A DNA stretch of 64,000 nt, taken from positions 1,240,001 to 1,304,000 of the forward strand of contig OX344757.2 of the NCBI GenBank assembly GCA_947034885.2, given 5' to 3'. The stretch is from Thuidium tamariscinum. Taxonomy: Eukaryota > Streptophyta > Bryopsida > Hypnales > Thuidiaceae. The number at the start of each line of letters is the position of its first letter. The first letter of the stretch is position 1. Of the stretch, positions 1-64,000 are shown one piece after another. The translations under genes and the position numbers were made by a program. The notes under the pieces were generated by a model. It worked only from the letters and a program-made list of their open reading frames with translations, was not told where the DNA came from and ran no database searches.

Positions 1-113
1 GCCCTATACAATGATTTACTGCTCCTGCAATGTCTTTAGTTTTTGGATGGATATATAATTCTGTGTGTATGATTTTCGAATACTTTTATTGACTTCTAAT
101 CTGGTGCTTGCAG

Positions 114-1594
114 CTTTAATTGGAGCAGATAGTGGTGCAGTCTCAGAATTAAAACAGCTTTTTGCCTTAGCAGAGGGTTATGGTATCCAGGATTGGCTAC
201 GCTTCGATGCGTCAGTGGTGAGAGGCCTAGCGTACTACACCGGAACTGTGTTTGAGGTGAGGGTTTTCCGACCGAGCTTTTCTGTGAGTGAAATTATTCG
301 TAACTTTGCAGCAGTGAATGGAAAGTTTGGAAGGCCTTATGGAGGGTTCTGTGTTACCAATTCTGTGTGAGCTCATCCTTAATACGGTCTTGTGCTATTG
401 TTTGATTAGGGGAATGTGTTCTGATGTTGGTCCGTCACAGGGTTTTGATAAGGACAGGAAATTGCGAGCTATATGTGGAGGTGGTCGTTATGACAGGCTT
501 CTCTCCACCTACGGGGGCGCTGACACACCTGCTTGCGGATTTGGTTTTGGAGATGCCGTCATCGTTGAGGTCAGTAAGCACTGCCAGGTTCTACTGTTCA
601 GGCTTATCTCTTGCAACTTGTTCAACCTTATTGGTGAGTCTACGTGGTCATGCTAGTTTCACTCATCCTGGAGCCTGATTTAGGAGGTCGGTTCACGTAC
701 AAGGAATGTACTGATCCTAGCTTTTTGCTGCAGCTACTGAAAGAGAAAAAGTTGCTTCCTGTGTTTCCCCACATAGTCGATGATGTTGTGATGGCGTTGG
801 AGGATTCACTCAAGGTGCCTGCAGCAGGAGTTGCGGCTCGTTTGCGCCATGCTGGTCGTGTTGTTGAATTGGTCATTGAGAAAGGCAAGAAAATGAAGTG
901 GTAAGCGTTTTGTAGGTGGTCCTTTTTCATTGTCTTTCTTTGAGATAAAATCTTGTACTATTTCAATTTGGCGTGATCGCTCAAAGAGCAGCATGGGCGG
1001 AGATATGTACTCTTTGGACGCGATCCCTTTGTCATGGAACACAGTAAGCAGACAAATTACAGTAACAGAGTCATTTGACTTAACCCTGAGCGCCCAGTGC
1101 GTGTTTACCGGAATCCAGACCCTTGTGAACTCAGTCTGATCAAACTGTCATTCAAACGAGATCCACAAAAACTGACCGTATCAATCGGCATTAGTGCAGA
1201 CATGCCCAGAGCTATTGGGAAATTGACAAATGATTTGACACGTGAAGATTATTATAGTCAAACAGGACAGTCTCTCAATTTGGGGAGGCCAGATTTGAGG
1301 CGCTGTGGCGCTTGTGGCAATCTACATTTTCTCCTAGATTAGTGTAGAAACTCACGTGCATGATCTGCTGATGATGTAACTAGGTTGCTCGTTTAGTGCT
1401 GTGAATGCCGACGAACGTACCCTCACGTCATTGGTGCTTCTCACAGGGTATTCAAACAGTGCGACACGCTGAAGGCTAAGCGTTTGATACTTCTGGGTAC
1501 AACCGAATGGGAGCAGGGGAAAGTAAGCGTGAAGGATTTGGGTGCGCGGGAACAGACACTCAAGACAGTGGATGAGCTCATAGCAGTGTCATAG
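114..1594 (+). CDS. HRS1: Histidyl-tRNA synthetase, C-terminal four exons (5' part outside window)
   Basis: Class II aminoacyl-tRNA synthetase that charges tRNA-His. Exons read from splice sites: 114-256, 441-569, 734-900, 1447-1594 (stop TAG 1592-1594). Introns are 184, 164 and 546 bp, all GT-AG, and phases agree at every junction, giving about 195 residues. Exon one carries the histidine-binding HisA motif ([14 protein letters not shown]). Exon two carries [14 protein letters not shown] and the plant motif-3 form [11 protein letters not shown]. The last two exons form the HGTP anticodon-binding domain, ending in LGTTEWEQG and a short tail. The GFGFGD...VELLKEK form resembles the bacterial-type, organelle-targeted plant enzyme rather than the cytosolic one, but the N-terminus and any transit peptide lie upstream, so the symbol is tentative. 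Positions 1-113 are the 3' part of the preceding intron. Confidence 0.93.
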
Positions 1595-2213
1595 CCTGCC
1601 TTGGTGGAAGTAGTGATAGCTCCTTTGACCATTAAACGGCCAACACGCATTCTTTGAGAGTCTGGCTTCTCAATTAAGGCCTCTTGTGTACTGAGAAGTA
1701 ACTTATCTCAGTTAAAATTCTCAATTCCATAAATGATAAGGGCATTCTTGTGATTAATCGTAAGGGCACCAAGCGCATGTATATTTGTCGGTTATGAAAT
1801 CGAGAGGAAGGAACCTCCGTTATTCATACTCTGCGGCCCGCAAAGTTCAGTGTCAGTAACTTTAATTAAGTTGCCCCTCACATATCAAATCCCTGATCCC
1901 CTCACAGGTAAGTGTACGTTAAGTCCAAGATAAGCTTCGAATCTCCTGAATTGTTTCATTACTGAATTACTTACCACGCGACATCATAACTCGAATGTTC
2001 GCTCATTTGACGCCGGGTGCGTGCGAAAAGTGCGGATGGAGCATTAAGTTACAGTTTTGAATTGTTTCTCACGGACATTTCACCAGCACGACCCACACAG
2101 CTGTAAGTACTTGAACAGACACGGCAGTGACACGGAGCGAGTCCCAAGTCGAAACTGAACTCTTGGACTAAGTTACAGCCCAGCCAGGCGGAGGGAGACC
2201 GTTGAAGGGTCTG
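1595..2213. other. HisRS 3' flank, no further gene
   Basis: Downstream of the HisRS stop the sequence stays GC-balanced for about 600 bp and probably includes the 3' UTR. No canonical poly(A) signal could be assigned with confidence. No coding potential was recognised before the first MITE at 2214. Confidence 0.5.
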
Positions 2214-2428
2214 GGTGAACTGGCCCCCTCGCTCGGCCACTCCAAGTAATTCCAGGGTGCAAGCCTCTCCTTTGTGCTTCACTGATTTACCTCATTCCCA
2301 CCTCCTAGCTAATTGGGGGCCTCTGATTGCAATTATGAACTCAGAATTTGCTAAAAAATTACTTGCGAAAAATCAAAAAATTCCAGCGTTTTCCCAAGCG
2401 GCCGAGCGACGGGGTCCTTCAGTTCACC
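2214..2428. mobile_element. MITE family 1, copy a (215 bp)
   Basis: The left end reads GGTGAACTGGCC(CC)CTCGCTCGGCC. The right end is its inverse (GGCCGAGCGA...AGTTCACC), giving terminal inverted repeats of about 25 bp with a small indel. The interior matches the copy at 29801-30025 almost throughout: both contain TCCAAGT, CTCCTAGCTAAT, GAATTTG and CCAGCGTTTTCCCAAGCGG. No clean target-site duplication was found. A CCGGCC stretch follows the right end in both copies, so the true right border could lie a few bases further out. No coding capacity. Confidence 0.75.
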
Positions 2429-2639
2429 CCGGCCCGTTGAAGGTACGCTGAGGTCCGTAAGCTTACTAGCTCCGAGCTCTTCATGCGTGCCATGTGATGG
2501 AAATGCAGGAGAAGAGGCATGGAAAAGGCTTCGTGTGCTGGAAACCAGAAGGGGACATGTGGCGGCCTGGAACAGCTGCCCTTCCACGAATTGGCCAGGC
2601 ATCCGGGGACTGCACCAGAAGTAATAACTTACGGTCACT

Positions 2640-3101
2640 TAAATCCTACCAACAAAGGTAGGCCCCGCAGGGTAATTTGGGGGTTCCGAGGTAAAAGTGA
2701 AAAAAAAAACTATTTTATCTAGGGTATGTTATAAACATCATAACATTCAGTAGCAGCCTATCACACTGCCTCCCAGCGGGTGAAATGGTGTGAAATATTC
2801 CACATCATTCCATCCAGCAAATGAAATAGTGTGGAATATTTCACACCATTCAGTAACTAAAGTTGCAAACTTCAAGAAATGTAAGATGAAATTAGGTGAT
2901 GGGGACTTCACAAAGAGAAAGGTAGTCCTTCTATGGGCTACTGAATGTTATGATTCTCATCGTACTAACGTAATTTGGGGTCTCTGATTGCAAATATGAA
3001 TTCCGAATTTGAGAACACATGTATTTGTGAAAATAAAAAATTCCCGCGTTCTTCGCGGAGGCAAACCCACCTGCTGGGCCCACCTTCGTTGGTAGGATTT
3101 A
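2640..3101. mobile_element. MITE family 2, copy a (462 bp)
   Basis: Terminal inverted repeats of about 30 bp: TAAATCCTACCAACAAAGGT at the left, and its inverse ending GTTGGTAGGATTTA at the right. It aligns along its length with the element at 10238-10692 (shared CATTCAGTAGCAG, CTGCCTCCCA, GAAATGGTGTG, AAATTAGGTG, CCATCCAGCA). Its right 120 bp (TTTGGGGTCTCTGATTGCAA onward) is also shared with MITE family 1. Each end begins with TA, compatible with a TA target, but this is not proven. Non-coding. Confidence 0.75.
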
Positions 3102-3309
3102 CCGATTCAGGGAACCCACCAACAGTCGTTAGGTCCGAAGCAGCGAATTTTTTAAGGATTCTGGGCAGTCGTGCGAGACGCTGCCCGTAGTTCTGTAGAG
3201 GCGCCTTATTGGCTACTTGCCCTCCAACTGACACTTCCTTGCTGGCTACTGTAGAACTTCCAGGGTTCAGGATGTGGCGACAGAATTCCACTCTTGTTGG
3301 GCAGGTGGT

Positions 3310-3373
3310 GGCGAGGCTCCCAATTTCTCCTGCAACATTTTGGCGAGGCTCCCAATTTTGGCTACAACATTTT
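3310..3373. repeat. Two tandem copies of a 32-bp unit
   Basis: The unit starting GGCGAGGCTCCCAATTT occurs at 3310-3341 and again at 3342-3373, and both copies end in CAACATTTT. It lies next to the SINE-like tRNA-derived segment and may be part of its body. Confidence 0.8.
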
Positions 3374-3450
3374 GGCTACAAATACAGAAAATAACTGCTC
3401 AGGGGAGTTGAACCCCGGTCATAAGACCTTGTCCACACGTAATGAGCAAT
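3370..3450 (-). mobile_element. SINE-like, tRNA-derived segment, copy a
   Basis: On the minus strand ATTGCTC (3450-3444) can pair with GAGCAGT (3400-3394) like a tRNA acceptor stem. It encloses a T-arm-like hairpin GGGG TTCAACT CCCC with a near-canonical Pol III box B (GGTTCAACTCC). The anticodon and D-arm space is too short for a functional tRNA. A second diverged copy lies at 4343-4420. Both continue into similar sequence (GCA-CTG/GTT, T-rich stretch, TAGTAGCCA or TGTAGCCA). This suggests a tRNA-related SINE remnant rather than a tRNA gene. Confidence 0.35.
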
Positions 3451-4342
3451 CCCACCCATCCCCACGCCTTCCTTCCTAAACCCTGCATGCTTCCAAAAGG
3501 AATCTAATTTGTGAACAAGCAATTTGTCCCTTCCGATCACTTCAAAGTAAATTTTACACCGTACCTCCTGAACTTTGCTGTCCTCACCAAGAATGCTTTC
3601 ACCTACGGCAATATGGCAATTGACACAAATCCTGCCATTGTCAATTTTGTTTATAGCCCAGGCGCTTGGCACGCACCAATTGGTGGGTTGGAGATGCAGA
3701 CTACAGATCAAAAATGTCGACGTCAAGAAATGTTAGCATGACTTGACCTCCCTCAACAATGTCGGCGCACAAGTACCATATTGGAATTGCTTAAACCTAG
3801 CTCCCAGACTTCTCCTACATGGTACATTGCAATGCAAGAGATTTGCTAGAAGCTTAAGATTTCACTCTCCCCTCATACAAGAACTTTTCCATGATTAAAC
3901 CATGTTTACCCATAATCAAGAAAATGTTGCATCCTAAGCTTGAAATTGTGAAGGAAGGAAGATGAAAACTCATCTACGCAAAGCAGGTGAGACGTCCATA
4001 ATTTATGCAATGTAGCCATCCGTCAAATTGTTTGCATTCAATTCGAGAAAGACAAGCGCACTCAGTCCTCAATTGCAAAATTCTGGACAAATCTGAATTG
4101 TGAACTCCAAATTTGATGTGTACAATTCATCGTCGAAATCACAGAAGCTAAAATTTTCTCAAAAGAACCTGCACTGTCAGAATACGCACCTTGCACCCTA
4201 AATCCTTCGCAATTCGGAGTTATTAAACCACTTAGCAGTGAATTTTCTCACTTAATTTGCAATTTTTGGCAAGGCAATAATTGGGACCCACACGCAAAAG
4301 CCGCACACCCCATCCTAAAAACTAATCCGCAGGAAAGCCAAA
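3451..4342. other. Intergenic, no gene recognised
   Basis: GC-intermediate sequence. A 76-codon open stretch at 3511-3741 (+) has no recognisable domain. Nothing else stands out. Confidence 0.5.
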
Positions 4343-4420
4343 CTGGCTACTAATTACAAAAAACAGTTGCAGAGCGGGCGAATCAAACCCTGCTGAAGAA
4401 AGCGCACGCATTGAATCCTC
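4343..4420 (-). mobile_element. SINE-like, tRNA-derived segment, copy b
   Basis: Minus-strand sequence has a box-B-like T arm (GGGTTTGATTCGCCC) preceded by TTCAATGCGTGCGC and followed by TGCAACTG, a T-rich tract and TAGTAGCCA. It parallels copy a at 3370-3450 in order and spacing. Too degenerate to be a tRNA gene. Confidence 0.3.
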
Positions 4421-5957
4421 TGGCGAACTCAAGCCAAAATTAGAGAAGATGGCGAAAAACTCTGGTTGGAACCCAGCATTTGGCGCTGGTGCATCCCGAG
4501 CCTCTCGCTTTAGGAGCGACATCACCTGCACCGAGGTGGCTGATGAGGCAGCCTAGCCGCCCTGGTCTGTAAGGGTCAGGCGAATTTTTTTTTTTTTTTC
4601 AAATTTTTTTGCATGTATAATTCGCCAGCCCATAAATTGGGGGGGTTTTTGGCGAAAATTCGCCAATAAAAAAAACACTGGTCCGAAGGCACCCCAGCTG
4701 CGTTGGGCCCGTTGGAATTTCTTGTACTTGAACTGAAAAAAGCCTTCATGAGTTGGGGACAAGTTTTGTTTTTTCATTTATTACAGACAGAGTCAAAAGC
4801 AATCTTCACTGTAGTGAGGAAGTTACTTACAACCACAAAGTAGATGAAACCAACAATGTTTGGATGAAATTTTGTCTTTTCCATCCAAGTAGTGTACATT
4901 CATCCAAAGTAGATAGAATTTTCAAGCCTTTTGACCACGTAGATTGAAAGATTCTAATGTTTGAAGTGAGGGAAAAAGAACTTCTTATCATCCGAATAAA
5001 AATGAGGTCAACGGATTTTAAGCTTACTTGAAGTGAAACTTTTGCTCTGCACAAAAGTGAGACTCTGAACCATCATATACAACATTTTCTTAGGTACACC
5101 CCAACAAGATTTCATAAGCAAATAATGGGTCTATCTTACTCTTTGGTAAGACATCAATGTAATATGAGGTTAAGTAATTAATAAATCTATTAGTCAATTT
5201 TTGATGATTTCTTGTGCAATGGGGAAATTTAATGTTTGAAACCCAAAAATGAAAACTTATAGAGAAACAATTGGAATATTTAAAAAATTCAAGAATTTTG
5301 AAGAAAAATTTCTAAAATAGTAGCTCTTGTAATTAGAAAATAGTAATTTTTAAAAATATGTCAAGCAAGGTTTTAGAATTTTGCCTCTTCTATGAGATTT
5401 TTTTGTTAAATGAGTTTTTTTAACGATTGATTATTACATCAATTTAGTTTTGAGTATGCCAAATTTCATAATGAAGAATTATTAAAAAATGCTAAAATTG
5501 CTCAAAGTGTTTAGGTTTTTGGGACATTATAACCTTTGATCTAGGCATCCAATAGGAATTTTTTTACATTATTGCAAAGCAGGTTAATATCTCTATCTTG
5601 TGTTTCATTTATAGGAATATTTGCTTGATTTTTAATTCATCGTCACCTACCCAAATTCCAATTGTCCCTTATTGAATGGACATTTGATTCGTTAGGGATT
5701 AATTCCTGCCTCCTCTTTGTTGCAAGCCCCCCTATTAAAAAACCAAGCATACAACAATTCAATAGGGGCACACACATTTTTTTGTTAGCCAATTGTAATG
5801 AAAAAGGCCCAAAATACTAATTTTTTTCTCCAACGATTTGTTTATGCACTCCCCCTAAGTTGCCTAGAACCTTGTACAAGATAGTCTAATACATGTGATT
5901 TGTCTTAGGCACTATAACTTATCATCAAGCATTGGATTAACCTAAAAGCAATTCTTA
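4421..5957. other. Transition into AT-rich intergenic DNA
   Basis: Around 4.7 kb composition shifts from GC-balanced to strongly AT-rich. A short palindrome (TGGCGAA AA TTCGCCA) lies at about 4650-4665. The stretch at about 4930-5050 (CACGTAGATTGAAAGATTCTAATG) resembles part of the TIR element at 13092-14052 and is probably a decayed fragment. No gene. Confidence 0.5.
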
Positions 5958-6216
5958 TAGATGAAATTTGAGGCCTCCAAAAGACTGTGAATTTCCATAG
6001 TTTGGAAATGCAAAAATTGTAGAATCACACGAATCCATTGTAGCCGCAACTATGCCACGTCATTAAAAAAAACTCAAACTTTTTTTGGACTTTTTTGTGC
6101 ATTTTAGAACGTAATTTTTTCTTTATAAGTGCTAGCCTAACAGCAACAAGCCGTTTTGAGAACTATTTCGGGAACAGACCTAAAAACAACTCTTTGGAGG
6201 CCTCAAATTTCATCTA
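5958..6216. mobile_element. Multi-hairpin MITE family, copy 1
   Basis: The left end TAGATGAAATTTGAGGCCTC and right end GAGGCCTCAAATTTCATCTA are perfect inverse complements over 20 bp. The interior has the family landmark AAGACTGTGAATTTCC near the left end and GGGAACAGACC near the right end, with GCCACGTCATT in the middle. The CpG-containing positions of young copies are mostly decayed here, suggesting an old insertion. Confidence 0.7.
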
Positions 6217-6290
6217 ATGCATAGAGCGACATAAAAGAGCAATACGATACCAAATAAATTGCTTTCATTAATTGAAAAATTAGATTTACA

Positions 6291-6348
6291 AAGTGAAATT
6301 GCAACATGTTGTACAAAATGGAATCTACCTTCATGTGCAATTTCACTT
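6291..6348. other. Short perfect-stem hairpin
   Basis: AAGTGAAATTGCA (6291-6303) is inverted perfectly at 6336-6348. With a one-base bulge, pairing continues through CATG on both sides. Loop about 24 nt. Not associated with a gene. Confidence 0.6.
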
Positions 6349-9300
6349 ACACTAGATTATATGTAAGACTATCATTATTTGAATGAAATTTCTACGTAAA
6401 AACAAATTTTTAGTAAAAACTAGATTGTCTCATTTCTTTTTATAGGAACAATGTACATCTTGACTAGGATCTTATGCATGTTACAAGTTCCATGAAATTT
6501 GGATTTGATTCCATTGAAGTCTTACTCATTGAAAATTTTGAATTTCCTTTTTTCAACTTCATAAATTAAAAAGTGATTTATATAGTGGCAAGTTGCTACA
6601 TGAAACACATACCATTTTTTCTTAGAAATGACCTATTTCCATGAATCTTGTGATTTTAAGAATAATTTTTTTGAGTAAATAAAATATGGATAATTTGAAG
6701 AGCAATGAAAATATTATGTTTCTTAAAATTCAGACCTAAAAAAATTTACCACTAAAAGTTATGCCCAAAAAAAGAACAATAGAAAATGCAATGAAAATAG
6801 ACACTGTTTTTAAAATAATACAAAAGTTCAAAAATACATTTTTCTTATCCTTAAGATGCTTTTCTTCAACCATTTTCATCTTTGAAAAAATTATTTTGTG
6901 TTCTCTACAAGTGTACTTTGGTACTCTACTTTGAACACATGCGAAGGTTGGACAGTATAATATTTTCTAAAAATATCTTTTGGACTTGTGTAACTTTAGT
7001 AGAGGTCCTTAAATGCCAATTTTCAAATCAAAATTTGCATTTTTGGGTCAAAAATAGGACTAAAACTCCCCAAAATGGCTAAGGTAGACACCAATTGGAG
7101 AGAGTTTTAAAATAGTAAAATAATTTTTAAAATTTTTAAAAATTACACAACATGTAAAATTTTGTGTGCACCTTCATTTAAAATTTCAAGTCAAACGAAC
7201 TAAAGATGAAAAAGTTATGAGCAAAAAACTACTTGGTAAAGGTCAAGGGGACAAAAAATAGGACCTGGCCTACTACTTTTGCAATCACCCTGGCCCACTA
7301 CTTTTGTAAGTCAATATAGGAAGTAAATGCCTCTATCATATGACAAAATTTTGAGAATATACCAAAGGTAGCAACATCCATAATTATGAATTTAAAAGTT
7401 TCAAACATAATTTCTATTGATAGACATATAACCAATTATTAGACCCTATTATTAAGAAAATTTTCTTTGTGTACTTTCAACTGTATTATTTGGACATTAC
7501 AAATATAAATTGTGAATTTTTAAAGAGACAACTATAAAAGCACCTAATACCAATACCAAGGAGTGATATTCAAATGTAATACATCCTTGTAATCACATCT
7601 ATTCAATTCCAAAGACTTTAGAGGAGATAATTATGGATACAATGAATATTGCTATCTTACATTGTTTACTTCATTGCTCTCTTTCCAAATAGTTGTCATC
7701 CCTTGAACAAACACAGGGTGTTAAGGGATTCATTTCAAAGTTTGGTACAATGAAGTGTCGAGAAAAATACTTTTTGTACATAGAAATGTAAGGTTATAAC
7801 AAACTCAATAATCCTATTATACTTTATCATGATACCAAGATGTATAGGGATTAAGAAAAGTAAGAAAAATGAGCTAGGAGAATTTTTGTCCTAGTAGTAG
7901 AGGCTTATTTTTTTGAGTAGCAAGCTACTCAATTTTTTTAGGATTCATTATTGATGTATCTTTTGTCTATGCAAGGATTTCACCCTTCCAATCACAAAAG
8001 CATTAGATGTTTTGGGGGCATATAGAAGAGTGCAAATTTCCATGCTATAGGAAATTTCGAAATGTTGCCACGTAAGTACTCTGACATAGTTGAGAGATTG
8101 CTACATTACATTTCATTATTTTTGAATTTTTTAATATTAATTTCCTTAAATCAATTTTCAAATTTTTTATACTTTCTAAATATAATTTATTTTTTTCAAA
8201 ATTCAAACCAATTGTCGCTAATACACTGCATCGAGAACAATTTCAGGGAACAATCCCTAAAATAGTCTCTTATAGGGTAGAAAAACAACTAATGAAACAA
8301 AAATGACAACAACAACAATAATACTTGAAGGTGACGTAAGGAGTAAATCGACCTATTACAAGTTGAATGACTAGTTTGCCTTTTTGACATTATTGAAACT
8401 TCAAAATAAAATCATATAAAGATAAATGTGAGAAATGGAAAGAAGAATCAAAAATTGATTTTCAAAGACAAAAGATGATTTTTTATGAATCTTGAAAGTG
8501 TCTTGCTCAATTGGCCTAAAAGAGTCTCTAGGCTACCGTAAATCTATTCACAATATTTCCTATAAATGTCACAATATTTTTTAATATAGCCATGACATGA
8601 AGAAATATGCCTTGTAATGAATTTATACCCAAATTAGAGGTGGAAGTTCCTATTGCAATTACTAATAATTCCTTCACCATCACCCAAGGCATTATTTGTT
8701 ACTACTAACTCAATCTAATTAGCCCAAATCTCATTTATTGCAAAAATTCCATCGTGAGTTGGTGTAAGATTGTAAACAATCATTTTCTAGGTGTCCATGT
8801 AATGTAAACTTTAATTGAAGGAAATATTTTGTACAATATAAAGTTGTACTATCATTCAATCAGGTTGTATGGTGGAACTTGCGGGGCTATGTGGAGACAA
8901 TGGAATGTGCAATGATCCAATATATGAGCAACAATTCTCATTGAGGAATCATATATCAATGTGATGAAAGGTGATAGGTATGAGTAGTATGCGGACTAGG
9001 ATGCAATAAAGGTGAATTAGCCTATCACAAGCAAATTCTCCAGTGTTTTTTTCGAAGTTCTAGACTTCTAGTACTTAAACTTTTTGACACTTTCCACAAA
9101 TCATATATTGTACAAAACTCCTCTTGCATTCATCTACTATTATGTCATTTGTACACGTGCAACAAAGGAGCATTTTCATTGGGCGCACGCATTCGGCATG
9201 CCCCCTACGTACAAATAGGTTATTGTACCTTCCTTGCTTTTGCTCTCGCCAATGACCAAGGCAAAGGCAAGCAAACATGGATCATGAAGGTTCAGTTAGC

Positions 9301-10237
9301 TGGGATTGGGACTATTGGGCAGAACTTTAGTCCACTTGCAGCTCACACCATCATGACCCCAGAAAACTCTTGCCCAAAATTTAAAGTAAGGTAAAGTAAG
9401 GTAGGACGGCCCATTCCGGACCGGGGACCAATAAGCAACCTGGGCATTGATGTATTTCCAACCATAGCAAAAAAGTGTTTTTTTCTCCATTTCAAAATTG
9501 GGACTTGTAAGTTATTGACATATGTTCCAATTTTGTGAGTGAGAAAGTAAAAAGCTATAAATAAAAAGGTAGTTTTTGAGTGATTAAAGTTAGTGATCGA
9601 CAATAGGTCCGAAGCACTTTTTGCCTTTCAAAATTCATAATTATTTCAATTTGAGTGGTAAAATTACCAAAGTTTTTGCAATCCTCCTCATTTCTATAGA
9701 TGCACCTCTGAAAATTTTTACTTTGCCTGGTACGATCCTAGATCATATCTCCAATTGCTTATTTGGTCAACTATAGGTGGTTCTACCTTAACTTGATTCA
9801 TTAGGCAGAACAATGGATTTGTTGGCTCTGGCTACAGGCGAGAATCACCACCTTATGACTGCCACCTAGCAAAAGACAATTAGGGACGGAGGGAGGGACG
9901 GAGGGAGCGCATTTAGTTAGAATAAGAATAACATAAGAACAATTCAACAAATCTATACCTTGAGGAAGGTAGTTTGTTTTGTTTGTTTTGTTTGTTTTGT
10001 TTGTCACGTTGAGATCTCCCAGACCGTGCATCCCCCAGTTGCGTGCTTGGTACCGTTAAAAAGCTCTAGGTGAGAAGGGATGCACAAGCTTGGTTTTGTG
10101 GCATTCCGACATATAGCAAGAAAGTTATTGAATTTCAAAGTTTTAATGGATTAAAAAATTAGAAAATTACTTTTACTTTAGTTTTGACTGTGGCATTGGC
10201 ATAGGGCCCACTAGTTCTAAGTTTAGGAGAAAGCTAC
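6349..10237. other. AT-rich intergenic desert with small simple repeats
   Basis: No gene recognised. A 27-bp direct duplication (CTGGCC-ACTACTTTTG) lies at about 7264-7311. A 12-bp unit GGGACGGAGGGA is tandemly doubled at 9883-9906. A 9-bp GTTTGTTTT unit repeats about 3.6 times at 9972-10004. The stretch 9150-9450 is locally more GC-balanced but has no recognisable protein. Confidence 0.5.
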
Positions 10238-10692
10238 TAAATCCTCCATTCAAAGTGGACTCAGCAGGGTAAATTTAGGTTCTCCATGGTAAAAATAAAT
10301 AAAAAGCCCCCTATTTTGAGCCTTGTCTCCCATTACATTCAGTAGCAGACTGTCATACTGCCTCCCAACGGATGAAATGGTGTGGAATATCCCACACCAT
10401 TCCATCCAGCATCAATGATATTCCACTCCAATCAGTAACTGAAGTTGCAACTCCAAGAAATGTCAGATAAAATTAGGTGGTGGAGACTTCACCAAGGGGA
10501 AGGCAGTCCTTCCATGGGCTTCTGAATGTTATGCCACGCTGATTTGGGGTCACTACAGTACTAACTGCAAATATGAAGTCAGAATTTGCAAAACACTCAC
10601 TCAGGTTATGTGCAAACAATAAAAAGTTTATACGTTTTTCCCTGAGGTAAATCCACCTGCCTAGAGTAGGCCCACTTCCAATGGAGGATTTA
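10238..10692. mobile_element. MITE family 2, copy b (455 bp)
   Basis: The left end TAAATCCTCCATTCAAAGTG is inverted at the right end (CACTTCCAATGGAGGATTTA) with two mismatches. It is collinear with the element at 2640-3101, including CATTCAGTAGCAG, CTGCCTCCCAACGG, the ATTCCATCCAGCA block and AAATTAGGTGGTG. Ends begin with TA as in copy a. The GC-balanced flank (10700-11040) is unlike the surrounding desert. Confidence 0.75.
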
Positions 10693-11087
10693 CCGGTCGT
10701 GGTAAATCTTATGCACGGGATTACTCCTGAAAAGGATAAGTTCCGGTATCGTATCTTCTTATCCTGGTGGACTTAGTTCAGATCTTATCTTTGCCATTTT
10801 GCTGTTCTGGCCCAGACTAGACGGACCAACCGACTCTCAGACTCCCAGGCCGCCGAGGAAGGGCCTGCCCTGCCAGCCGGGTCCAGTGCCGAATGCCGAA
10901 CAGGGAGTGCCGTGTTCGGGAGCTCCCGCAGTTTAGGGTTTCCTCCTTCCACGGAAACTGAATGGAACCCACCTGCTTGGCTTCAACGGGCACCGATTGC
11001 ATGCTCGCAACCACAAATTTCTTGCATTATCAACTCCTAACTTACCATCAGCCGATTCTCCTTCAACCTCAAATTGACTCTAGCTAA
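10693..11087. other. GC-balanced island without recognisable gene
   Basis: About 390 bp of GC-balanced sequence sits inside the AT-rich desert next to a family-2 MITE. A 65-codon minus-strand open stretch (10817-11014) has no recognisable domain. It could be a gene relic or a piece of DNA moved with the MITE. Confidence 0.4.
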
Positions 11088-11429
11088 CATCGGAAGGGAT
11101 TTGGAGGCAAGAGAAGCCCGTTGCAGGGTTGTTCCCCAACCCGTTTCCACTACTATCCGAAAACTGCAAATCAACCCTATTGGCTCAATTTTTCAAATTT
11201 TTGAGAAACAAATTGAAATTTTTTTCCAAAAAATTCCAAAAAAGTGTTAAGGAACCTGAAATTGAATCAAAATTTTATTTTCTGCTTAAAAATTGAATGA
11301 AAATTGAATTAAAAATTTTCTAACATGGCAATCTCTCGACCACATCAAATTGCTAATGTGTCACCTTCCCAGAATCCCAGAACTCAAAAAAACTTGCGTT
11401 CTTGTATTGCCCTCAAATCCCTTGTAATG
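11088..11429. mobile_element. Multi-hairpin MITE family, copy 2 (inverse orientation)
   Basis: The left end CATCGGAAGGGATTTGGAGGC and right end GCCCTCAAATCCCTTGTAATG form imperfect terminal inverted repeats. The conserved core appears on the opposite strand as GGCAATCTCTCGACCACATC. Family landmarks GTTGTTCCCCAACCCG (left) and CCCAGAACTC (right) are present. Confidence 0.7.
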
Positions 11430-11569
11430 AAAGTCATTTTCAAATTCAAGATATTATTGAATATTGCATCTTTAGTTGAGGCCTAGGCCCTTTCTCTCAT
11501 TGTTTGGAATTTCAAAGTGTATTCAATATTCAATTTGGCAAATGATTGGATGTTAAAGATTTGCATATT

Positions 11570-12311
11570 GGGTCATTGCAAGAAACACCGGTCCTATTTC
11601 ATGTCACAATGAGAACCACTTTTTTGTTGTCTACAATAACTTTTGGAGATTAAGTCCAATGAACATGAAATTTTTATTGAACATACCTAACTTGAAGTTT
11701 ATTAGATCCCTTATTTTTCAGAAATTAAAAAAATCATTTTGTATTTAAAAAACATTTTCGTTGAGCTGTCACAACATTACGTTTATGGTTATCATTATGT
11801 TCACAGTGTCTAAATTTAATGATTTGAAGACAAAACTTTCATGGTCTATTTGCATAGGTGTAAAACCTATAAATTCCAAATAAAAATCTAAAATATGTTT
11901 TTTTATGTCCTCCACATGAGTACAAATTTTTTCCCATGGCACACAATTTTTGAACATTGATCATGGTTCTAAGATCGTTCTTTTGGTCAAATCTCATCAA
12001 AATCAACTTTCCTCAAATGATCAATTTTTATTTTTTCTTAAAATTTATTTTCCTATTTTTTACAAATTAAAATGTGGAAGTACTAATTTTCATGAGATTT
12101 TGCACTTTTCTGGATTTCCTACTTAGAGATTTTTCCTATGCCTTTCCTTTCTAGGGTACCTTCTTCTTAAAGGTTTATACATGAAACATATTTTTCACTT
12201 TTTTTAAAACTTGTTTTTCTAATTTTAAAATACTCTCGAAAAAGTTTTAACGTACTTAAGACTACGTTTGAAAACGCTACACTTTTTGCACGGTGTTTCT
12301 TGCAACGACCC
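11570..12311. mobile_element. 742-bp TIR element with 21-bp inverted ends and TATT flanks
   Basis: GGGTCATTGCAAGAAACACC(G) at 11570-11590 is inverted at 12291-12311 with one mismatch in 21. TATT immediately precedes the left end (11566-11569) and follows the right end (12312-12315), a possible 4-bp target duplication. The interior is AT-rich and has no long open frame. The part at about 11975-12115 (TTTGGTCAAAT, TTTTTTACAAATTAAAATGT) is shared with both arms of the fold-back at 47553-48587. Confidence 0.75.
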
Positions 12312-12315
12312 TATT

Positions 12316-13091
12316 GAAGCTCCAATGTCTACTCTTTGTTCTTTACAATTTTTGAAATTGTCTAAATTTATTTATTTATTTAAATCTCCCTCTTGTGCAC
12401 TATTGAGCTCATCCATTTTTTAAATGTCTTACTCCAATTCATACAAATATTAGAACCCTTCATATAGTGCTCTTTGAATTTTACAACTATCTTTTTAGTC
12501 TTTAAATGTCTTGAATTAGATGAAGACAAAGGTCCCTTTCTCAATGCATCAAAATCCTTTGCTTATAAATGGTCTAAATATAGATATGCATTTTGGTCAA
12601 TGGATGTAAAGTGCATGCATTTGGAGCTCTTTAGAAACTAACCTTCTTGTTCTCTACAATTTCTAATTGTCAAAACTTTGCTTTGATTTTCTTCTAAGTT
12701 TCCTTTTCCCTTACTACTAACTATAAGGTCATTTCTTAACTATGAAGAACCAAGGTTGTTTTTCTCTAAAGAACCACTCAAAACTTCCATGTCTAATGCA
12801 TTTCTCTAAGAAAATACAATTTCTTTTAAAGAATTCAACCATGGAATCCTGTACTTTACTCATCAGAAATCATGTAGAAAAGATCTCATGAAGTTTGATA
12901 GTACATGTAGGAAGATAATCAAAGTTGGAAAAATAAGATATTTGAACACTAGCCTACAATTTTAGATGACTTTCACTACCATTTGTGAAAAATTTGCACT
13001 ATAGACTTTAAACTTAAAATTTTTTTGTTGAAAAATTGAGTTTAAAGTCTTGGTAAAAATTTTCCAAAAAAAACACAAACGATTTTCGTTC
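12316..13091. other. AT-rich intergenic DNA
   Basis: No gene, hairpin or repeated element recognised. Confidence 0.5.
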
Positions 13092-14052
13092 TTTAACCCC
13101 TCAAGTTTTTTTTTTACTATATTTTCACCAAAATCGCTCTAAAACTATCATTTTTAGGACAACTACCAATTTTAGAAAAGAAAACATTTTTGGAATAATA
13201 TAATCTCAGGATCTTTTAGTGCACTAGTTTGAGAGGATGTGGAATATATTTCAGAAATTTCTGCCATGTAGATTGCAAGATATTAGTGTTTAAAGTTATA
13301 GAAATCCTTTTTTTACCACTGCAAAAATTTAAGCAATTGCACTTTAGAAGGCCGCATGGTGCATGAAAAAATGTCTGAAATGGTTGTAACTCTTTAAATT
13401 CATTCTTCAATTCAAGTTGTCTACATGCTTGAAAACTTTAAAATCATTTGGAATTGTACAATATGTATAAAAAAAATAGTAAGTAGAAAGATGTTAGTAG
13501 AGAATGATTCAAAATACTAAGATGTTAACAATTTATTTATTAAATTGAAAAATGCCAATTCCAATGGTTGTAATGTTGTAATAAACAACATACACCCAAT
13601 GTTTTTATTTTATAAGAAATATTAAAAATTGAATTAAATAAAGAGCTTCAAAGTTTATTTTAGAACCACATTCCATAACTTCTCACAAACTACCCACAAA
13701 CTAAAACTCCCATAACTTTCATTCCATTAATCAAAATGAAATAATTCAAATCTTTTCATACATATATAAATCTAAAGAGATAATTTCAATTTTTAACTTT
13801 TTTTTAAAGTGAATTTTGAAGAAGTTTTTTAGCTACCTAAGCTACCAACCAAGCAATGAAAACTACATATCATACAATAACTTTTGAACCATGTAATCAA
13901 TACTTGTGACAATTGTTGGATCTTGAAGCTACTCTTTAGTCACATGTTATGTGAAAATTTCAAAGAGAAAAAAGAAAAACTCCATCTATAGTGAACTGCC
14001 CCAAATCACTATATTGCCAAAAAATCCATAGTTTGGTCCTTTAGGGGTTAAA
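13092..14052 (+). mobile_element. About 960-bp TIR element, copy 1
   Basis: The left end TTTAACCCCTCAAG and right end CTTTAGGGGTTAAA form short imperfect inverted repeats. It is homologous in inverse orientation to 50624-51325. Shared blocks include GTAGATTGCAAGATATTA, AATTTATTTAT-AA, AAAATGCCAATTCCAATGGT and the CCATAACTTTCATTCCATT region. No open reading frame of note, so it is presumably non-autonomous. Confidence 0.6.
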
Positions 14053-15254
14053 AAAATGTTGAATACAAACTTCAACTTGTCAAAGAATTTTCTTCAAGAA
14101 ATGATGAAAATTGCTTTTATAAATGAATCCAAAGTTATTTTTTCAAAAAGATGCTCACTTTGCTTGAAAAACAAAGATTATAACTTTCACATCACTAATC
14201 CAAATGGAATAAGTCAAAGCTTCACATGTAGAAAAAAATGTGGTCTATGAGGAAAAAAACTTAAACTTTAATCTCAAATTTTTATAGATTTTTTTTCTTC
14301 ACCACCAATGTGGAAATTTTGTTTTGAAATGGCATAACTTTTGCTCCCAATCACTAATTAAAATGAAAATTATATTACTACAAAGCTAATAAGTTATTCC
14401 ATCTTACAAAAAATTCCAAAAACATTTACAAAAATTGAGATCATAAGAACTTGCCCAAATTTTGTTTTGTTTCATAACTGGACAATAGTTCTTTGGAGAT
14501 TAATGTTTTGCTCTTCATGGTCATCCACTTTCTATAAGATAAATTTCTTTCAGCAAAATGCATTGACTTCATGACTATTGTAAAGCATTCTTAAGTCAAT
14601 CTTCAACTCCAACAAGTAGACCCTCTATGTCCCATTTCAATATTTTCCTTTTAAAATTGATAATCTACTTCTTTATCCAGACATCTTCCTCTACCTAATT
14701 ATGAAATACATATGATTATTTCATAGTAGTTGAAATCAACCAAGTATTCAAAGTAGGTAGTAAAAATATCCTTCAATTTTGGAAGGCACTAATTGTTTTG
14801 TAGACCTACTAATTTCTTTCCAATTTTGCACCTTTTTTTTCAATATGCAACCAGTTTTTTTATTGAATTCCACTAGCTAACTTTGAACCAACATTTGACC
14901 ATTTTTTTACAATCATTGGTACCTAATTGCCAATGAACACCAAGCTTGGCCTTCTCATAATTAACTTATGATTATGGTAATTTAGCTTGTAAATCAATAA
15001 ATACACACACATGTATGCAAATACACAAATACACATATGTATATACATAATTGAATTACTATAAGATAGGAGATTGAGGTTACTATATAAGTTATGCACT
15101 ACATTTTGAAGTAATGGAAGGCTGTTTCATGTCTCTTCTCCTTGCTATTCTCAAAGCAATGAGAGATAAACTAACAAATGTTAGCGTAATAAATACTATT
15201 TTTTTTTCAATTAAAAAATTCAATTTTGTATTAAATTAAATATCTAACATTGTT
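14053..15254. other. AT-rich intergenic DNA
   Basis: No gene. Parts at 14050-14470 (CATAACTTTTGCTCC...AATCACTAATTAAAATG) loosely resemble the interior of the preceding TIR element and may be an older fragment of the same family. A short CA/TA-rich tract lies at about 15000-15050. Confidence 0.4.
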
Positions 15255-15352
15255 GTCTCTCAAACACATTAGATGATGATTTGGCACAGTTCCCAAGTTC
15301 ATCAATGTGTGAAAATTCATAGTCTTGTTTAGAGCTTAATTTCATGTGATGC
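15255..15352 (-). mobile_element. Decayed fragment of the multi-hairpin MITE family
   Basis: Sequence GTTGTCTCTCAAACACATTAG followed by GGCACAGTTCCC and then CATAGTCTTGTTTAGAGCTTAATTTCATG matches, in order, the core, the TTCCC block and the terminal repeat of the family on the minus strand, with many substitutions. The other end could not be placed. Confidence 0.4.
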
Positions 15353-17643
15353 GTGCCCAAGTCCCTCCTAACTCCCTTTGAAGCCCTCTTTCTACTCCCA
15401 CTCTTGAAGACTTGTGCCTTGCTAAACTCATCTCAGTCCAAATTCTACTTGCCATCACTTGCATTCACCCATATTTGACCACCTCCCCCCAAACTTTAGT
15501 CTCTCTTCTATGAAAAGAAGGCAACACTTGTTGGTCTTAGTCAAAGCAAGCAATTATGGCTCCAAGGAAAAGTTGTATTGAAAATTAAAGTGCATTTTTT
15601 TTTAAAACTCAAAAACCTATTGAAGCCTCAATTTGAATGCTTTAGCCTAAATTTTTTTAAACTATTCATGAATTTATTGTCCTTAAGGAGTTAATGATTT
15701 TCATTAAATTGGTGACAACATAGTAGATTGTTAATGTTATACTCTTTGTCCTAATAGTGTTTGTGATAGTAAGTTCTAGAGTAATTTATAAAGATCACAT
15801 TATTTTCAATTATTGCACAATAAATATTATTAGATTGTAGTAGATTCAAAAAAAAAAATTGTATTCACACTGATGTTGTAGGTGATGGTGATTCTTCTAT
15901 GTATTAATTAGGCAAGTCAGTGTAGCCGGGAATGTAGCTAAACGTTAAGTAATCTTAAACTTAACCTTTAGAACAATTGCCCTTGGCTCTTCAAGCAAGG
16001 GTACAAGAAGGGATTTAGCATTGGGAATTTATGCACCCTAACCCATGTGGCCCTACATTGCTCTATATTGAGACACACCAAGCACAACCCCCAAAATAAC
16101 CTCCACATATTAATGACTAGTTTTCTTTCATAAAGGCTAGCTGGGGAGATATTATAAGGTGCTTGCTTCATCAGTCATCACGCTAACTAAGAAAAATGTA
16201 AGTTATCATTTTTGAGTTGTAAGAATGCAATACATACCTCAAAAATCGGACAAAAGAACATATAGACCATATAGAGAGAGGCGTGTGGAAGATATACTAA
16301 TTCCCATTGCCTTTTGATAATTTGAAGTGGTTGGGCATTTTTGAATGCTTAGTGAGTTTATTGTGGGGCTATAAATTTGCCTTGATGCATCAAATTAGCA
16401 TGTTTGTCACCCTTGAAGTGCAGGCATGGGGATGCATTTAAGGGTTGCTTTATACTAAGAAGCTAAGCGAATTTGCTTTGTTAGAGGCCATGAATCCTCA
16501 CTTGTCATTGGTTAAAAGGCTGAAATAAGCCCCAATTCCTTTACACCAAGAGGCCAAGCCAATTTGGTGATCAAAATTTTTTATTCTAAAAAAACATAAT
16601 CTAATATAGTCCAAGTATGGATGAAGCTTGTTAAATTGGGTGCACCAAAAATGGAAGGCAAATTCTTGGCCTAGGGGCTAGTGTTAAATTTCAATTAAGA
16701 AAATTTATCTCATAGAATCTTTTTTTTTTTTGCAATTTTGATTCATTGGATTTTGTAAAATTAGCCTCAAGGAGGATTGGACCACCTTCTTGGGGTATAG
16801 CAACCTTGAAATTTCAACCCCTTTCTTTTTATTTTCTAAGTTTTTCTTCAATTTGCCCACCATCTTGACCTCAAGGCCTTTACATATGGATGAATCAACC
16901 TCAATTTGTAATCTTATTATAATACCTAGTTGAGGCCAACCTCAAATTCTTAGGCCCTAAATACCTAAGGCACCAAAATCTAGTCTTTGCAAAACTTTAA
17001 AGGTAAATAAAACTTTACCAAGTTGTTGTTTTAGTAGTTTATATTTTTGGAAATTTCTCTTCAAAGTCTAGTTTCAGCATCAAAAATCTGATTTTGCAAA
17101 TGATTGCTTATAATTTTTCTATTCAAGATTTTGGGCAAGGGTGTCCATAGCAATCTTGACTTTTTGTATTGTTTAGGGCTCTTGCAAATGAGCCTCAAAT
17201 ACTCTAAATCTTCGAGAGAAAAAAACACATTAGAAATTCATCTAATTTTTTTTAGAGAAGCCATAAATTGATTGGGGTTATGCATGTTAGGCCCTTTAAC
17301 ATCATATTTTTTTTGGTGACCCACTTTATAGATTTGGCATGTGAAAAGAGAAGTGAAAGACTTCAACCTACTTTTGCAATTTTGATACCTTCATAATCAA
17401 ACATTATAATCTTTCAAACCATAAGTGATATCTTGTGGGTTTTTTTCTAAGTGATCTTTAACATGTTTAGTTTGAATTTGTATGATTATATTTAAATTTT
17501 AAATTGATAAAGCTAATCAAAATGTTGGATTTTTGTTGAATTCAGAGCAAATTCCTAGAAGCTAAAAAAGACCTTGGAAATTTAGGGGTTAAAGGGGTTG
17601 AAGTTTTGTGCAATCCGCTTGGAGAGGAATTGGCACAAAACCT
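15353..17643. other. AT-rich intergenic DNA
   Basis: No gene or clear element recognised. The minus-strand open stretch at 15968-16171 has no recognisable domain. Confidence 0.5.
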
Positions 17644-18132
17644 CTTAGGTAAAACAAACCATTATGGACCAAATGAGGAATTTGCCCTCATGTCACTACT
17701 AAAATCCTTTCATTTTTTTCCCCACATGTAGACAAGTGATAGAAATGATGAGGGCAATTGAAACTATATTTTTTCAACAAAGTGTAAATTTATTATGAAT
17801 TTTTGAAGTGCTCCACCCATCATGGTTTCTAGACTACCCCAAAACCAACTACAATTGTATCGATATGGTTATCTTACTCACCTAATGCAATCAAAATATT
17901 TTCTAACATAGAAGGCTTGAAAAAATCACTTTCCCCAATGAATAAATACTAAAAAGTTGAAAGTTCCTCTTGTGGTCACTAATCACTCCATTTGAATTAG
18001 CTAAGACACTGATTGTGTTCAGAACGTGGTTTAGAATCTCATTCTTTGGAAAAAAAACATCTCATAGGCTTACTCCTAGGAGTCCACAATGGATAAAGAA
18101 TTTGTAATGGGTTGTTTTACTTTAACCCCTAG
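17644..18132 (+). mobile_element. TIR element with GTAAAACAA termini, copy 1
   Basis: The left end includes GGTAAAACAAACCATTATGG, and the right end is its inverse (TGTAATGGGTTGTTTTACTTT). The interior aligns directly with 26752-27200 through GAGGGCAATTGAAA, CAAAATATTTTCTAA, GGTCACTAATCACTCCATT and GCTAAGACA-TGATTGTG, so both are copies of one dispersed element in the same orientation. No transposase. Confidence 0.6.
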
Positions 18133-18809
18133 TAAACGTCACTAATGCCATTCCGTTGCGTATTGATGAGCAAAAAGGGTATGGAGAGACATTGTAAGCG
18201 CTTTTTAATTTGTTTTCTGCTTGTTGACCTTTCATACAGGGTTATGAAAAGTACCTAATTGAGTTTGTAGTCTTGCTACTATTTGTCTTTAGGTGAATGA
18301 GAAGTAAGTAAAAAAATGGATGGCAAAATTTGCTATTTCAGTGTATTTTGCTCCTTGCTCTAAATCTGAAATTTCTCCTTGGAGATGAAATTTTTGAGTT
18401 TGAGCCCAACTAATAAAATGAAGGCCATGTACTCTAGTTTCTAATACAATCATAATTTCTTAAAAATTTGTAATATTGAATATTTTATTATAGTTTGAAC
18501 TCTGGATGTATTTTTAAAGTCTATTATATTCTACTTACAAAAGGACATGGAAATTAAGTTTACACCATGAAGTTTGTCATTGTACAGTATACACATGGTG
18601 AAATTTTCAATTTTTTGGAAATCATTTTCTATTTTTTGAATTCATATTTTTGATGGGGTTTTTTTTTTTTCATTTTTCCTTCAGAAATTCTCAAAAAAAA
18701 ATCAATTTTCCTCATAAAAATCTAAATTTCTTTTGAAGTAGAGAAGACATATAGTTTCATCTCTGAAAAATAAATATAAAAATTTTCATACAAATCTACT
18801 TCAAAAATG
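18133..18809. other. AT-rich intergenic DNA
   Basis: Nothing recognised. Confidence 0.5.
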
Positions 18810-19030
18810 GCAACAAACTGAGTGACAAGCATTGAGGCCAGAAACCAGTGGTTCCTGGTCCGGCATTTCAGGGTTAAGTTGAACTTCTGAAACTACAAAG
18901 CCCAAACAAACCTTACATAAGAGGCAGGCAACTGTAGTGGTCACCGAGTTGGACTTGAAGCCAAAAGCATGACCATCAAAAGCATGCATATATAGGAGGA
19001 GGTTCAAAAATCGCTCAAGCTTTTCAAACT
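18810..19030 (+). repeat. Dispersed GC-balanced segment with TATA-like motif, copy 1
   Basis: A GC-balanced island ends in CATATATAGGAGGAGGTTCA followed by AAAATCGCTCA. A similar arrangement (GTATAGGAGAGGGCTCATAA, then ACCGCTCAGG) is at 26145-26180, and an inverse version (GAACGGTTCATGAGCCTCCT) is at 26730-26750. The TATA-plus-conserved-leader layout would fit decayed solo-LTR or promoter remnants. No protein recognised. Confidence 0.3.
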
Positions 19031-19689
19031 GCTCCTACAAAACGTCCTAAAATTGTGCAGAAGATGAACTCCAGAGAGCACAATTTTTAATCGCAGTGAA
19101 TAACAAAGAGGTTTGGGTGATTTATGGATACATTGCATGTGCATTCACTGATTAGAATGAGTGGTTTCCAATAAAAGTAGGAATTTTGAATTACTAGTCA
19201 CCTTGATTGAACACACTTCTGGAACCACATCATGACCCTTTGTACATGTGCCATAGTGTCACTCACTCTACTAATATGGTGGAAGCACTCAAAACCGTCC
19301 AAGTAAGGAATTTAGCATAGTTGGAGGGAGATTTTCCTAAAACTGATATTTTTCTAGTATGAGCGAGTGAAAATCATGAATATTCAAAAAAAGAAATAGA
19401 ATTTTTGGACATTGTATGTAATTTCTATGTTTTTTTGAAGTGATGGCTCCCTAAACCATTGAAAGCGTGCAATAGGTGCACCCAAAATTGAACCTTGTGA
19501 AAATCAGCACTCAGCCAACCAAATTTTTCTAAATGTCCTTCATTTGTGTCAACAAATTACAATCACACATGTGGCAAATACATTAACTGCACTTTAGGGA
19601 CATATTTGAGTGATTCTACAGTCCACTCCAAGGTATATGAACGGGAATGGGTGTTTCTTCCTTTAGTTAATCCTAGATTGAAGGGCCTA
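19031..19689. other. AT-rich intergenic DNA
   Basis: Nothing recognised. Confidence 0.5.
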
Positions 19690-19905
19690 GAAGCCTATAT
19701 GACTGTATAATATATCATGAATATAGTGGTATTTGATCCAAAAAAACATTGACTAAATATTTTTCACTACATAGTATATTAGTGATCACGATACAATGTA
19801 AATAACAATGTATCATACTTCATATATATAATCACAATTGAAGAGTTACGATGCTAAATATGGATTGTATAGAGAAACCCTAAGGACCATTCTAAGATGA
19901 AACTT
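19690..19905 (+). repeat. Dispersed repeat, copy without insertion
   Basis: Aligns directly with 25430-25905 (GTGGTATTTGATC, AACATTGA-TAA, GTAAATAACAATGTATCAT, CTTCATATAT, TTGTATAGAGAA). It lacks the 272-bp element that interrupts the second copy and so shows the empty site. Confidence 0.65.
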
Positions 19906-20553
19906 GTAATCATTTTCACCCATTTACAATCCAATATAGTTTGAGAATTAATACTTTAAAACCTAGGGGAGAGCAAGAATACTGATAGGATCTTTATGAG
20001 ATGTGGGAGTATTGATGGTGGAGGAGTTGAAGTAAAAAATAACTATACAAAATTAGAAAATGGATGAATAATGAACAATGATTGTGCAAAAAATTCACCA
20101 TTGGTATTGCAAGGATTGAGAGTATTTAGACTATATATAATACTATTGACATCAATGTATGAAAAATATATACATACAAACATGTAGCATTAGCAATCTC
20201 ACAAAAAATTCACTACCAAGACCTTTGGATTTGGTAAATATTGCCTTCATGATTTATATATAGACAACATTGAAAAATACATTTATTATATATAAATTGA
20301 ATATATGCTTAGTATGATAAATATTCAACATGAAAATATGTTGAATTTTCTACTTAAAATTGACATGAATTCATATAATTTCAATTGTGCTTTTAGGGGG
20401 ATTGATCAACATTTATACAAATGTTATTGAAGTCAACATCTATAAAAAAAAAGATGATAAAAGCTACTTGGAAAAAGCATATAGTTGACCATTGTACTTG
20501 AAAATATTGAAAACAGTGCTTGATGTAGTATTATCTGCCATATTTCATTCTAG
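19906..20553. other. AT-rich intergenic DNA
   Basis: Nothing recognised. Confidence 0.5.
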
Positions 20554-20859
20554 CATTAGAGGAGATCAGGAGATTCGAGGGCAATAGAAGACTGCGAAAG
20601 CCCTGTTCCTATGATTGTTCTCGATACTATCGGGTCAGTAAGTAAGTAATTAATCTTCAAAAAAAAAAAAAAAAAAAAGTTCATCTTGAAATGCAAAAAG
20701 AAGTCCTAATTTTTTTAATTTTTTTTCAAAAAAAAATCAGTGACGTGGTACACTCTCGACCACATCAGTAGAGGCCAGTTCCACATTCCTGCCGCAGATT
20801 CTTGCATTCACTGCGTTGGGAACTCACAATCTCCTATTGCCCTCAAATCTCCTCTAACG
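20554..20859. mobile_element. Multi-hairpin MITE family, copy 3 (inverse orientation)
   Basis: Left CATTAGAGGAGAT and right ATCTCCTCTAACG, with GAGGGCAATAG-AGA repeated inverted inside them, give terminal inverted repeats of about 44 bp. The core is on the minus strand: CTGATGTGGTCGAGAG then GTACCACGTCAC. A run of 19 A lies in the middle. Well-preserved CpG sites in the right half suggest a moderately young copy. Confidence 0.75.
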
Positions 20860-21433
20860 AAAGTGCCCATTCACTTGTATCATATTTGTATTTGTTCCCT
20901 CTTTTAGATATTGTCAACGATGTTTAAGATGTAAAAGGGACACATCTTTTGTAACTTTTTGTATACTTTTTCATGCATTACACAATGATTGGGAAACATA
21001 GCCATGTATAAATGCAAATAATTGTTGCATACAATTATATTTTCTAATTTAGATTGCTCCAATTCAATTTCTATTATAAAAATTAGAGACCTCTATTTCT
21101 TAACTCACTTCTAATTATTCTAACATTATGAAATATTTTTGTCTTTATTACTCTTGAGAACACTTTTGAGTCACGTGGCTTTTAAGAAATTAAGATAGGA
21201 AGTTCTTTGTAGGTTGTTTGGTCACTATCTATAGATACAATTATTAAATTCATATCTTTTTTGCAAAAGAATAACAAATTTGGATTAATTTCACATATAT
21301 CTTAGTGAAATTCAATTTTTGGAAAACAATAATAAATCATAATTGAGTTTTTGAGTATTTTTTTTTCAACATTTGGAAATTGAATAATTAGTATGAACTA
21401 AAGTTGTTAATTCCTAAAGCCTCCAAAGTCCCC
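20860..21433. other. AT-rich intergenic DNA
   Basis: Nothing recognised up to the left border of the hAT-like element. Confidence 0.5.
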
Positions 21434-22454
21434 CCAGGAAGATGACTCCTTGTAATTTAAAGTATACATTTTAGCTAAAAAGGTATTAGATGTGGGGCCA
21501 TTTACCTTCATTAATCTTAATTTTACATAAAAAGATAACAAGGGTATATTTTTAATATCCTATGATTTTCTTATAAATTCAATAATATGGTCCCGGGGAG
21601 GACACTTCTTGTGTATTTGGGGGACCCACATGCGGCGGTGGGGTATTTTTAGGGGGGCTATCAATTACTTGTAATCATTACTTGGCAACATTAAAAGAGC
21701 CCATATTTTACCATAAAGCCGAAAAATCAGCCATATTATCATCCCTATTTTATTTTTAAAACACTTTGCCTTTTTAATGTCCCCTATTTTATATATAAAT
21801 TTCTTATAAATTTTACCCAAGATTATTTAAATGTACCCTATCTTCCGCCGCACGTAGGTTACCAAAAAATGGGAAGTGTCCTCCCCTAGAATATGGTTTT
21901 TATAGTTAGGCTATCTTACATACAAAATTTATATGTCTAGTTTTTTCATACCCATATACAATTCACACTATAAAACTAATATCTTATATGAACATTTACT
22001 TTTTTTGATATATGAACTACTAGTATTGTAGTAGAATTTTAGATGACAAATAACGTGTTGTCACATTGTTGGCGCACTTGAAGAAGGATTGGTTTGTACA
22101 AGCTAGAATTATTTGACAACTACAACAAATCTTTAGAAAAAAATCCCTCAATTCACTAGATTGTGTAGGTTTTATTTTTCACTTAAAAAAAATTCTACAT
22201 CTGTCTAGACATCTGTACTCATTGTATTATAAAAAATTTATACGGATGCTATTTGTAAGGGCTTATGTACTAATAAAAATTCCTACTAAATGACATTTTT
22301 ACATAACCTAATTTGTATATAATAGGATATATGGCATTTCAAGGACCCTATACGATAGCCCTACATATCATATAAAATTTATTCCCTTTCAATTGAATAG
22401 ACCCTATCTTTTAACTCATGTAGTTTTCAAAAAATCAAAACTAATCTTTCCATG
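21434..22454 (+). mobile_element. hAT-like non-autonomous element, copy 1 (interrupted)
   Basis: Terminal repeats CCAGGAAGATGA (left) and CATGGAAAGATTA (inverse of right). It is flanked by AAGTCCCC (21426-21433) and AAGCCCCC (22455-22462), an 8-bp target duplication with one mismatch. It is homologous in inverse orientation to 52123-53328, which has the same termini. A separate 298-bp element (21592-21889) is inserted in it. It is shorter than copy 2 because about 0.5 kb of copy 2's interior is absent. No open reading frame. Confidence 0.75.
21592..21889. mobile_element. hAT-like MITE nested in the larger hAT-like element
   Basis: Left end CCCGGGGAGGACACTTC, right end GAAGTGTCCTCCCCTAG. Inside these, GGCGG and CCGCC with ACCCACATGC/GCACGTAGGTT extend the inverted repeat to about 45 bp. 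AATATGGT is directly duplicated at 21584-21591 and 21890-21897. The homologous element at 52123-53328 lacks the insertion and reads through the same site, giving an empty-site control. The 8-bp duplication and C-rich/G-rich TIR indicate the hAT superfamily. Confidence 0.88.
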
Positions 22455-23465
22455 AAGCCCCCTTATGGTACAAATAGAAATTCAAATAGACTTCATTATA
22501 TGATCTCAATTTTTGCCCTAAAACTATGTAAAAACATCATTTAGTAGGAATCACAATGGTAAGATTGATCTTATATGCAACTTTAGAACTTTTTCTCAAG
22601 ATAGAAAACAAATAGCTTTCTAAGAATATACTTTTTTATTTGCATATATTTTTGAGAACAAAAGCTAAGCAACCAAATCTAAAGATAATTGCATTGGAAT
22701 TGGAAAATCCATAAACAAAATCGTTAAAATTGAAAAACTAATTTTTAATTTCTTATCTCATAGAATTTTTGTACTATTTGGAAATCTTTGACTCATTCCA
22801 TTTGGATAGAAATGAGAAAATTATAGAGCATAATTTTGTTTTGCACACATCTAGAGCACTATTGTCAAAAAAAACATTATAGTGGCTTTGGTTTCTAAAC
22901 TAATTAACTTGAACTTAAAAAAAAAATTGTAAGCTTTAGATTGCATATTAGGAAAATCTTACTATTGTGATTTGTGTTTTTTAATTCCATCTTAGAACTA
23001 TTAACAATTGTGTTTTTCCTTATATTTGTAACCTATTTTTATTTTAATAATTGTTAAAATAATCAAAATAAAAAGAATTTGTTTGAAATATATTACTTAG
23101 ATAAGTACTAAACTCAAATCTTATGCATAAATTTTCTTTATTTCCAAATCTAAAGTGCAAAAAACTATAGAAGATTTAATGTCTAATAATCTAGTGTAGC
23201 AATTGTCACACTACAAAGTTTTTCATTACTTCAAATGCTAATGCCATCCAATCTATGCAATCAAACTTCACAAAAAATTTACCATGTGTTTTTATACAAG
23301 TTTAGTATAGGATCTTATGATTTAATTTTCAAAATTTTAATTTTTGTGTTTCATTAATTCAATACAATAGAAATGACAATTTTGACTTTTTTTTTGGTGA
23401 TTTAAAGGCCTTTGGACTTTAGAGGCTAATGAAAAATATAAGATAATCTTCATCCTTGTCAATAA

Positions 23466-23468
<3 letters not shown>
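22455..23468. other. AT-rich intergenic DNA
   Basis: Nothing recognised apart from the right target duplication of the preceding element. Confidence 0.5.

Positions 23469-23518
<50 letters not shown>
23469..23518. repeat. (TA)n microsatellite
   Basis: About 25 uninterrupted TA dinucleotides. Confidence 0.95.
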
Positions 23519-23521
<3 letters not shown>

Positions 23522-23768
23522 ACAAACAAGCCATATATCAATAGCCATAGTTGTAGCCAATTCAACCCTCCTAGATTTTTAGATTTTTTAATTTGAATAT
23601 TTTGTCCCCTTTGTTTATTAACCCATTTTCTAAAATAAATTGGTATTTTTGAGTGGACAAAGTAGACAAATTTGGTATCATTCATTTCAATTGAGAGAAA
23701 GAGAGTCAAAATCAAAATTAGCTATTACTTTTGCACCTTAGGCTATTGAAAATCATTAACATTTTAAA

Positions 23769-24252
23769 GTATATAAACAAAATTTGAATTTTTGTATTTT
23801 TTGTGAGTTTTCAAAGTCAACACTATTTTAGAAAGATAAAATTTATACATTAGAGGAGATTTGAGGGCATTAGAAGACCACAAGTCATTTCAAGTTTTTA
23901 GACTATGGGAACATGCCACATCAATAGTCTGATGTGGTCGAGACATTGCCATATCAGAAAGTAGTAATTTAAAAAAATTCAATTATTTAAAAAATAATAA
24001 TATATTTTTTGTATATAAACAAAATTTGAATTTTTGTATTTTTTTTTGGTTTTCAAAGTCAACACTATTTTAGAAAGATAAAATTTATACATTAGAGGAG
24101 ATTTGAGGGCATTAGAAGACCACGAGTCATTTCAAGTTTTTGGACTATGGGAACATGCCACATCAGTAGTCCGATGTGGTCGAGACATTGCCATATCAGA
24201 AAGTAGTAATTTAAAAAAATTCAATTATTTAAAAAATAATAATGTTTTTTTT
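23769..24252 (+). repeat. 242-bp tandem duplication
   Basis: The unit beginning GTATATAAACAAAATTTGAA occurs at 23769-24010 and again directly at 24011-24252. The copies differ by only a handful of substitutions and small length changes in T runs, so the event is recent. The unit contains the left terminal repeat and hairpin core of a multi-hairpin MITE. Confidence 0.9.
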
Positions 24253-24429
24253 GTAAGATATTTCCTAAAATCAATTTTAGGTTTTAACACTTTTTGAAAT
24301 TTTTGAATTTTTTTTTAAATTAAAAAAATTCAGCCATTATGGGTTGATTTATTGTTTTAGGACAATTTAGGGAAATAGTAGGGGAATGCCCTTGAAATGG
24401 CCCTCCCTTGCCTTCAAATCTCCCCATTA
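23848..24429 (+). mobile_element. Multi-hairpin MITE family, copy 4 (left part tandemly duplicated)
   Basis: The left end CATTAGAGGAGATTTGAGGG occurs at 23848 and, because of the 242-bp duplication, again at 24090. Each is followed by CTATGGGAACATGCCACATC and the core GATGTGGTCGAGACATTG. The right end CTTCAAATCTCCCCATTAG abuts and shares its last bases with the next copy. Confidence 0.75.
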
Positions 24430-24722
24430 GGAGGGATTTGAGGGCTCTGGGAGCCTGTGAGTTCCCACAGCCCGAAATCCTGAAATCAGCCGCGAGAACG
24501 CAGTTCCCGCAGGAATCCGACGTGGTCGAGTGACTGCCAGGTCATCGACTTTTTTTTTTCCGAAAAAAAAAAAAATTGGACTTTTTTTCATATTTCAGGA
24601 CCCCAATTTTTTTTTTTTTTTTTTAATTTTTTTAAATGCTGACCAGCGGTCAGCCGTTTCCACACCCTGTTTCGGGAACAGTCCCGAAACGGCCCTTTCC
24701 AGGCCTCAAATCCCTCCTAATG
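24425..24722 (+). mobile_element. Multi-hairpin MITE family, copy 5 (best-preserved, 298 bp)
   Basis: The left end CATTAGGAGGGATTTGAGG and right end CCTCAAATCCCTCCTAATG are perfect inverses. Internal landmarks in order: GTGAGTTCCC, GACGTGGTCGAGTGACTG then CCAGGTCATC, a T/A-rich middle, the palindrome GCTGACCAGCGGTCAGC, and the palindrome TTTCGGGAACAGTCCCGAAA. Retained CpG sites suggest a young copy. No coding capacity. Confidence 0.82.
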
Positions 24723-25429
24723 CTAATGACTATAGAATGTTCATTAAATTTTTCTTCTTTGTTTTCAATGTTTTTCAAGTAAATTTGAATGATAGTTATT
24801 TTATTTAATTTTTCAGAGATGAAATCACCTGTCAACTATAAACCATTAAATTTTTAGATTTATTGGTGATTATCTTAAACTACTATGATTTCTCCCAAAG
24901 CATAAGAAAAAGAAGTTTACATCTAATTAAAAATTATCTTGAGAAATCAAAATTTTCTTTTGTAGGTGCATATTATAGTATAAATGAATTTTTTGGGTAC
25001 ACTTGAAAGACTTTTTTTGTGATCAATCACACACAATTCTTTATTTTTGTAGATTCTTGGATACCTTTGTAAGGCCTTTCTTGTGTGTTATAGCCAAGGA
25101 GAATTTTTTCTACTAACCCAAACTAAATTGGATGAAAGTATGCCATTTTACATCCTCTAGTAAGCTTTTTAGCCATCCTAAATCCACCATTAGGCTTTGA
25201 CAGTTAACAAACTTCAAAGTATTCACTAGGTGCATGTTTGAAGTGCATTGTGAAAGTCCCACTCAAATTGTCCCTATGGCTTTACAATTATAAAGCGCCA
25301 TTTGTAAGGTAAGATGCATTCCAAGCCCCAAATTGGTGAACACTTCTTGGACATCAATGGAAGCTGGAAAGAAAATCAATTAAGTTAAAGCAACTTACAT
25401 CTATCTATTTAACCCTAAAATAACTTGGA
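24723..25429. other. AT-rich intergenic DNA
   Basis: Nothing recognised. Confidence 0.5.
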
Positions 25430-25905
25430 AGCCTTTTATAATTGTGTAATATATTTTGAATGCGGTGGTATTTGATCATAAAAACATTGAATAATAATTT
25501 TTCAATACAAAGTAAATTAATCATCCTGATAGTATGTAAATAACAATGTATCATGCTTCATATATTTAATCACAATTAAAAAATTGCAAGGCTAAGGTGG
25601 GTACACCTAAAAGTGCCACTTTTTGGTATTGTGCCTAGTAACCATTACTGGTTTGATCAAATTTTCATATGGTCTTCTTGGCAAGTGAAAGCACATTCTA
25701 ATGCACCAAAAAATGCAGCATTTGGAAACAGTATGCAAAATTTATTAAGGCTCAAAGTCTGTTTGTAAGAGCGCTCCAGCCAAATAGGTACCTAATGGAA
25801 TTCAGAAATGTACAGCAACTATAGATGGCAGTTTTAGGTGAGGTGCAATTTTAGGTGTACCCACCTTACATCCAAGTTGTATAGAGAACCGTTCTAGGGT
25901 GAAGG
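25430..25905 (+). repeat. Dispersed repeat, copy interrupted by a MITE
   Basis: Homologous to 19690-19905. Its two halves (25430-25594 and 25867-25905) are separated by the TA-flanked element at 25595-25866. Confidence 0.65.
25595..25866. mobile_element. TA-flanked MITE (Tc1/mariner-like), 272 bp
   Basis: The left end AGGTGGGTACACCTAAAA and right end TTTTAGGTGTACCCACCT are perfect inverses over 18 bp, with partial pairing beyond. TA dinucleotides flank both sides (25593-25594, 25867-25868). The related repeat at 19690-19905 lacks the element at this point. TA target choice is typical of the Tc1/mariner superfamily. Non-coding. Confidence 0.83.
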
Positions 25906-26215
25906 GTCCTTCGCCTTCCCAGGACTGACTGACTGAGGGCAAGCCAAAAATTGGCTGGGCAGGGCATGCCTCCACATGGCACTACGGCAGGCTGTTTCCT
26001 CACATGCCCAGGCCCAGGCACTGCGCAGCCGTCGACATGCATCGTCCTTAAGGTAAGTTAACCTACTGTAACGAACTGATGAGGTCTCCTCACAAGTGCG
26101 CCACATGGCCAAAACAGCTCCCAAGACCAGTTGGCCCAGGATAAGGTATAGGAGAGGGCTCATAAACCGCTCAGGATTTTGCACCTGCCCACTAGGAGGC
26201 TCTGAAATGGATCAT
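25906..26215 (+). repeat. GC-rich segment with TATA-like motif, copy 2
   Basis: A GC- and CpG-rich island of about 300 bp inside AT-rich DNA. A 96-codon minus-strand open stretch has no recognisable domain. The 3' part (GTATAGGAGAGGGCTCATAA...CGCTCAGG) parallels 18980-19010. Possibly a decayed LTR or other promoter-bearing element, or a structural RNA. The function is unknown. Confidence 0.3.
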
Positions 26216-26751
26216 TTACTGTGAGAAAATGAATTGTGAATTATATTGAAGCATGCTAAGACTTTGTTTTCACTAATTGAATGGATGGTTTCAGAGTCCC
26301 AATGGCTTCATTCTCAACTAAGTGGTTAGGTGTCTCTTGATTATATTTAAAATAAGAATTAGTTGTTGAACCACCTTCTGTCAAGTGTTCAAAAATCTGA
26401 AATATGATTTATTTAAGAATTCATTTCAGATTTAGAAAGGAACACTTTTAGAAACAAATGCTATTACTTTTTATATGTTGCAGTGCTAGTTTTTGAAGCA
26501 AGCCAGATTTTTTTTCAAACTGCACATGTATGGGTTTGCAAGGCCTACTGATCACAGATAGGGCCCTATGCCAGACTGTGTTTGAAAATTCATAACTAAT
26601 TCAATAATGCTTCAAAAAATATGAAACAACTTGTGTTAGATTCCTCGTTTATTTCTTTTTCACTGAAAAATGAGTGAAAAATATTACCATCCAAACAAAT
26701 ACATGAAAAAGGCGGACCAGCCCTTAGATGAACGGTTCATGAGCCTCCTCC
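26216..26751. other. AT-rich intergenic DNA
   Basis: No gene. The last 40 bp carry GAACGGTTCATGAGCCTCCT, an inverse match to the conserved motif of the two GC-balanced segments at 18810 and 25906. Confidence 0.45.
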
Positions 26752-27200
26752 CCTAAGGTAAAACAGCCGATTGTGGTCCGAATTTGGAGTCTGCCCTCAA
26801 GCCATTGCTGAAAGTTTTCAAATTTTTTCCCATACAAAGACACGTGTGAGAAACTGTGAGAGCAATTGAAATTTTTATTTTTTCCAGCAAAGTATGAGTT
26901 CTCTATGGATTTTTGAAGGGTGACCAAAAGAGTATGTAGACCACCCCAAAACCAACATGCCACTTGTATCCATAATGCTCACCTTGCTCTTTTAAAGTAG
27001 TCAAAATATTTTCTAAAGTGAAAGACCTTGAAAAGTCGCTTCCTGTAATGATTTACATTGAAATAGTTGGGTGTTCTTAATGGGGTCACTAATCACTCCA
27101 TTAGTGTTAGCTAAGACATTGATTGTGGCCTAAAAATCCATCGTGGGATCATTAGGTATCTGTCATGGATCATTTGATGCAATGGGTTGGTTCACCTTGA
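26752..27200 (+). mobile_element. TIR element with GTAAAACAA-type termini, copy 2
   Basis: The left end CCTAAGGTAAAACAGCCGAT resembles that of the copy at 17644, and the interior is collinear with it. The right end (GCAATGGGTTGGTTCACCTT) is a diverged inverse. About 50 bp beyond is a tight hairpin built from the same terminal sequence. Confidence 0.55.
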
Positions 27201-27247
27201 TTTGATTAAAGGAAAAGAAGACTTGTTTGCCAAGGTGTGTGCTAACT

Positions 27248-27414
27248 TAAGGTTAAAAAAACTACTCCGTTATGGACGAATTGGGAACAAACCCATTGTC
27301 CGCAAAATTGTAATGGTGGTGTACATTCAAATTCTCAAATGTACAACACCATTAGAATTTTGTCTACAATGGGCTTGTTCCTAATTTGTCTATAATGGGG
27401 TATTTTACCTTTAC
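27248..27414. mobile_element. Fold-back hairpin derived from the adjacent TIR element
   Basis: The left arm (27248-27327) and right arm (27335-27414) are inverse complements over about 75-80 bp with few mismatches, around a loop of under 10 nt. Both arms start with AAGGT/TAAAA-type sequence and contain CATTATGGAC/GTTATGGAC-like blocks, as in the left terminus of the elements at 17644 and 26752. The transcript would form one long stem like a small-RNA precursor. Confidence 0.75.
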
Positions 27415-27633
27415 TAAATTGGGACTCAGAAGTTTGGCACTCTTCACTTTTTGTTCTTTTCATTGCTTGAAAACAATGAAAGGAACAACATTTAACCCTT
27501 GAAGGATGGATTGGTGCTTGTGGAAATCATTCATTTTGATATTGTGTAAATTATTAATTTAAAAAAAAATAAAAAAACATTCATTAGAAGTCAAAGTATT
27601 ATAAAGGATCTCCCTTTAGTTTTCACCCCTAAT

Positions 27634-27866
27634 CATTAGAGGAGATTTTAGGCCTCTGGAAGACTACAAGTTTTTAGATTGTGGGAACACAAAATTGCAA
27701 GAATCTAACATGGTCAAGAAAGTGCCACATCATTAGTTTTTTTGAATTTTTTTCACATTTCATGACCCAATTAAATATTTTTTTGGTGAATTCTAGCTTG
27801 ATGGCATCTGGCAATTTTGGGAATAGTTTTGAAATTGTCCTTTGGAGGACTCAAATCTCCACCAAT
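27634..27866 (+). mobile_element. Multi-hairpin MITE family, copy 6
   Basis: The left end CATTAGAGGAGATTTTAGGC and right end GGACTCAAATCTCCACCAAT are imperfect inverses. The GATTGTGGGAAC and core-like AACATGGTCAAGAAAGTGCC-ACATCA blocks are in the family order. Confidence 0.7.
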
Positions 27867-29800
27867 ATTTGAGGATGGATAGTTGCACTTTTGTCCTATA
27901 TAGGATAATTCTTTGTCATTCATTGAATTCTGAACATCCACTTCAACATTTATGGGCTATTCTCCAAGCACTCAATTCAAAAGCCTGTAGATGGATGATG
28001 AATGTTGTGAGAATCAAACTTCAGGCAACAAATCATTTATTTTTATAAAGGAAGCTTAGAAAAACTATGCAATATGATATCAATGGAAAAGAAATTCTAC
28101 ATTAAATGTATGCATTCAAGTATCTTCAATTATTTATTATAAAATTTCAAAAGTAATCGTACTATGTGTAGGTTGAACAATTGGAAGGCAGTTGTGTGAA
28201 AGATCTTGTGCATCATTGGATTCATTGTTAAATGTGACCTTTTGCATGACATTAGACTCTTCTTTCATATCATAGATTTATTCACATTTACTATAATTAC
28301 TATTGGCTATTTTCTTGTCATTAGCAAAGATAACTATTTAACTATGATCACATGGCAATGTTTAGGATGACATCAAGCTGTTGCACCAAATGACACATGG
28401 TAAATAAACATGTAAATGACTACTTTGTTTAAAATATTGAACAAAAATTAAAGTTTGTTTTGTGAGGGTTTCATTCACTATGAGAAGGAAACTTAATTTT
28501 CTAATGAAATCTTTCTATACCCTCATTTCTTTTATGGAATTACCTAGTGTCTTCAAATATGGCAATGAATTCAAGATGTAAAAATTGTGATGGCCAATGA
28601 TTGTAAACTAAGTGCGGATAATGTATTCATATTCTAAAATCCCATTTAGCAAAGATTAAAATAACTATTATGTTTGTTCAAAAATTTGAAGCCCATGCTA
28701 CTTTAATTTTAGGCATATGCATTCTAAGTTGAAAGTAGATCACAATCTTAAGGAAGTCTAATTTGATGTTTTGGGGAAACTCAAAAATTAAGAGACAATG
28801 AGTGACATTGAGGGATGCCTTGATTTGCTCATAGTAATTTATATGAATTACAATAATTTAACCCCGAAACAAAGCTTGACAAATTTAACTTCTAATTAAT
28901 TATGGAAATTTGAAAAAATAAAAATATAGAAATATTGCAATTGCATATCCATGAGTTCTAATACACATCAAAATACAATTATATATATAAATATATATAT
29001 TTTTTAAAAAAATTTCAATTTAGTATTATCAATTATTCATTGGATGGATTTCTAATTTAATTTGCCAATATAATTATCAACAGTCCTTAAATTGTAGAAA
29101 ACACTAAGTTTTTGTAATTATAGTTTCAAAGTTGCACCATCTTCATTGTGAAGTATCAAAAAATTTGGTACACTATTTTAAACATTATGATCTTGATGCT
29201 GCTTAGAAAGTAGGCACTAAGAAAATCATGGAGAAGTAGACATACAAATTTGCTACCTGATTATGTCACTAGAACTTGCATTTAAAAGAATTGTAAATCT
29301 ATCCAATCCATCTTATTTTCAATATATATTGTTTTTGTATAAGCTTTGGCCTAAAACACCAATACACTTTATAAGGGATACATCACTAATAATAATGTTG
29401 TTGAGGTTTTCTACATGTATAGTCTTCATTATTCATACACTATGGTTTGCTAAGAATGAAATTTTAGTGTTAGCAATATTAATTACAAACTTTGACACTA
29501 AATGCCAACAATACTACCGAGGTTACCAATGCAAAATGTCAATACAAACACTATTTGTCAATTGAATTTCCAACAAAAGAATCAAATTAGGAACTAGATA
29601 GTTCACCATGCACTAAATCAATATTCAATGTAAGGTCTACTTGTCAATTAAGTGAGAATTAGAGTGAGTTGCATGAAAAAATAAATAACATTGTAGGTAT
29701 CATAATACTCATAATTACATTAGTATTGAGTGTAACTATTTGAAATTAACAGGACATATTTGTTGAAATTATGGAGACATAGGGTGGATCTAGGATTGGA
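27867..29800. other. AT-rich intergenic DNA
   Basis: No gene. A short TA/AT-rich tract lies at about 28981-29004. The 100-codon open stretch at 29263-29565 is AT-driven and has no recognisable domain. Confidence 0.5.
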
Positions 29801-30025
29801 GGTGAACTGGCCCCTCACTCGGCTACTCCAAGTGATTTTAGGGGTGCAAGTAAAACCGAAAGCCCCCTAATTTGTGCTGATCTACTTTACCTACCTCACT
29901 CCTCCTAGCTAATGTAGTTTGGGGTCTCTAATTGCAAATATGAATTCAGAATTTGAAAAAAAAATTATTTGCAAAAATAAAAAATTCCAGCGTTTTCCCA
30001 AGCGGCCGAGCGAGGTCAGTTCACC
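29801..30025. mobile_element. MITE family 1, copy b, upstream of DPE2
   Basis: The left end GGTGAACTGGCCCCTCACTC is inverted at the right end (GGCCGAGCGAGGTCAGTTCACC, small indel). The interior matches the copy at 2214-2428. The right border lies about 830 bp before the DPE2 start codon and coincides with the switch from AT-rich to GC-rich sequence. Confidence 0.75.
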
Positions 30026-30859
30026 CCGGCCGGTCTGGGCGGGCGGGGAAAATAAAGGGCGGCTTTCCACGTAAGTTAGCCTGGTGGGGGTTGGATAGCA
30101 AAGAGGTTATGATTTATGAACCGAGTTGGCTGTGGGCTGTGGCGGCCTGCCTTTCGCGGGGGACTTTTTATAATGCGCGGGGCGTCAGGCTTTGTTGGGC
30201 CTGGTGAGGACCTTGTTGGACCTGATGAGTATAAAGTCCGAAGGCCAGCACCTTCGCAGCCTGCTTTCATCGTCATCGTCTCGCCTCTCTGCTGTGCCCC
30301 TCGCTTCGTCAGAGAACAAGCGGGCCGCTGTGGCGCCATCCTTCCTGCCTTGCTTGTCGCTTGTTTAGCCCAGTCGTTCGTTAGTCAGGTTGTGCAGTTG
30401 CGGGTCGGATCCCCATCGTTGGTCCTCGCCCGTTTCTGAATCGCAGTTGGTGTGGCGTCGCTTCGTTTCCAGCGTCTCGTCCAGTTGTTGAAACTTTTTA
30501 GTGGGGTAGTTACTTATTCTGCGCACCAACTGCGGTTCGACCTGACTTGGAACGGTTGGTTGTGGCACGCGCAGCTCACCCCCCTCTGTTCTGTAACTTT
30601 GTCCATCTCGGGTTGCGTTGCGCATTGTCACAGGATTGATTTCCTTCAATTTGTTTTGTTTGTGGCAAGCGTCGTGTCTTTTTAGCGAGACCAGGAATTG
30701 TCTTTCTGGATCTACTTTCCTTGTGCACGTCCTCCGCATTCTGTACTAGTCGACGGGCAACGTTGTCCCTTACTCGATCGAGTTCTTGCGAATTGCTGTG
30801 CGACTTGCCGCTTCTCGCAGAGTCTTCAGAGACCTTGCTTAATACTCTGTGGTTACAAG
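30026..30859 (+). promoter_or_regulatory. DPE2 upstream region and probable 5' UTR
   Basis: A GC- and CpG-rich block between the MITE and the DPE2 start. TATA-like strings occur at about 30165 (TTTTTATAATG) and 30229 (GAGTATAAAG). The transcription start cannot be fixed. Several short upstream ATGs are present. The reading frame of the DPE2 start is open back to 30698, but that extension is not part of the conserved protein. Confidence 0.4.
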
Positions 30860-33800
30860 ATGGGAAGCGGAGGAGACTTAGGAAGAACGGGAAGCATGCG
30901 TCGATTTAAAAGAGTGAACATCAGGTTCAAACTCCCGTACCACACGCACTGGGGCCAGAACCTTATGGTGATAGGTTCCGATGCTCTACTGGGAGCTTGG
31001 ACTGTGGAGAAGGGCCAGAGTATGGTGCCTCACCAGGATGGGGACGTTCTCACTTGGCAGGTTTCGATTTCGGTGCCAGATCATTTTCAGACGGAATATA
31101 ACTATGTCGTTGTCGACGATAGATTTCATGTGTTGAGGCGAGAGTCTGGAGCCCCTCGAGTGTTAAAATTTCCTGACGAACTTCCTAATGGATCAACCGT
31201 AGAGATCCATGATTTGTGGCAGGTGAGTACTTCGTCCCTAGAATTTCTCGATTTAAAGTATTTTGCGAAGTGACAATTACATTGATTAGTATTCTGCAGA
31301 CTTGCATGCCTTTCAAACAAATCTGCACTTCTTGCAGATTCGAGTGCTGATCTATACTGACACTCTTTTTCTCTTTAGCAATTGTCTGAATAGAACGAGA
31401 GGTGCAATGCCAGTCAAGGATATATGATTGTCCACGACTTGGAGCTTCATCTTAGTTTATAGGATTTGCATTCTATGGCGTTTGTTTTCAGCGTTGCATT
31501 GCATTTTAGTGGTCTCCTTTGTTGTCTTCCCTCATCATTGCGAGGTTAATCGAGATTTATCGCATTCATCTTTTTTGAGTACTCTGAAGTATTTTCAGCG
31601 CATTAAAGCACTTCTGTGTAGTTGTGAACTCTGATTTCGAACTATTGGAGGTCGTTTTCCTCTGTCCGATCTTTCCTTGTGTACGTATTGAAGATAATTA
31701 AGTGTTATGGATTGAATGCCAGTCTTGTGTGTTTACTGTTTCTGTTCTGTAAGTGCAGGATTCTGCTGAGACGCTTTTGACGAAAGACGCTTACAGGAAA
31801 GTACTCTTTGGGGAAGAGAGATGTTCAACTGTAGCAGACGAAGTTTCCGAGACCGCGCAGAGCTTCCCTTGTATTCCGTTAAGTTTTGCAGGTTGTTAAT
31901 ATCTAAGAGCTAATTTGAAATGGGAAGATGTGGAGATTAGTGCAGTTTTCCTGTGAATTGGATAATATTGATCCACATCGGGTAGTAATGTAATTCTATG
32001 TATCATTTTCATTTTCTGTTTGTTTTTTACTTTTGTTACTGCTCTTAAATTGTTGATCGAGTGCTTCCATGACGACGTGCAGAGTGCGTGGTGGTGCAAT
32101 TCCAGATCAAGTGCTCTGTTTTGGATCCTGATCAATCGGTAAGGTTTTCTTATTCCATGTGCTGCTGGCCTCCTGGTTTATGCCCAAGTAAAGACTATCT
32201 TACTAGACTCTGGTACCATTTGAAAAGTCAAAAGTTTTCTCCAATTTTCTTCCATGTGTTGGGGGGAACTAACCACTATGCGATGTTTATGTTCATGTAC
32301 TCAGGTGTTCGTCACAGGCAGTTCTAAGGAGCTGGGTGAATGGGACAATGCAGAAGCCGTCCCTCTTTCTCATGAGGGTGGTTATAATTGGCAATGTATG
32401 GTCATACTTCCGAGAGACGATATTTCTGTGTCGTATAAGTATATTTTGAAGAATAAAAGTGGAATTGTTACGCCTGAGAATAGTGAAAATCGACTTCTAT
32501 CATTGACTTCGACGACCAAGAAGCCCAGTGTAATGATTATCGCAGCTGATGGGAGCTTCAGAGTATGCACAACTCACCTTAATGTTTGATGGACTTTGTT
32601 CCTCTTATTTCCACGGCTTAATTGTGGCTATTATAATTTGATGGTCATTTGAAAGTTTGTACACGGACTTTTGTGAGGCTCACTGTTTGCATTTCTATCA
32701 CGGTTCTTACTTGGGGCCAACGGAGCACGTGGTAATATTCTTCATATTGGTGATGCAGACCCAACCATGGAGGGGGGCAGGTGTTGCGGTACCTGTGTTT
32801 TCTATTCGGTCTACACATAGTGTAGGTGCCGGAGAGTTTTTGGATCTGAAGGTGGTAGTCGATATGGCGGCTAAGACAGGAATGCGGTTGGTTCAATTAT
32901 TACCCGTAAATGATACTTCTGTTAATATGATGTGGTGGGACTCGTACCCATACAGGTATGTCGGAGCAATACGGATTATATTCAAATTTCACTTTCGTTG
33001 CAGCCCACTTTTCCTTGTGATTTTGACTCATCATGTATTAGCAACTGTTGACCTCCTCCTTGGTTTAGCCTTAGATATCAGTAAGTTTAGGAAGCTTTTG
33101 TTCCCCCCAAAATGTGTCTTAGTTTCTTCTTTGTGATAATTTTGTATCAGCAACTTAAATGATTATTTATTCTTTGAAGATTCACTGAGACCTGAACTAA
33201 GCGTATGATATGATTAGTCATCTAAAATCTCTGGATATCTCGGAAATTGTGCAGTTCATTGTCTGTATTCGCATTGCATCCACTCTACCTCCGGCTCCAA
33301 GCACTCTCCAGTGAACTTCCGAATGATATTACGGTACGTTGAGTGAATCAGGTGTGGATAGACCTGAATTACCACCACCCTGAGTGCCGTGGAGGCACCT
33401 GGTTCGTAGTATTACGTATGTAGATATCTACCTTAAGCTACTACGAATTAATACTCTTGTACTAATTGCAGGCGGACATTGAAGACAGCAGAAAGCAGTT
33501 GGATTTGAAGGAGGTGGATTATGAGGCAACTATGGCTGCAAAGCTGTCTATTGCAAAGAGAGTTTATCGCCTCGAGAAGAGTCAGATTTTTAGTTCAGCA
33601 GGATTTAAGAAATACTTTGAGGAAAACAAGGTAAGCGTGTTCTTGGATGTCTTGATTTGTCGACCAAAGTGTACCAATCTGGCGCCTGAAATTTTTATTG
33701 ATTTGCCCTAGTTTCAGTTTCTTATAAACTCGTGTCGCTTGCAGAATTGGCTGCGCCCTTACGCCGCATTCTGTTTTCTCCGCGACCTTTTCGGCACTGC

Positions 33801-36740
33801 GGATCATTCTCAATGGGGTTTGTATGCTGAGTTCACTCCTGAGAAGGTATCATGTTTCTCAAAACTCCGGTACGATGTATGTGGAACCAAATATTTTATC
33901 TTGTCTTCGCATTCCGTATTCTTAAATGGTTCCAACTCCTTATCCTCAAAATTGGACTGCGCCACTTGGTTTTGGGTTCTGGGTTCTGAAGTGGGACTCT
34001 GGTTTGTTGGTTGGCAGTTGGAAAAGCTTGTGTCTCCTAAGGGTGATCATCATGATGCTATTGGCTTCAGCTATTATCTCCAATTTCACCTGCACTCACA
34101 ACTGACAGCAGCGAGAGACTATGCGATGAAAAAGAACGTTGTGCTTAAAGGAGATTTGCCCATAGGTGTAGATCGCAACAGTGTCGACACATGGCAATTT
34201 CCTAGTCTTTTCCGTATGACTGCATCTACAGGTGCTCCACCAGATTATTTTGATATGAACGGACAGAACTGGGGATTTCCGACCTATGTCTGGGAGGAAA
34301 TGGCGAAGGATAATTATGGTTGGTGGAGAGCTCGGTTATCTCAGGTCAGAGTGTTTCCTCTACATTGATGTGTGGAGCTGTCCATGTTGACATTATCTTG
34401 GAGTAAACGAATGAATTTACGTGTTTTGGAGTGTCTGGTTGGTCCTTTCTTCTTGGAATTATGTGGCCTGGGTATCGCTGTCCCTATAAAAAAACTAATG
34501 ATTAGGATTTGCCATGCTATTTGTCATTTACTGTGCAATTTTGTACTTATCACTGAATCCTTTTGTTTTCCAGATGGCGAAGTACTTCAGTGCATACAGG
34601 ATAGATCATGTTTTGGGGTTCTTCCGTATATGGGAAATGCCTGATCATGCTGTGACCGGACTTCTGGGAAGATTCAGGCCATCTATTCCTCTCAGTAATG
34701 TAAGTGGTGACCTTTATTTATGAGTATTTTGTATAAAGCACAATTTTTGTACAGTATTCTTTCCGTGAATCTTGGCGTGTTTGGTTTCCTCGTAGATCCT
34801 GTTTTTTACGTTTGCCTACTGTACTTAATCTCTTTCTGCTGGACTTCAGCTGACGATCTTCTATTGGCGTCTACAGGAGGAATTGGAAAGAGAAGGAATC
34901 TGGGACTTCAATCGGTTGAGTACACCATATGTGCGTTGTCATATTCTTATCGGAAAATTCGGGGATAGATGGACGGAAATTGCCGATAAGTATTTTGATG
35001 AGTTTGAACATTTATGCTATCAGTTCAAGGAGCAATATAATACCGAGAAAAAGATTGTTGCTGCGACGACGTTAGAAGACGATGCTCCTGAATCTGCTGT
35101 GCAAGAGGCTGAAGCAGACCAAGCCCGACTATTCGAACTTCTACATGTAAATTTCAATCCTTGAAATATGTACTGTTTCTAAATATTTTGTTCTCTCCAT
35201 GATGCCTCGAGGATGACGCATAAATTAGATAGTTGAATATTGCAAGTATTGCACACTTGGAGATAGTTGGCTTGAGATATTTGATATTTTAGATATGAAG
35301 TATTGGATGTATGCATAACGTATTATCATGTTCGTTTTTTGTAGGAAGTTCTGCTTATGCGAGACTCAGAGGACCCAACGAAATTTTACCCACGTTTTGG
35401 ACTTGACCAAACAGCTAGTTTCGATGAACTAGATGACCACAGGTATGATGCTTCTCCTCTTTTGTACTGGTATTTGTGAATTACATCCATCGTCATTTTT
35501 CTAAGATCTGAGTAATTTCAATTTTTGAATACTCTGCCTTACCGACGCAAATTGCTTGCTTCCTCTTGCAGTAAGAATGTCCTGAGGAGCAAGTATAATG
35601 ACTACTTCTTCCATCGTCAAGAGCAGTTATGGCGTGACAATGCCCTCATGACATTGCCTGCTTTGTTGAATTCGTCTGATATGCTGTGCTGCGGAGAAGA
35701 TCTTGGGATGGTTCCAGCTTGCGTGCAACCAGTGAGTGCCTGGATGATCTTTTGGTTATTCAACTTTTGAGGTTGTAGCTTTCGTGAGATGGGAGGGTCC
35801 AACTTATTTCTGGCCCCTTCATGGAATTGCGATGTCTAAATTTTGTTTCCCACAGAATATTGCACAATACTTGCTTTTAATGTGTAAAGTTCTGGATGTA
35901 GGTTTTGAGCGAGCTTGGACTGCTTGGTTTGAGAATACAGCGCATGCCTAGTGCTCCAGGACAGGAATTTGGCAATCCCGCTGAGTATGAATACATGATG
36001 GTGTGTGCTCCGTCTTGTCACGATTCGTCTACGATGCGAGCTTGGTGGGAGGAGGATGAAGATAGGAGGGAACGGTTCTTGAAGACCATGTTCAACATCA
36101 ATGAAATTCCTCCTGAAACTTGTGACCCTCACATATCCCATCTCATCCTCCAGCAACACCTTGAATCTCCATCGATGTGGGCAATATTTCCCATTCAGGA
36201 TCTTTTGGCTCTTAAAGAGGATTATGCCGATCGGCCAGCAAACGAAGAAACTATCAACGACCCCACCAACCCAAGACACTACTGGCGTTTCAGTGAGTCT
36301 TTGCGTTAGTTGTTAATCCTGACTATTCGGCTAGTGTATTTCAAACACCTTTGCGCGCACTTTTGAGTAAAAGAAAAAGTCTATGTTACCCGGAGCTTAA
36401 TCAACTGACTTCCCTTTGTTGCCTGGCTACAGGATTACATGTTCCTATGGAGACGCTCTTGGGTGACGATGATTTTCTCGGTACTATCCGTGATCTTGTA
36501 GTAAGCAGCGGTCGAGCCAGCGACGAGGATTTTGAACAGGTCAATTCCTCCGCTATTGAATGTGAGCCTGCGGTGAGCATTCAGGAAGTGAGTCTGCCAG
36601 CGTGCAGAAATGTATCAGGAGTAGTCTTGAATGACAAGAAAGCCGCTTTAGAAAGATCCCTCTCAGGTAGAGTATTAGATGATAACAAGCACGTCGTAGA
36701 GATAGGATATAGGGGTCGATCTCTTGTTACCACGTTGTAG
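30860..36740 (+). CDS. DPE2: 4-alpha-glucanotransferase DPE2 (disproportionating enzyme 2), complete
   Basis: Cytosolic GH77 enzyme that, in plants, transfers glucose from maltose exported by chloroplasts to cytosolic heteroglycan and releases free glucose. Exons: 30860-31222, 31759-31891, 32083-32138, 32305-32562, 32759-32955, 33255-33333, 33472-33630, 33745-33846, 34018-34344, 34574-34699, 34877-35146, 35345-35442, 35572-35731, 35902-36292, 36433-36740. That is 3027 nt, 1008 aa, with phases agreeing at all 14 GT-AG introns. Two CBM20 starch-binding domains (about 14-115 and 168-270) precede the GH77 barrel (about 275-925). The three GH77 carboxylates are visible: nucleophile D569 (YRIDHVLGFFRIWE), acid/base E765 (CGEDLGMVP) and D817 (SCHDSSTMRAWW). 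The C-terminal tail of about 75 residues is not conserved. No transit peptide, as expected. The splice donor after exon two (GTTGTT) is weak. Confidence 0.97.
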
Positions 36741-38390
36741 CGTTGGTAGGCACCAGAAGATAGAGGTCGTAGCCATTGTTTCAACAGGGTGCATTTACCC
36801 TAAAAATATTCTAACAGAGATTGACTGAGATTGTAGGGCAGGTAATCTTTCATCCCCATGTAATTAGAACGCAAGTCATTAAATTTACAGCGAGGCATTT
36901 ACAATCCGTGGGGTTAGTACTAGAAGTGATGCATATGCATATATTTTTGCCGTGTACTCTTATGTAGGGTAGACATAAAAGGATTCCTTTGGAGATGACA
37001 CTATTCAATATAAAGCGCGGCAGGATTGTCCCAATTCTGAAATTTCCTGATGTTGACGTATTTGTTGTATGGATGAGCTAGTCCAGTGCCTCCTGTTGAT
37101 ACGTGGCCAGGTTTCTGGTCGAAGAATGTAGGATTGATTGCTTCGACGCTTCCTGTGATAAGTTGTAGAAATCAGTAAGGAGAGTGAGTATTCGTCTACA
37201 ACATTGATAGTGGATTTTGATTGATCTGGGCATCCCCAGATATTTATCCGTTAAGTTGGATATTGCATGTGACTTTCCCTGTGCCGAAAAATCTAGCTGG
37301 CTGACGGTGACGGCGACGGCGGGGAGGGAAGGAAGGCGTTGGTGGCAGGGTCTCACGGGCCGTGGCCATTCAGCTGCTGGCAGTATGGTCAGTGAGCTGG
37401 ATACTATGGTGGTGTGGTATTCCCCTCTTCCCAGCCCGACCGTCCTCCCTCCCTCCTTGTTACAGAAATCGTCGTTCCCTTTTCCTCTCATGATGCTGAT
37501 GGCGTTAGTGCCAGGCAATTCACGTTCGACTCCATCCAGAGTTCTGATGTCTTAGTAGAGTTAATTGTAAAGTGTGCGCAATGAGGGATCAGCAGCTGGA
37601 GTTTGGAGTTTGGGTTTTGGGGTTTCCAAAAAATACAGGATGAAATTCTTTGAAGTACCCAAACTAGAGTTTGTTTGATAGAGTTTGGTGTTATGTTTTT
37701 TCTGAACTCTTCCTCGTGAAACCTTCCTTCGACCATCGTAGTACAATTTGGGGTTCACTTTATGAAAACTCTATTGCTTCCGTTTTTCCTATGTACAGAC
37801 TTGACGTAAGGGCTTGTTTGAGTTTTTCCATAGGAAACTTACGCCAAAAATTCCCTTGAATGGATGCCTTACCATAGGATACAATTCGCCTTCCTTCCTT
37901 CCTTCAGCCCGCAGGACATTGTGCTCCTTTGTACATTGCTTTGATGTATTATTATAATCTTGTTCGCTCTGAGAAAACACAACCCAACCTATTCCCACCC
38001 CTTCAAGAATTTGCCTTTTTCTATTATCAGGAGTCATGATTGATTAGTTTGTGAAGAAGAAAAACTAATCAATTATCTTAAAAGGTGAGTGTACTTGCAT
38101 TACTGACAGATCGGTTTTGGGTGAAAAAGTAGGGTTCGGGAACAGGTAGAGGGATGGGAATGGTCACTCTGCACTACCTTACCTTCCTTCCGCATGGGTT
38201 TCCTCTCCCTCTGTTCCCTTCACTCGATCACTGCAGATTGCCAGCGTCTCCATTCTCATCGCTCAAATCCTATTCAAGAGTTCCGCTCTCCACCAGTCAT
38301 ATTTCTCGTCTATTCGATTTGATTTTGAAAATGCAGAGGGATTGAGTTTGGGGCGTTAGCTACTGCAGTGAGAACTGCGAATTCGGGAGT
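36741..38390. other. Intergenic between DPE2 and aconitase
   Basis: DPE2 3' UTR followed by mixed-composition DNA. No additional gene recognised. The stretches at 37217-37555 and 38154-38345 are open but show no domain. Confidence 0.5.
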
Positions 38391-38440
38391 CTAGCACAGC
38401 GGAGCTCCAACAGTGCTGCGATGGGTGACCAACTGGAACA
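38391..38440 (+). pseudogene. 5S rRNA-like fragment
   Basis: Contains GATGGGTGACC followed by AACTGGAACACA, resembling the conserved 3' part of plant 5S rRNA (box C region), preceded by loosely similar AGCACAGCGGAGCTCC. The 5' half is not recognisable. It could be a 5S pseudogene or the 5S-like module carried by Cassandra-type TRIM retrotransposons. Short and uncertain. Confidence 0.3.
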
Positions 38441-38972
38441 CAACTACCTTTAATTTGTGTCCAAAAAAGAAGAAAAAAGAGCTGCGATTTCGGTGAATGG
38501 CAGGCAGGTCGAGCAGGACCCGACGAGCATGGCCCTGCGGACAGAACTGAAGAGCAGTGATGGCGCCTGACGAGAAAGCCGGGCTGCAGGCAGGCACACT
38601 CTCCTTCAGACGGTCGGAGTGCCACCTCAGATAGGTCAAGGCCCGTCGACCATGCTCGGTGCCTCGCAGCTTCGTCACCGCAGAGGTGCGGTTTGAGCTG
38701 GAGTGGTCCTGGCCTAAACCTCGCCGCCAACTTGCACCTGGCGTCACGCCACCCTGATGGCTCCCATTGCTGCAGCTCGCTCCTTCATCGAGCTGGTGGT
38801 CCTGCCCTGCCGTTCTCGAGTCTTTCGCCGTCTCCCACTTCCCGCAACTCGGACTGCTACTAAATGAAGTGAAGTTATCCCCTCACCGCTGCGCCGCGCC
38901 TCTGATGCAACCTAGAAGCCTGCAATTAATAGGAGGAAGACTTTCTCTGTAACTTACGTGAAGTGCCTTGGC
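38441..38972. other. Upstream region of aconitase
   Basis: GC-balanced sequence without a recognisable gene. An A-rich run (38461-38480) follows the 5S-like fragment. Confidence 0.45.
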
Positions 38973-39296
38973 ATGCTCCTCCTCCCCTCGCCTACCTGCG
39001 GTTCCTTGCGAGTCCCCACGTGCATCTGCACTTCGTTTTCGCTCTCGGTCCCGACCGTCACTCCGTCCCCCTTCCCCTTTCCCTTTTTCCTTAGACCTCC
39101 CCTTCTTCCTGTGCTGCATCGCCTGCGTCCACCGCGCCCATTCCCTCTTTCTTGCCCCGTCCTTCCCTGTCCCTCAATCCTCATTCCACACCCTCTCCCT
39201 TCTCCCTTCTCCCCTGCTCTTCCCTCCCCACACCCTCGCCGTCCGTCTCTCCATCCCACCCGCGCTGCCTACCGATTCCCCGAGCCTGGCGCCAAG
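38973..39296 (+). promoter_or_regulatory. Pyrimidine-rich aconitase leader, open in frame
   Basis: A CT-rich leader. An ATG at 38973 is in frame with the aconitase start at 39297, with no stop for 108 codons. The conceptual extension is rich in Pro, Ser, Leu and Arg. It has a single acidic residue, in EPGAK just before the conserved start, and a basic stretch (HPRRPSLHPTRAAYRF). It could be a mitochondrial targeting extension or simply a 5' UTR, since other frames are open here too. Confidence 0.4.
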
Positions 39297-42200
39297 ATGG
39301 CATCCACTCAAGGTACGTCGCTCCTTGTTTCTGGCGCTTTCGAGGTGGTCGCCCCGAGCCGAGGCGATCGACAAGGCTCCTTTCCTAGATTCTCGTCAAT
39401 TTCTCCCGGCTCAAGAAGTTCTGGATTGCCCTCTGAAGTTTCGCATGGCTTGCTGGCTTTCACGTGCTTTCACGAGGGATATGGACTCTAGAACAACCGA
39501 ATGCTCGATTTTCAGGAAGAAGTATTCCTCTTCGTCAATTTCTCTGCGCAAACGCTGCGAGGTGGTCTTGTTCGCTGTGCCGACTGATCGCACCTCGTGG
39601 TTTTACTTCCTGAAAGTCGCTTGTGCGAGGTGTTTCGCCACCCTAAGAACTGACTGGACTTCATTGCATTTTGTGCAGCAGCTGCCGAGAATCCATTCGC
39701 TAGCCTGGTGACGAATTTGCCAAAGCCCGGTGGAGGCTTCTATGGGAAGTTTTACAGTCTCGTGAAGTTGAACGATCCCAGAGTTGGTGAGTTTGGGGCA
39801 CACGCTGTCCGTCTTGCACTGGGGACAGGCGCCGCTTCCAGTTGAATCGATTGAAGGATTGATTCCATTGGGATGGGGGTCGTGGGGTGCATCAGTCAAT
39901 TTGTTCCTGGTTTTGTTGCGCTGTCCGAAAATTCATTTGCTGCAGGGGAACTGAGTTGGAACTTAGATTTTCTTGTGGCAATTTGAACGTTCCGTGTGGG
40001 CGTGTCTGAATTGTGAGCTCAGTTTAGCGATCTTTTGCAATCGGATAGTGCTTTGGCAATTCAGATTGTTCGTGTTACTGGAATGTGCAGACTCGCTGCC
40101 CTACTCTATCAGGTACCTATTGGAATCCGCGATTCGCAATTGTGACAACTTTCAGGTATCCCCAAATGATGTTGAGAAGATTTTGGACTGGGTGAAGACT
40201 GCTCCTAAGCAAGTGGAAATCCCGTTTAAGCCTGCTCGAGTTATCCTACAGGTGTGATGATTTCTGCGGAGTCTCCCCTCTCCCCCTCTCGTTCTGACGC
40301 TTCGGCTTTTGAACCTATTCATGCCATTACATGCTTCCTTTGATGCGACTACATTTGGGAAGTCTTGACGACGTTGTAGGTTTGAGCCTGCTAAGTCGCT
40401 GCCACCATCCTGGCAAATTGGTTTGTTCGCCAGTCTGCCTCATCGCCGTCGTCGACCCAGAGAGGATGGGTCACAGCTCATCAGAACTGCAAACTTCAAT
40501 GTTGTTGGCCATGGGCAGCCTGACGAGCTTGAGTTCACGATTTTGTTTCAGGACTTCACTGGAGTACCGGCAGTGGTCGACCTCGCTGCCATGCGTGATG
40601 CCATCACTCGGTTGGGCGGAGATCCAGACAAGATCAATCCTCTGGTGTGTGGTCTGCCTTGATCGAACCTTGTAGACGATCTTAGATTAGTTTTGGACAT
40701 CTTCTATCAGTCAAACCTGAAATTGTGATCGGAGTCCAGGTAGAGACAGATTTGGACTTGCACTGAAATGTGATCAGTCAAATTTTGAACTGCTTTTGGC
40801 GCGACCAGGTACCCGTGGATCTGGTCATCGACCATTCAGTGCAGGTGGATGTTGCTCGCCGTGCCAACGCACTTCTGCTAAACATGGAGTTGGAGTTTAG
40901 CCGCAACAAGGAACGGTTCGGTTTTCTGAAGTGGGGAGCCAAGGCCTTTAAGAACATGCTTGTGGTTCCACCGGGCTCCGGGATCGTGCACCAGGTTTGT
41001 GCGTCAGTCAAATTACGGACTGGGTGATGACAGCTGCGAGTGACGATGCTGAATGTTGACTGAGTGGGGTGTTGTTGACGAGTGCTTCGGATTCTGCAGG
41101 TGAACCTGGAGTATCTGGCCCGTGTTGTGTTCAACAGCAATGGCGTCCTGTATCCTGACACGCTGGTGGGAACAGACTCGCACACAACTATGATCGATGG
41201 ACTTGGTGTGGCCGGATGGGGAGTGGGAGGAATTGAAGCTGAGGCAGCCATGCTCGGACAGGTGAGAGCTTCGTGGGTTCATCGTGTTCGGATTATTAAA
41301 TGGGTGGTGGTTTGCAGCTGTCGGTGTTAGGGCGAGTTATGAATTGCTCTCCTTAGATTACACTTGCAATGGCAACTCTGCACAATGAAGTGTGAATCAC
41401 CGATTGCTTTGTCGTTTTGATGCACAGCCGATGAGTATGGTTCTGCCTGGTGTCGTGGGGTTCAAGCTGAATGGCAAGCTGCGCACCGGAGTAACAGCCA
41501 CAGATCTTGTGTTGACGGTAACTCAAATTCTGAGGAAAATGGGCGTCGTAGGGAAGTTCGTGGAATTTTACGGTAAGCAGTCGCGGTTCATGCTGGTGTC
41601 TTTGAAGATCGCGCCCCCATGTGATTGTCTTCGGTTGACTGCTTAGTCGTCTTCGTGCTCGAAGCGAATGTCGGTTTTCTATTTTCCCTACCTAACTGAA
41701 GCTTGGTTGCTATCTTTCCAGGGAAGGGCATGTCCGAGCTGACCCTGGCCGACAGGGCGACGATCGCGAACATGTCTCCGGAGTACGGTGCTACTATGGG
41801 TTTCTTTCCCGTTGACCATGTCACACTGGATTATCTGAGGTTGACTGGTCGGGATGAGAAGAAGGTGATGCATATTGCTTCTCGGATCAGGTTGAGGGGT
41901 CTGAGGAGGCCGAATGATGCTTGAGTGATCGATATTTTGCGTCACGTCGTGTAGCTGCTTGTGGTCTCGTTCCCACTGTTACGTAGGTCAGCTTGATGTC
42001 AGGTTTTGCAGATTCAAAGATAGGGGATCGTAGATTGTTTTGGCATCCGCGTCCTAGCGGAACCTACTGAATTCACGTGCCTGATCAGGTTGAAGAGATT
42101 GAGGCTTACCTGCGGGCGAACGATCTGTTCGTGGACCACGAGAAGGTGAGAAGCGAGTATGAACTGCTGGTTTGGCTCAACGAATCGACTTTTGCAGTCC

Positions 42201-45200
42201 TGAGTCATGGCAAATGTGGCTTACAGCATCCTACTTGAAGCGTTGCTTTTAACTGATAACGTCTCTATTTCTAGGGTCGGTCACCTTTCCGGGAGTGTGC
42301 ATAATCTTGTGGGTTAGAATCTGCACCCTGTAGGATTGATTGCTGACTGCATGGCTGTTTACTTCGTTACTTGGCAGCCTCAGAAGGACAACACTTATTC
42401 AGCCTACCTGGAACTGGATCTCGATACTGTGGAGCCGTGCATTTCTGGACCGAAAAGGTGCGTGAGATGAGTCCAAGTTCACAGATTTGAGCGATGACAT
42501 GAGACTTCGGCCTCACGATTGGAAGATCGGTTGTTCTGTTCAGATATGTACTTGGTGTCGTGTCATACCTTCCTGGATCGACCATTGGTCGGTCGTAAGA
42601 CATGCCTCGATGGTGACTGAGTGAGTGGGGATCACTGGATTCTTATGCGTTGCAGGCCACACGATCGGGTGATGCTCAAAGACATGAAGCAGGATTGGCA
42701 AGGTTGCCTGGACAACAAGGTTGGGTTCAAGGTAAATTACCCGGGCTTTGGCACTGTGGTGGGCAGTTGCTTGCCCAGAAACTAATTTTCTCCTCATTGG
42801 ATTGGATGTTGACCAGTGCCTTTGTTTCGGGTTGTGCAGGGATTTGCCATTCCGAAAGAGCAACAAGACAAGGTGGTGAAGTTCACGTTCGAGGGGAAGC
42901 CTGCAGAGATGAGGCACGGCAGCGTGGTGATTGCTGCCATCACGAGTTGTACGAACACGTCCAATCCAAGTGTCATGCTTGGTGCTGGCCTTGTGGCGAA
43001 GAAGGCGACCGAACTTGGACTTGAGGTCAGACCATTGGGCATTACAGACGGATTTCTTACCATTCGGGATTTGTGTGAATAATCAGCAGCAGTCGTGAAG
43101 TTCTTGCCCTGGTGTTTCTATCAGTGAGATAGTATGCGACTGTCATGGTCGGGAGATTACCTGATGATCATTTTCCTTCCTGTAGAACTTGATCTGTACT
43201 GTTTTCTTCCGGGTGTTCGTGAGTCTTAGACTGATCGTCTCGAAGACGGCGAGAAGTTGACCTTAGCGTGAATGCTGACTCCACATTAATCTCTCAATTT
43301 TGTGTCGAATCTGCCTCTCGTCTGAATTCGAGGTACTGCCTTTTGACAGGTCAAGCCATGGGTTAAGACCAGCCTAGCACCGGGTTCAGGGGTTGTCACC
43401 ATGTACCTGGAGAAAAGGTGAGCAGCAGATCGAGAGTGACGAAAGTGGATGCGATGCATGTATTTGGAATACGACGGTGTCGTTTCTTTCTGTGGGTAGG
43501 CTTTTGCTTATTTGTGATCATTGACGTTTATCGGATATCTTTTAGGTGCGCCTTTGACTAGTTGAATGCAGAGTTCGGTGCCAGGTTGAGTTGCTGCTCG
43601 CCGACCTCCTCACAAGGGGTGATGTGATGGCTCATTCTTACCTCTTTCGTACTCTTGTAACGTGCAGTGGCTTGAACAAATATCTCGACAAACAAGGCTT
43701 CAGTCTGGTCGGTTATGGATGCACAACGTGCATCGGTAACTCCGGCGATCTTCACGAAGCCGTCAGCGAGGCCATTGCAGCGAATGGTAGGGTCTCATTC
43801 TATGTTGTTTTGGGCGCATTCTGCTCAGCTGTCGGGCTCAAGGCGTCGTGGCATCTTCCGAGAGCTGTGGTTCCGTCCTGAATGGCGTCGTCATTGCGTA
43901 TTCTCCAGTGTGCAGTGTGAGAATCAGTTAGGGAGTCGCGAGTTCACGTTTGCGAGCCAGCGAGTTACTTGAGGTGTAATCGCTTAAACGCTGTGGTGCT
44001 GTGTGATGTGTAGATGTGGTCGCTGCTGCTGTGCTGTCCGGCAACCGCAACTTCGAGGGACGTGTTCATCCGTTGACTCGCGCCAACTACCTGGCATCGC
44101 CTCCGTTGGTGGTGGCTTACGCTTTTGCTGGAACGGTGCGACCCTGCAGTTTGTGTTGCCGTTGATTTGACTAGAGTTTGGTGACGCGCAGCTCATGTTT
44201 CACAACGTAGAACTATGTGGAGAGAACCTTGCGGGGTCTCCTGTATGAGTTGTTTTAGCACGCCTGTTGAATCTTCTGAGGTTGGGGCGTTCCTGTTGCA
44301 GGTGAACATCGACTTCGAGACGGAGCCCATTGGTATCGGCAAAGACGGGAAGAATGTCTTTTTGAGGGATATCTGGCCTTCTAATGAGGAGGTTGCTGAG
44401 GTAAGCCGTGGAGAGAAGAGGTGTCCTGACCTAGGCTGCCAAGAGTGTGCCTGATTGTATGCAGGCGTAGACATGTGTCGCAACCTCGCCAGTGGGGTCA
44501 TCAAGTCGCTTTGGTCACTGGGGTGCTGTGTGCGCTCGTCCTATCCAGCGGACGATATTTGTAGAGAGGGCTTTGAGGTGTGATTTTTCGTGAGAAAATT
44601 TGTGGGCATGCCAGGAACTGACTGAGGTGTTCTGACATGCGCAGGTGGTCGCAAAGTCAGTACTGCCGGAGATGTTCCAGTCGACATACAAAGCCATCAC
44701 GGAAGGTAATGCCATGTGGAACAGCCTGGAGGCTCCCGTAGGCGCTCAGTATGCATGGGACCCAAACTCTACCTACGTACACGATCCGCCCTTCTTCAAA
44801 AGCACGACGAAGGATCCTCCTGGAGTGCGAAGCGTGAAGGACGCGTTCTGCCTTTTGAATTTCGGAGACAGTATCACCACCGACCACATTTCACCAGCAG
44901 GTAACATCAACAAAGAGAGTCCTGCCGCGAAGTATTTACTGGAGCGCGGAGTGGATCGAAAGGATTTCAACTCGTACGGCAGCAGGCGTGGCAACGATGA
45001 AATCATGGCAAGAGGCACGTTCGCGAATATTCGGATCGTGAACAAGTTCCTGAAAGGCGAGGTTGGTCCGAAGACTTTGTACGTCCCAACGCAGGAGAAG
45101 ATGTTCATTTACGACGCTGCCGTGGTAAGAGGGGCTTTTCTCACTCCTGTACATACCCTGCCTGAAACATTGCAGGACGTTGCATTCGTGCTGTGATACG

Positions 45201-45886
45201 GGGACTAGATAACGAGTGGAAGGGTGGGTGATGCAGAAATACAGGGACGACGGTCATGACACGATCATCCTTGCGGGAGCGGAGTACGGCAGTGGAAGTT
45301 CTCGAGATTGGGCTGCCAAGGGTCCCTACTTGCAGGTAAGAGGAGCAACTTAAGCAGTGTGTGACCGTTGCCTAGCATCGGATGGCCCATCCTTCAATAG
45401 TTGAAAGGTTCAAAGTAGGAGGAGCAGTCCCAGTGGTGGGCGATGTCTCAGGTTTCGCGTGTGCTCCAATATGTTCAATGGTGATCTATAACATGGCTGG
45501 GCAATCCAATCTGCCCTGCAGCGATTCTCCTTTGGACCCTTACCGACCGACTGACTGTGCCCTTGGTGTTTATGCAGGGCGTGAAAGCTGTGATTGCGAA
45601 GAGTTTCGAGCGTATCCATCGCAGCAATCTGGTGGGTATGGGCTTGATTCCTCTGTGCTTCAAGGAGGGCGAGGACGCGGACACGCTGGGACTGACCGGC
45701 TTCGAGAGGTATAGCATAGATATGCCTGCCCTGGAGGATATCAAACCCGGCATGGATATCGCTGTGAAAACGGACAACAACAAGGAGTTCACCTGCGTGC
45801 TTCGGTTCGACACCCAGGTCGAGTTGACGTACTTTTCGCACGGGGGCATTCTACAGTATGTGTTGCGCCAGCTGCTAAACCAGTAG
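39297..45886 (+). CDS. ACO: Aconitate hydratase (aconitase), plant cytosolic/mitochondrial type, complete
   Basis: 4Fe-4S enzyme interconverting citrate and isocitrate via cis-aconitate. Exons: 39297-39312, 39679-39786, 40091-40251, 40552-40644, 40809-40994, 41100-41261, 41428-41572, 41722-41864, 42089-42145, 42378-42457, 42656-42731, 42840-43025, 43350-43417, 43668-43786, 44014-44135, 44302-44400, 44645-45124, 45237-45335, 45578-45886. That is 2709 nt, 902 aa, with all phases consistent and length typical of plant aconitases. Cluster ligands C446 ([10 protein letters not shown]), C512 and C515 ([12 protein letters not shown]) are present, as is the catalytic serine S788 ([14 protein letters not shown]). 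The aconitase barrel is followed by the swivel domain in the last two and a half exons. From this ATG the protein lacks a transit peptide. The in-frame leader upstream could supply one. The donor after exon eight (GTGATG) is weak. Confidence 0.97.
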
Positions 45887-47552
45887 GTCCTATTCACGGA
45901 GGTCGGGGGTCGCACGGCGAATGGTGGGTGCTGAGGTTAAGGTACACAGTTCAGTAGGAGGGAAACGTGCTGAGGCAACCGTCGAAGATCGAATATTGTT
46001 AGCATGGAAATTGAAGGTCCGAATAGACGCTGATGTTCGCAGTCATCGAATTCATTGTTCTCATTTGAACCACGCATGGACCTGGTTACCTCAGATTGCT
46101 TTGAAAGCACATTGCATGCCGCTGGGAGTTTCTTTGTGAACCTTCCTCCAAGCGTGATTGCGCTTTTGAGTTGCCTGTGACCCAGACTCTCAGCTCTAGT
46201 TGCGTGGTGTTAATTGCTGTTTGTTGTGTTTGTAACCAGGGCCAACGGGGATGGCCCTTGACCATGTGCAACCTGCTCGACTCCGACAGATCTTAAACCC
46301 TAGAGGACGAATTTCATTGGCCGGTGTCAAACACCGTTTCTGAGCTCAATGTACACGGTTTAAGGGGAAATTTCGTTAGTGGTTTTCTTAATCGACAGTG
46401 ATCGATGGGAGGAAAAGTAGGTTCACCGATCTCATTTTCGGAGACGTTCGCAAGTAAGAGCTGTGTCAGTTTTTCAAGTTCCAATATACGTGCGGGCACC
46501 GTGGAAGATCCATGCGGTAAAGGTGTTGCAGGATCCTCACAGAATACTCTCTAATTTTGCGGACGATCCAATTGGAGATTTCGGGATTGAGGTGGCGATG
46601 GTTTTGGCGCGAGGAGGCTGGACATTGGTGGCAATGCTAGTCTGCGCGCAACACTGTCGCTGCCGGCAAGAACGATTTCAGCGCACGGGATCGTGTAACC
46701 CCATGTCAACAGCTTGGCCCTCCTCTACTGCGCGTGCATGAGAAAAATCGCCGTGAACTATCTTCTAATATCATGATCCCCAATTTGAAAAGAAAGTGAA
46801 CGTCAAATTGGCAACCTCACGATCCAGCAATTTGAAACAGCGAGCCCCAAATTTAACATATCACATCCAACAATATCAGCCTCCCTCCCCCCTACATTGA
46901 ACTCATCTCGCGGACCAAGGTGACTGTCCACCCAACTGAATGCAGGCACAGCTGTTTAAATTGCAAGCGCTCGTAAATCGAAAGCTCAAAATACCCTCTA
47001 CCACGACTATTTCTGCTACCAAACAACAATGCAAAATCCAGATTGAAGGGGGTTGGTTTCTTTTGGGGCGCTCAGTGTACCCAAACACATACAGGTATTG
47101 AGCTCGATAATGGACTACCAAAAACGCTTTCTACTCTAGCCATTTCCGTTGCAACTACGCAGCGACTTAAAACTATACAGCACAGTATCAATCGCTCCTG
47201 TCAACGACGAAGTGGACAAACAGCACAGTCTTCACCACCGCCCTCCCTCCTGCGCTGCATTTTTGATCGACCCCTGCTTCTGATTGATCGGTCGCTTCTG
47301 ATCAACCACGCGTGCGCTGGTTCCAAGTGCATCAGACGACGCTGTGCTCGGTCTGACGAGGTCGACCTCCATCCCCTGCGCTCGCATGAGGACAGATTCA
47401 TTTGTCGTACAGCCCCGTGAATGCCTCATACACCCTCCACAAAAAATTACAACCACCCGAGAACACTGAACCTCACCTCCTCACAATTGCAAGTTTGCGA
47501 ACAGCGAAGGCAGGTTGGGTGTGGATATGAATGATTGCCAAAAACATTCGAT
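45887..47552. other. Aconitase 3' flank, GC-balanced, no gene recognised
   Basis: Includes the aconitase 3' UTR. Open stretches at 46463-46741 and 47043-47420 (+) encode no recognisable domain. GC level is like the genic DNA, so an unrecognised exon or non-coding transcript is possible. Confidence 0.4.
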
Positions 47553-48587
47553 GCGTTTTGTCACACCTTAGTATGTGATTTGTTTTTGGGCCATAACTTT
47601 GTGTTTTAGCTTCAAATGACTCAAATTTGAGAAGAAAGTTATTTATAACCATTATATACCTTTCCTAATTTTTGAGGATTTTTCAAAAATAATTTACTAT
47701 TTTTAAACAGCCCTAGTAATTTCTCACAATGGATGATTTAGGGATTTTTAGCACTATTTGGAACCCAAAAAAACGAATTTGGATTTGGAATTTGGAGAGA
47801 GTGGTCTCTTAGCAAACTTATAGCTACTGTCCGAAGGAACTTAAGAAATATTTATTTTTATGTGGTATAGAAATTCTACAAAGAGAGCTTCTTTCTATAT
47901 TTTTTTTCCTAAGGTATAAAACATTATTTTGGTGAGTTTTTTGGTCAAATTTCATTACCAAAAAGTCTTCTCAAATGTACATTATTTTAGATTCTTTTGT
48001 TTTAAATCATATTTTTTACAAATTAAAATGTCAAAAGTTGTATTTTCTTCACCAAAATTTTATGTGAATTCTATGTCCAAAATTCAAGTGAAGAAAATAT
48101 AACTTCTAACATTTTAATTTATAAAAAATAACACTTTTTTAAATCTAAAAAATGTTCATCTGAGAAGACTTTTTGGTGATAAAATTTAACCAAAAAACTC
48201 ACCAAAATAATGTTTCATACCCTTGAAAAAAAATGTAAAAAGAAGCTCTCTCTCTGTGGACTTCTACAATCTACACCACAAAAAATAAGTATTTTTAAAA
48301 TTCCTTTAGATAGTAGCTATAAGTCTACTCAAAGACCAATTTCTCCAAATTCTAAATCAAAATTCGTTTTTTAGGATTCAATTAGTGCTAAAAAACCCAT
48401 AATCATCCATTGTGAGAAATTATCAAGGCTGTTTAGAAATAGTAAATTATTTTTGAAAAATCCTCAAAAATTAGGTAAGGTATATAATGGTTATGAGTAG
48501 CTTTTCTATCAGTTTGGAGTCATTTGGAGATAAAACACAAAAATCATGACCAAAAAACAAATCAGAAATTAAAGTGTGACAAAACGC
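47553..48587. mobile_element. 1-kb fold-back (palindromic) element
   Basis: The two halves are inverse complements over nearly their whole length: GCGTTTTGTCACACCTTA at the left border and TAAAGTGTGACAAAACGC at the right. Paired blocks include ATAACCATTATATACCTT, AATTTTTGAGGATTTTTCAA and CTCACAATGGATGATT. The centre is near 48075, with almost no spacer. It is AT-rich and sits abruptly inside GC-balanced DNA. No clear target duplication. Inner arm sequence is shared with the TIR element at 11570-12311. Confidence 0.85.
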
Positions 48588-49406
48588 AACAAATAGTACA
48601 AGTGTTTCTTGCATTCACCGACATGCACCTCGCATGGTGTTGCGCACATGAAGCGACCACCACATCCCCTACAGTATACACTGCCATTTTCGTACCCCCC
48701 ACTTTTTGGACCCATTTTCGTCGAAGGCTTTCGTGGCGCTCGTTGTGGTGGATCCCCCGGCGTACAAGATTTGGGCCCCAGTGCTGGTATTCGCAAGGTA
48801 TTACCAACTCTCTCATATATGTCACATTGTAATGCCACAACTGTCGCGCCGAAATGGACAACCCCCAAATCACAGCATCTGCGCGACACAAGATATATAC
48901 ACAGATTCAACAATGACCGATTCAGAGTAAGAGTGAGATCGAACACAATGCCGTCACTTATTGCAGAGCGGCCACATCGTAGTGTCAACACTGGTCGCTC
49001 GACGACATCCACTCCCCTAGCTCATGTTGGCCTGACACTGGAGAACAATAGGCGAAGAGGGAAAACCGACTCGGTTGCCTTTCACCGCCACTCAGTTGCA
49101 ATTAAGCAATGAAAGCAGGCAAAGTCTGTGGGACATGGAAAAGCTACTTCTCTGGCGGTTCTGGCGCTAACTTCGTCCAGGGCATATATGCAGTTCCATG
49201 CTCCTCGTCCATGCATGCCCAAGAGGAGAATATTTGAAGGAGCACATGGTGCCATTTCAAAAGTAAGTAAGGACGAATGGGACCACTTCTGCCACGTACA
49301 GACATCAAGCAATGTCAACAAGGACGCACACATTCTGCATCATCCAGTGAGCAGCTCTTCCTACTCTGCTCACCGAGGCAAAGCGACGTGTCTCCTAATT
49401 TGATTG
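48588..49406. other. GC-balanced region with open stretches on both strands
   Basis: Overlapping long open stretches (48609-49112 on +, 48569-49012 on -) have no recognisable domain, no obvious codon bias and no homologue I can name. Treated as non-coding or unknown. Confidence 0.4.
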
Positions 49407-49595
49407 CACAGGAAACTCATATCACGTTCCCGGTGTTGATTCCCGGTGAGTCTCATTTTTCCCTGTGTAGTTGCAACACGTGTCCAAAATTACTGTAATT
49501 AGTAAAGTTTTCACAGGTGTCAAATTTTAAAGTTCAGTGGAAAACGTGAGACTCACCGGGAATCAACACCGGGAACGTGATATGAGTTTCCTGTG
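49407..49595. mobile_element. 189-bp MITE with 49-bp perfect terminal inverted repeats
   Basis: The left arm 49407-49455 begins CACAGGAAACTCATATCACG, and the right arm 49547-49595 is its exact inverse. Flanks are TTG on both sides (49404-49406, 49596-49598), a possible 3-bp target duplication. CACAG termini plus a 3-bp duplication would fit a CACTA-like element, but the family is not certain. Perfect arms imply a recent insertion. Confidence 0.88.
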
Positions 49596-49598
49596 TTG

Positions 49599-50623
49599 AG
49601 GTCCTACACATCTCCTGATCCTGCCGACCACGTCTCCGATCCTCCTTACTGGAATGTCCTGTCCACACTCCTCACGGCTGAAACAATGGATTGTACAGTA
49701 CTTTGCCTAGCTTTCATAGCATGCACTGCATGCACCTAGCTTCCATTTGCGTCATCATCGAGCAACAACGAAAGGTGCAGGAACCATGCTAGTTAACTCA
49801 CAGCCCGTTCGACGAACGCGATGGAAGTTGATTTCTGTCGAAGGGTAACTCAAAACAATATGGTAACTGGAAACTGCCTCTGAACATTGGAAATATTAAT
49901 GACGAGCTAGTTCAACAGAGTGAGGCATGCGAACCAACCCATTGAAAAATAAACATGGCACAACCCTTAACAGTTGCAATTACTACCCATCTAAGATCTA
50001 GCTCATTCCGGTCACAGAATCCAAGCTTAGCAAGTTACGTAGGTCTTCGAAGGAATTAAGATTCTTCGAGCTAGTGACTGACGAGGGTTGCTGTTAAAAC
50101 TCACAAAGCTAGTCACGGTCCAGATCGATCGGGATGCAATGCATGGCGGGAGATCACCCAGGATCCACGTTTCACCTTCTCAGAACTCTATGGCCGAACA
50201 TTGAAAACCGCCCCCGGCACACGGACTCCTGCACGACCACGCTGACAGCATGATTGGTACATCTTCACGATACTCGACACCAAATAACTTTAGTTAGTGG
50301 AATGAGGTTTCCTTCGAGCAGCCCCACCTGCACTCAGTATACAATTTATATAGTATAGGACTCTAAGCTCCGGGGTTGAGAGCCAAAATAATCCACGATG
50401 ACGTTGGGCGCTATTGTCAAACCAACTCAACTTCCAAAGCACAATGAAATTTGGCAAAGTGTGGGGTTGATAATTTAACATTACTTTTCCTATTATCTTT
50501 TTTTGCTCATTACACGGAGGTCACCACTCTAGTTGGTTGCTGTTTGACTTGAATAATTAAATTTTTTTGAGTACAACTGATTTTCAATAACCAATCAACT
50601 AGAACCATTTACAATCATTTATA
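49599..50623. other. Intergenic, GC-balanced then AT-rich
   Basis: GC-balanced to about 50.4 kb with no recognisable gene, then the AT-rich desert resumes. Confidence 0.45.
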
Positions 50624-51325
50624 GACTAAAGAACCCCAATTTGGAATTCACTGCTTTGAATCATTCCATTCTAATCAATGAGCCAAAAGTTATGGAAAGT
50701 TTTAGTTTGGGGTAATTTGCACGTAGTTATAGAATCTATATTCTAGAAAAAAGTTTGAAAAATCTATACTCTAGAATCTATATTCTTTATTTAGTTCAAT
50801 TTTTAATATTTTTGAAATAAAATTAAAACATTGGATGAAGATAGTTTATTACAATATTACAACCATTGGGATTGGCATTTTTCATCTGCATAAATAAATT
50901 GTTCACAATATAGTATTTTGAAGCATTTTCTACTTCTTTCTATTTACGATTCTTTTTCTATATGTTGTACAATTTCAAATGATTTGAAATTACTCGAGCA
51001 TATAACTAACTTGCATTGAAAAATGAATCCAAAGAATAACTACCATTTTGAACATTTGTTCATACGAATGTGACCTTGTGAAGTGCAGCTGCCCGGATTT
51101 TTGCAAGGATAAAAAGAGGATTTTTGTGAATTCAAATATTAATATCTTGCAATCTACGTAGTGAAAATTTCTGAATTTTTTTTCACATCTTTTCAAACTA
51201 TCTTACTACAAGATCCTACAATTATGTATGTCAAAAAATGTTTAAAATTTTTTTTGCACTTGTATTAGAAATCGTAGTTTTGGAGCATTTTTGGTGAAAA
51301 TATACTCAAAAACCTTTAGGGATTA
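50624..51325 (-). mobile_element. TIR element homologous to 13092-14052, copy 2 (inverse)
   Basis: Ends CTAAAGAACCCC (left) and CCTTTAGGGATT (right) are related to the AACCCCTAAAGG-type termini of copy 1. Read on the minus strand, the interior is collinear with copy 1 (ATTGCAAGATATTA, AATTTATTTATGCAGATG, AAAATGCCAATCCCAATGGT, CCATAACTTTTGGCTCATTG). Shorter than copy 1. No open frame. Confidence 0.6.
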
Positions 51326-51395
51326 ATTATTAAAATTTATCAAGATAAAAATTTATAAAATGTTGAAATCCTTTAATTTATGAATTTTAGCAATC

Positions 51396-51787
51396 ATCAG
51401 GAGAAATTTCAGGCCCCTAGAAGACTGTGAGTTCCTAAACTATAGAAATACTTTCAAAATGCTAAGAATGCTACCACGTAATCAATCTAACATTGTTGGG
51501 CAACTACCACATCAAAGAATATTAATTAATCAATTAAATTAATTGGTTTTCTAAATCCAAAGAAAAATAATTTCTAAAATATTTTTTAGTTTTTTATTAT
51601 TATTATTTTTTAATTCAAAAATTCAGAATAGTACTTGCTAGTTTGCAACATTGAGAATAGTTGCAAGAAATATTTGATTGCAACAACTTCAATTTGCCAT
51701 AATTTCTTATTCTTGTACACAACATAAAACTAGTTCAAAAAACAACCCCAAGATAGTCTCTTGGAGGCCCCAAAACTCGTCTAATAA
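51396..51787 (+). mobile_element. Multi-hairpin MITE family, copy 7
   Basis: The left end ATCAGGAGAAATTTCAGGCC is followed by TAGAAGACTGTGAGTTCC, and the right end is GGAGGCCCCAAAACTCGTCT. The core is degenerate (CTACCACGTAATC...CTACCACATCA). The interior is AT-expanded. An old copy. Confidence 0.65.
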
Positions 51788-52114
51788 CACAAAAAGTTTT
51801 TTAGAACAAAATTTATATTTGTATATGTAATTCTTGCAAAGAGTCTAGTTCATATCTTTAGAAAATTGGCTATGATCTACTAATGTGGTAACCCTACATG
51901 CGTGGTGGTTTTTCCTTGAGTAAAAATCTATAAATTTGGATTTTTGAATAATAATAAGTGAGTAAATTTCAAAATACAATCAACACAATTGTGTTGATTA
52001 TTTGTCCAAATGAAGATGCCCTAACCAATAGAAATAATCAACATATATCTATACATTTTCATATTGTTTCAAATACTGTATTTTTTTGTAGAGTTGTAGT
52101 GTCTTATAAATAAG
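51788..52114. other. AT-rich intergenic DNA
   Basis: Nothing recognised. Confidence 0.5.
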
Positions 52115-52122
52115 TATATTGT

Positions 52123-53328
52123 CCTGGGGAGATTACTCGCGATTTTTAGAAAACTACGTGAGTTAAAAGATAGGGTCTATTCAATTTGAAGGGCATAAAT
52201 TTTATATATACGTAGGACTGCTATAGGATTCTTGAAATGTCACATATCCTATTATATATAAAATAGGCTATGTATAAACATCATTTAGTAGGAATTTTTA
52301 TTAATAAATTAGCCTTTACAAATAGGATTCATATAAAAAGTTTGTAGTACAAATAATGAATATAAATGTAAACAAACTTTTTTAATTGAATGATAAAACT
52401 TACACAATTTAATAAATCTAAGGATATTTTTCAAGAGATTTATTGTTACTATCAAATAATTCTAGCCTATACATACAAATCTTTCCTTAAGTATGCCAAC
52501 TATGTGACAACAAGTAAGAATCTACTGTTCCAAGACAAAAGAGTTGAACTGTAAATTTACAATGGAGTTGTACTATGGAGATTAATTTTGTGTTTGCACA
52601 AAGTACTCGTTAAGAAATTGGTGTAGAGTGTGCAACATTTGCATGGAATCTTTTCTATACTTTGACATTACAAACTCTAAATTTGCCTCAACTACTTGAA
52701 TATGTATTTGTAAATGTTTAGAATCATCTTCTTTTTACTAGTATTTAATAAACACTCTTTTATTTTTTGATTCTAAATTCAAAACTATTCTTAATGCATA
52801 TATATATAGATAAAATATATAGTCTCTATATTATAGTAGAGGTCATATTCTTGGGTTAATCTACAATGTTCTTAGAATGTCAATTTCTCATGTTGTTCAT
52901 GTTATATTACTAGTATTGGTGTTTTTCTTAGTTTTAGTATCATAACTATATTTAATGTTTCTATGATTATTATTCACCATATTAGGTTGTTTAGAATACA
53001 TGGTATAGAATTTAGAAATATTTAATACTATTGTTGTATTTTACATTTTTATTTGTCATTTGAAATTATATTACAATACAAGTAGTGCGTATATTAAAAA
53101 AATAGTGTATATATAAGAACTACTTTTATAGTGTGTTGTAAATGAATATGAAAAAATTAGACATATAAATTTTGTATATAAGATAGCCTAACTATAAAAA
53201 CCAAATGATTGAATTTATATGTAAAAATATGGTCATTTTAATTACTAAAATGAAGGTAAATAGCCCCATGTTAAATACCCTCTTAACTCGGATGTATGCT
53301 TAAAATTATAAGGAGTGATCTCCTTGGG
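52123..53328 (-). mobile_element. hAT-like non-autonomous element, copy 2 (1206 bp, intact borders)
   Basis: Left CCTGGGGAGATTACTC and right GAGTGATCTCCTTGGG are terminal inverted repeats. TATATTGT is perfectly duplicated immediately outside (52115-52122 and 53329-53336). An 8-bp duplication is the hAT signature. It is collinear, in inverse orientation, with 21434-22454 and carries the empty site for the MITE nested in that copy. It has an extra stretch of about 0.5 kb (roughly 52515-53040) missing from copy 1. No transposase frame. Confidence 0.88.
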
Positions 53329-53336
53329 TATATTGT

Positions 53337-55008
53337 GGAGGCTTAATAAGAGGGTCACACATGAAGATCACCATCAAGGATGACTAAGTTGAACATGTCT
53401 ATGACTCAAGTCTATGCCCATTACTTCTATCTTGCCATCATTCCCTATGATATTTTCTATTGGAATATAATCTCATACCTTGTGAAGGTTTGGCAATAGG
53501 GTTCATATGTTGTGTGATGCCCAAATCCACAATCCACTTGCATATGTAGTGATGATGGTGCAATTGAACACCATGATTACAAAGTCATTTGCCAATTTTT
53601 ATACATTTACATTGAATACATTCTCTACAACCTTCAACATGTTCTTGAAGCAATTTGCATCTAGTGGCATCCAATTTGTTGCAAACAAAGTACACCCTCA
53701 TGTCAAGGCACATTTGAGCAATGTGCATATACTAAAAAAAATTAGGGAGTAATAAAAGAAATTTGATTGTACATGAATGATTGCTTATCTGTTTTCACTA
53801 CAAAATGACTTGTACTTCTGTAATTGCACCAACTTTGTCTTATCCGTGATGTCCAAGTCATTTTGTAGTCAATACTAGGACTCATGGATGAAGATATGGT
53901 GAAGTACAAGATTCATCCATAAGGATTTGCTCAAAATGTTGTCAACCATAATATAAGGAGAATGGAAAATCAAATGGAACACAATACTCAGTCATTATCA
54001 AGTATATAATTTTCATACATTGCAATTGCACTTAACTATAACACAACTCTAAAATGACTACAACATTCTCTTTAGTACATGTCATGATTTTTGGCTCCAA
54101 AGACTAGTAGGGAACTATGTTGTCATGAACAAAAGTCAAACTCAAGTTACTAGGATGCAATTAAGCTTTACTAGTATGCAACCATAAAACAAGTACACGG
54201 TCTCCCATAGGGTTATCCCACAATTTTTTGCTCTAAAGACAAGTAGAGCACTACACTATCTTGGATGATAGTGTTATTAGATGCAATTGCTCCTACTAAA
54301 AGTGTTGCAATGTAGTCAAATACAAATACCACAAGAGTAGGAGTTTGCAACCACATGTCACTACAAAGTTACTTAGTTTGATTCCACCGTTACTCACGCA
54401 CAATTTTTGAGCCTATCTTCATGACATGGGTAGATACTCATCATGTCATTACAAAGACAATAGTATTGGTACATATGAATACAATGAAGACTATATTGAG
54501 AAAATCAATACAAAGAAATATATTCCAATGAAAGAAGAAAACAAAAGTGAAAAGGAAATGAAGCTCAAATTAGGTTGCATTCTTAATATTCTACTCTAAC
54601 TTTTACTTTGGCTCTAAACAACTTCTAAAGTAACTAAAGTATGGTCTAACTATAATTCTAACTATAAGTTAAGTCAACTCATATTGTCAGCTCTCAATGT
54701 ATTATTCACTTCAACAACCCAGCTTGCTTCCTTAGGCTAGTTCGTTGCAAATTTAAAAAAATTGGGGGGTCTTCACATTGTTCTTTTTTCAATACACCAA
54801 AAGCAAAGATGGGCTATGTGTTGAAAATACTTTTTCAATGTGTGAGGCATTTACATGTTGAAACTACGTTGCGTTTGCAATGGCACTAGAGAATGACTAA
54901 ACATGACTAGAAAGGGTAATATCCTAAGGTCATATTCTTGTGTGCTTATTGCCAAAAATACTAAGGTGTTCTCAATATATTGTATTTGTTCAAATTTAGA
55001 TTGTATTT
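53337..55008. other. AT-rich intergenic DNA with faint internal repetition
   Basis: No gene. Around 54090-54430 a motif like TTTTTGGCTCCAAAGACTAG recurs in diverged form (TTTTTTGCTCTAAAGACAAG). A 16-bp perfect hairpin lies at 53797-53869. Confidence 0.45.
53797..53869. other. Hairpin with 16-bp perfect stem
   Basis: ACTACAAAATGACTTG (53797-53812) is inverted exactly at 53854-53869, with a 41-nt loop. Partial pairing continues into the loop. No gene association is visible. Confidence 0.65.
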
Positions 55009-55291
55009 CATAAGAGGTTTTCTCACCATGTTGGGAGACTGTGAGTTCCCGGATTGTGGGAACTCGCTGGAAACAGTCCCAGCAGCAGATCTGATGTGGC
55101 ACAGAGATTGCCACATCAGATAATAATATTTTATTAAATTTATTTTTTTATTATTAATTTTTCATTTTTTAAATATTTTTATTTTTTAAATATTTTTTAA
55201 ATATTTTTTAATTTTGACCAGCAGTGGCTGGTTCACAGAATGGGGAACGAGGCTGAAACAGTCTTTCAATACCCCGAAAAAACCTCTTATG
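55009..55291 (+). mobile_element. Multi-hairpin MITE family, copy 8
   Basis: Termini CATAAGAGGTTTT and AAAACCTCTTATG. Internal hairpins in order: GTGAGTTCCC...GGGAACTCGC, TCTGATGTGGC...GCCACATCAGA, then CCAGCAGTGGCTGG. Very similar to 58624-58945. The 12-bp string GTTCAAATTTAG lies just left of the element (54988-54999, 9 bp away) and immediately after its right end (55292-55303). Confidence 0.82.
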
Positions 55292-58200
55292 GTTCAAATT
55301 TAGCATTTTTGCAAATTAGTACATAAGTGTATTAAATCAAGAAATGCTTGGCAACTACAATGGCATAAGAGTTTAGGATTTTTTAGCATTCACCAATACC
55401 CTTCTTGAACTAATAAGTTCTCTTTTAACCCCTTAAGGACTTGATCCATTGTGAAATGGTCAAACTTCTTCTTTGAATTAATTTTAGCCTTTTTAATAGT
55501 GTTCAAACAAAAATCTGATATTTATACTACTTAAAACTATGAATTCTATATCACTCTGAGAATTTGCAATTTGTTTTGTGAAAATTTCTAATTGTTATCA
55601 TTTTTGTTGCAAAAAATGAACATAAATGAGTAAAAATAGAAAAAAAAATCCAAATTATTTGAAATTTTTTTAGAAGGTAAAAATAGCAATAAAGATAAGA
55701 ATAAAAAAATTTCAATTGATTATTTTATTTTTTACAGCCAATATAGCCACATCAAAACACCCTAAAGTCAAATTCAATTATCGAACCAAATTTATCCTTT
55801 TATTTAATTAATGTACAAAATTCTTATAATTTTTGCTAATAGAAAGATCAATTTTCTATTTATTTTGTATTTTTTCAATAATTTTGAAGGAAAATAAAAT
55901 TATTGTGATTTTTCAAAGCTAAAGGTGGAAATAAAATTATATCAATTACAATTTACATTAAAATAATCTGTAATATTTACTATAACTGAAGAGTGGAATG
56001 ACCAATATAATTTTGTAATTTAATTTCAAAATACACTTAAAGAAAAGAAAACATGAATGAAAAGTAGAGCATATCGTGTTATTTGGATTTCAACACATGG
56101 AGCTTTCAATTGCAATAACCTTTTCAATTTTTGACATTTCTCAAAACTTTAAAATAGAATAGACATAAAACTTGAAAAGATTTGTTTTCTTAGCTGAAGT
56201 TAAATTCTAAAAATAATTATATTAAGAGTTATAATCAAGGTTGACCAAGGTGCATCCACTTTTTGGATGCTTGCGCGTTTAAAGATTAATCTTTCCAATT
56301 TTTATGCTTCTTCATTTTTTCATTTTCTCATGGGCCTCTTTAAAGGAATCCATTGAGGAATGTGATGGAGATCATGGCTAGGATTACTTAAATATTTAAA
56401 TTCTAAAAAAGAGCCAATTGAAGCTTTGTAGTTTCAATTTTGCAATTTCAAGAGTCTTATGGTTGCAGTGGAGTCTTATCTTTTTGTTGACAATCAATTA
56501 AATTCTATTAAATTCTTTTTGTTTTTAGGATTTGCAAAAGGGACTAGAAGAGTTTTCAAAGGTATTTAGGCAAAAGTTAGAACATGCTTAACTTGCATCA
56601 ATTTACAAGTGGTTTGATTTAGAACACGTTGCATTTGATATTTTTAAGTGGTTTGATATAAATTTTGATATATTTAGGAGTGTCTGGTTTCTATTATGGA
56701 TTTCTAGACACAAACAAAGTCAATGTCTCTATCAAAAGGGAAGAATTTTGGATTGTTTGATGCCTAAATAGGCCTCACAAGCAAAATAAATAATGTTGAA
56801 AAGCAAGAACATGACTAGAACTTTGAACACTCCCAAGTTTTACTACAAAGAGAAGACTTTTGTCACCATTTTCATTTGGTAGATGAGTCCTTCCTTCAAA
56901 AATCAATATCTAGATATCCTTACCTATTTTCAAGTTATTTTTAGCACTTTTGAGAGGATCATACAAGGACATTCTTTTATTCACTTTTAATTATTCTATG
57001 CCAAACTTTACAATGTTCTTCAATGATTCTCATGGCATAATTTTGGGCCTAATTTAAATTATATATTTTAAAATAAGATCAATTAAGTAGTTCTTTATCA
57101 AACCATGAATACTTGGCACTTTAAGGATAATGATGGCATAGGAGATCCTACTTCCTACAAAATACAAATGATAAAATTATTTGGATAAGAGAGGAAATTT
57201 CAATAGAATAGATGTTGAATTCTTTCTAGTACTACAAACTACTACTACAAACTATGAAGCTTGCCTTCAAATTGCATATTATTAGATAAAATGGACATTT
57301 CCAATCTATAATGCAACTCAATTTTTTACAAAAAAAACAAACACACAAAGTCACAAATCCCCCCGTTGATATTAAAGTGCAAGCTTTGTCTTCTTTGTGC
57401 ACTTCTTTGAACTTTGGACTTTGGTAGCTTGACTAATTCCAAATTAAAGGCTCAAATGCATTTTTTTCTTTGACAAAATCTAATTTGACCTCAAGGGCAT
57501 CATTAGAAGAGCAAGATACTCCTTATAATTCAAAAGAATTATTTGGAAATATTCCATAACTACAAATACATCACACGAGAAAATTTGCCAACTTTGTTCA
57601 ATTGGAGCTACCTATGAATATTGTTTATGACTTTTTTTTTGTACAATGAACATTACTTATTCAAAAATCAAATTCAAATTTCTAATTAGGGATTATTGCC
57701 AACCTAAGTTTTCAAATAGCCAACAATTATTGCTTCTACAACTACAAGAGTTGGAATATTTCATTTAGGAATATTGAGCAAAGGTAACAAGATTCACTAA
57801 TAAAGATGAAATCATAGCCAAAGTTCAATGTTATATTACTATGACCAACTATTAGCCTTGAAAGTGGACTCCTTTTTAAGCACAAGTACTCTACAACATC
57901 CATTATAACAAGAATAAGCCAAAAAAACTCACACATTTTTTCAATAAAGTTAAGGTAAATGTACACAAGAGAATCAATTGATTGTCAAGATAATCATTAC
58001 AAATAAAGATGTAGTAAAATAAGTATTGTCAACCTTGTAATGCAACTACCTTTTGAACACACTCAATTGCCTCATTGTATCCAACAACACCTAGTGTACC
58101 AACTACAATCTCAACAATGCTTGCGTCTTTTGCACGTTCAAGTAGATAGAATCTATACATTAAATCCCTTACTTGGGCTTAATAGATCCTTTACCAAGAC

Positions 58201-58623
58201 TTAATCTTCTACATTGTTCTTTAAATAACAAATGCATGTACATTAGACTTGCAATCACTTAAATCTAATACTAGAACATGTAATAAACTACAACTATACT
58301 AAAATAAAAAAGGTATTCCAAAAATAGTCAAATAAAATTACCACACAATAGTGCCAACACAATCAAATATATAAATCTATCCTACTAGTGAGGGTGCAAA
58401 ATTAGTATACCTATAAAGTTCTATTGAATTACTAGTAGTAAAATATAATACAATATTTCATTGCACACTAGTATTTTATCACTTTGATAAATTAGTTCCC
58501 CATGCACTATTGAAATAAATTAATATACCCTTCTTCACCTCTCAAGTATCAAAATAGATGTGGAATGCTTAGAAATTAGGGCCTGGAAGGTTCATTGGTG
58601 AAAATCATAGAAACAACATGTGA
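55292..58623. other. AT-rich intergenic DNA
   Basis: No gene, no clear element. The short C-run at 57360 (CCCCCG) and scattered low-complexity tracts are the only features noticed. Confidence 0.5.
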
Positions 58624-58945
58624 CATAAGAGGTTTTCTCACCATGTTGGGAGACTGTGAGTTTCCGGACTATGGGAACTCGCTAAAAACAGTCCCAGCAG
58701 CAAATCTGATGTGGCACAGAGACTGCCACATCGGATAATAATATTTTATTAAATTTATAAAAAAATTATTAAATTTTTTTATTTATTATTATTATTATTA
58801 TTTTTTATTTTTTATTTATTTTTTATTATTTTATTATTTTTATTTATTTTTTAATATTTTTTAAATTCTGACCAGCAGTGGCTGGTTGACAGAATGGGGA
58901 ATGAGGTTGAAACAGTCTCTCAATACCCCGAAAAAACCTCTTATG
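58624..58945 (+). mobile_element. Multi-hairpin MITE family, copy 9
   Basis: Same termini and hairpins as 55009-55291, with few substitutions (for example TTTCCGGACTATGGGAACTC). The AT-rich centre is expanded by ATT/TTTA runs, accounting for the extra 39 bp. No matching target duplication was seen. Confidence 0.82.
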
Positions 58946-59715
58946 TAAAAAATAGGGTATAATATATTCACTCTGAATAAATTTTGTAAAAAATTTATAT
59001 GTATTATAGAGTGTTGTATAATCGTGAAACATCATTATAAGTAATATAGTATACCATATAAACCTAAGTTTTATTAAATCAGTAGATGTAAAATAGTATA
59101 GAAAATAAGGGGTAGAAAGGTTGATTTGTAGACTCAAGTAGCCTCTTACAAATTCTATAATGGATGAAAAGTTAGAGTTCATGTTGAAAACTCCCAGATG
59201 AAAAATAAGAGTTCACATTGGAAACTCTTAGATGAATGTCTAGAAGTGTAGTGATGGGAATCCAAGGAAGACAACTTGTAAATAACAAAGAGTATTTCAA
59301 GATATCCCAACGTCTTTGAGAATGCAAGCTGCAAAGTTTAGGGGCGTAGTTTCAAATTCAAGGTTCTTCTTTGTATGTCGATGGCTCTTTGTTTGGAAAA
59401 TTAGGATTTGGGCTTCCTAGCATTGTAGCATGTAGAATTCTTGTTTAGGGTTGCTCACAAACCAACAAGCAAAGGCAAAATCAAAATCTGTTGTGAAGGT
59501 TGAGCATTGTTATTTGTTAAGGTTCCACTGTAGTGAGTTCTGACTTCATTCTTCCTAGTCATTCTTTTTTCCTGCTTTGATGCAATTGTCTAGATTATAT
59601 ATTTTCTATGCTTTATTCACAAACTACGGGGTTGATTTAAATTTAGGGTCACATGTTGTACCCTAACCCCTGTGCATTGGATTAACACTTTAGGATATTT
59701 TACGCCATCCTTGAG
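58946..59715. other. AT-rich intergenic DNA
   Basis: Nothing recognised. The stretch 59260-59480 is slightly more balanced in composition. Confidence 0.45.
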
Positions 59716-59890
59716 CAAATAAGGTTTCTAATTTTTTTTTCCAAGAAGGATCTTTGTAAGCGACTATAATTTCCAATTTCTTTTTCTTGGAGGGATCTTT
59801 GTGAGTGACTAGGGTCTCCATTTTCTTTTCGCAGGAAAATCCCTCTGAGCGATTAGTGTTTCCTGATTTTTTTTCCTTCAAAGGATTCCT
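59716..59890. repeat. 45-bp tandem repeat, about four units
   Basis: GGATCTTTGTAAGCGACTA at 59748 recurs as GGATCTTTGTGAGTGACTA 45 bp later, with further diverged units on both sides, each followed by a T-rich stretch and TTTCC. Because 45 is a multiple of three, the minus strand reads as a 15-residue lysine-rich repeat over 63 codons (59690-59881). No sign that it is expressed. Confidence 0.75.
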
Positions 59891-61254
59891 GTGAACATTC
59901 CTACATCATTGTAGCTTTTTCTTCTTTAACTGCTTGAGTGATACAAGTGGCAAATCTAATTTAATTTAGAAATAGGCAGGTTACGCATGCCTCCAACCTC
60001 CACTACAAACCTGAAAAGTTAAATCCCCTTTGACCTCCAAAATTCACCAAAATTTAGTACAAAATCCATAAATTGCAGTTAAGATTTCTAATTTTTTTTC
60101 CACAGTGACCTCTTTGCACGTTGAATTAGAAGTAGTTTTTATTTATTGTGAAGATATGGAATTCTGAGGAAGCCATCATGAAGTCTTTTTTCAATTGCAA
60201 CTATCACTTGTTTGCAAATTCTTCGTCACTACCTAAATTGTTGTTGAATGAGAAGATTCGCTTAGGGCCATTAGAGTGTTTGAACAATGTCCATCTTGTA
60301 GAGCTAAGGGACATTTTGGAGATGCCCACGACTATGGGCATTTCAGAGCTAGACATGCAAAATTGTGAGGCGACCTAGTAAACTTGGATCCTTCCTACAC
60401 ATCAGCCAAAACATTAGTGAGTATTTCTTCAATCCACTTTTTTTGAATTTCAATGCAGGGTTTTCAATTATTGTTGGAGAGCGGATTAGTTTGTCTATGT
60501 TGCATTCATATTGTTTGCATACGGTGCAATTCTTGAAGCCTATGTTGTCTATCATCAAGTTAAGTATAAACTGGATTCTGTAGCTTCAGTCAATGCTAGA
60601 TCTTTGGAAATGTTTTTAATGTTTACTTGAAGCACCAACAAAATGTAGTTTCTATCAATTGCAAATTTTGTGAGTTCTATGGTTACCTTAAACCACAGGT
60701 TGTAGAAGCACTGATACAAACATTTCATCTGGCAATACTAGTTGCATGTACATTTTTTTGGGATGTTTCATTTTCTTGGATTTCTAATTATTGTAGCGGA
60801 CTTGTATTTCAGTCTTTACACAATTTTGTAATGTAGTAGATTGTGTCTACTAGGAATTAAACCTTCAATGTTGCAAAGACTATGAGACATTGAAAATGTC
60901 ACAATTTTAGACTCTTAGAATGTGTTATTGAATACGAATTGTGAACTCTTGTATTGTTCCCATTGCTTGTTTGGCATTCATCATGTTTGTTTCATTTTAC
61001 TTTTCTTTTCTTCAAAACATGTATCAAAACATTGCTTGAACATTGGTGAGTAATTCTACAATTACAATGATATGGAAAATAATGGAGTGTGTTGAATAAA
61101 ATGGGATTTAAGAAAATACATGGGGCTATAAGAACAAGAAAGGGATACATTCAAAAAATAATGGGACAACCCCAAAAAATGGGGTGCCAAAATCATAATA
61201 GGGGTTTAGGGTTTAAGAATATACAAATGGGGTTTGAGAATATATATATATGGA
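59891..61254. other. Intergenic DNA with unrecognised open stretches
   Basis: Two modest + strand open stretches (60148-60378 and 60627-60836) have more even amino-acid composition than the surrounding AT-driven frames but no domain I recognise. They could be fragments of a decayed gene. Confidence 0.35.
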
Positions 61255-61450
61255 GGTTGAGATGGAGGTATAAAAAAAATGGGTTGTAAGAATCATAATA
61301 GGGGACAAGAAAAAAATGGGGTGTAAGAATTATAATGGGGGATAATGAAAAAAAATGGAGAATAAGAATAATAATGGGAGTTAAAGAAAAAAAGTGGAGA
61401 ACAATAACATTAATGGAGTTCAAGAAAAAAAAATGGGGTGTAAGTAAAAT
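61255..61450. repeat. 39-bp minisatellite, about five degenerate units
   Basis: Units consist of an A run, TGGGGTGTAAGAATTATAAT or variants, and GGGG. The period of 39 bp makes the minus strand a 13-residue repeat (HFFSL-PIII). Confidence 0.75.
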
Positions 61451-61479
61451 ACCCCATTTTAAAATTTTCCTTTCGAAAA

Positions 61480-61640
61480 ATTATAAGTGCCAATATAGTG
61501 CTATTAATTATCAACATTTACCTTTATTTAAAAAAAATACCATGTCTTTTAATCAATTTTTCAAGGTAAATAGCGCCCCTTTAAATAGGGGATTGTTGCA
61601 GGTATATATGAAATATAAGGAGTGAACCCCCCAAGGATTA
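61480..61640 (-). mobile_element. Terminal fragment of the hAT-like family, copy 3
   Basis: AGGTAAATAGC-CCC...TTAAATA, then AATATAAGGAGTGAACCCCCCAAGG, parallels the right end of 52123-53328 (AAGGTAAATAGCCCC, TTAAATA, ATTATAAGGAGTGATCTCCT). No other end was found. Confidence 0.5.
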
Positions 61641-62339
61641 GGGTTTTTAAAGCATGTTCCTACATGTCACCAATAATGTTGTAAGTATAACTCCTTCATC
61701 TCAAATCCAAACATGAACCTAGCATGACCTAATATGAACCTTATATGTTCATCAATAATACATTGAGTACTCTAGATTTAGCCCTTTGTTACTACTATTA
61801 AGGTACCGGTTTTTCCTTACCCTAAATGATATGATATTGCCTTTGAAATGACCAATCTATAGATCCAAAAAGATAATACAAACAACATAAATCTAGCCAA
61901 CCAAAGTCAACCTCTAATAGCAACACCCCTAACTAGAAGTTAATAGGTCTAAGCCAAGGCAATTGAGGCAAAGCTAGGGCTTGGGCCAATAGATCTAATT
62001 ATAGAAGGCTAGGGTCAACAACAAGGACCAAGCCAAGAGCAAAAGGTCAAATCTAAAGTGGGAGGCTAAAATTGAAATTTTTATCTTAATGTGAGGATAG
62101 TTTAATCTCAAAGCATTGCAAAATAAAGCAAGGTAGGAGGAGATGAGTAAATTTGAAATAAAATTAAAAATTAAAATAGATGTAGGGAAGGAAATTAAAT
62201 AGAGTTAGAAAGAAAACTAAAGTAGAATTAAGGAAAAAAATCAAAATAAAATTTTAATATCTTTTTAAAATATCTTATTTTAAGTAAGTCTTTTGAATTT
62301 GAAATTTAGAACACATGTTATTGACATAGAGGTGATTTC
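61641..62339. other. AT-rich intergenic DNA
   Basis: Nothing recognised. Confidence 0.5.
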
Positions 62340-62640
62340 ACCCAAAAAAATTCATAGTAAGAAACCAATTTTTCAGTCCTTAGGAGGGTGTCAATATTGA
62401 CAATTGTGAAATTTTCTCAAAACTACACATGTTGGTAGATTTCAAATATATTTTTTTGAATTAATATTTTGACCTTGAAATTCTTTTTACACATATTACA
62501 AAGACAGATTTTATTTCATGCAAAAAATTTCATGTCAAAAAAAAATTCAATCCTTGGTACGGTGTCAATATTGAAAGCAATGAAATTTTTTTCACAACTA
62601 TATATGTTGATAGATTTTGAATATCTTTTTTTGTATAGAT
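62340..62640. repeat. Diverged direct duplication, period about 175 bp
   Basis: GTGTCAATATTGA occurs at about 62388 and 62563. It is preceded by CAAAAAATTTCAT/CAAAAAAATTCAT and CAATCCTTGG/CAGTCCTTAGG. It is followed by GAAATTTT, CACAACTAT/AAAACTACA and ATGTTG-TAGATTT. Confidence 0.7.
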
Positions 62641-64000
62641 CTTAGATAATAGAAAAGGCAATACCTACAAAACTTGAGCATCTAAAGACCTTGCATATAC
62701 AAACTTTCTAAATTTTTGCAATATACAATGGAATACCAAGTACAAGCATGCACCTCTTTTATAAAAATGGCTCCCAAAGTCCCAAATCACTGCAATGACC
62801 AAAATGGTTCAAATGCTTGCAAGTACATAATTACAAAGGGCTACAAATTGGCAAAGATCTTTATAAAATTCAATGAAGAAGCTCAAATCAACCCAAGTAT
62901 AAACAAGAAAAACAAAAGAAGTGCAAAAAGTGCTAAAGACAAGTGGGAAACCTTTCACTAATAACATTATCTTTAGCATGACAAAATTCAAACCAGCTTT
63001 GGGAATATTGCTTGTGAATCAGAGCAAGTGCTTACATATGTACTAAAATTGAATTGTAGTGTACCAAAGAAGGTAGCTCAACCATCCATAAGAAGTAGCA
63101 TTGATTGCTTTTTTAAGAAGTCGATTAGACAAAAAAGACTTTGGTAACTACATGCTAAGTATGCAAGGTTGGCTCATTGATCTACACTTAGATCCACCAA
63201 CAATTTATTTATTTGGCATAGCCCATCAATATTTCAAGAATCACTAACATCATTTTACATTCTATAGGCCAAAATTCAATTTTCCATAGCCTATCTCCTA
63301 GTCTTTTATGTGTTGTTGAAGTTATACCATCCTAGCAATTGCCTTCATGAAGTTAAGCCATGTTGTCACAATACAGATGCAATGGATGTTTGAATATGAA
63401 GCATTACGTAAGTTGCCTCAATTGCGACACCTCAAAGATAGGGACAATTAGAGACCCACCATTTTACATACCAATTACATCCAAGGTCAACAAGGACCTA
63501 TGAGATTTTTGCAAATCCTCCTCCTCCAATGCCTTAGCAATATTAGCCTCTAATTATTTGACTTACAATCTTGTTCACAAAAAATAAATACCCAAGGTAG
63601 ACAATGTGGTTTCTTCCAAACACTTACAACACTCCACCCCTATAATGTAGCACTTGGTAGTTGGCACCACTTCTTTCACTTTGGAACAATGGTAATTGTT
63701 AGGTGATCTTTTTACTCATATTAGCAAAGTTTGAAGGAATAAATTTGGTTCAAAAAGGTAATAATAATGTTGAGAAAATATTCCCTATATTTTTCTTTCC
63801 ATTGTCTTAAGATAGGTTTAAAAAATGTACAAGAGTGAATTTTTTATAATACCTTGAATCATTGATTAAAAAAATGTTGCCAAAATAATGAATAATAATT
63901 TTAATTAAAAATAGTCTATTTTTTATCTTTCTTTTATTTTTTCTTTATTTTTCTTTCTTTTATTTTTTTTCTTCTTTTAATTTTTTAATTTTTATTTAAT
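62641..64000. other. AT-rich intergenic DNA to window end
   Basis: No gene recognised. The window closes in a low-complexity T-rich tract (63900-64000). Confidence 0.5.

Follow-up and report, generated by a model that had tools for sequence, protein, structure and literature searches.

Miniature inverted-repeat transposable elements (MITEs) of plants, namely those of the Stowaway (Tc1/mariner), Tourist (PIF/Harbinger), Mutator, CACTA and hAT kinds, are short and non-coding, have inverted ends, are dispersed in AT-rich intergenic DNA, and are flanked by duplications of their target sites. In the portions of PMC12550479 drawn on here, plant MITEs are sorted into five superfamilies by their ends and duplications, and one of the two programs was set to require duplications of at least 2 bp, so that families free of duplication would be prone to being overlooked or misclassified.

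Transposons that leave no duplication are also known. Spy elements have a distribution wider than animals. According to the sections of PMC4482050 and PMC11304231 used here, in which the hosts named are animals, they belong to the PHIS superfamily and combine inverted ends with the absence of a target-site duplication. DINE-1/HINE elements, which are non-autonomous Helentrons, likewise lack a duplication, carry inverted repeats and hairpins, and were once mistaken for MITEs (PMC4067079, in the part consulted).

In this study, we analysed a 64-kb stretch of the genome of the moss Thuidium tamariscinum (hereafter the window) and found a repeat family which resembles the five kinds of plant MITE in size, lack of coding capacity, inverted ends and AT-rich intergenic dispersal, but in which no target-site duplication of at least 4 bp was detected, a duplication of 0 bp fitting both of the comparisons with a pre-insertion site. 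It resembles Spy in its inverted ends and in that 0 bp fits best, with 1 bp also possible, but differs from the animal elements of those two papers in its plant host and from the AAATTT target of Spy in its insertion sites: none of the ten has AAA to the left, and one has TTT to the right.

Results

The first-pass annotation of this DNA had listed ten places as copies of one dispersed, MITE-like family. A profile search together with alignments confirmed all ten as a single family and added two copies, at 8001-8294 and 24090-24728, so that the family occupies 12 places in the window. The elements are 230-390 bp long and share a homologous body. The training set of the profile comprised nine of the listed places and the copy at 24090, and these ten score 122-224 bits; outside the training set the profile matched 8002-8282 at 69.3 bits and 15338-15111 (listed as 15255) at 31.1 bits, whereas ten local dinucleotide shuffles and the reversed window gave at most 6.8 bits. 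None of the copies wholly contains an open frame of 120 aa. The mobile, MITE-like character proposed earlier is thus supported, the elements being short, non-coding, dispersed and bounded by terminal inverted repeats that co-vary within copies, and the best reading is an old, diversified and decayed family of miniature inverted-repeat DNA transposons. In the open-licence literature searched, no account of such a family was found, and six end and core strings looked up in literature text led to no transposon topic, as judged by titles and the openings of abstracts.

The copies are named below by their start coordinates. On the forward strand, alignment and profile place copies at 27634..27867 (core, described below, at 27703-27734) and 51395..51786 (core 51485-51516), and profile and end alignment place one at 5955..6219 (core 6033-6064). 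The copy at 8001..8294 (core 8079-8110) is likewise forward. Two forward copies, at 55009..55291 (core 55089-55120) and 58624..58945 (core 58704-58735), are 82% identical and form the CATAAG subfamily described below. On the reverse strand lie copies at 11088..11429 (core 11319-11350; alignment and profile) and 20554..20859 (core 20739-20770), the latter carrying 8 additional bp within the right end, and a decayed partial copy at 15101..15351 (core at about 15243-15274). The remaining three, all forward, are clustered. A 242-bp tandem duplication at 23769-24255 (96% matches) spans the flank and the left part of one copy, and its two units hold the left part of a copy at 23848..24089 (core 23927-23958) and the copy at 24090..24728 (core 24169-24200). 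The latter is split by a nested copy at 24425..24722 (core 24515-24546), so that its right end consists of the side at 24724 and the stretch preceding 24425. The nested copy has perfect 19-bp ends and the richest chain of hairpins.

All 12 copies sit in AT-rich parts of the window, which extend over 4-30 kb and 50-64 kb and in which CpG stands at 0.32 of expectation, compared with 0.82 at 30-50 kb. Among 27 open frames of at least 120 aa in the window, 12 were scanned against Pfam; five matched CBM_20, Glyco_hydro_77 or Aconitase_C, seven matched nothing, and no autonomous element or transposase was found. The two CBM_20 matches and the Glyco_hydro_77 match come from frames at 30.7-36.3 kb, a combination which we take to be the make-up of plant DPE2, and the frames at 44.6-45.9 kb match Aconitase_C. 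The DNA of the window is eukaryotic and probably from a plant nucleus.

Other repeats also occur in the window, and the family profile found nothing better than E 0.95 in five other inverted repeats. Two copies of an element with TAAATCC...GGATTTA ends, about 460 bp in size and 74% alike along most of the sequence, occur at 2640-3101 and 10238-10692, and the inner hairpin of the former, at 2784-2850, gives a weak, sub-threshold match to MIR6140. A 276-bp element with 24-bp ends (TAAGGTGGGTACACCTAAAA..., 96%) lies at 25593-25868, a near-complete inverted repeat of about 1 kb that is 82% self-complementary, and is possibly a source of long hairpin RNA or a foldback element, at 47546-48594, and an imperfect tandem array of AATGGGG-rich units with 19- and 39-bp periods at 61272-61451. 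The 189-bp element at 49407-49595 has perfect 49-bp inverted ends (CACAGGAAAC...) and a weak match to MIR2646 (42 bits against a gathering score of 245). This element and another inverted-repeat element, at 11570-12311, have candidate duplications adjoining their ends (TTG, on both sides of the former, and TATT, respectively); because these are two of 16 listed inverted-repeat pairs, they do no more than suggest that duplications survive in the window.

The ends of the family read CATTAG...CTAATG, or CATAAG...CTTATG in two copies, and can be generalised as CATWAGAGG...CCTCTWATG. There are accordingly two subfamilies with a shared body and different ends, CATTAGAGGAGATTTGAGGGC and, in 55009 and 58624, CATAAGAGGTTTTCTCACC. 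The terminal form first proposed as common to all copies therefore holds for most of those listed, but 55009 and 58624 carry the variant CATAAGAGGTTTTCTC, and the partial copy listed as 15255 has no clear ends. The two ends of a copy match each other at 166 positions over ten copies, compared with a mean of 136 after swapping, and none of 20,000 permutations reached as high a value; when 58624 is left out, the numbers are 150 and 126. (For this comparison one end was rejoined across the nested insert, one had its 8 extra bases skipped and one was gapped.) The copy at 5955 has a perfect 24-bp inverted repeat, 5958-5981/6193-6216, outside which the outermost three bases differ (TTA versus CAT). 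In the CATAAG subfamily, base 4 is changed in inverted form at both ends, which indicates that this base belongs to the element rather than to a TA duplication.

The flanks of the ten complete copies were compared for traces of a target-site duplication. At 4-6 and 8-10 bp, flank identity was 0.26-0.35 against 0.26-0.30 for mismatched pairs, and at these lengths no duplication was detected in any of the ten. For the 8-bp duplication of hAT elements 24 of 80 flank positions matched (0.30, control 0.26), and for the 9-bp duplication of Mutator 28 of 90 (0.31, control 0.28); both candidates were rejected. The first-pass annotation could not place the family in a known superfamily, and the absence of duplications of at least 4 bp both upholds and sharpens that outcome.

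At 1-3 bp there was a small excess of matches (5/10, 9/20 and 13/30, against controls of 0.26, 0.30 and 0.31). Such an excess speaks slightly for a conventional plant MITE that belongs to a known superfamily and makes a duplication of only 1-3 bp (TA as in Tc1/mariner, TWA as in PIF/Harbinger, or that of a CACTA relative), which has been blurred by age or misplaced. The dinucleotide TA just inside the outermost CAT/ATG at both ends of most CATTAG copies is in line with this explanation, and so is the copy at 5955, whose perfect repeat ends exactly there. However, most ends conserve the CAT/ATG that lies outside the TA, AA/TT takes the place of TA in the CATAAG copies, and an exact 3-bp match of the flanks occurred in 0 of 10 copies. 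Under TA, moreover, both the nested site and the empty site of 58624, described below, lose fit and extra bases must be assumed, and both comparisons likewise disfavour TWA. We consider a short-duplication MITE a possible, though less likely, explanation. CACTA elements have CACTR ends, and CACTA itself was rejected on the family ends, CATTA or CATAA, and on the lack of exact 3-bp matches. When duplications displaced from the ends were scanned at offsets of -2 to +6, a length of 1 bp at offset 0 was the sole combination to stand out (mark 0.2).

Two insertions can be compared with their sites before insertion. If the nested copy at 24425 is removed and a duplication of 0 bp is assumed, the right end of 24090 agrees with the consensus at 18 of 20 positions, compared with 12, 10, 9 and 8 positions for ungapped duplications of 1, 2, 3 and 4 bp; when a single gap is permitted, 1 bp fits as well. 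The copy at 58624 is inserted in another repeat that has uninterrupted relatives at 22371..22426 on the reverse strand and 52151..52206 on the forward strand. When the flanks of this copy are joined, they align over the junction without a gap, with E 2e-6 for 22426-22371 and E 0.008 for 52151-52206. Offset 0 is best here (10/13 and 9/13); the next best offset, -2, reaches 7/13 and 8/13 and would mean bases lost, not duplicated. Homology of the left flank extends over only about 13 bp. The host repeat appears to be a third, decayed member of another inverted-repeat family, represented at 22279-22551 and 52122-52324 (27-bp ends, ATTCCTACTAAATGAC..., 93%; copies 84% alike).

The copy at 55009 is flanked by a 12-bp direct repeat, GTTCAAATTTAG, at 54988-54999 and 55292-55303, the left member being 9 bp away from the element and the right member adjacent to it. 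This sequence occurs nowhere else in the window, a flank repeat of this kind is seen in at most one of 3000 random loci, and it could have been left by repair. In the other nine of the ten insertions, the 30-bp flanks have no exact repeat in common longer than 4-7 bp. Flank pairs sharing an exact repeat of at least 7 bp number 4/10, against a fraction of 0.087 at random loci, and three of them do not adjoin the ends. From the copies of this one window, we conclude with moderate confidence that insertion adds no target-site duplication, 0 bp giving the best fit and 1 bp being possible as well.

The absence of a duplication, the hairpins and the short inverted repeats are also features of HINEs in the part of PMC4067079 consulted, and would suit a rolling-circle, Helentron-like element. 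We consider such an origin very improbable, since the T|T target is found at only 2/10 insertions and the A|T target at 1/10, the ends are CATTAG/CTAATG rather than TC...CTRR, the inverted repeats are terminal instead of subterminal, and there is no constant 3' hairpin, the right hairpin being intact in few copies. Helitrons and Helentrons were rejected on these targets and ends. Spy and the rolling-circle elements, the known duplication-free kinds considered, each fail a tested feature.

In addition to its ends, the family has a 32-nt core, located 70-90 bp from the left end, which aligns without gaps in all 12 copies. Identity is 0.78-0.81 in the core and 0.73-0.81 in the left end, compared with 0.49-0.63 in the stretch between them; an AT-rich middle part also reaches 0.7-0.88, through its composition. 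Within the core, the stem (0.80) is hardly better kept than the loop (0.74). The exact 13-mer GATGTGGTCGAGA, first described as a constituent of most copies, is present in 4 of 12, and the other copies have altered forms of it.

The core contains an inverted pair of half-sites. At the centre of the 5' half-site the dinucleotide is CG in one copy, TG in eight and CA in three, and at that of the 3' half-site it is CG in two, CA in five, TG in two, TA in two and GG in one; CG, TG or CA is therefore found in 12/12 copies on the 5' side and in 9/12 on the 3' side. These dinucleotides look like the remains of a decaying methylated CpG, and hence the ancestral half-site was probably GACGTGG. The base preceding GACGTGG is T or C, and the dinucleotide it belongs to is CG in two copies, TG in six, CA in one and another in three, so that this base may also have been part of a decayed CpG, with TGACGTGG or CGACGTGG as the ancestor. 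Judged from the aligned copies, the half-site was probably (T/C)GACGTGG, an ACGT-type site like those of plant bZIP proteins, since blurred by CpG decay. GACGTG fits BACGTV, a bZIP-bound element related to the G-box in a table of PMC3438128, and the reference list of that article includes a paper about competition between bZIP classes whose title names TGACGTGG. We infer that the core is a putative bZIP binding site. The core pattern (19 fixed bases, four spacings) also matches 15 stretches in prokaryotic genomes and three in viral contigs, which we treat as chance matches because about seven would be expected in the prokaryotic collection by an estimate made by hand. The exact left end occurs in 0 viral contigs.

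The core had also been described as a conserved internal hairpin accompanied, in several copies, by chains of further hairpins. Such chains are real in a few copies. With the ends included, whole copies fold with z-scores of -8.05 (24425), -8.40 (55009) and -5.58 (20554). After removal of 21 nt from each end, z is -8.2 in 55009 and 58624, -4.9 in 24425, between -3.6 and -2.4 in 23848, 15111 (the partial copy listed as 15255), 20554 and 24090, and between -1.6 and +1.3 in the other five of the 12 copies, whereas 30 random intergenic 250-mers gave a mean of -0.27 (sd 1.46, lowest -6.34). Some of the trimmed stretches are approximate, 23848 being a unit without a right end and 24090 having been taken to 24429. 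In the exact letters first given, the flanking hairpins occur in one or two copies each: GTGAGTTCCC and GGGAACTCGC pair in 55009 and differ by one change in 58624, CCAGCAGTGGCTGG is found in 55009 and 58624, and GACCAGCGGTC and TTTCGGGAACAGTCCCGAAA are found in 24425. In a looser form, the left hairpin has 8/10 pairs in 5955 and 8001, and the right hairpin has 7/8 pairs in 8001 and, counting G-T, 8/8 in 27634.

The three interiors that fold very well (3/12, z -4.9 to -8.2) would be expected if the hairpins were functional as structures, that is, as a folded transcript, a small-RNA precursor or a DNA cruciform under selection, and the arms of the left hairpin are weakly matched within copies (own versus swapped arms, p 0.07 to 0.09; seven or six alignable copies, arms chosen by eye). 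The core, however, shows no covariation above shuffles among the 12 copies of this one window (77.5% of cells paired versus 77.9%; four cells changed on both sides versus 4.6), and arms exchanged between copies pair as well as a copy's own in the core (p 0.73, 12 copies) or in the right hairpin (p 0.69, ten copies). A search of the whole window against Rfam, with E up to 1, gave seven matches, none of them at the copies. The least structured interior (z +1.34) belongs to 5955 despite its perfect 24-bp end repeat, which indicates that at least one copy made its last move without requiring a hairpin chain; 24425, with its perfect 19-bp ends, is well structured. We consider selection on structure very unlikely. 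The first-pass annotation had itself held that stems decaying like the rest of the copies genome-wide, with no compensatory changes, would refute its reading, and for the core stem as a structure, given the lack of covariation and the equality of own and swapped arms, the result among the 12 copies is of this kind. Repair of quasi-palindromes was considered as a source of the hairpins and set aside, the swap tests giving no clear signal that needs it. The hairpins behave as sequence, and what seems to be preserved in the core is a putative DNA binding site and not a fold.

Discussion

Of the two functions first suggested for the core, a role in mobility is supported, because its conservation is close to that of the left end, extends to the loop nearly as much as to the stem, and holds across subfamilies with differing ends; a structured transcript or compensated stems are not, given that the core shows no covariation above shuffles and that own and swapped arms perform alike in the core and the right hairpin, the left hairpin giving p 0.07.

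On balance, we lean towards a MITE family moved by some transposase, whose insertion is probably free of duplication and whose core is a putative binding site. In this scenario, the transposase would recognise the ends, excise the element and join it to a blunt or near-blunt cut in the target. The core, as an inverted pair of ACGT-type half-sites, would bind a protein that serves either mobility or the expression of the parent element, and this protein could be either the transposase or a host bZIP factor. After insertion, copies would decay, strongly at CpG, and the hairpins would weaken without repair. The case for insertion without target duplication, and for a putative internal binding site conserved in sequence, is reasonable, albeit not final. 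More tentatively, and with less confidence than we give to this reading, the family may represent a plant cut-and-paste group with no target duplication, no preference for AAATTT, CATWAG ends, and internal inverted sites of putative bZIP type.

Much of what we describe is a MITE family of the ordinary, decayed sort, and the hairpins do not constitute a new RNA. If the absence of a duplication holds genome-wide, the family would be an inverted-repeat transposon of a plant that inserts free of duplication, and MITE searches which demand a duplication would tend to overlook such a CATWAG group, if it is real. The core, in turn, offers a testable case of a MITE that may spread paired, putative ACGT-type binding sites.
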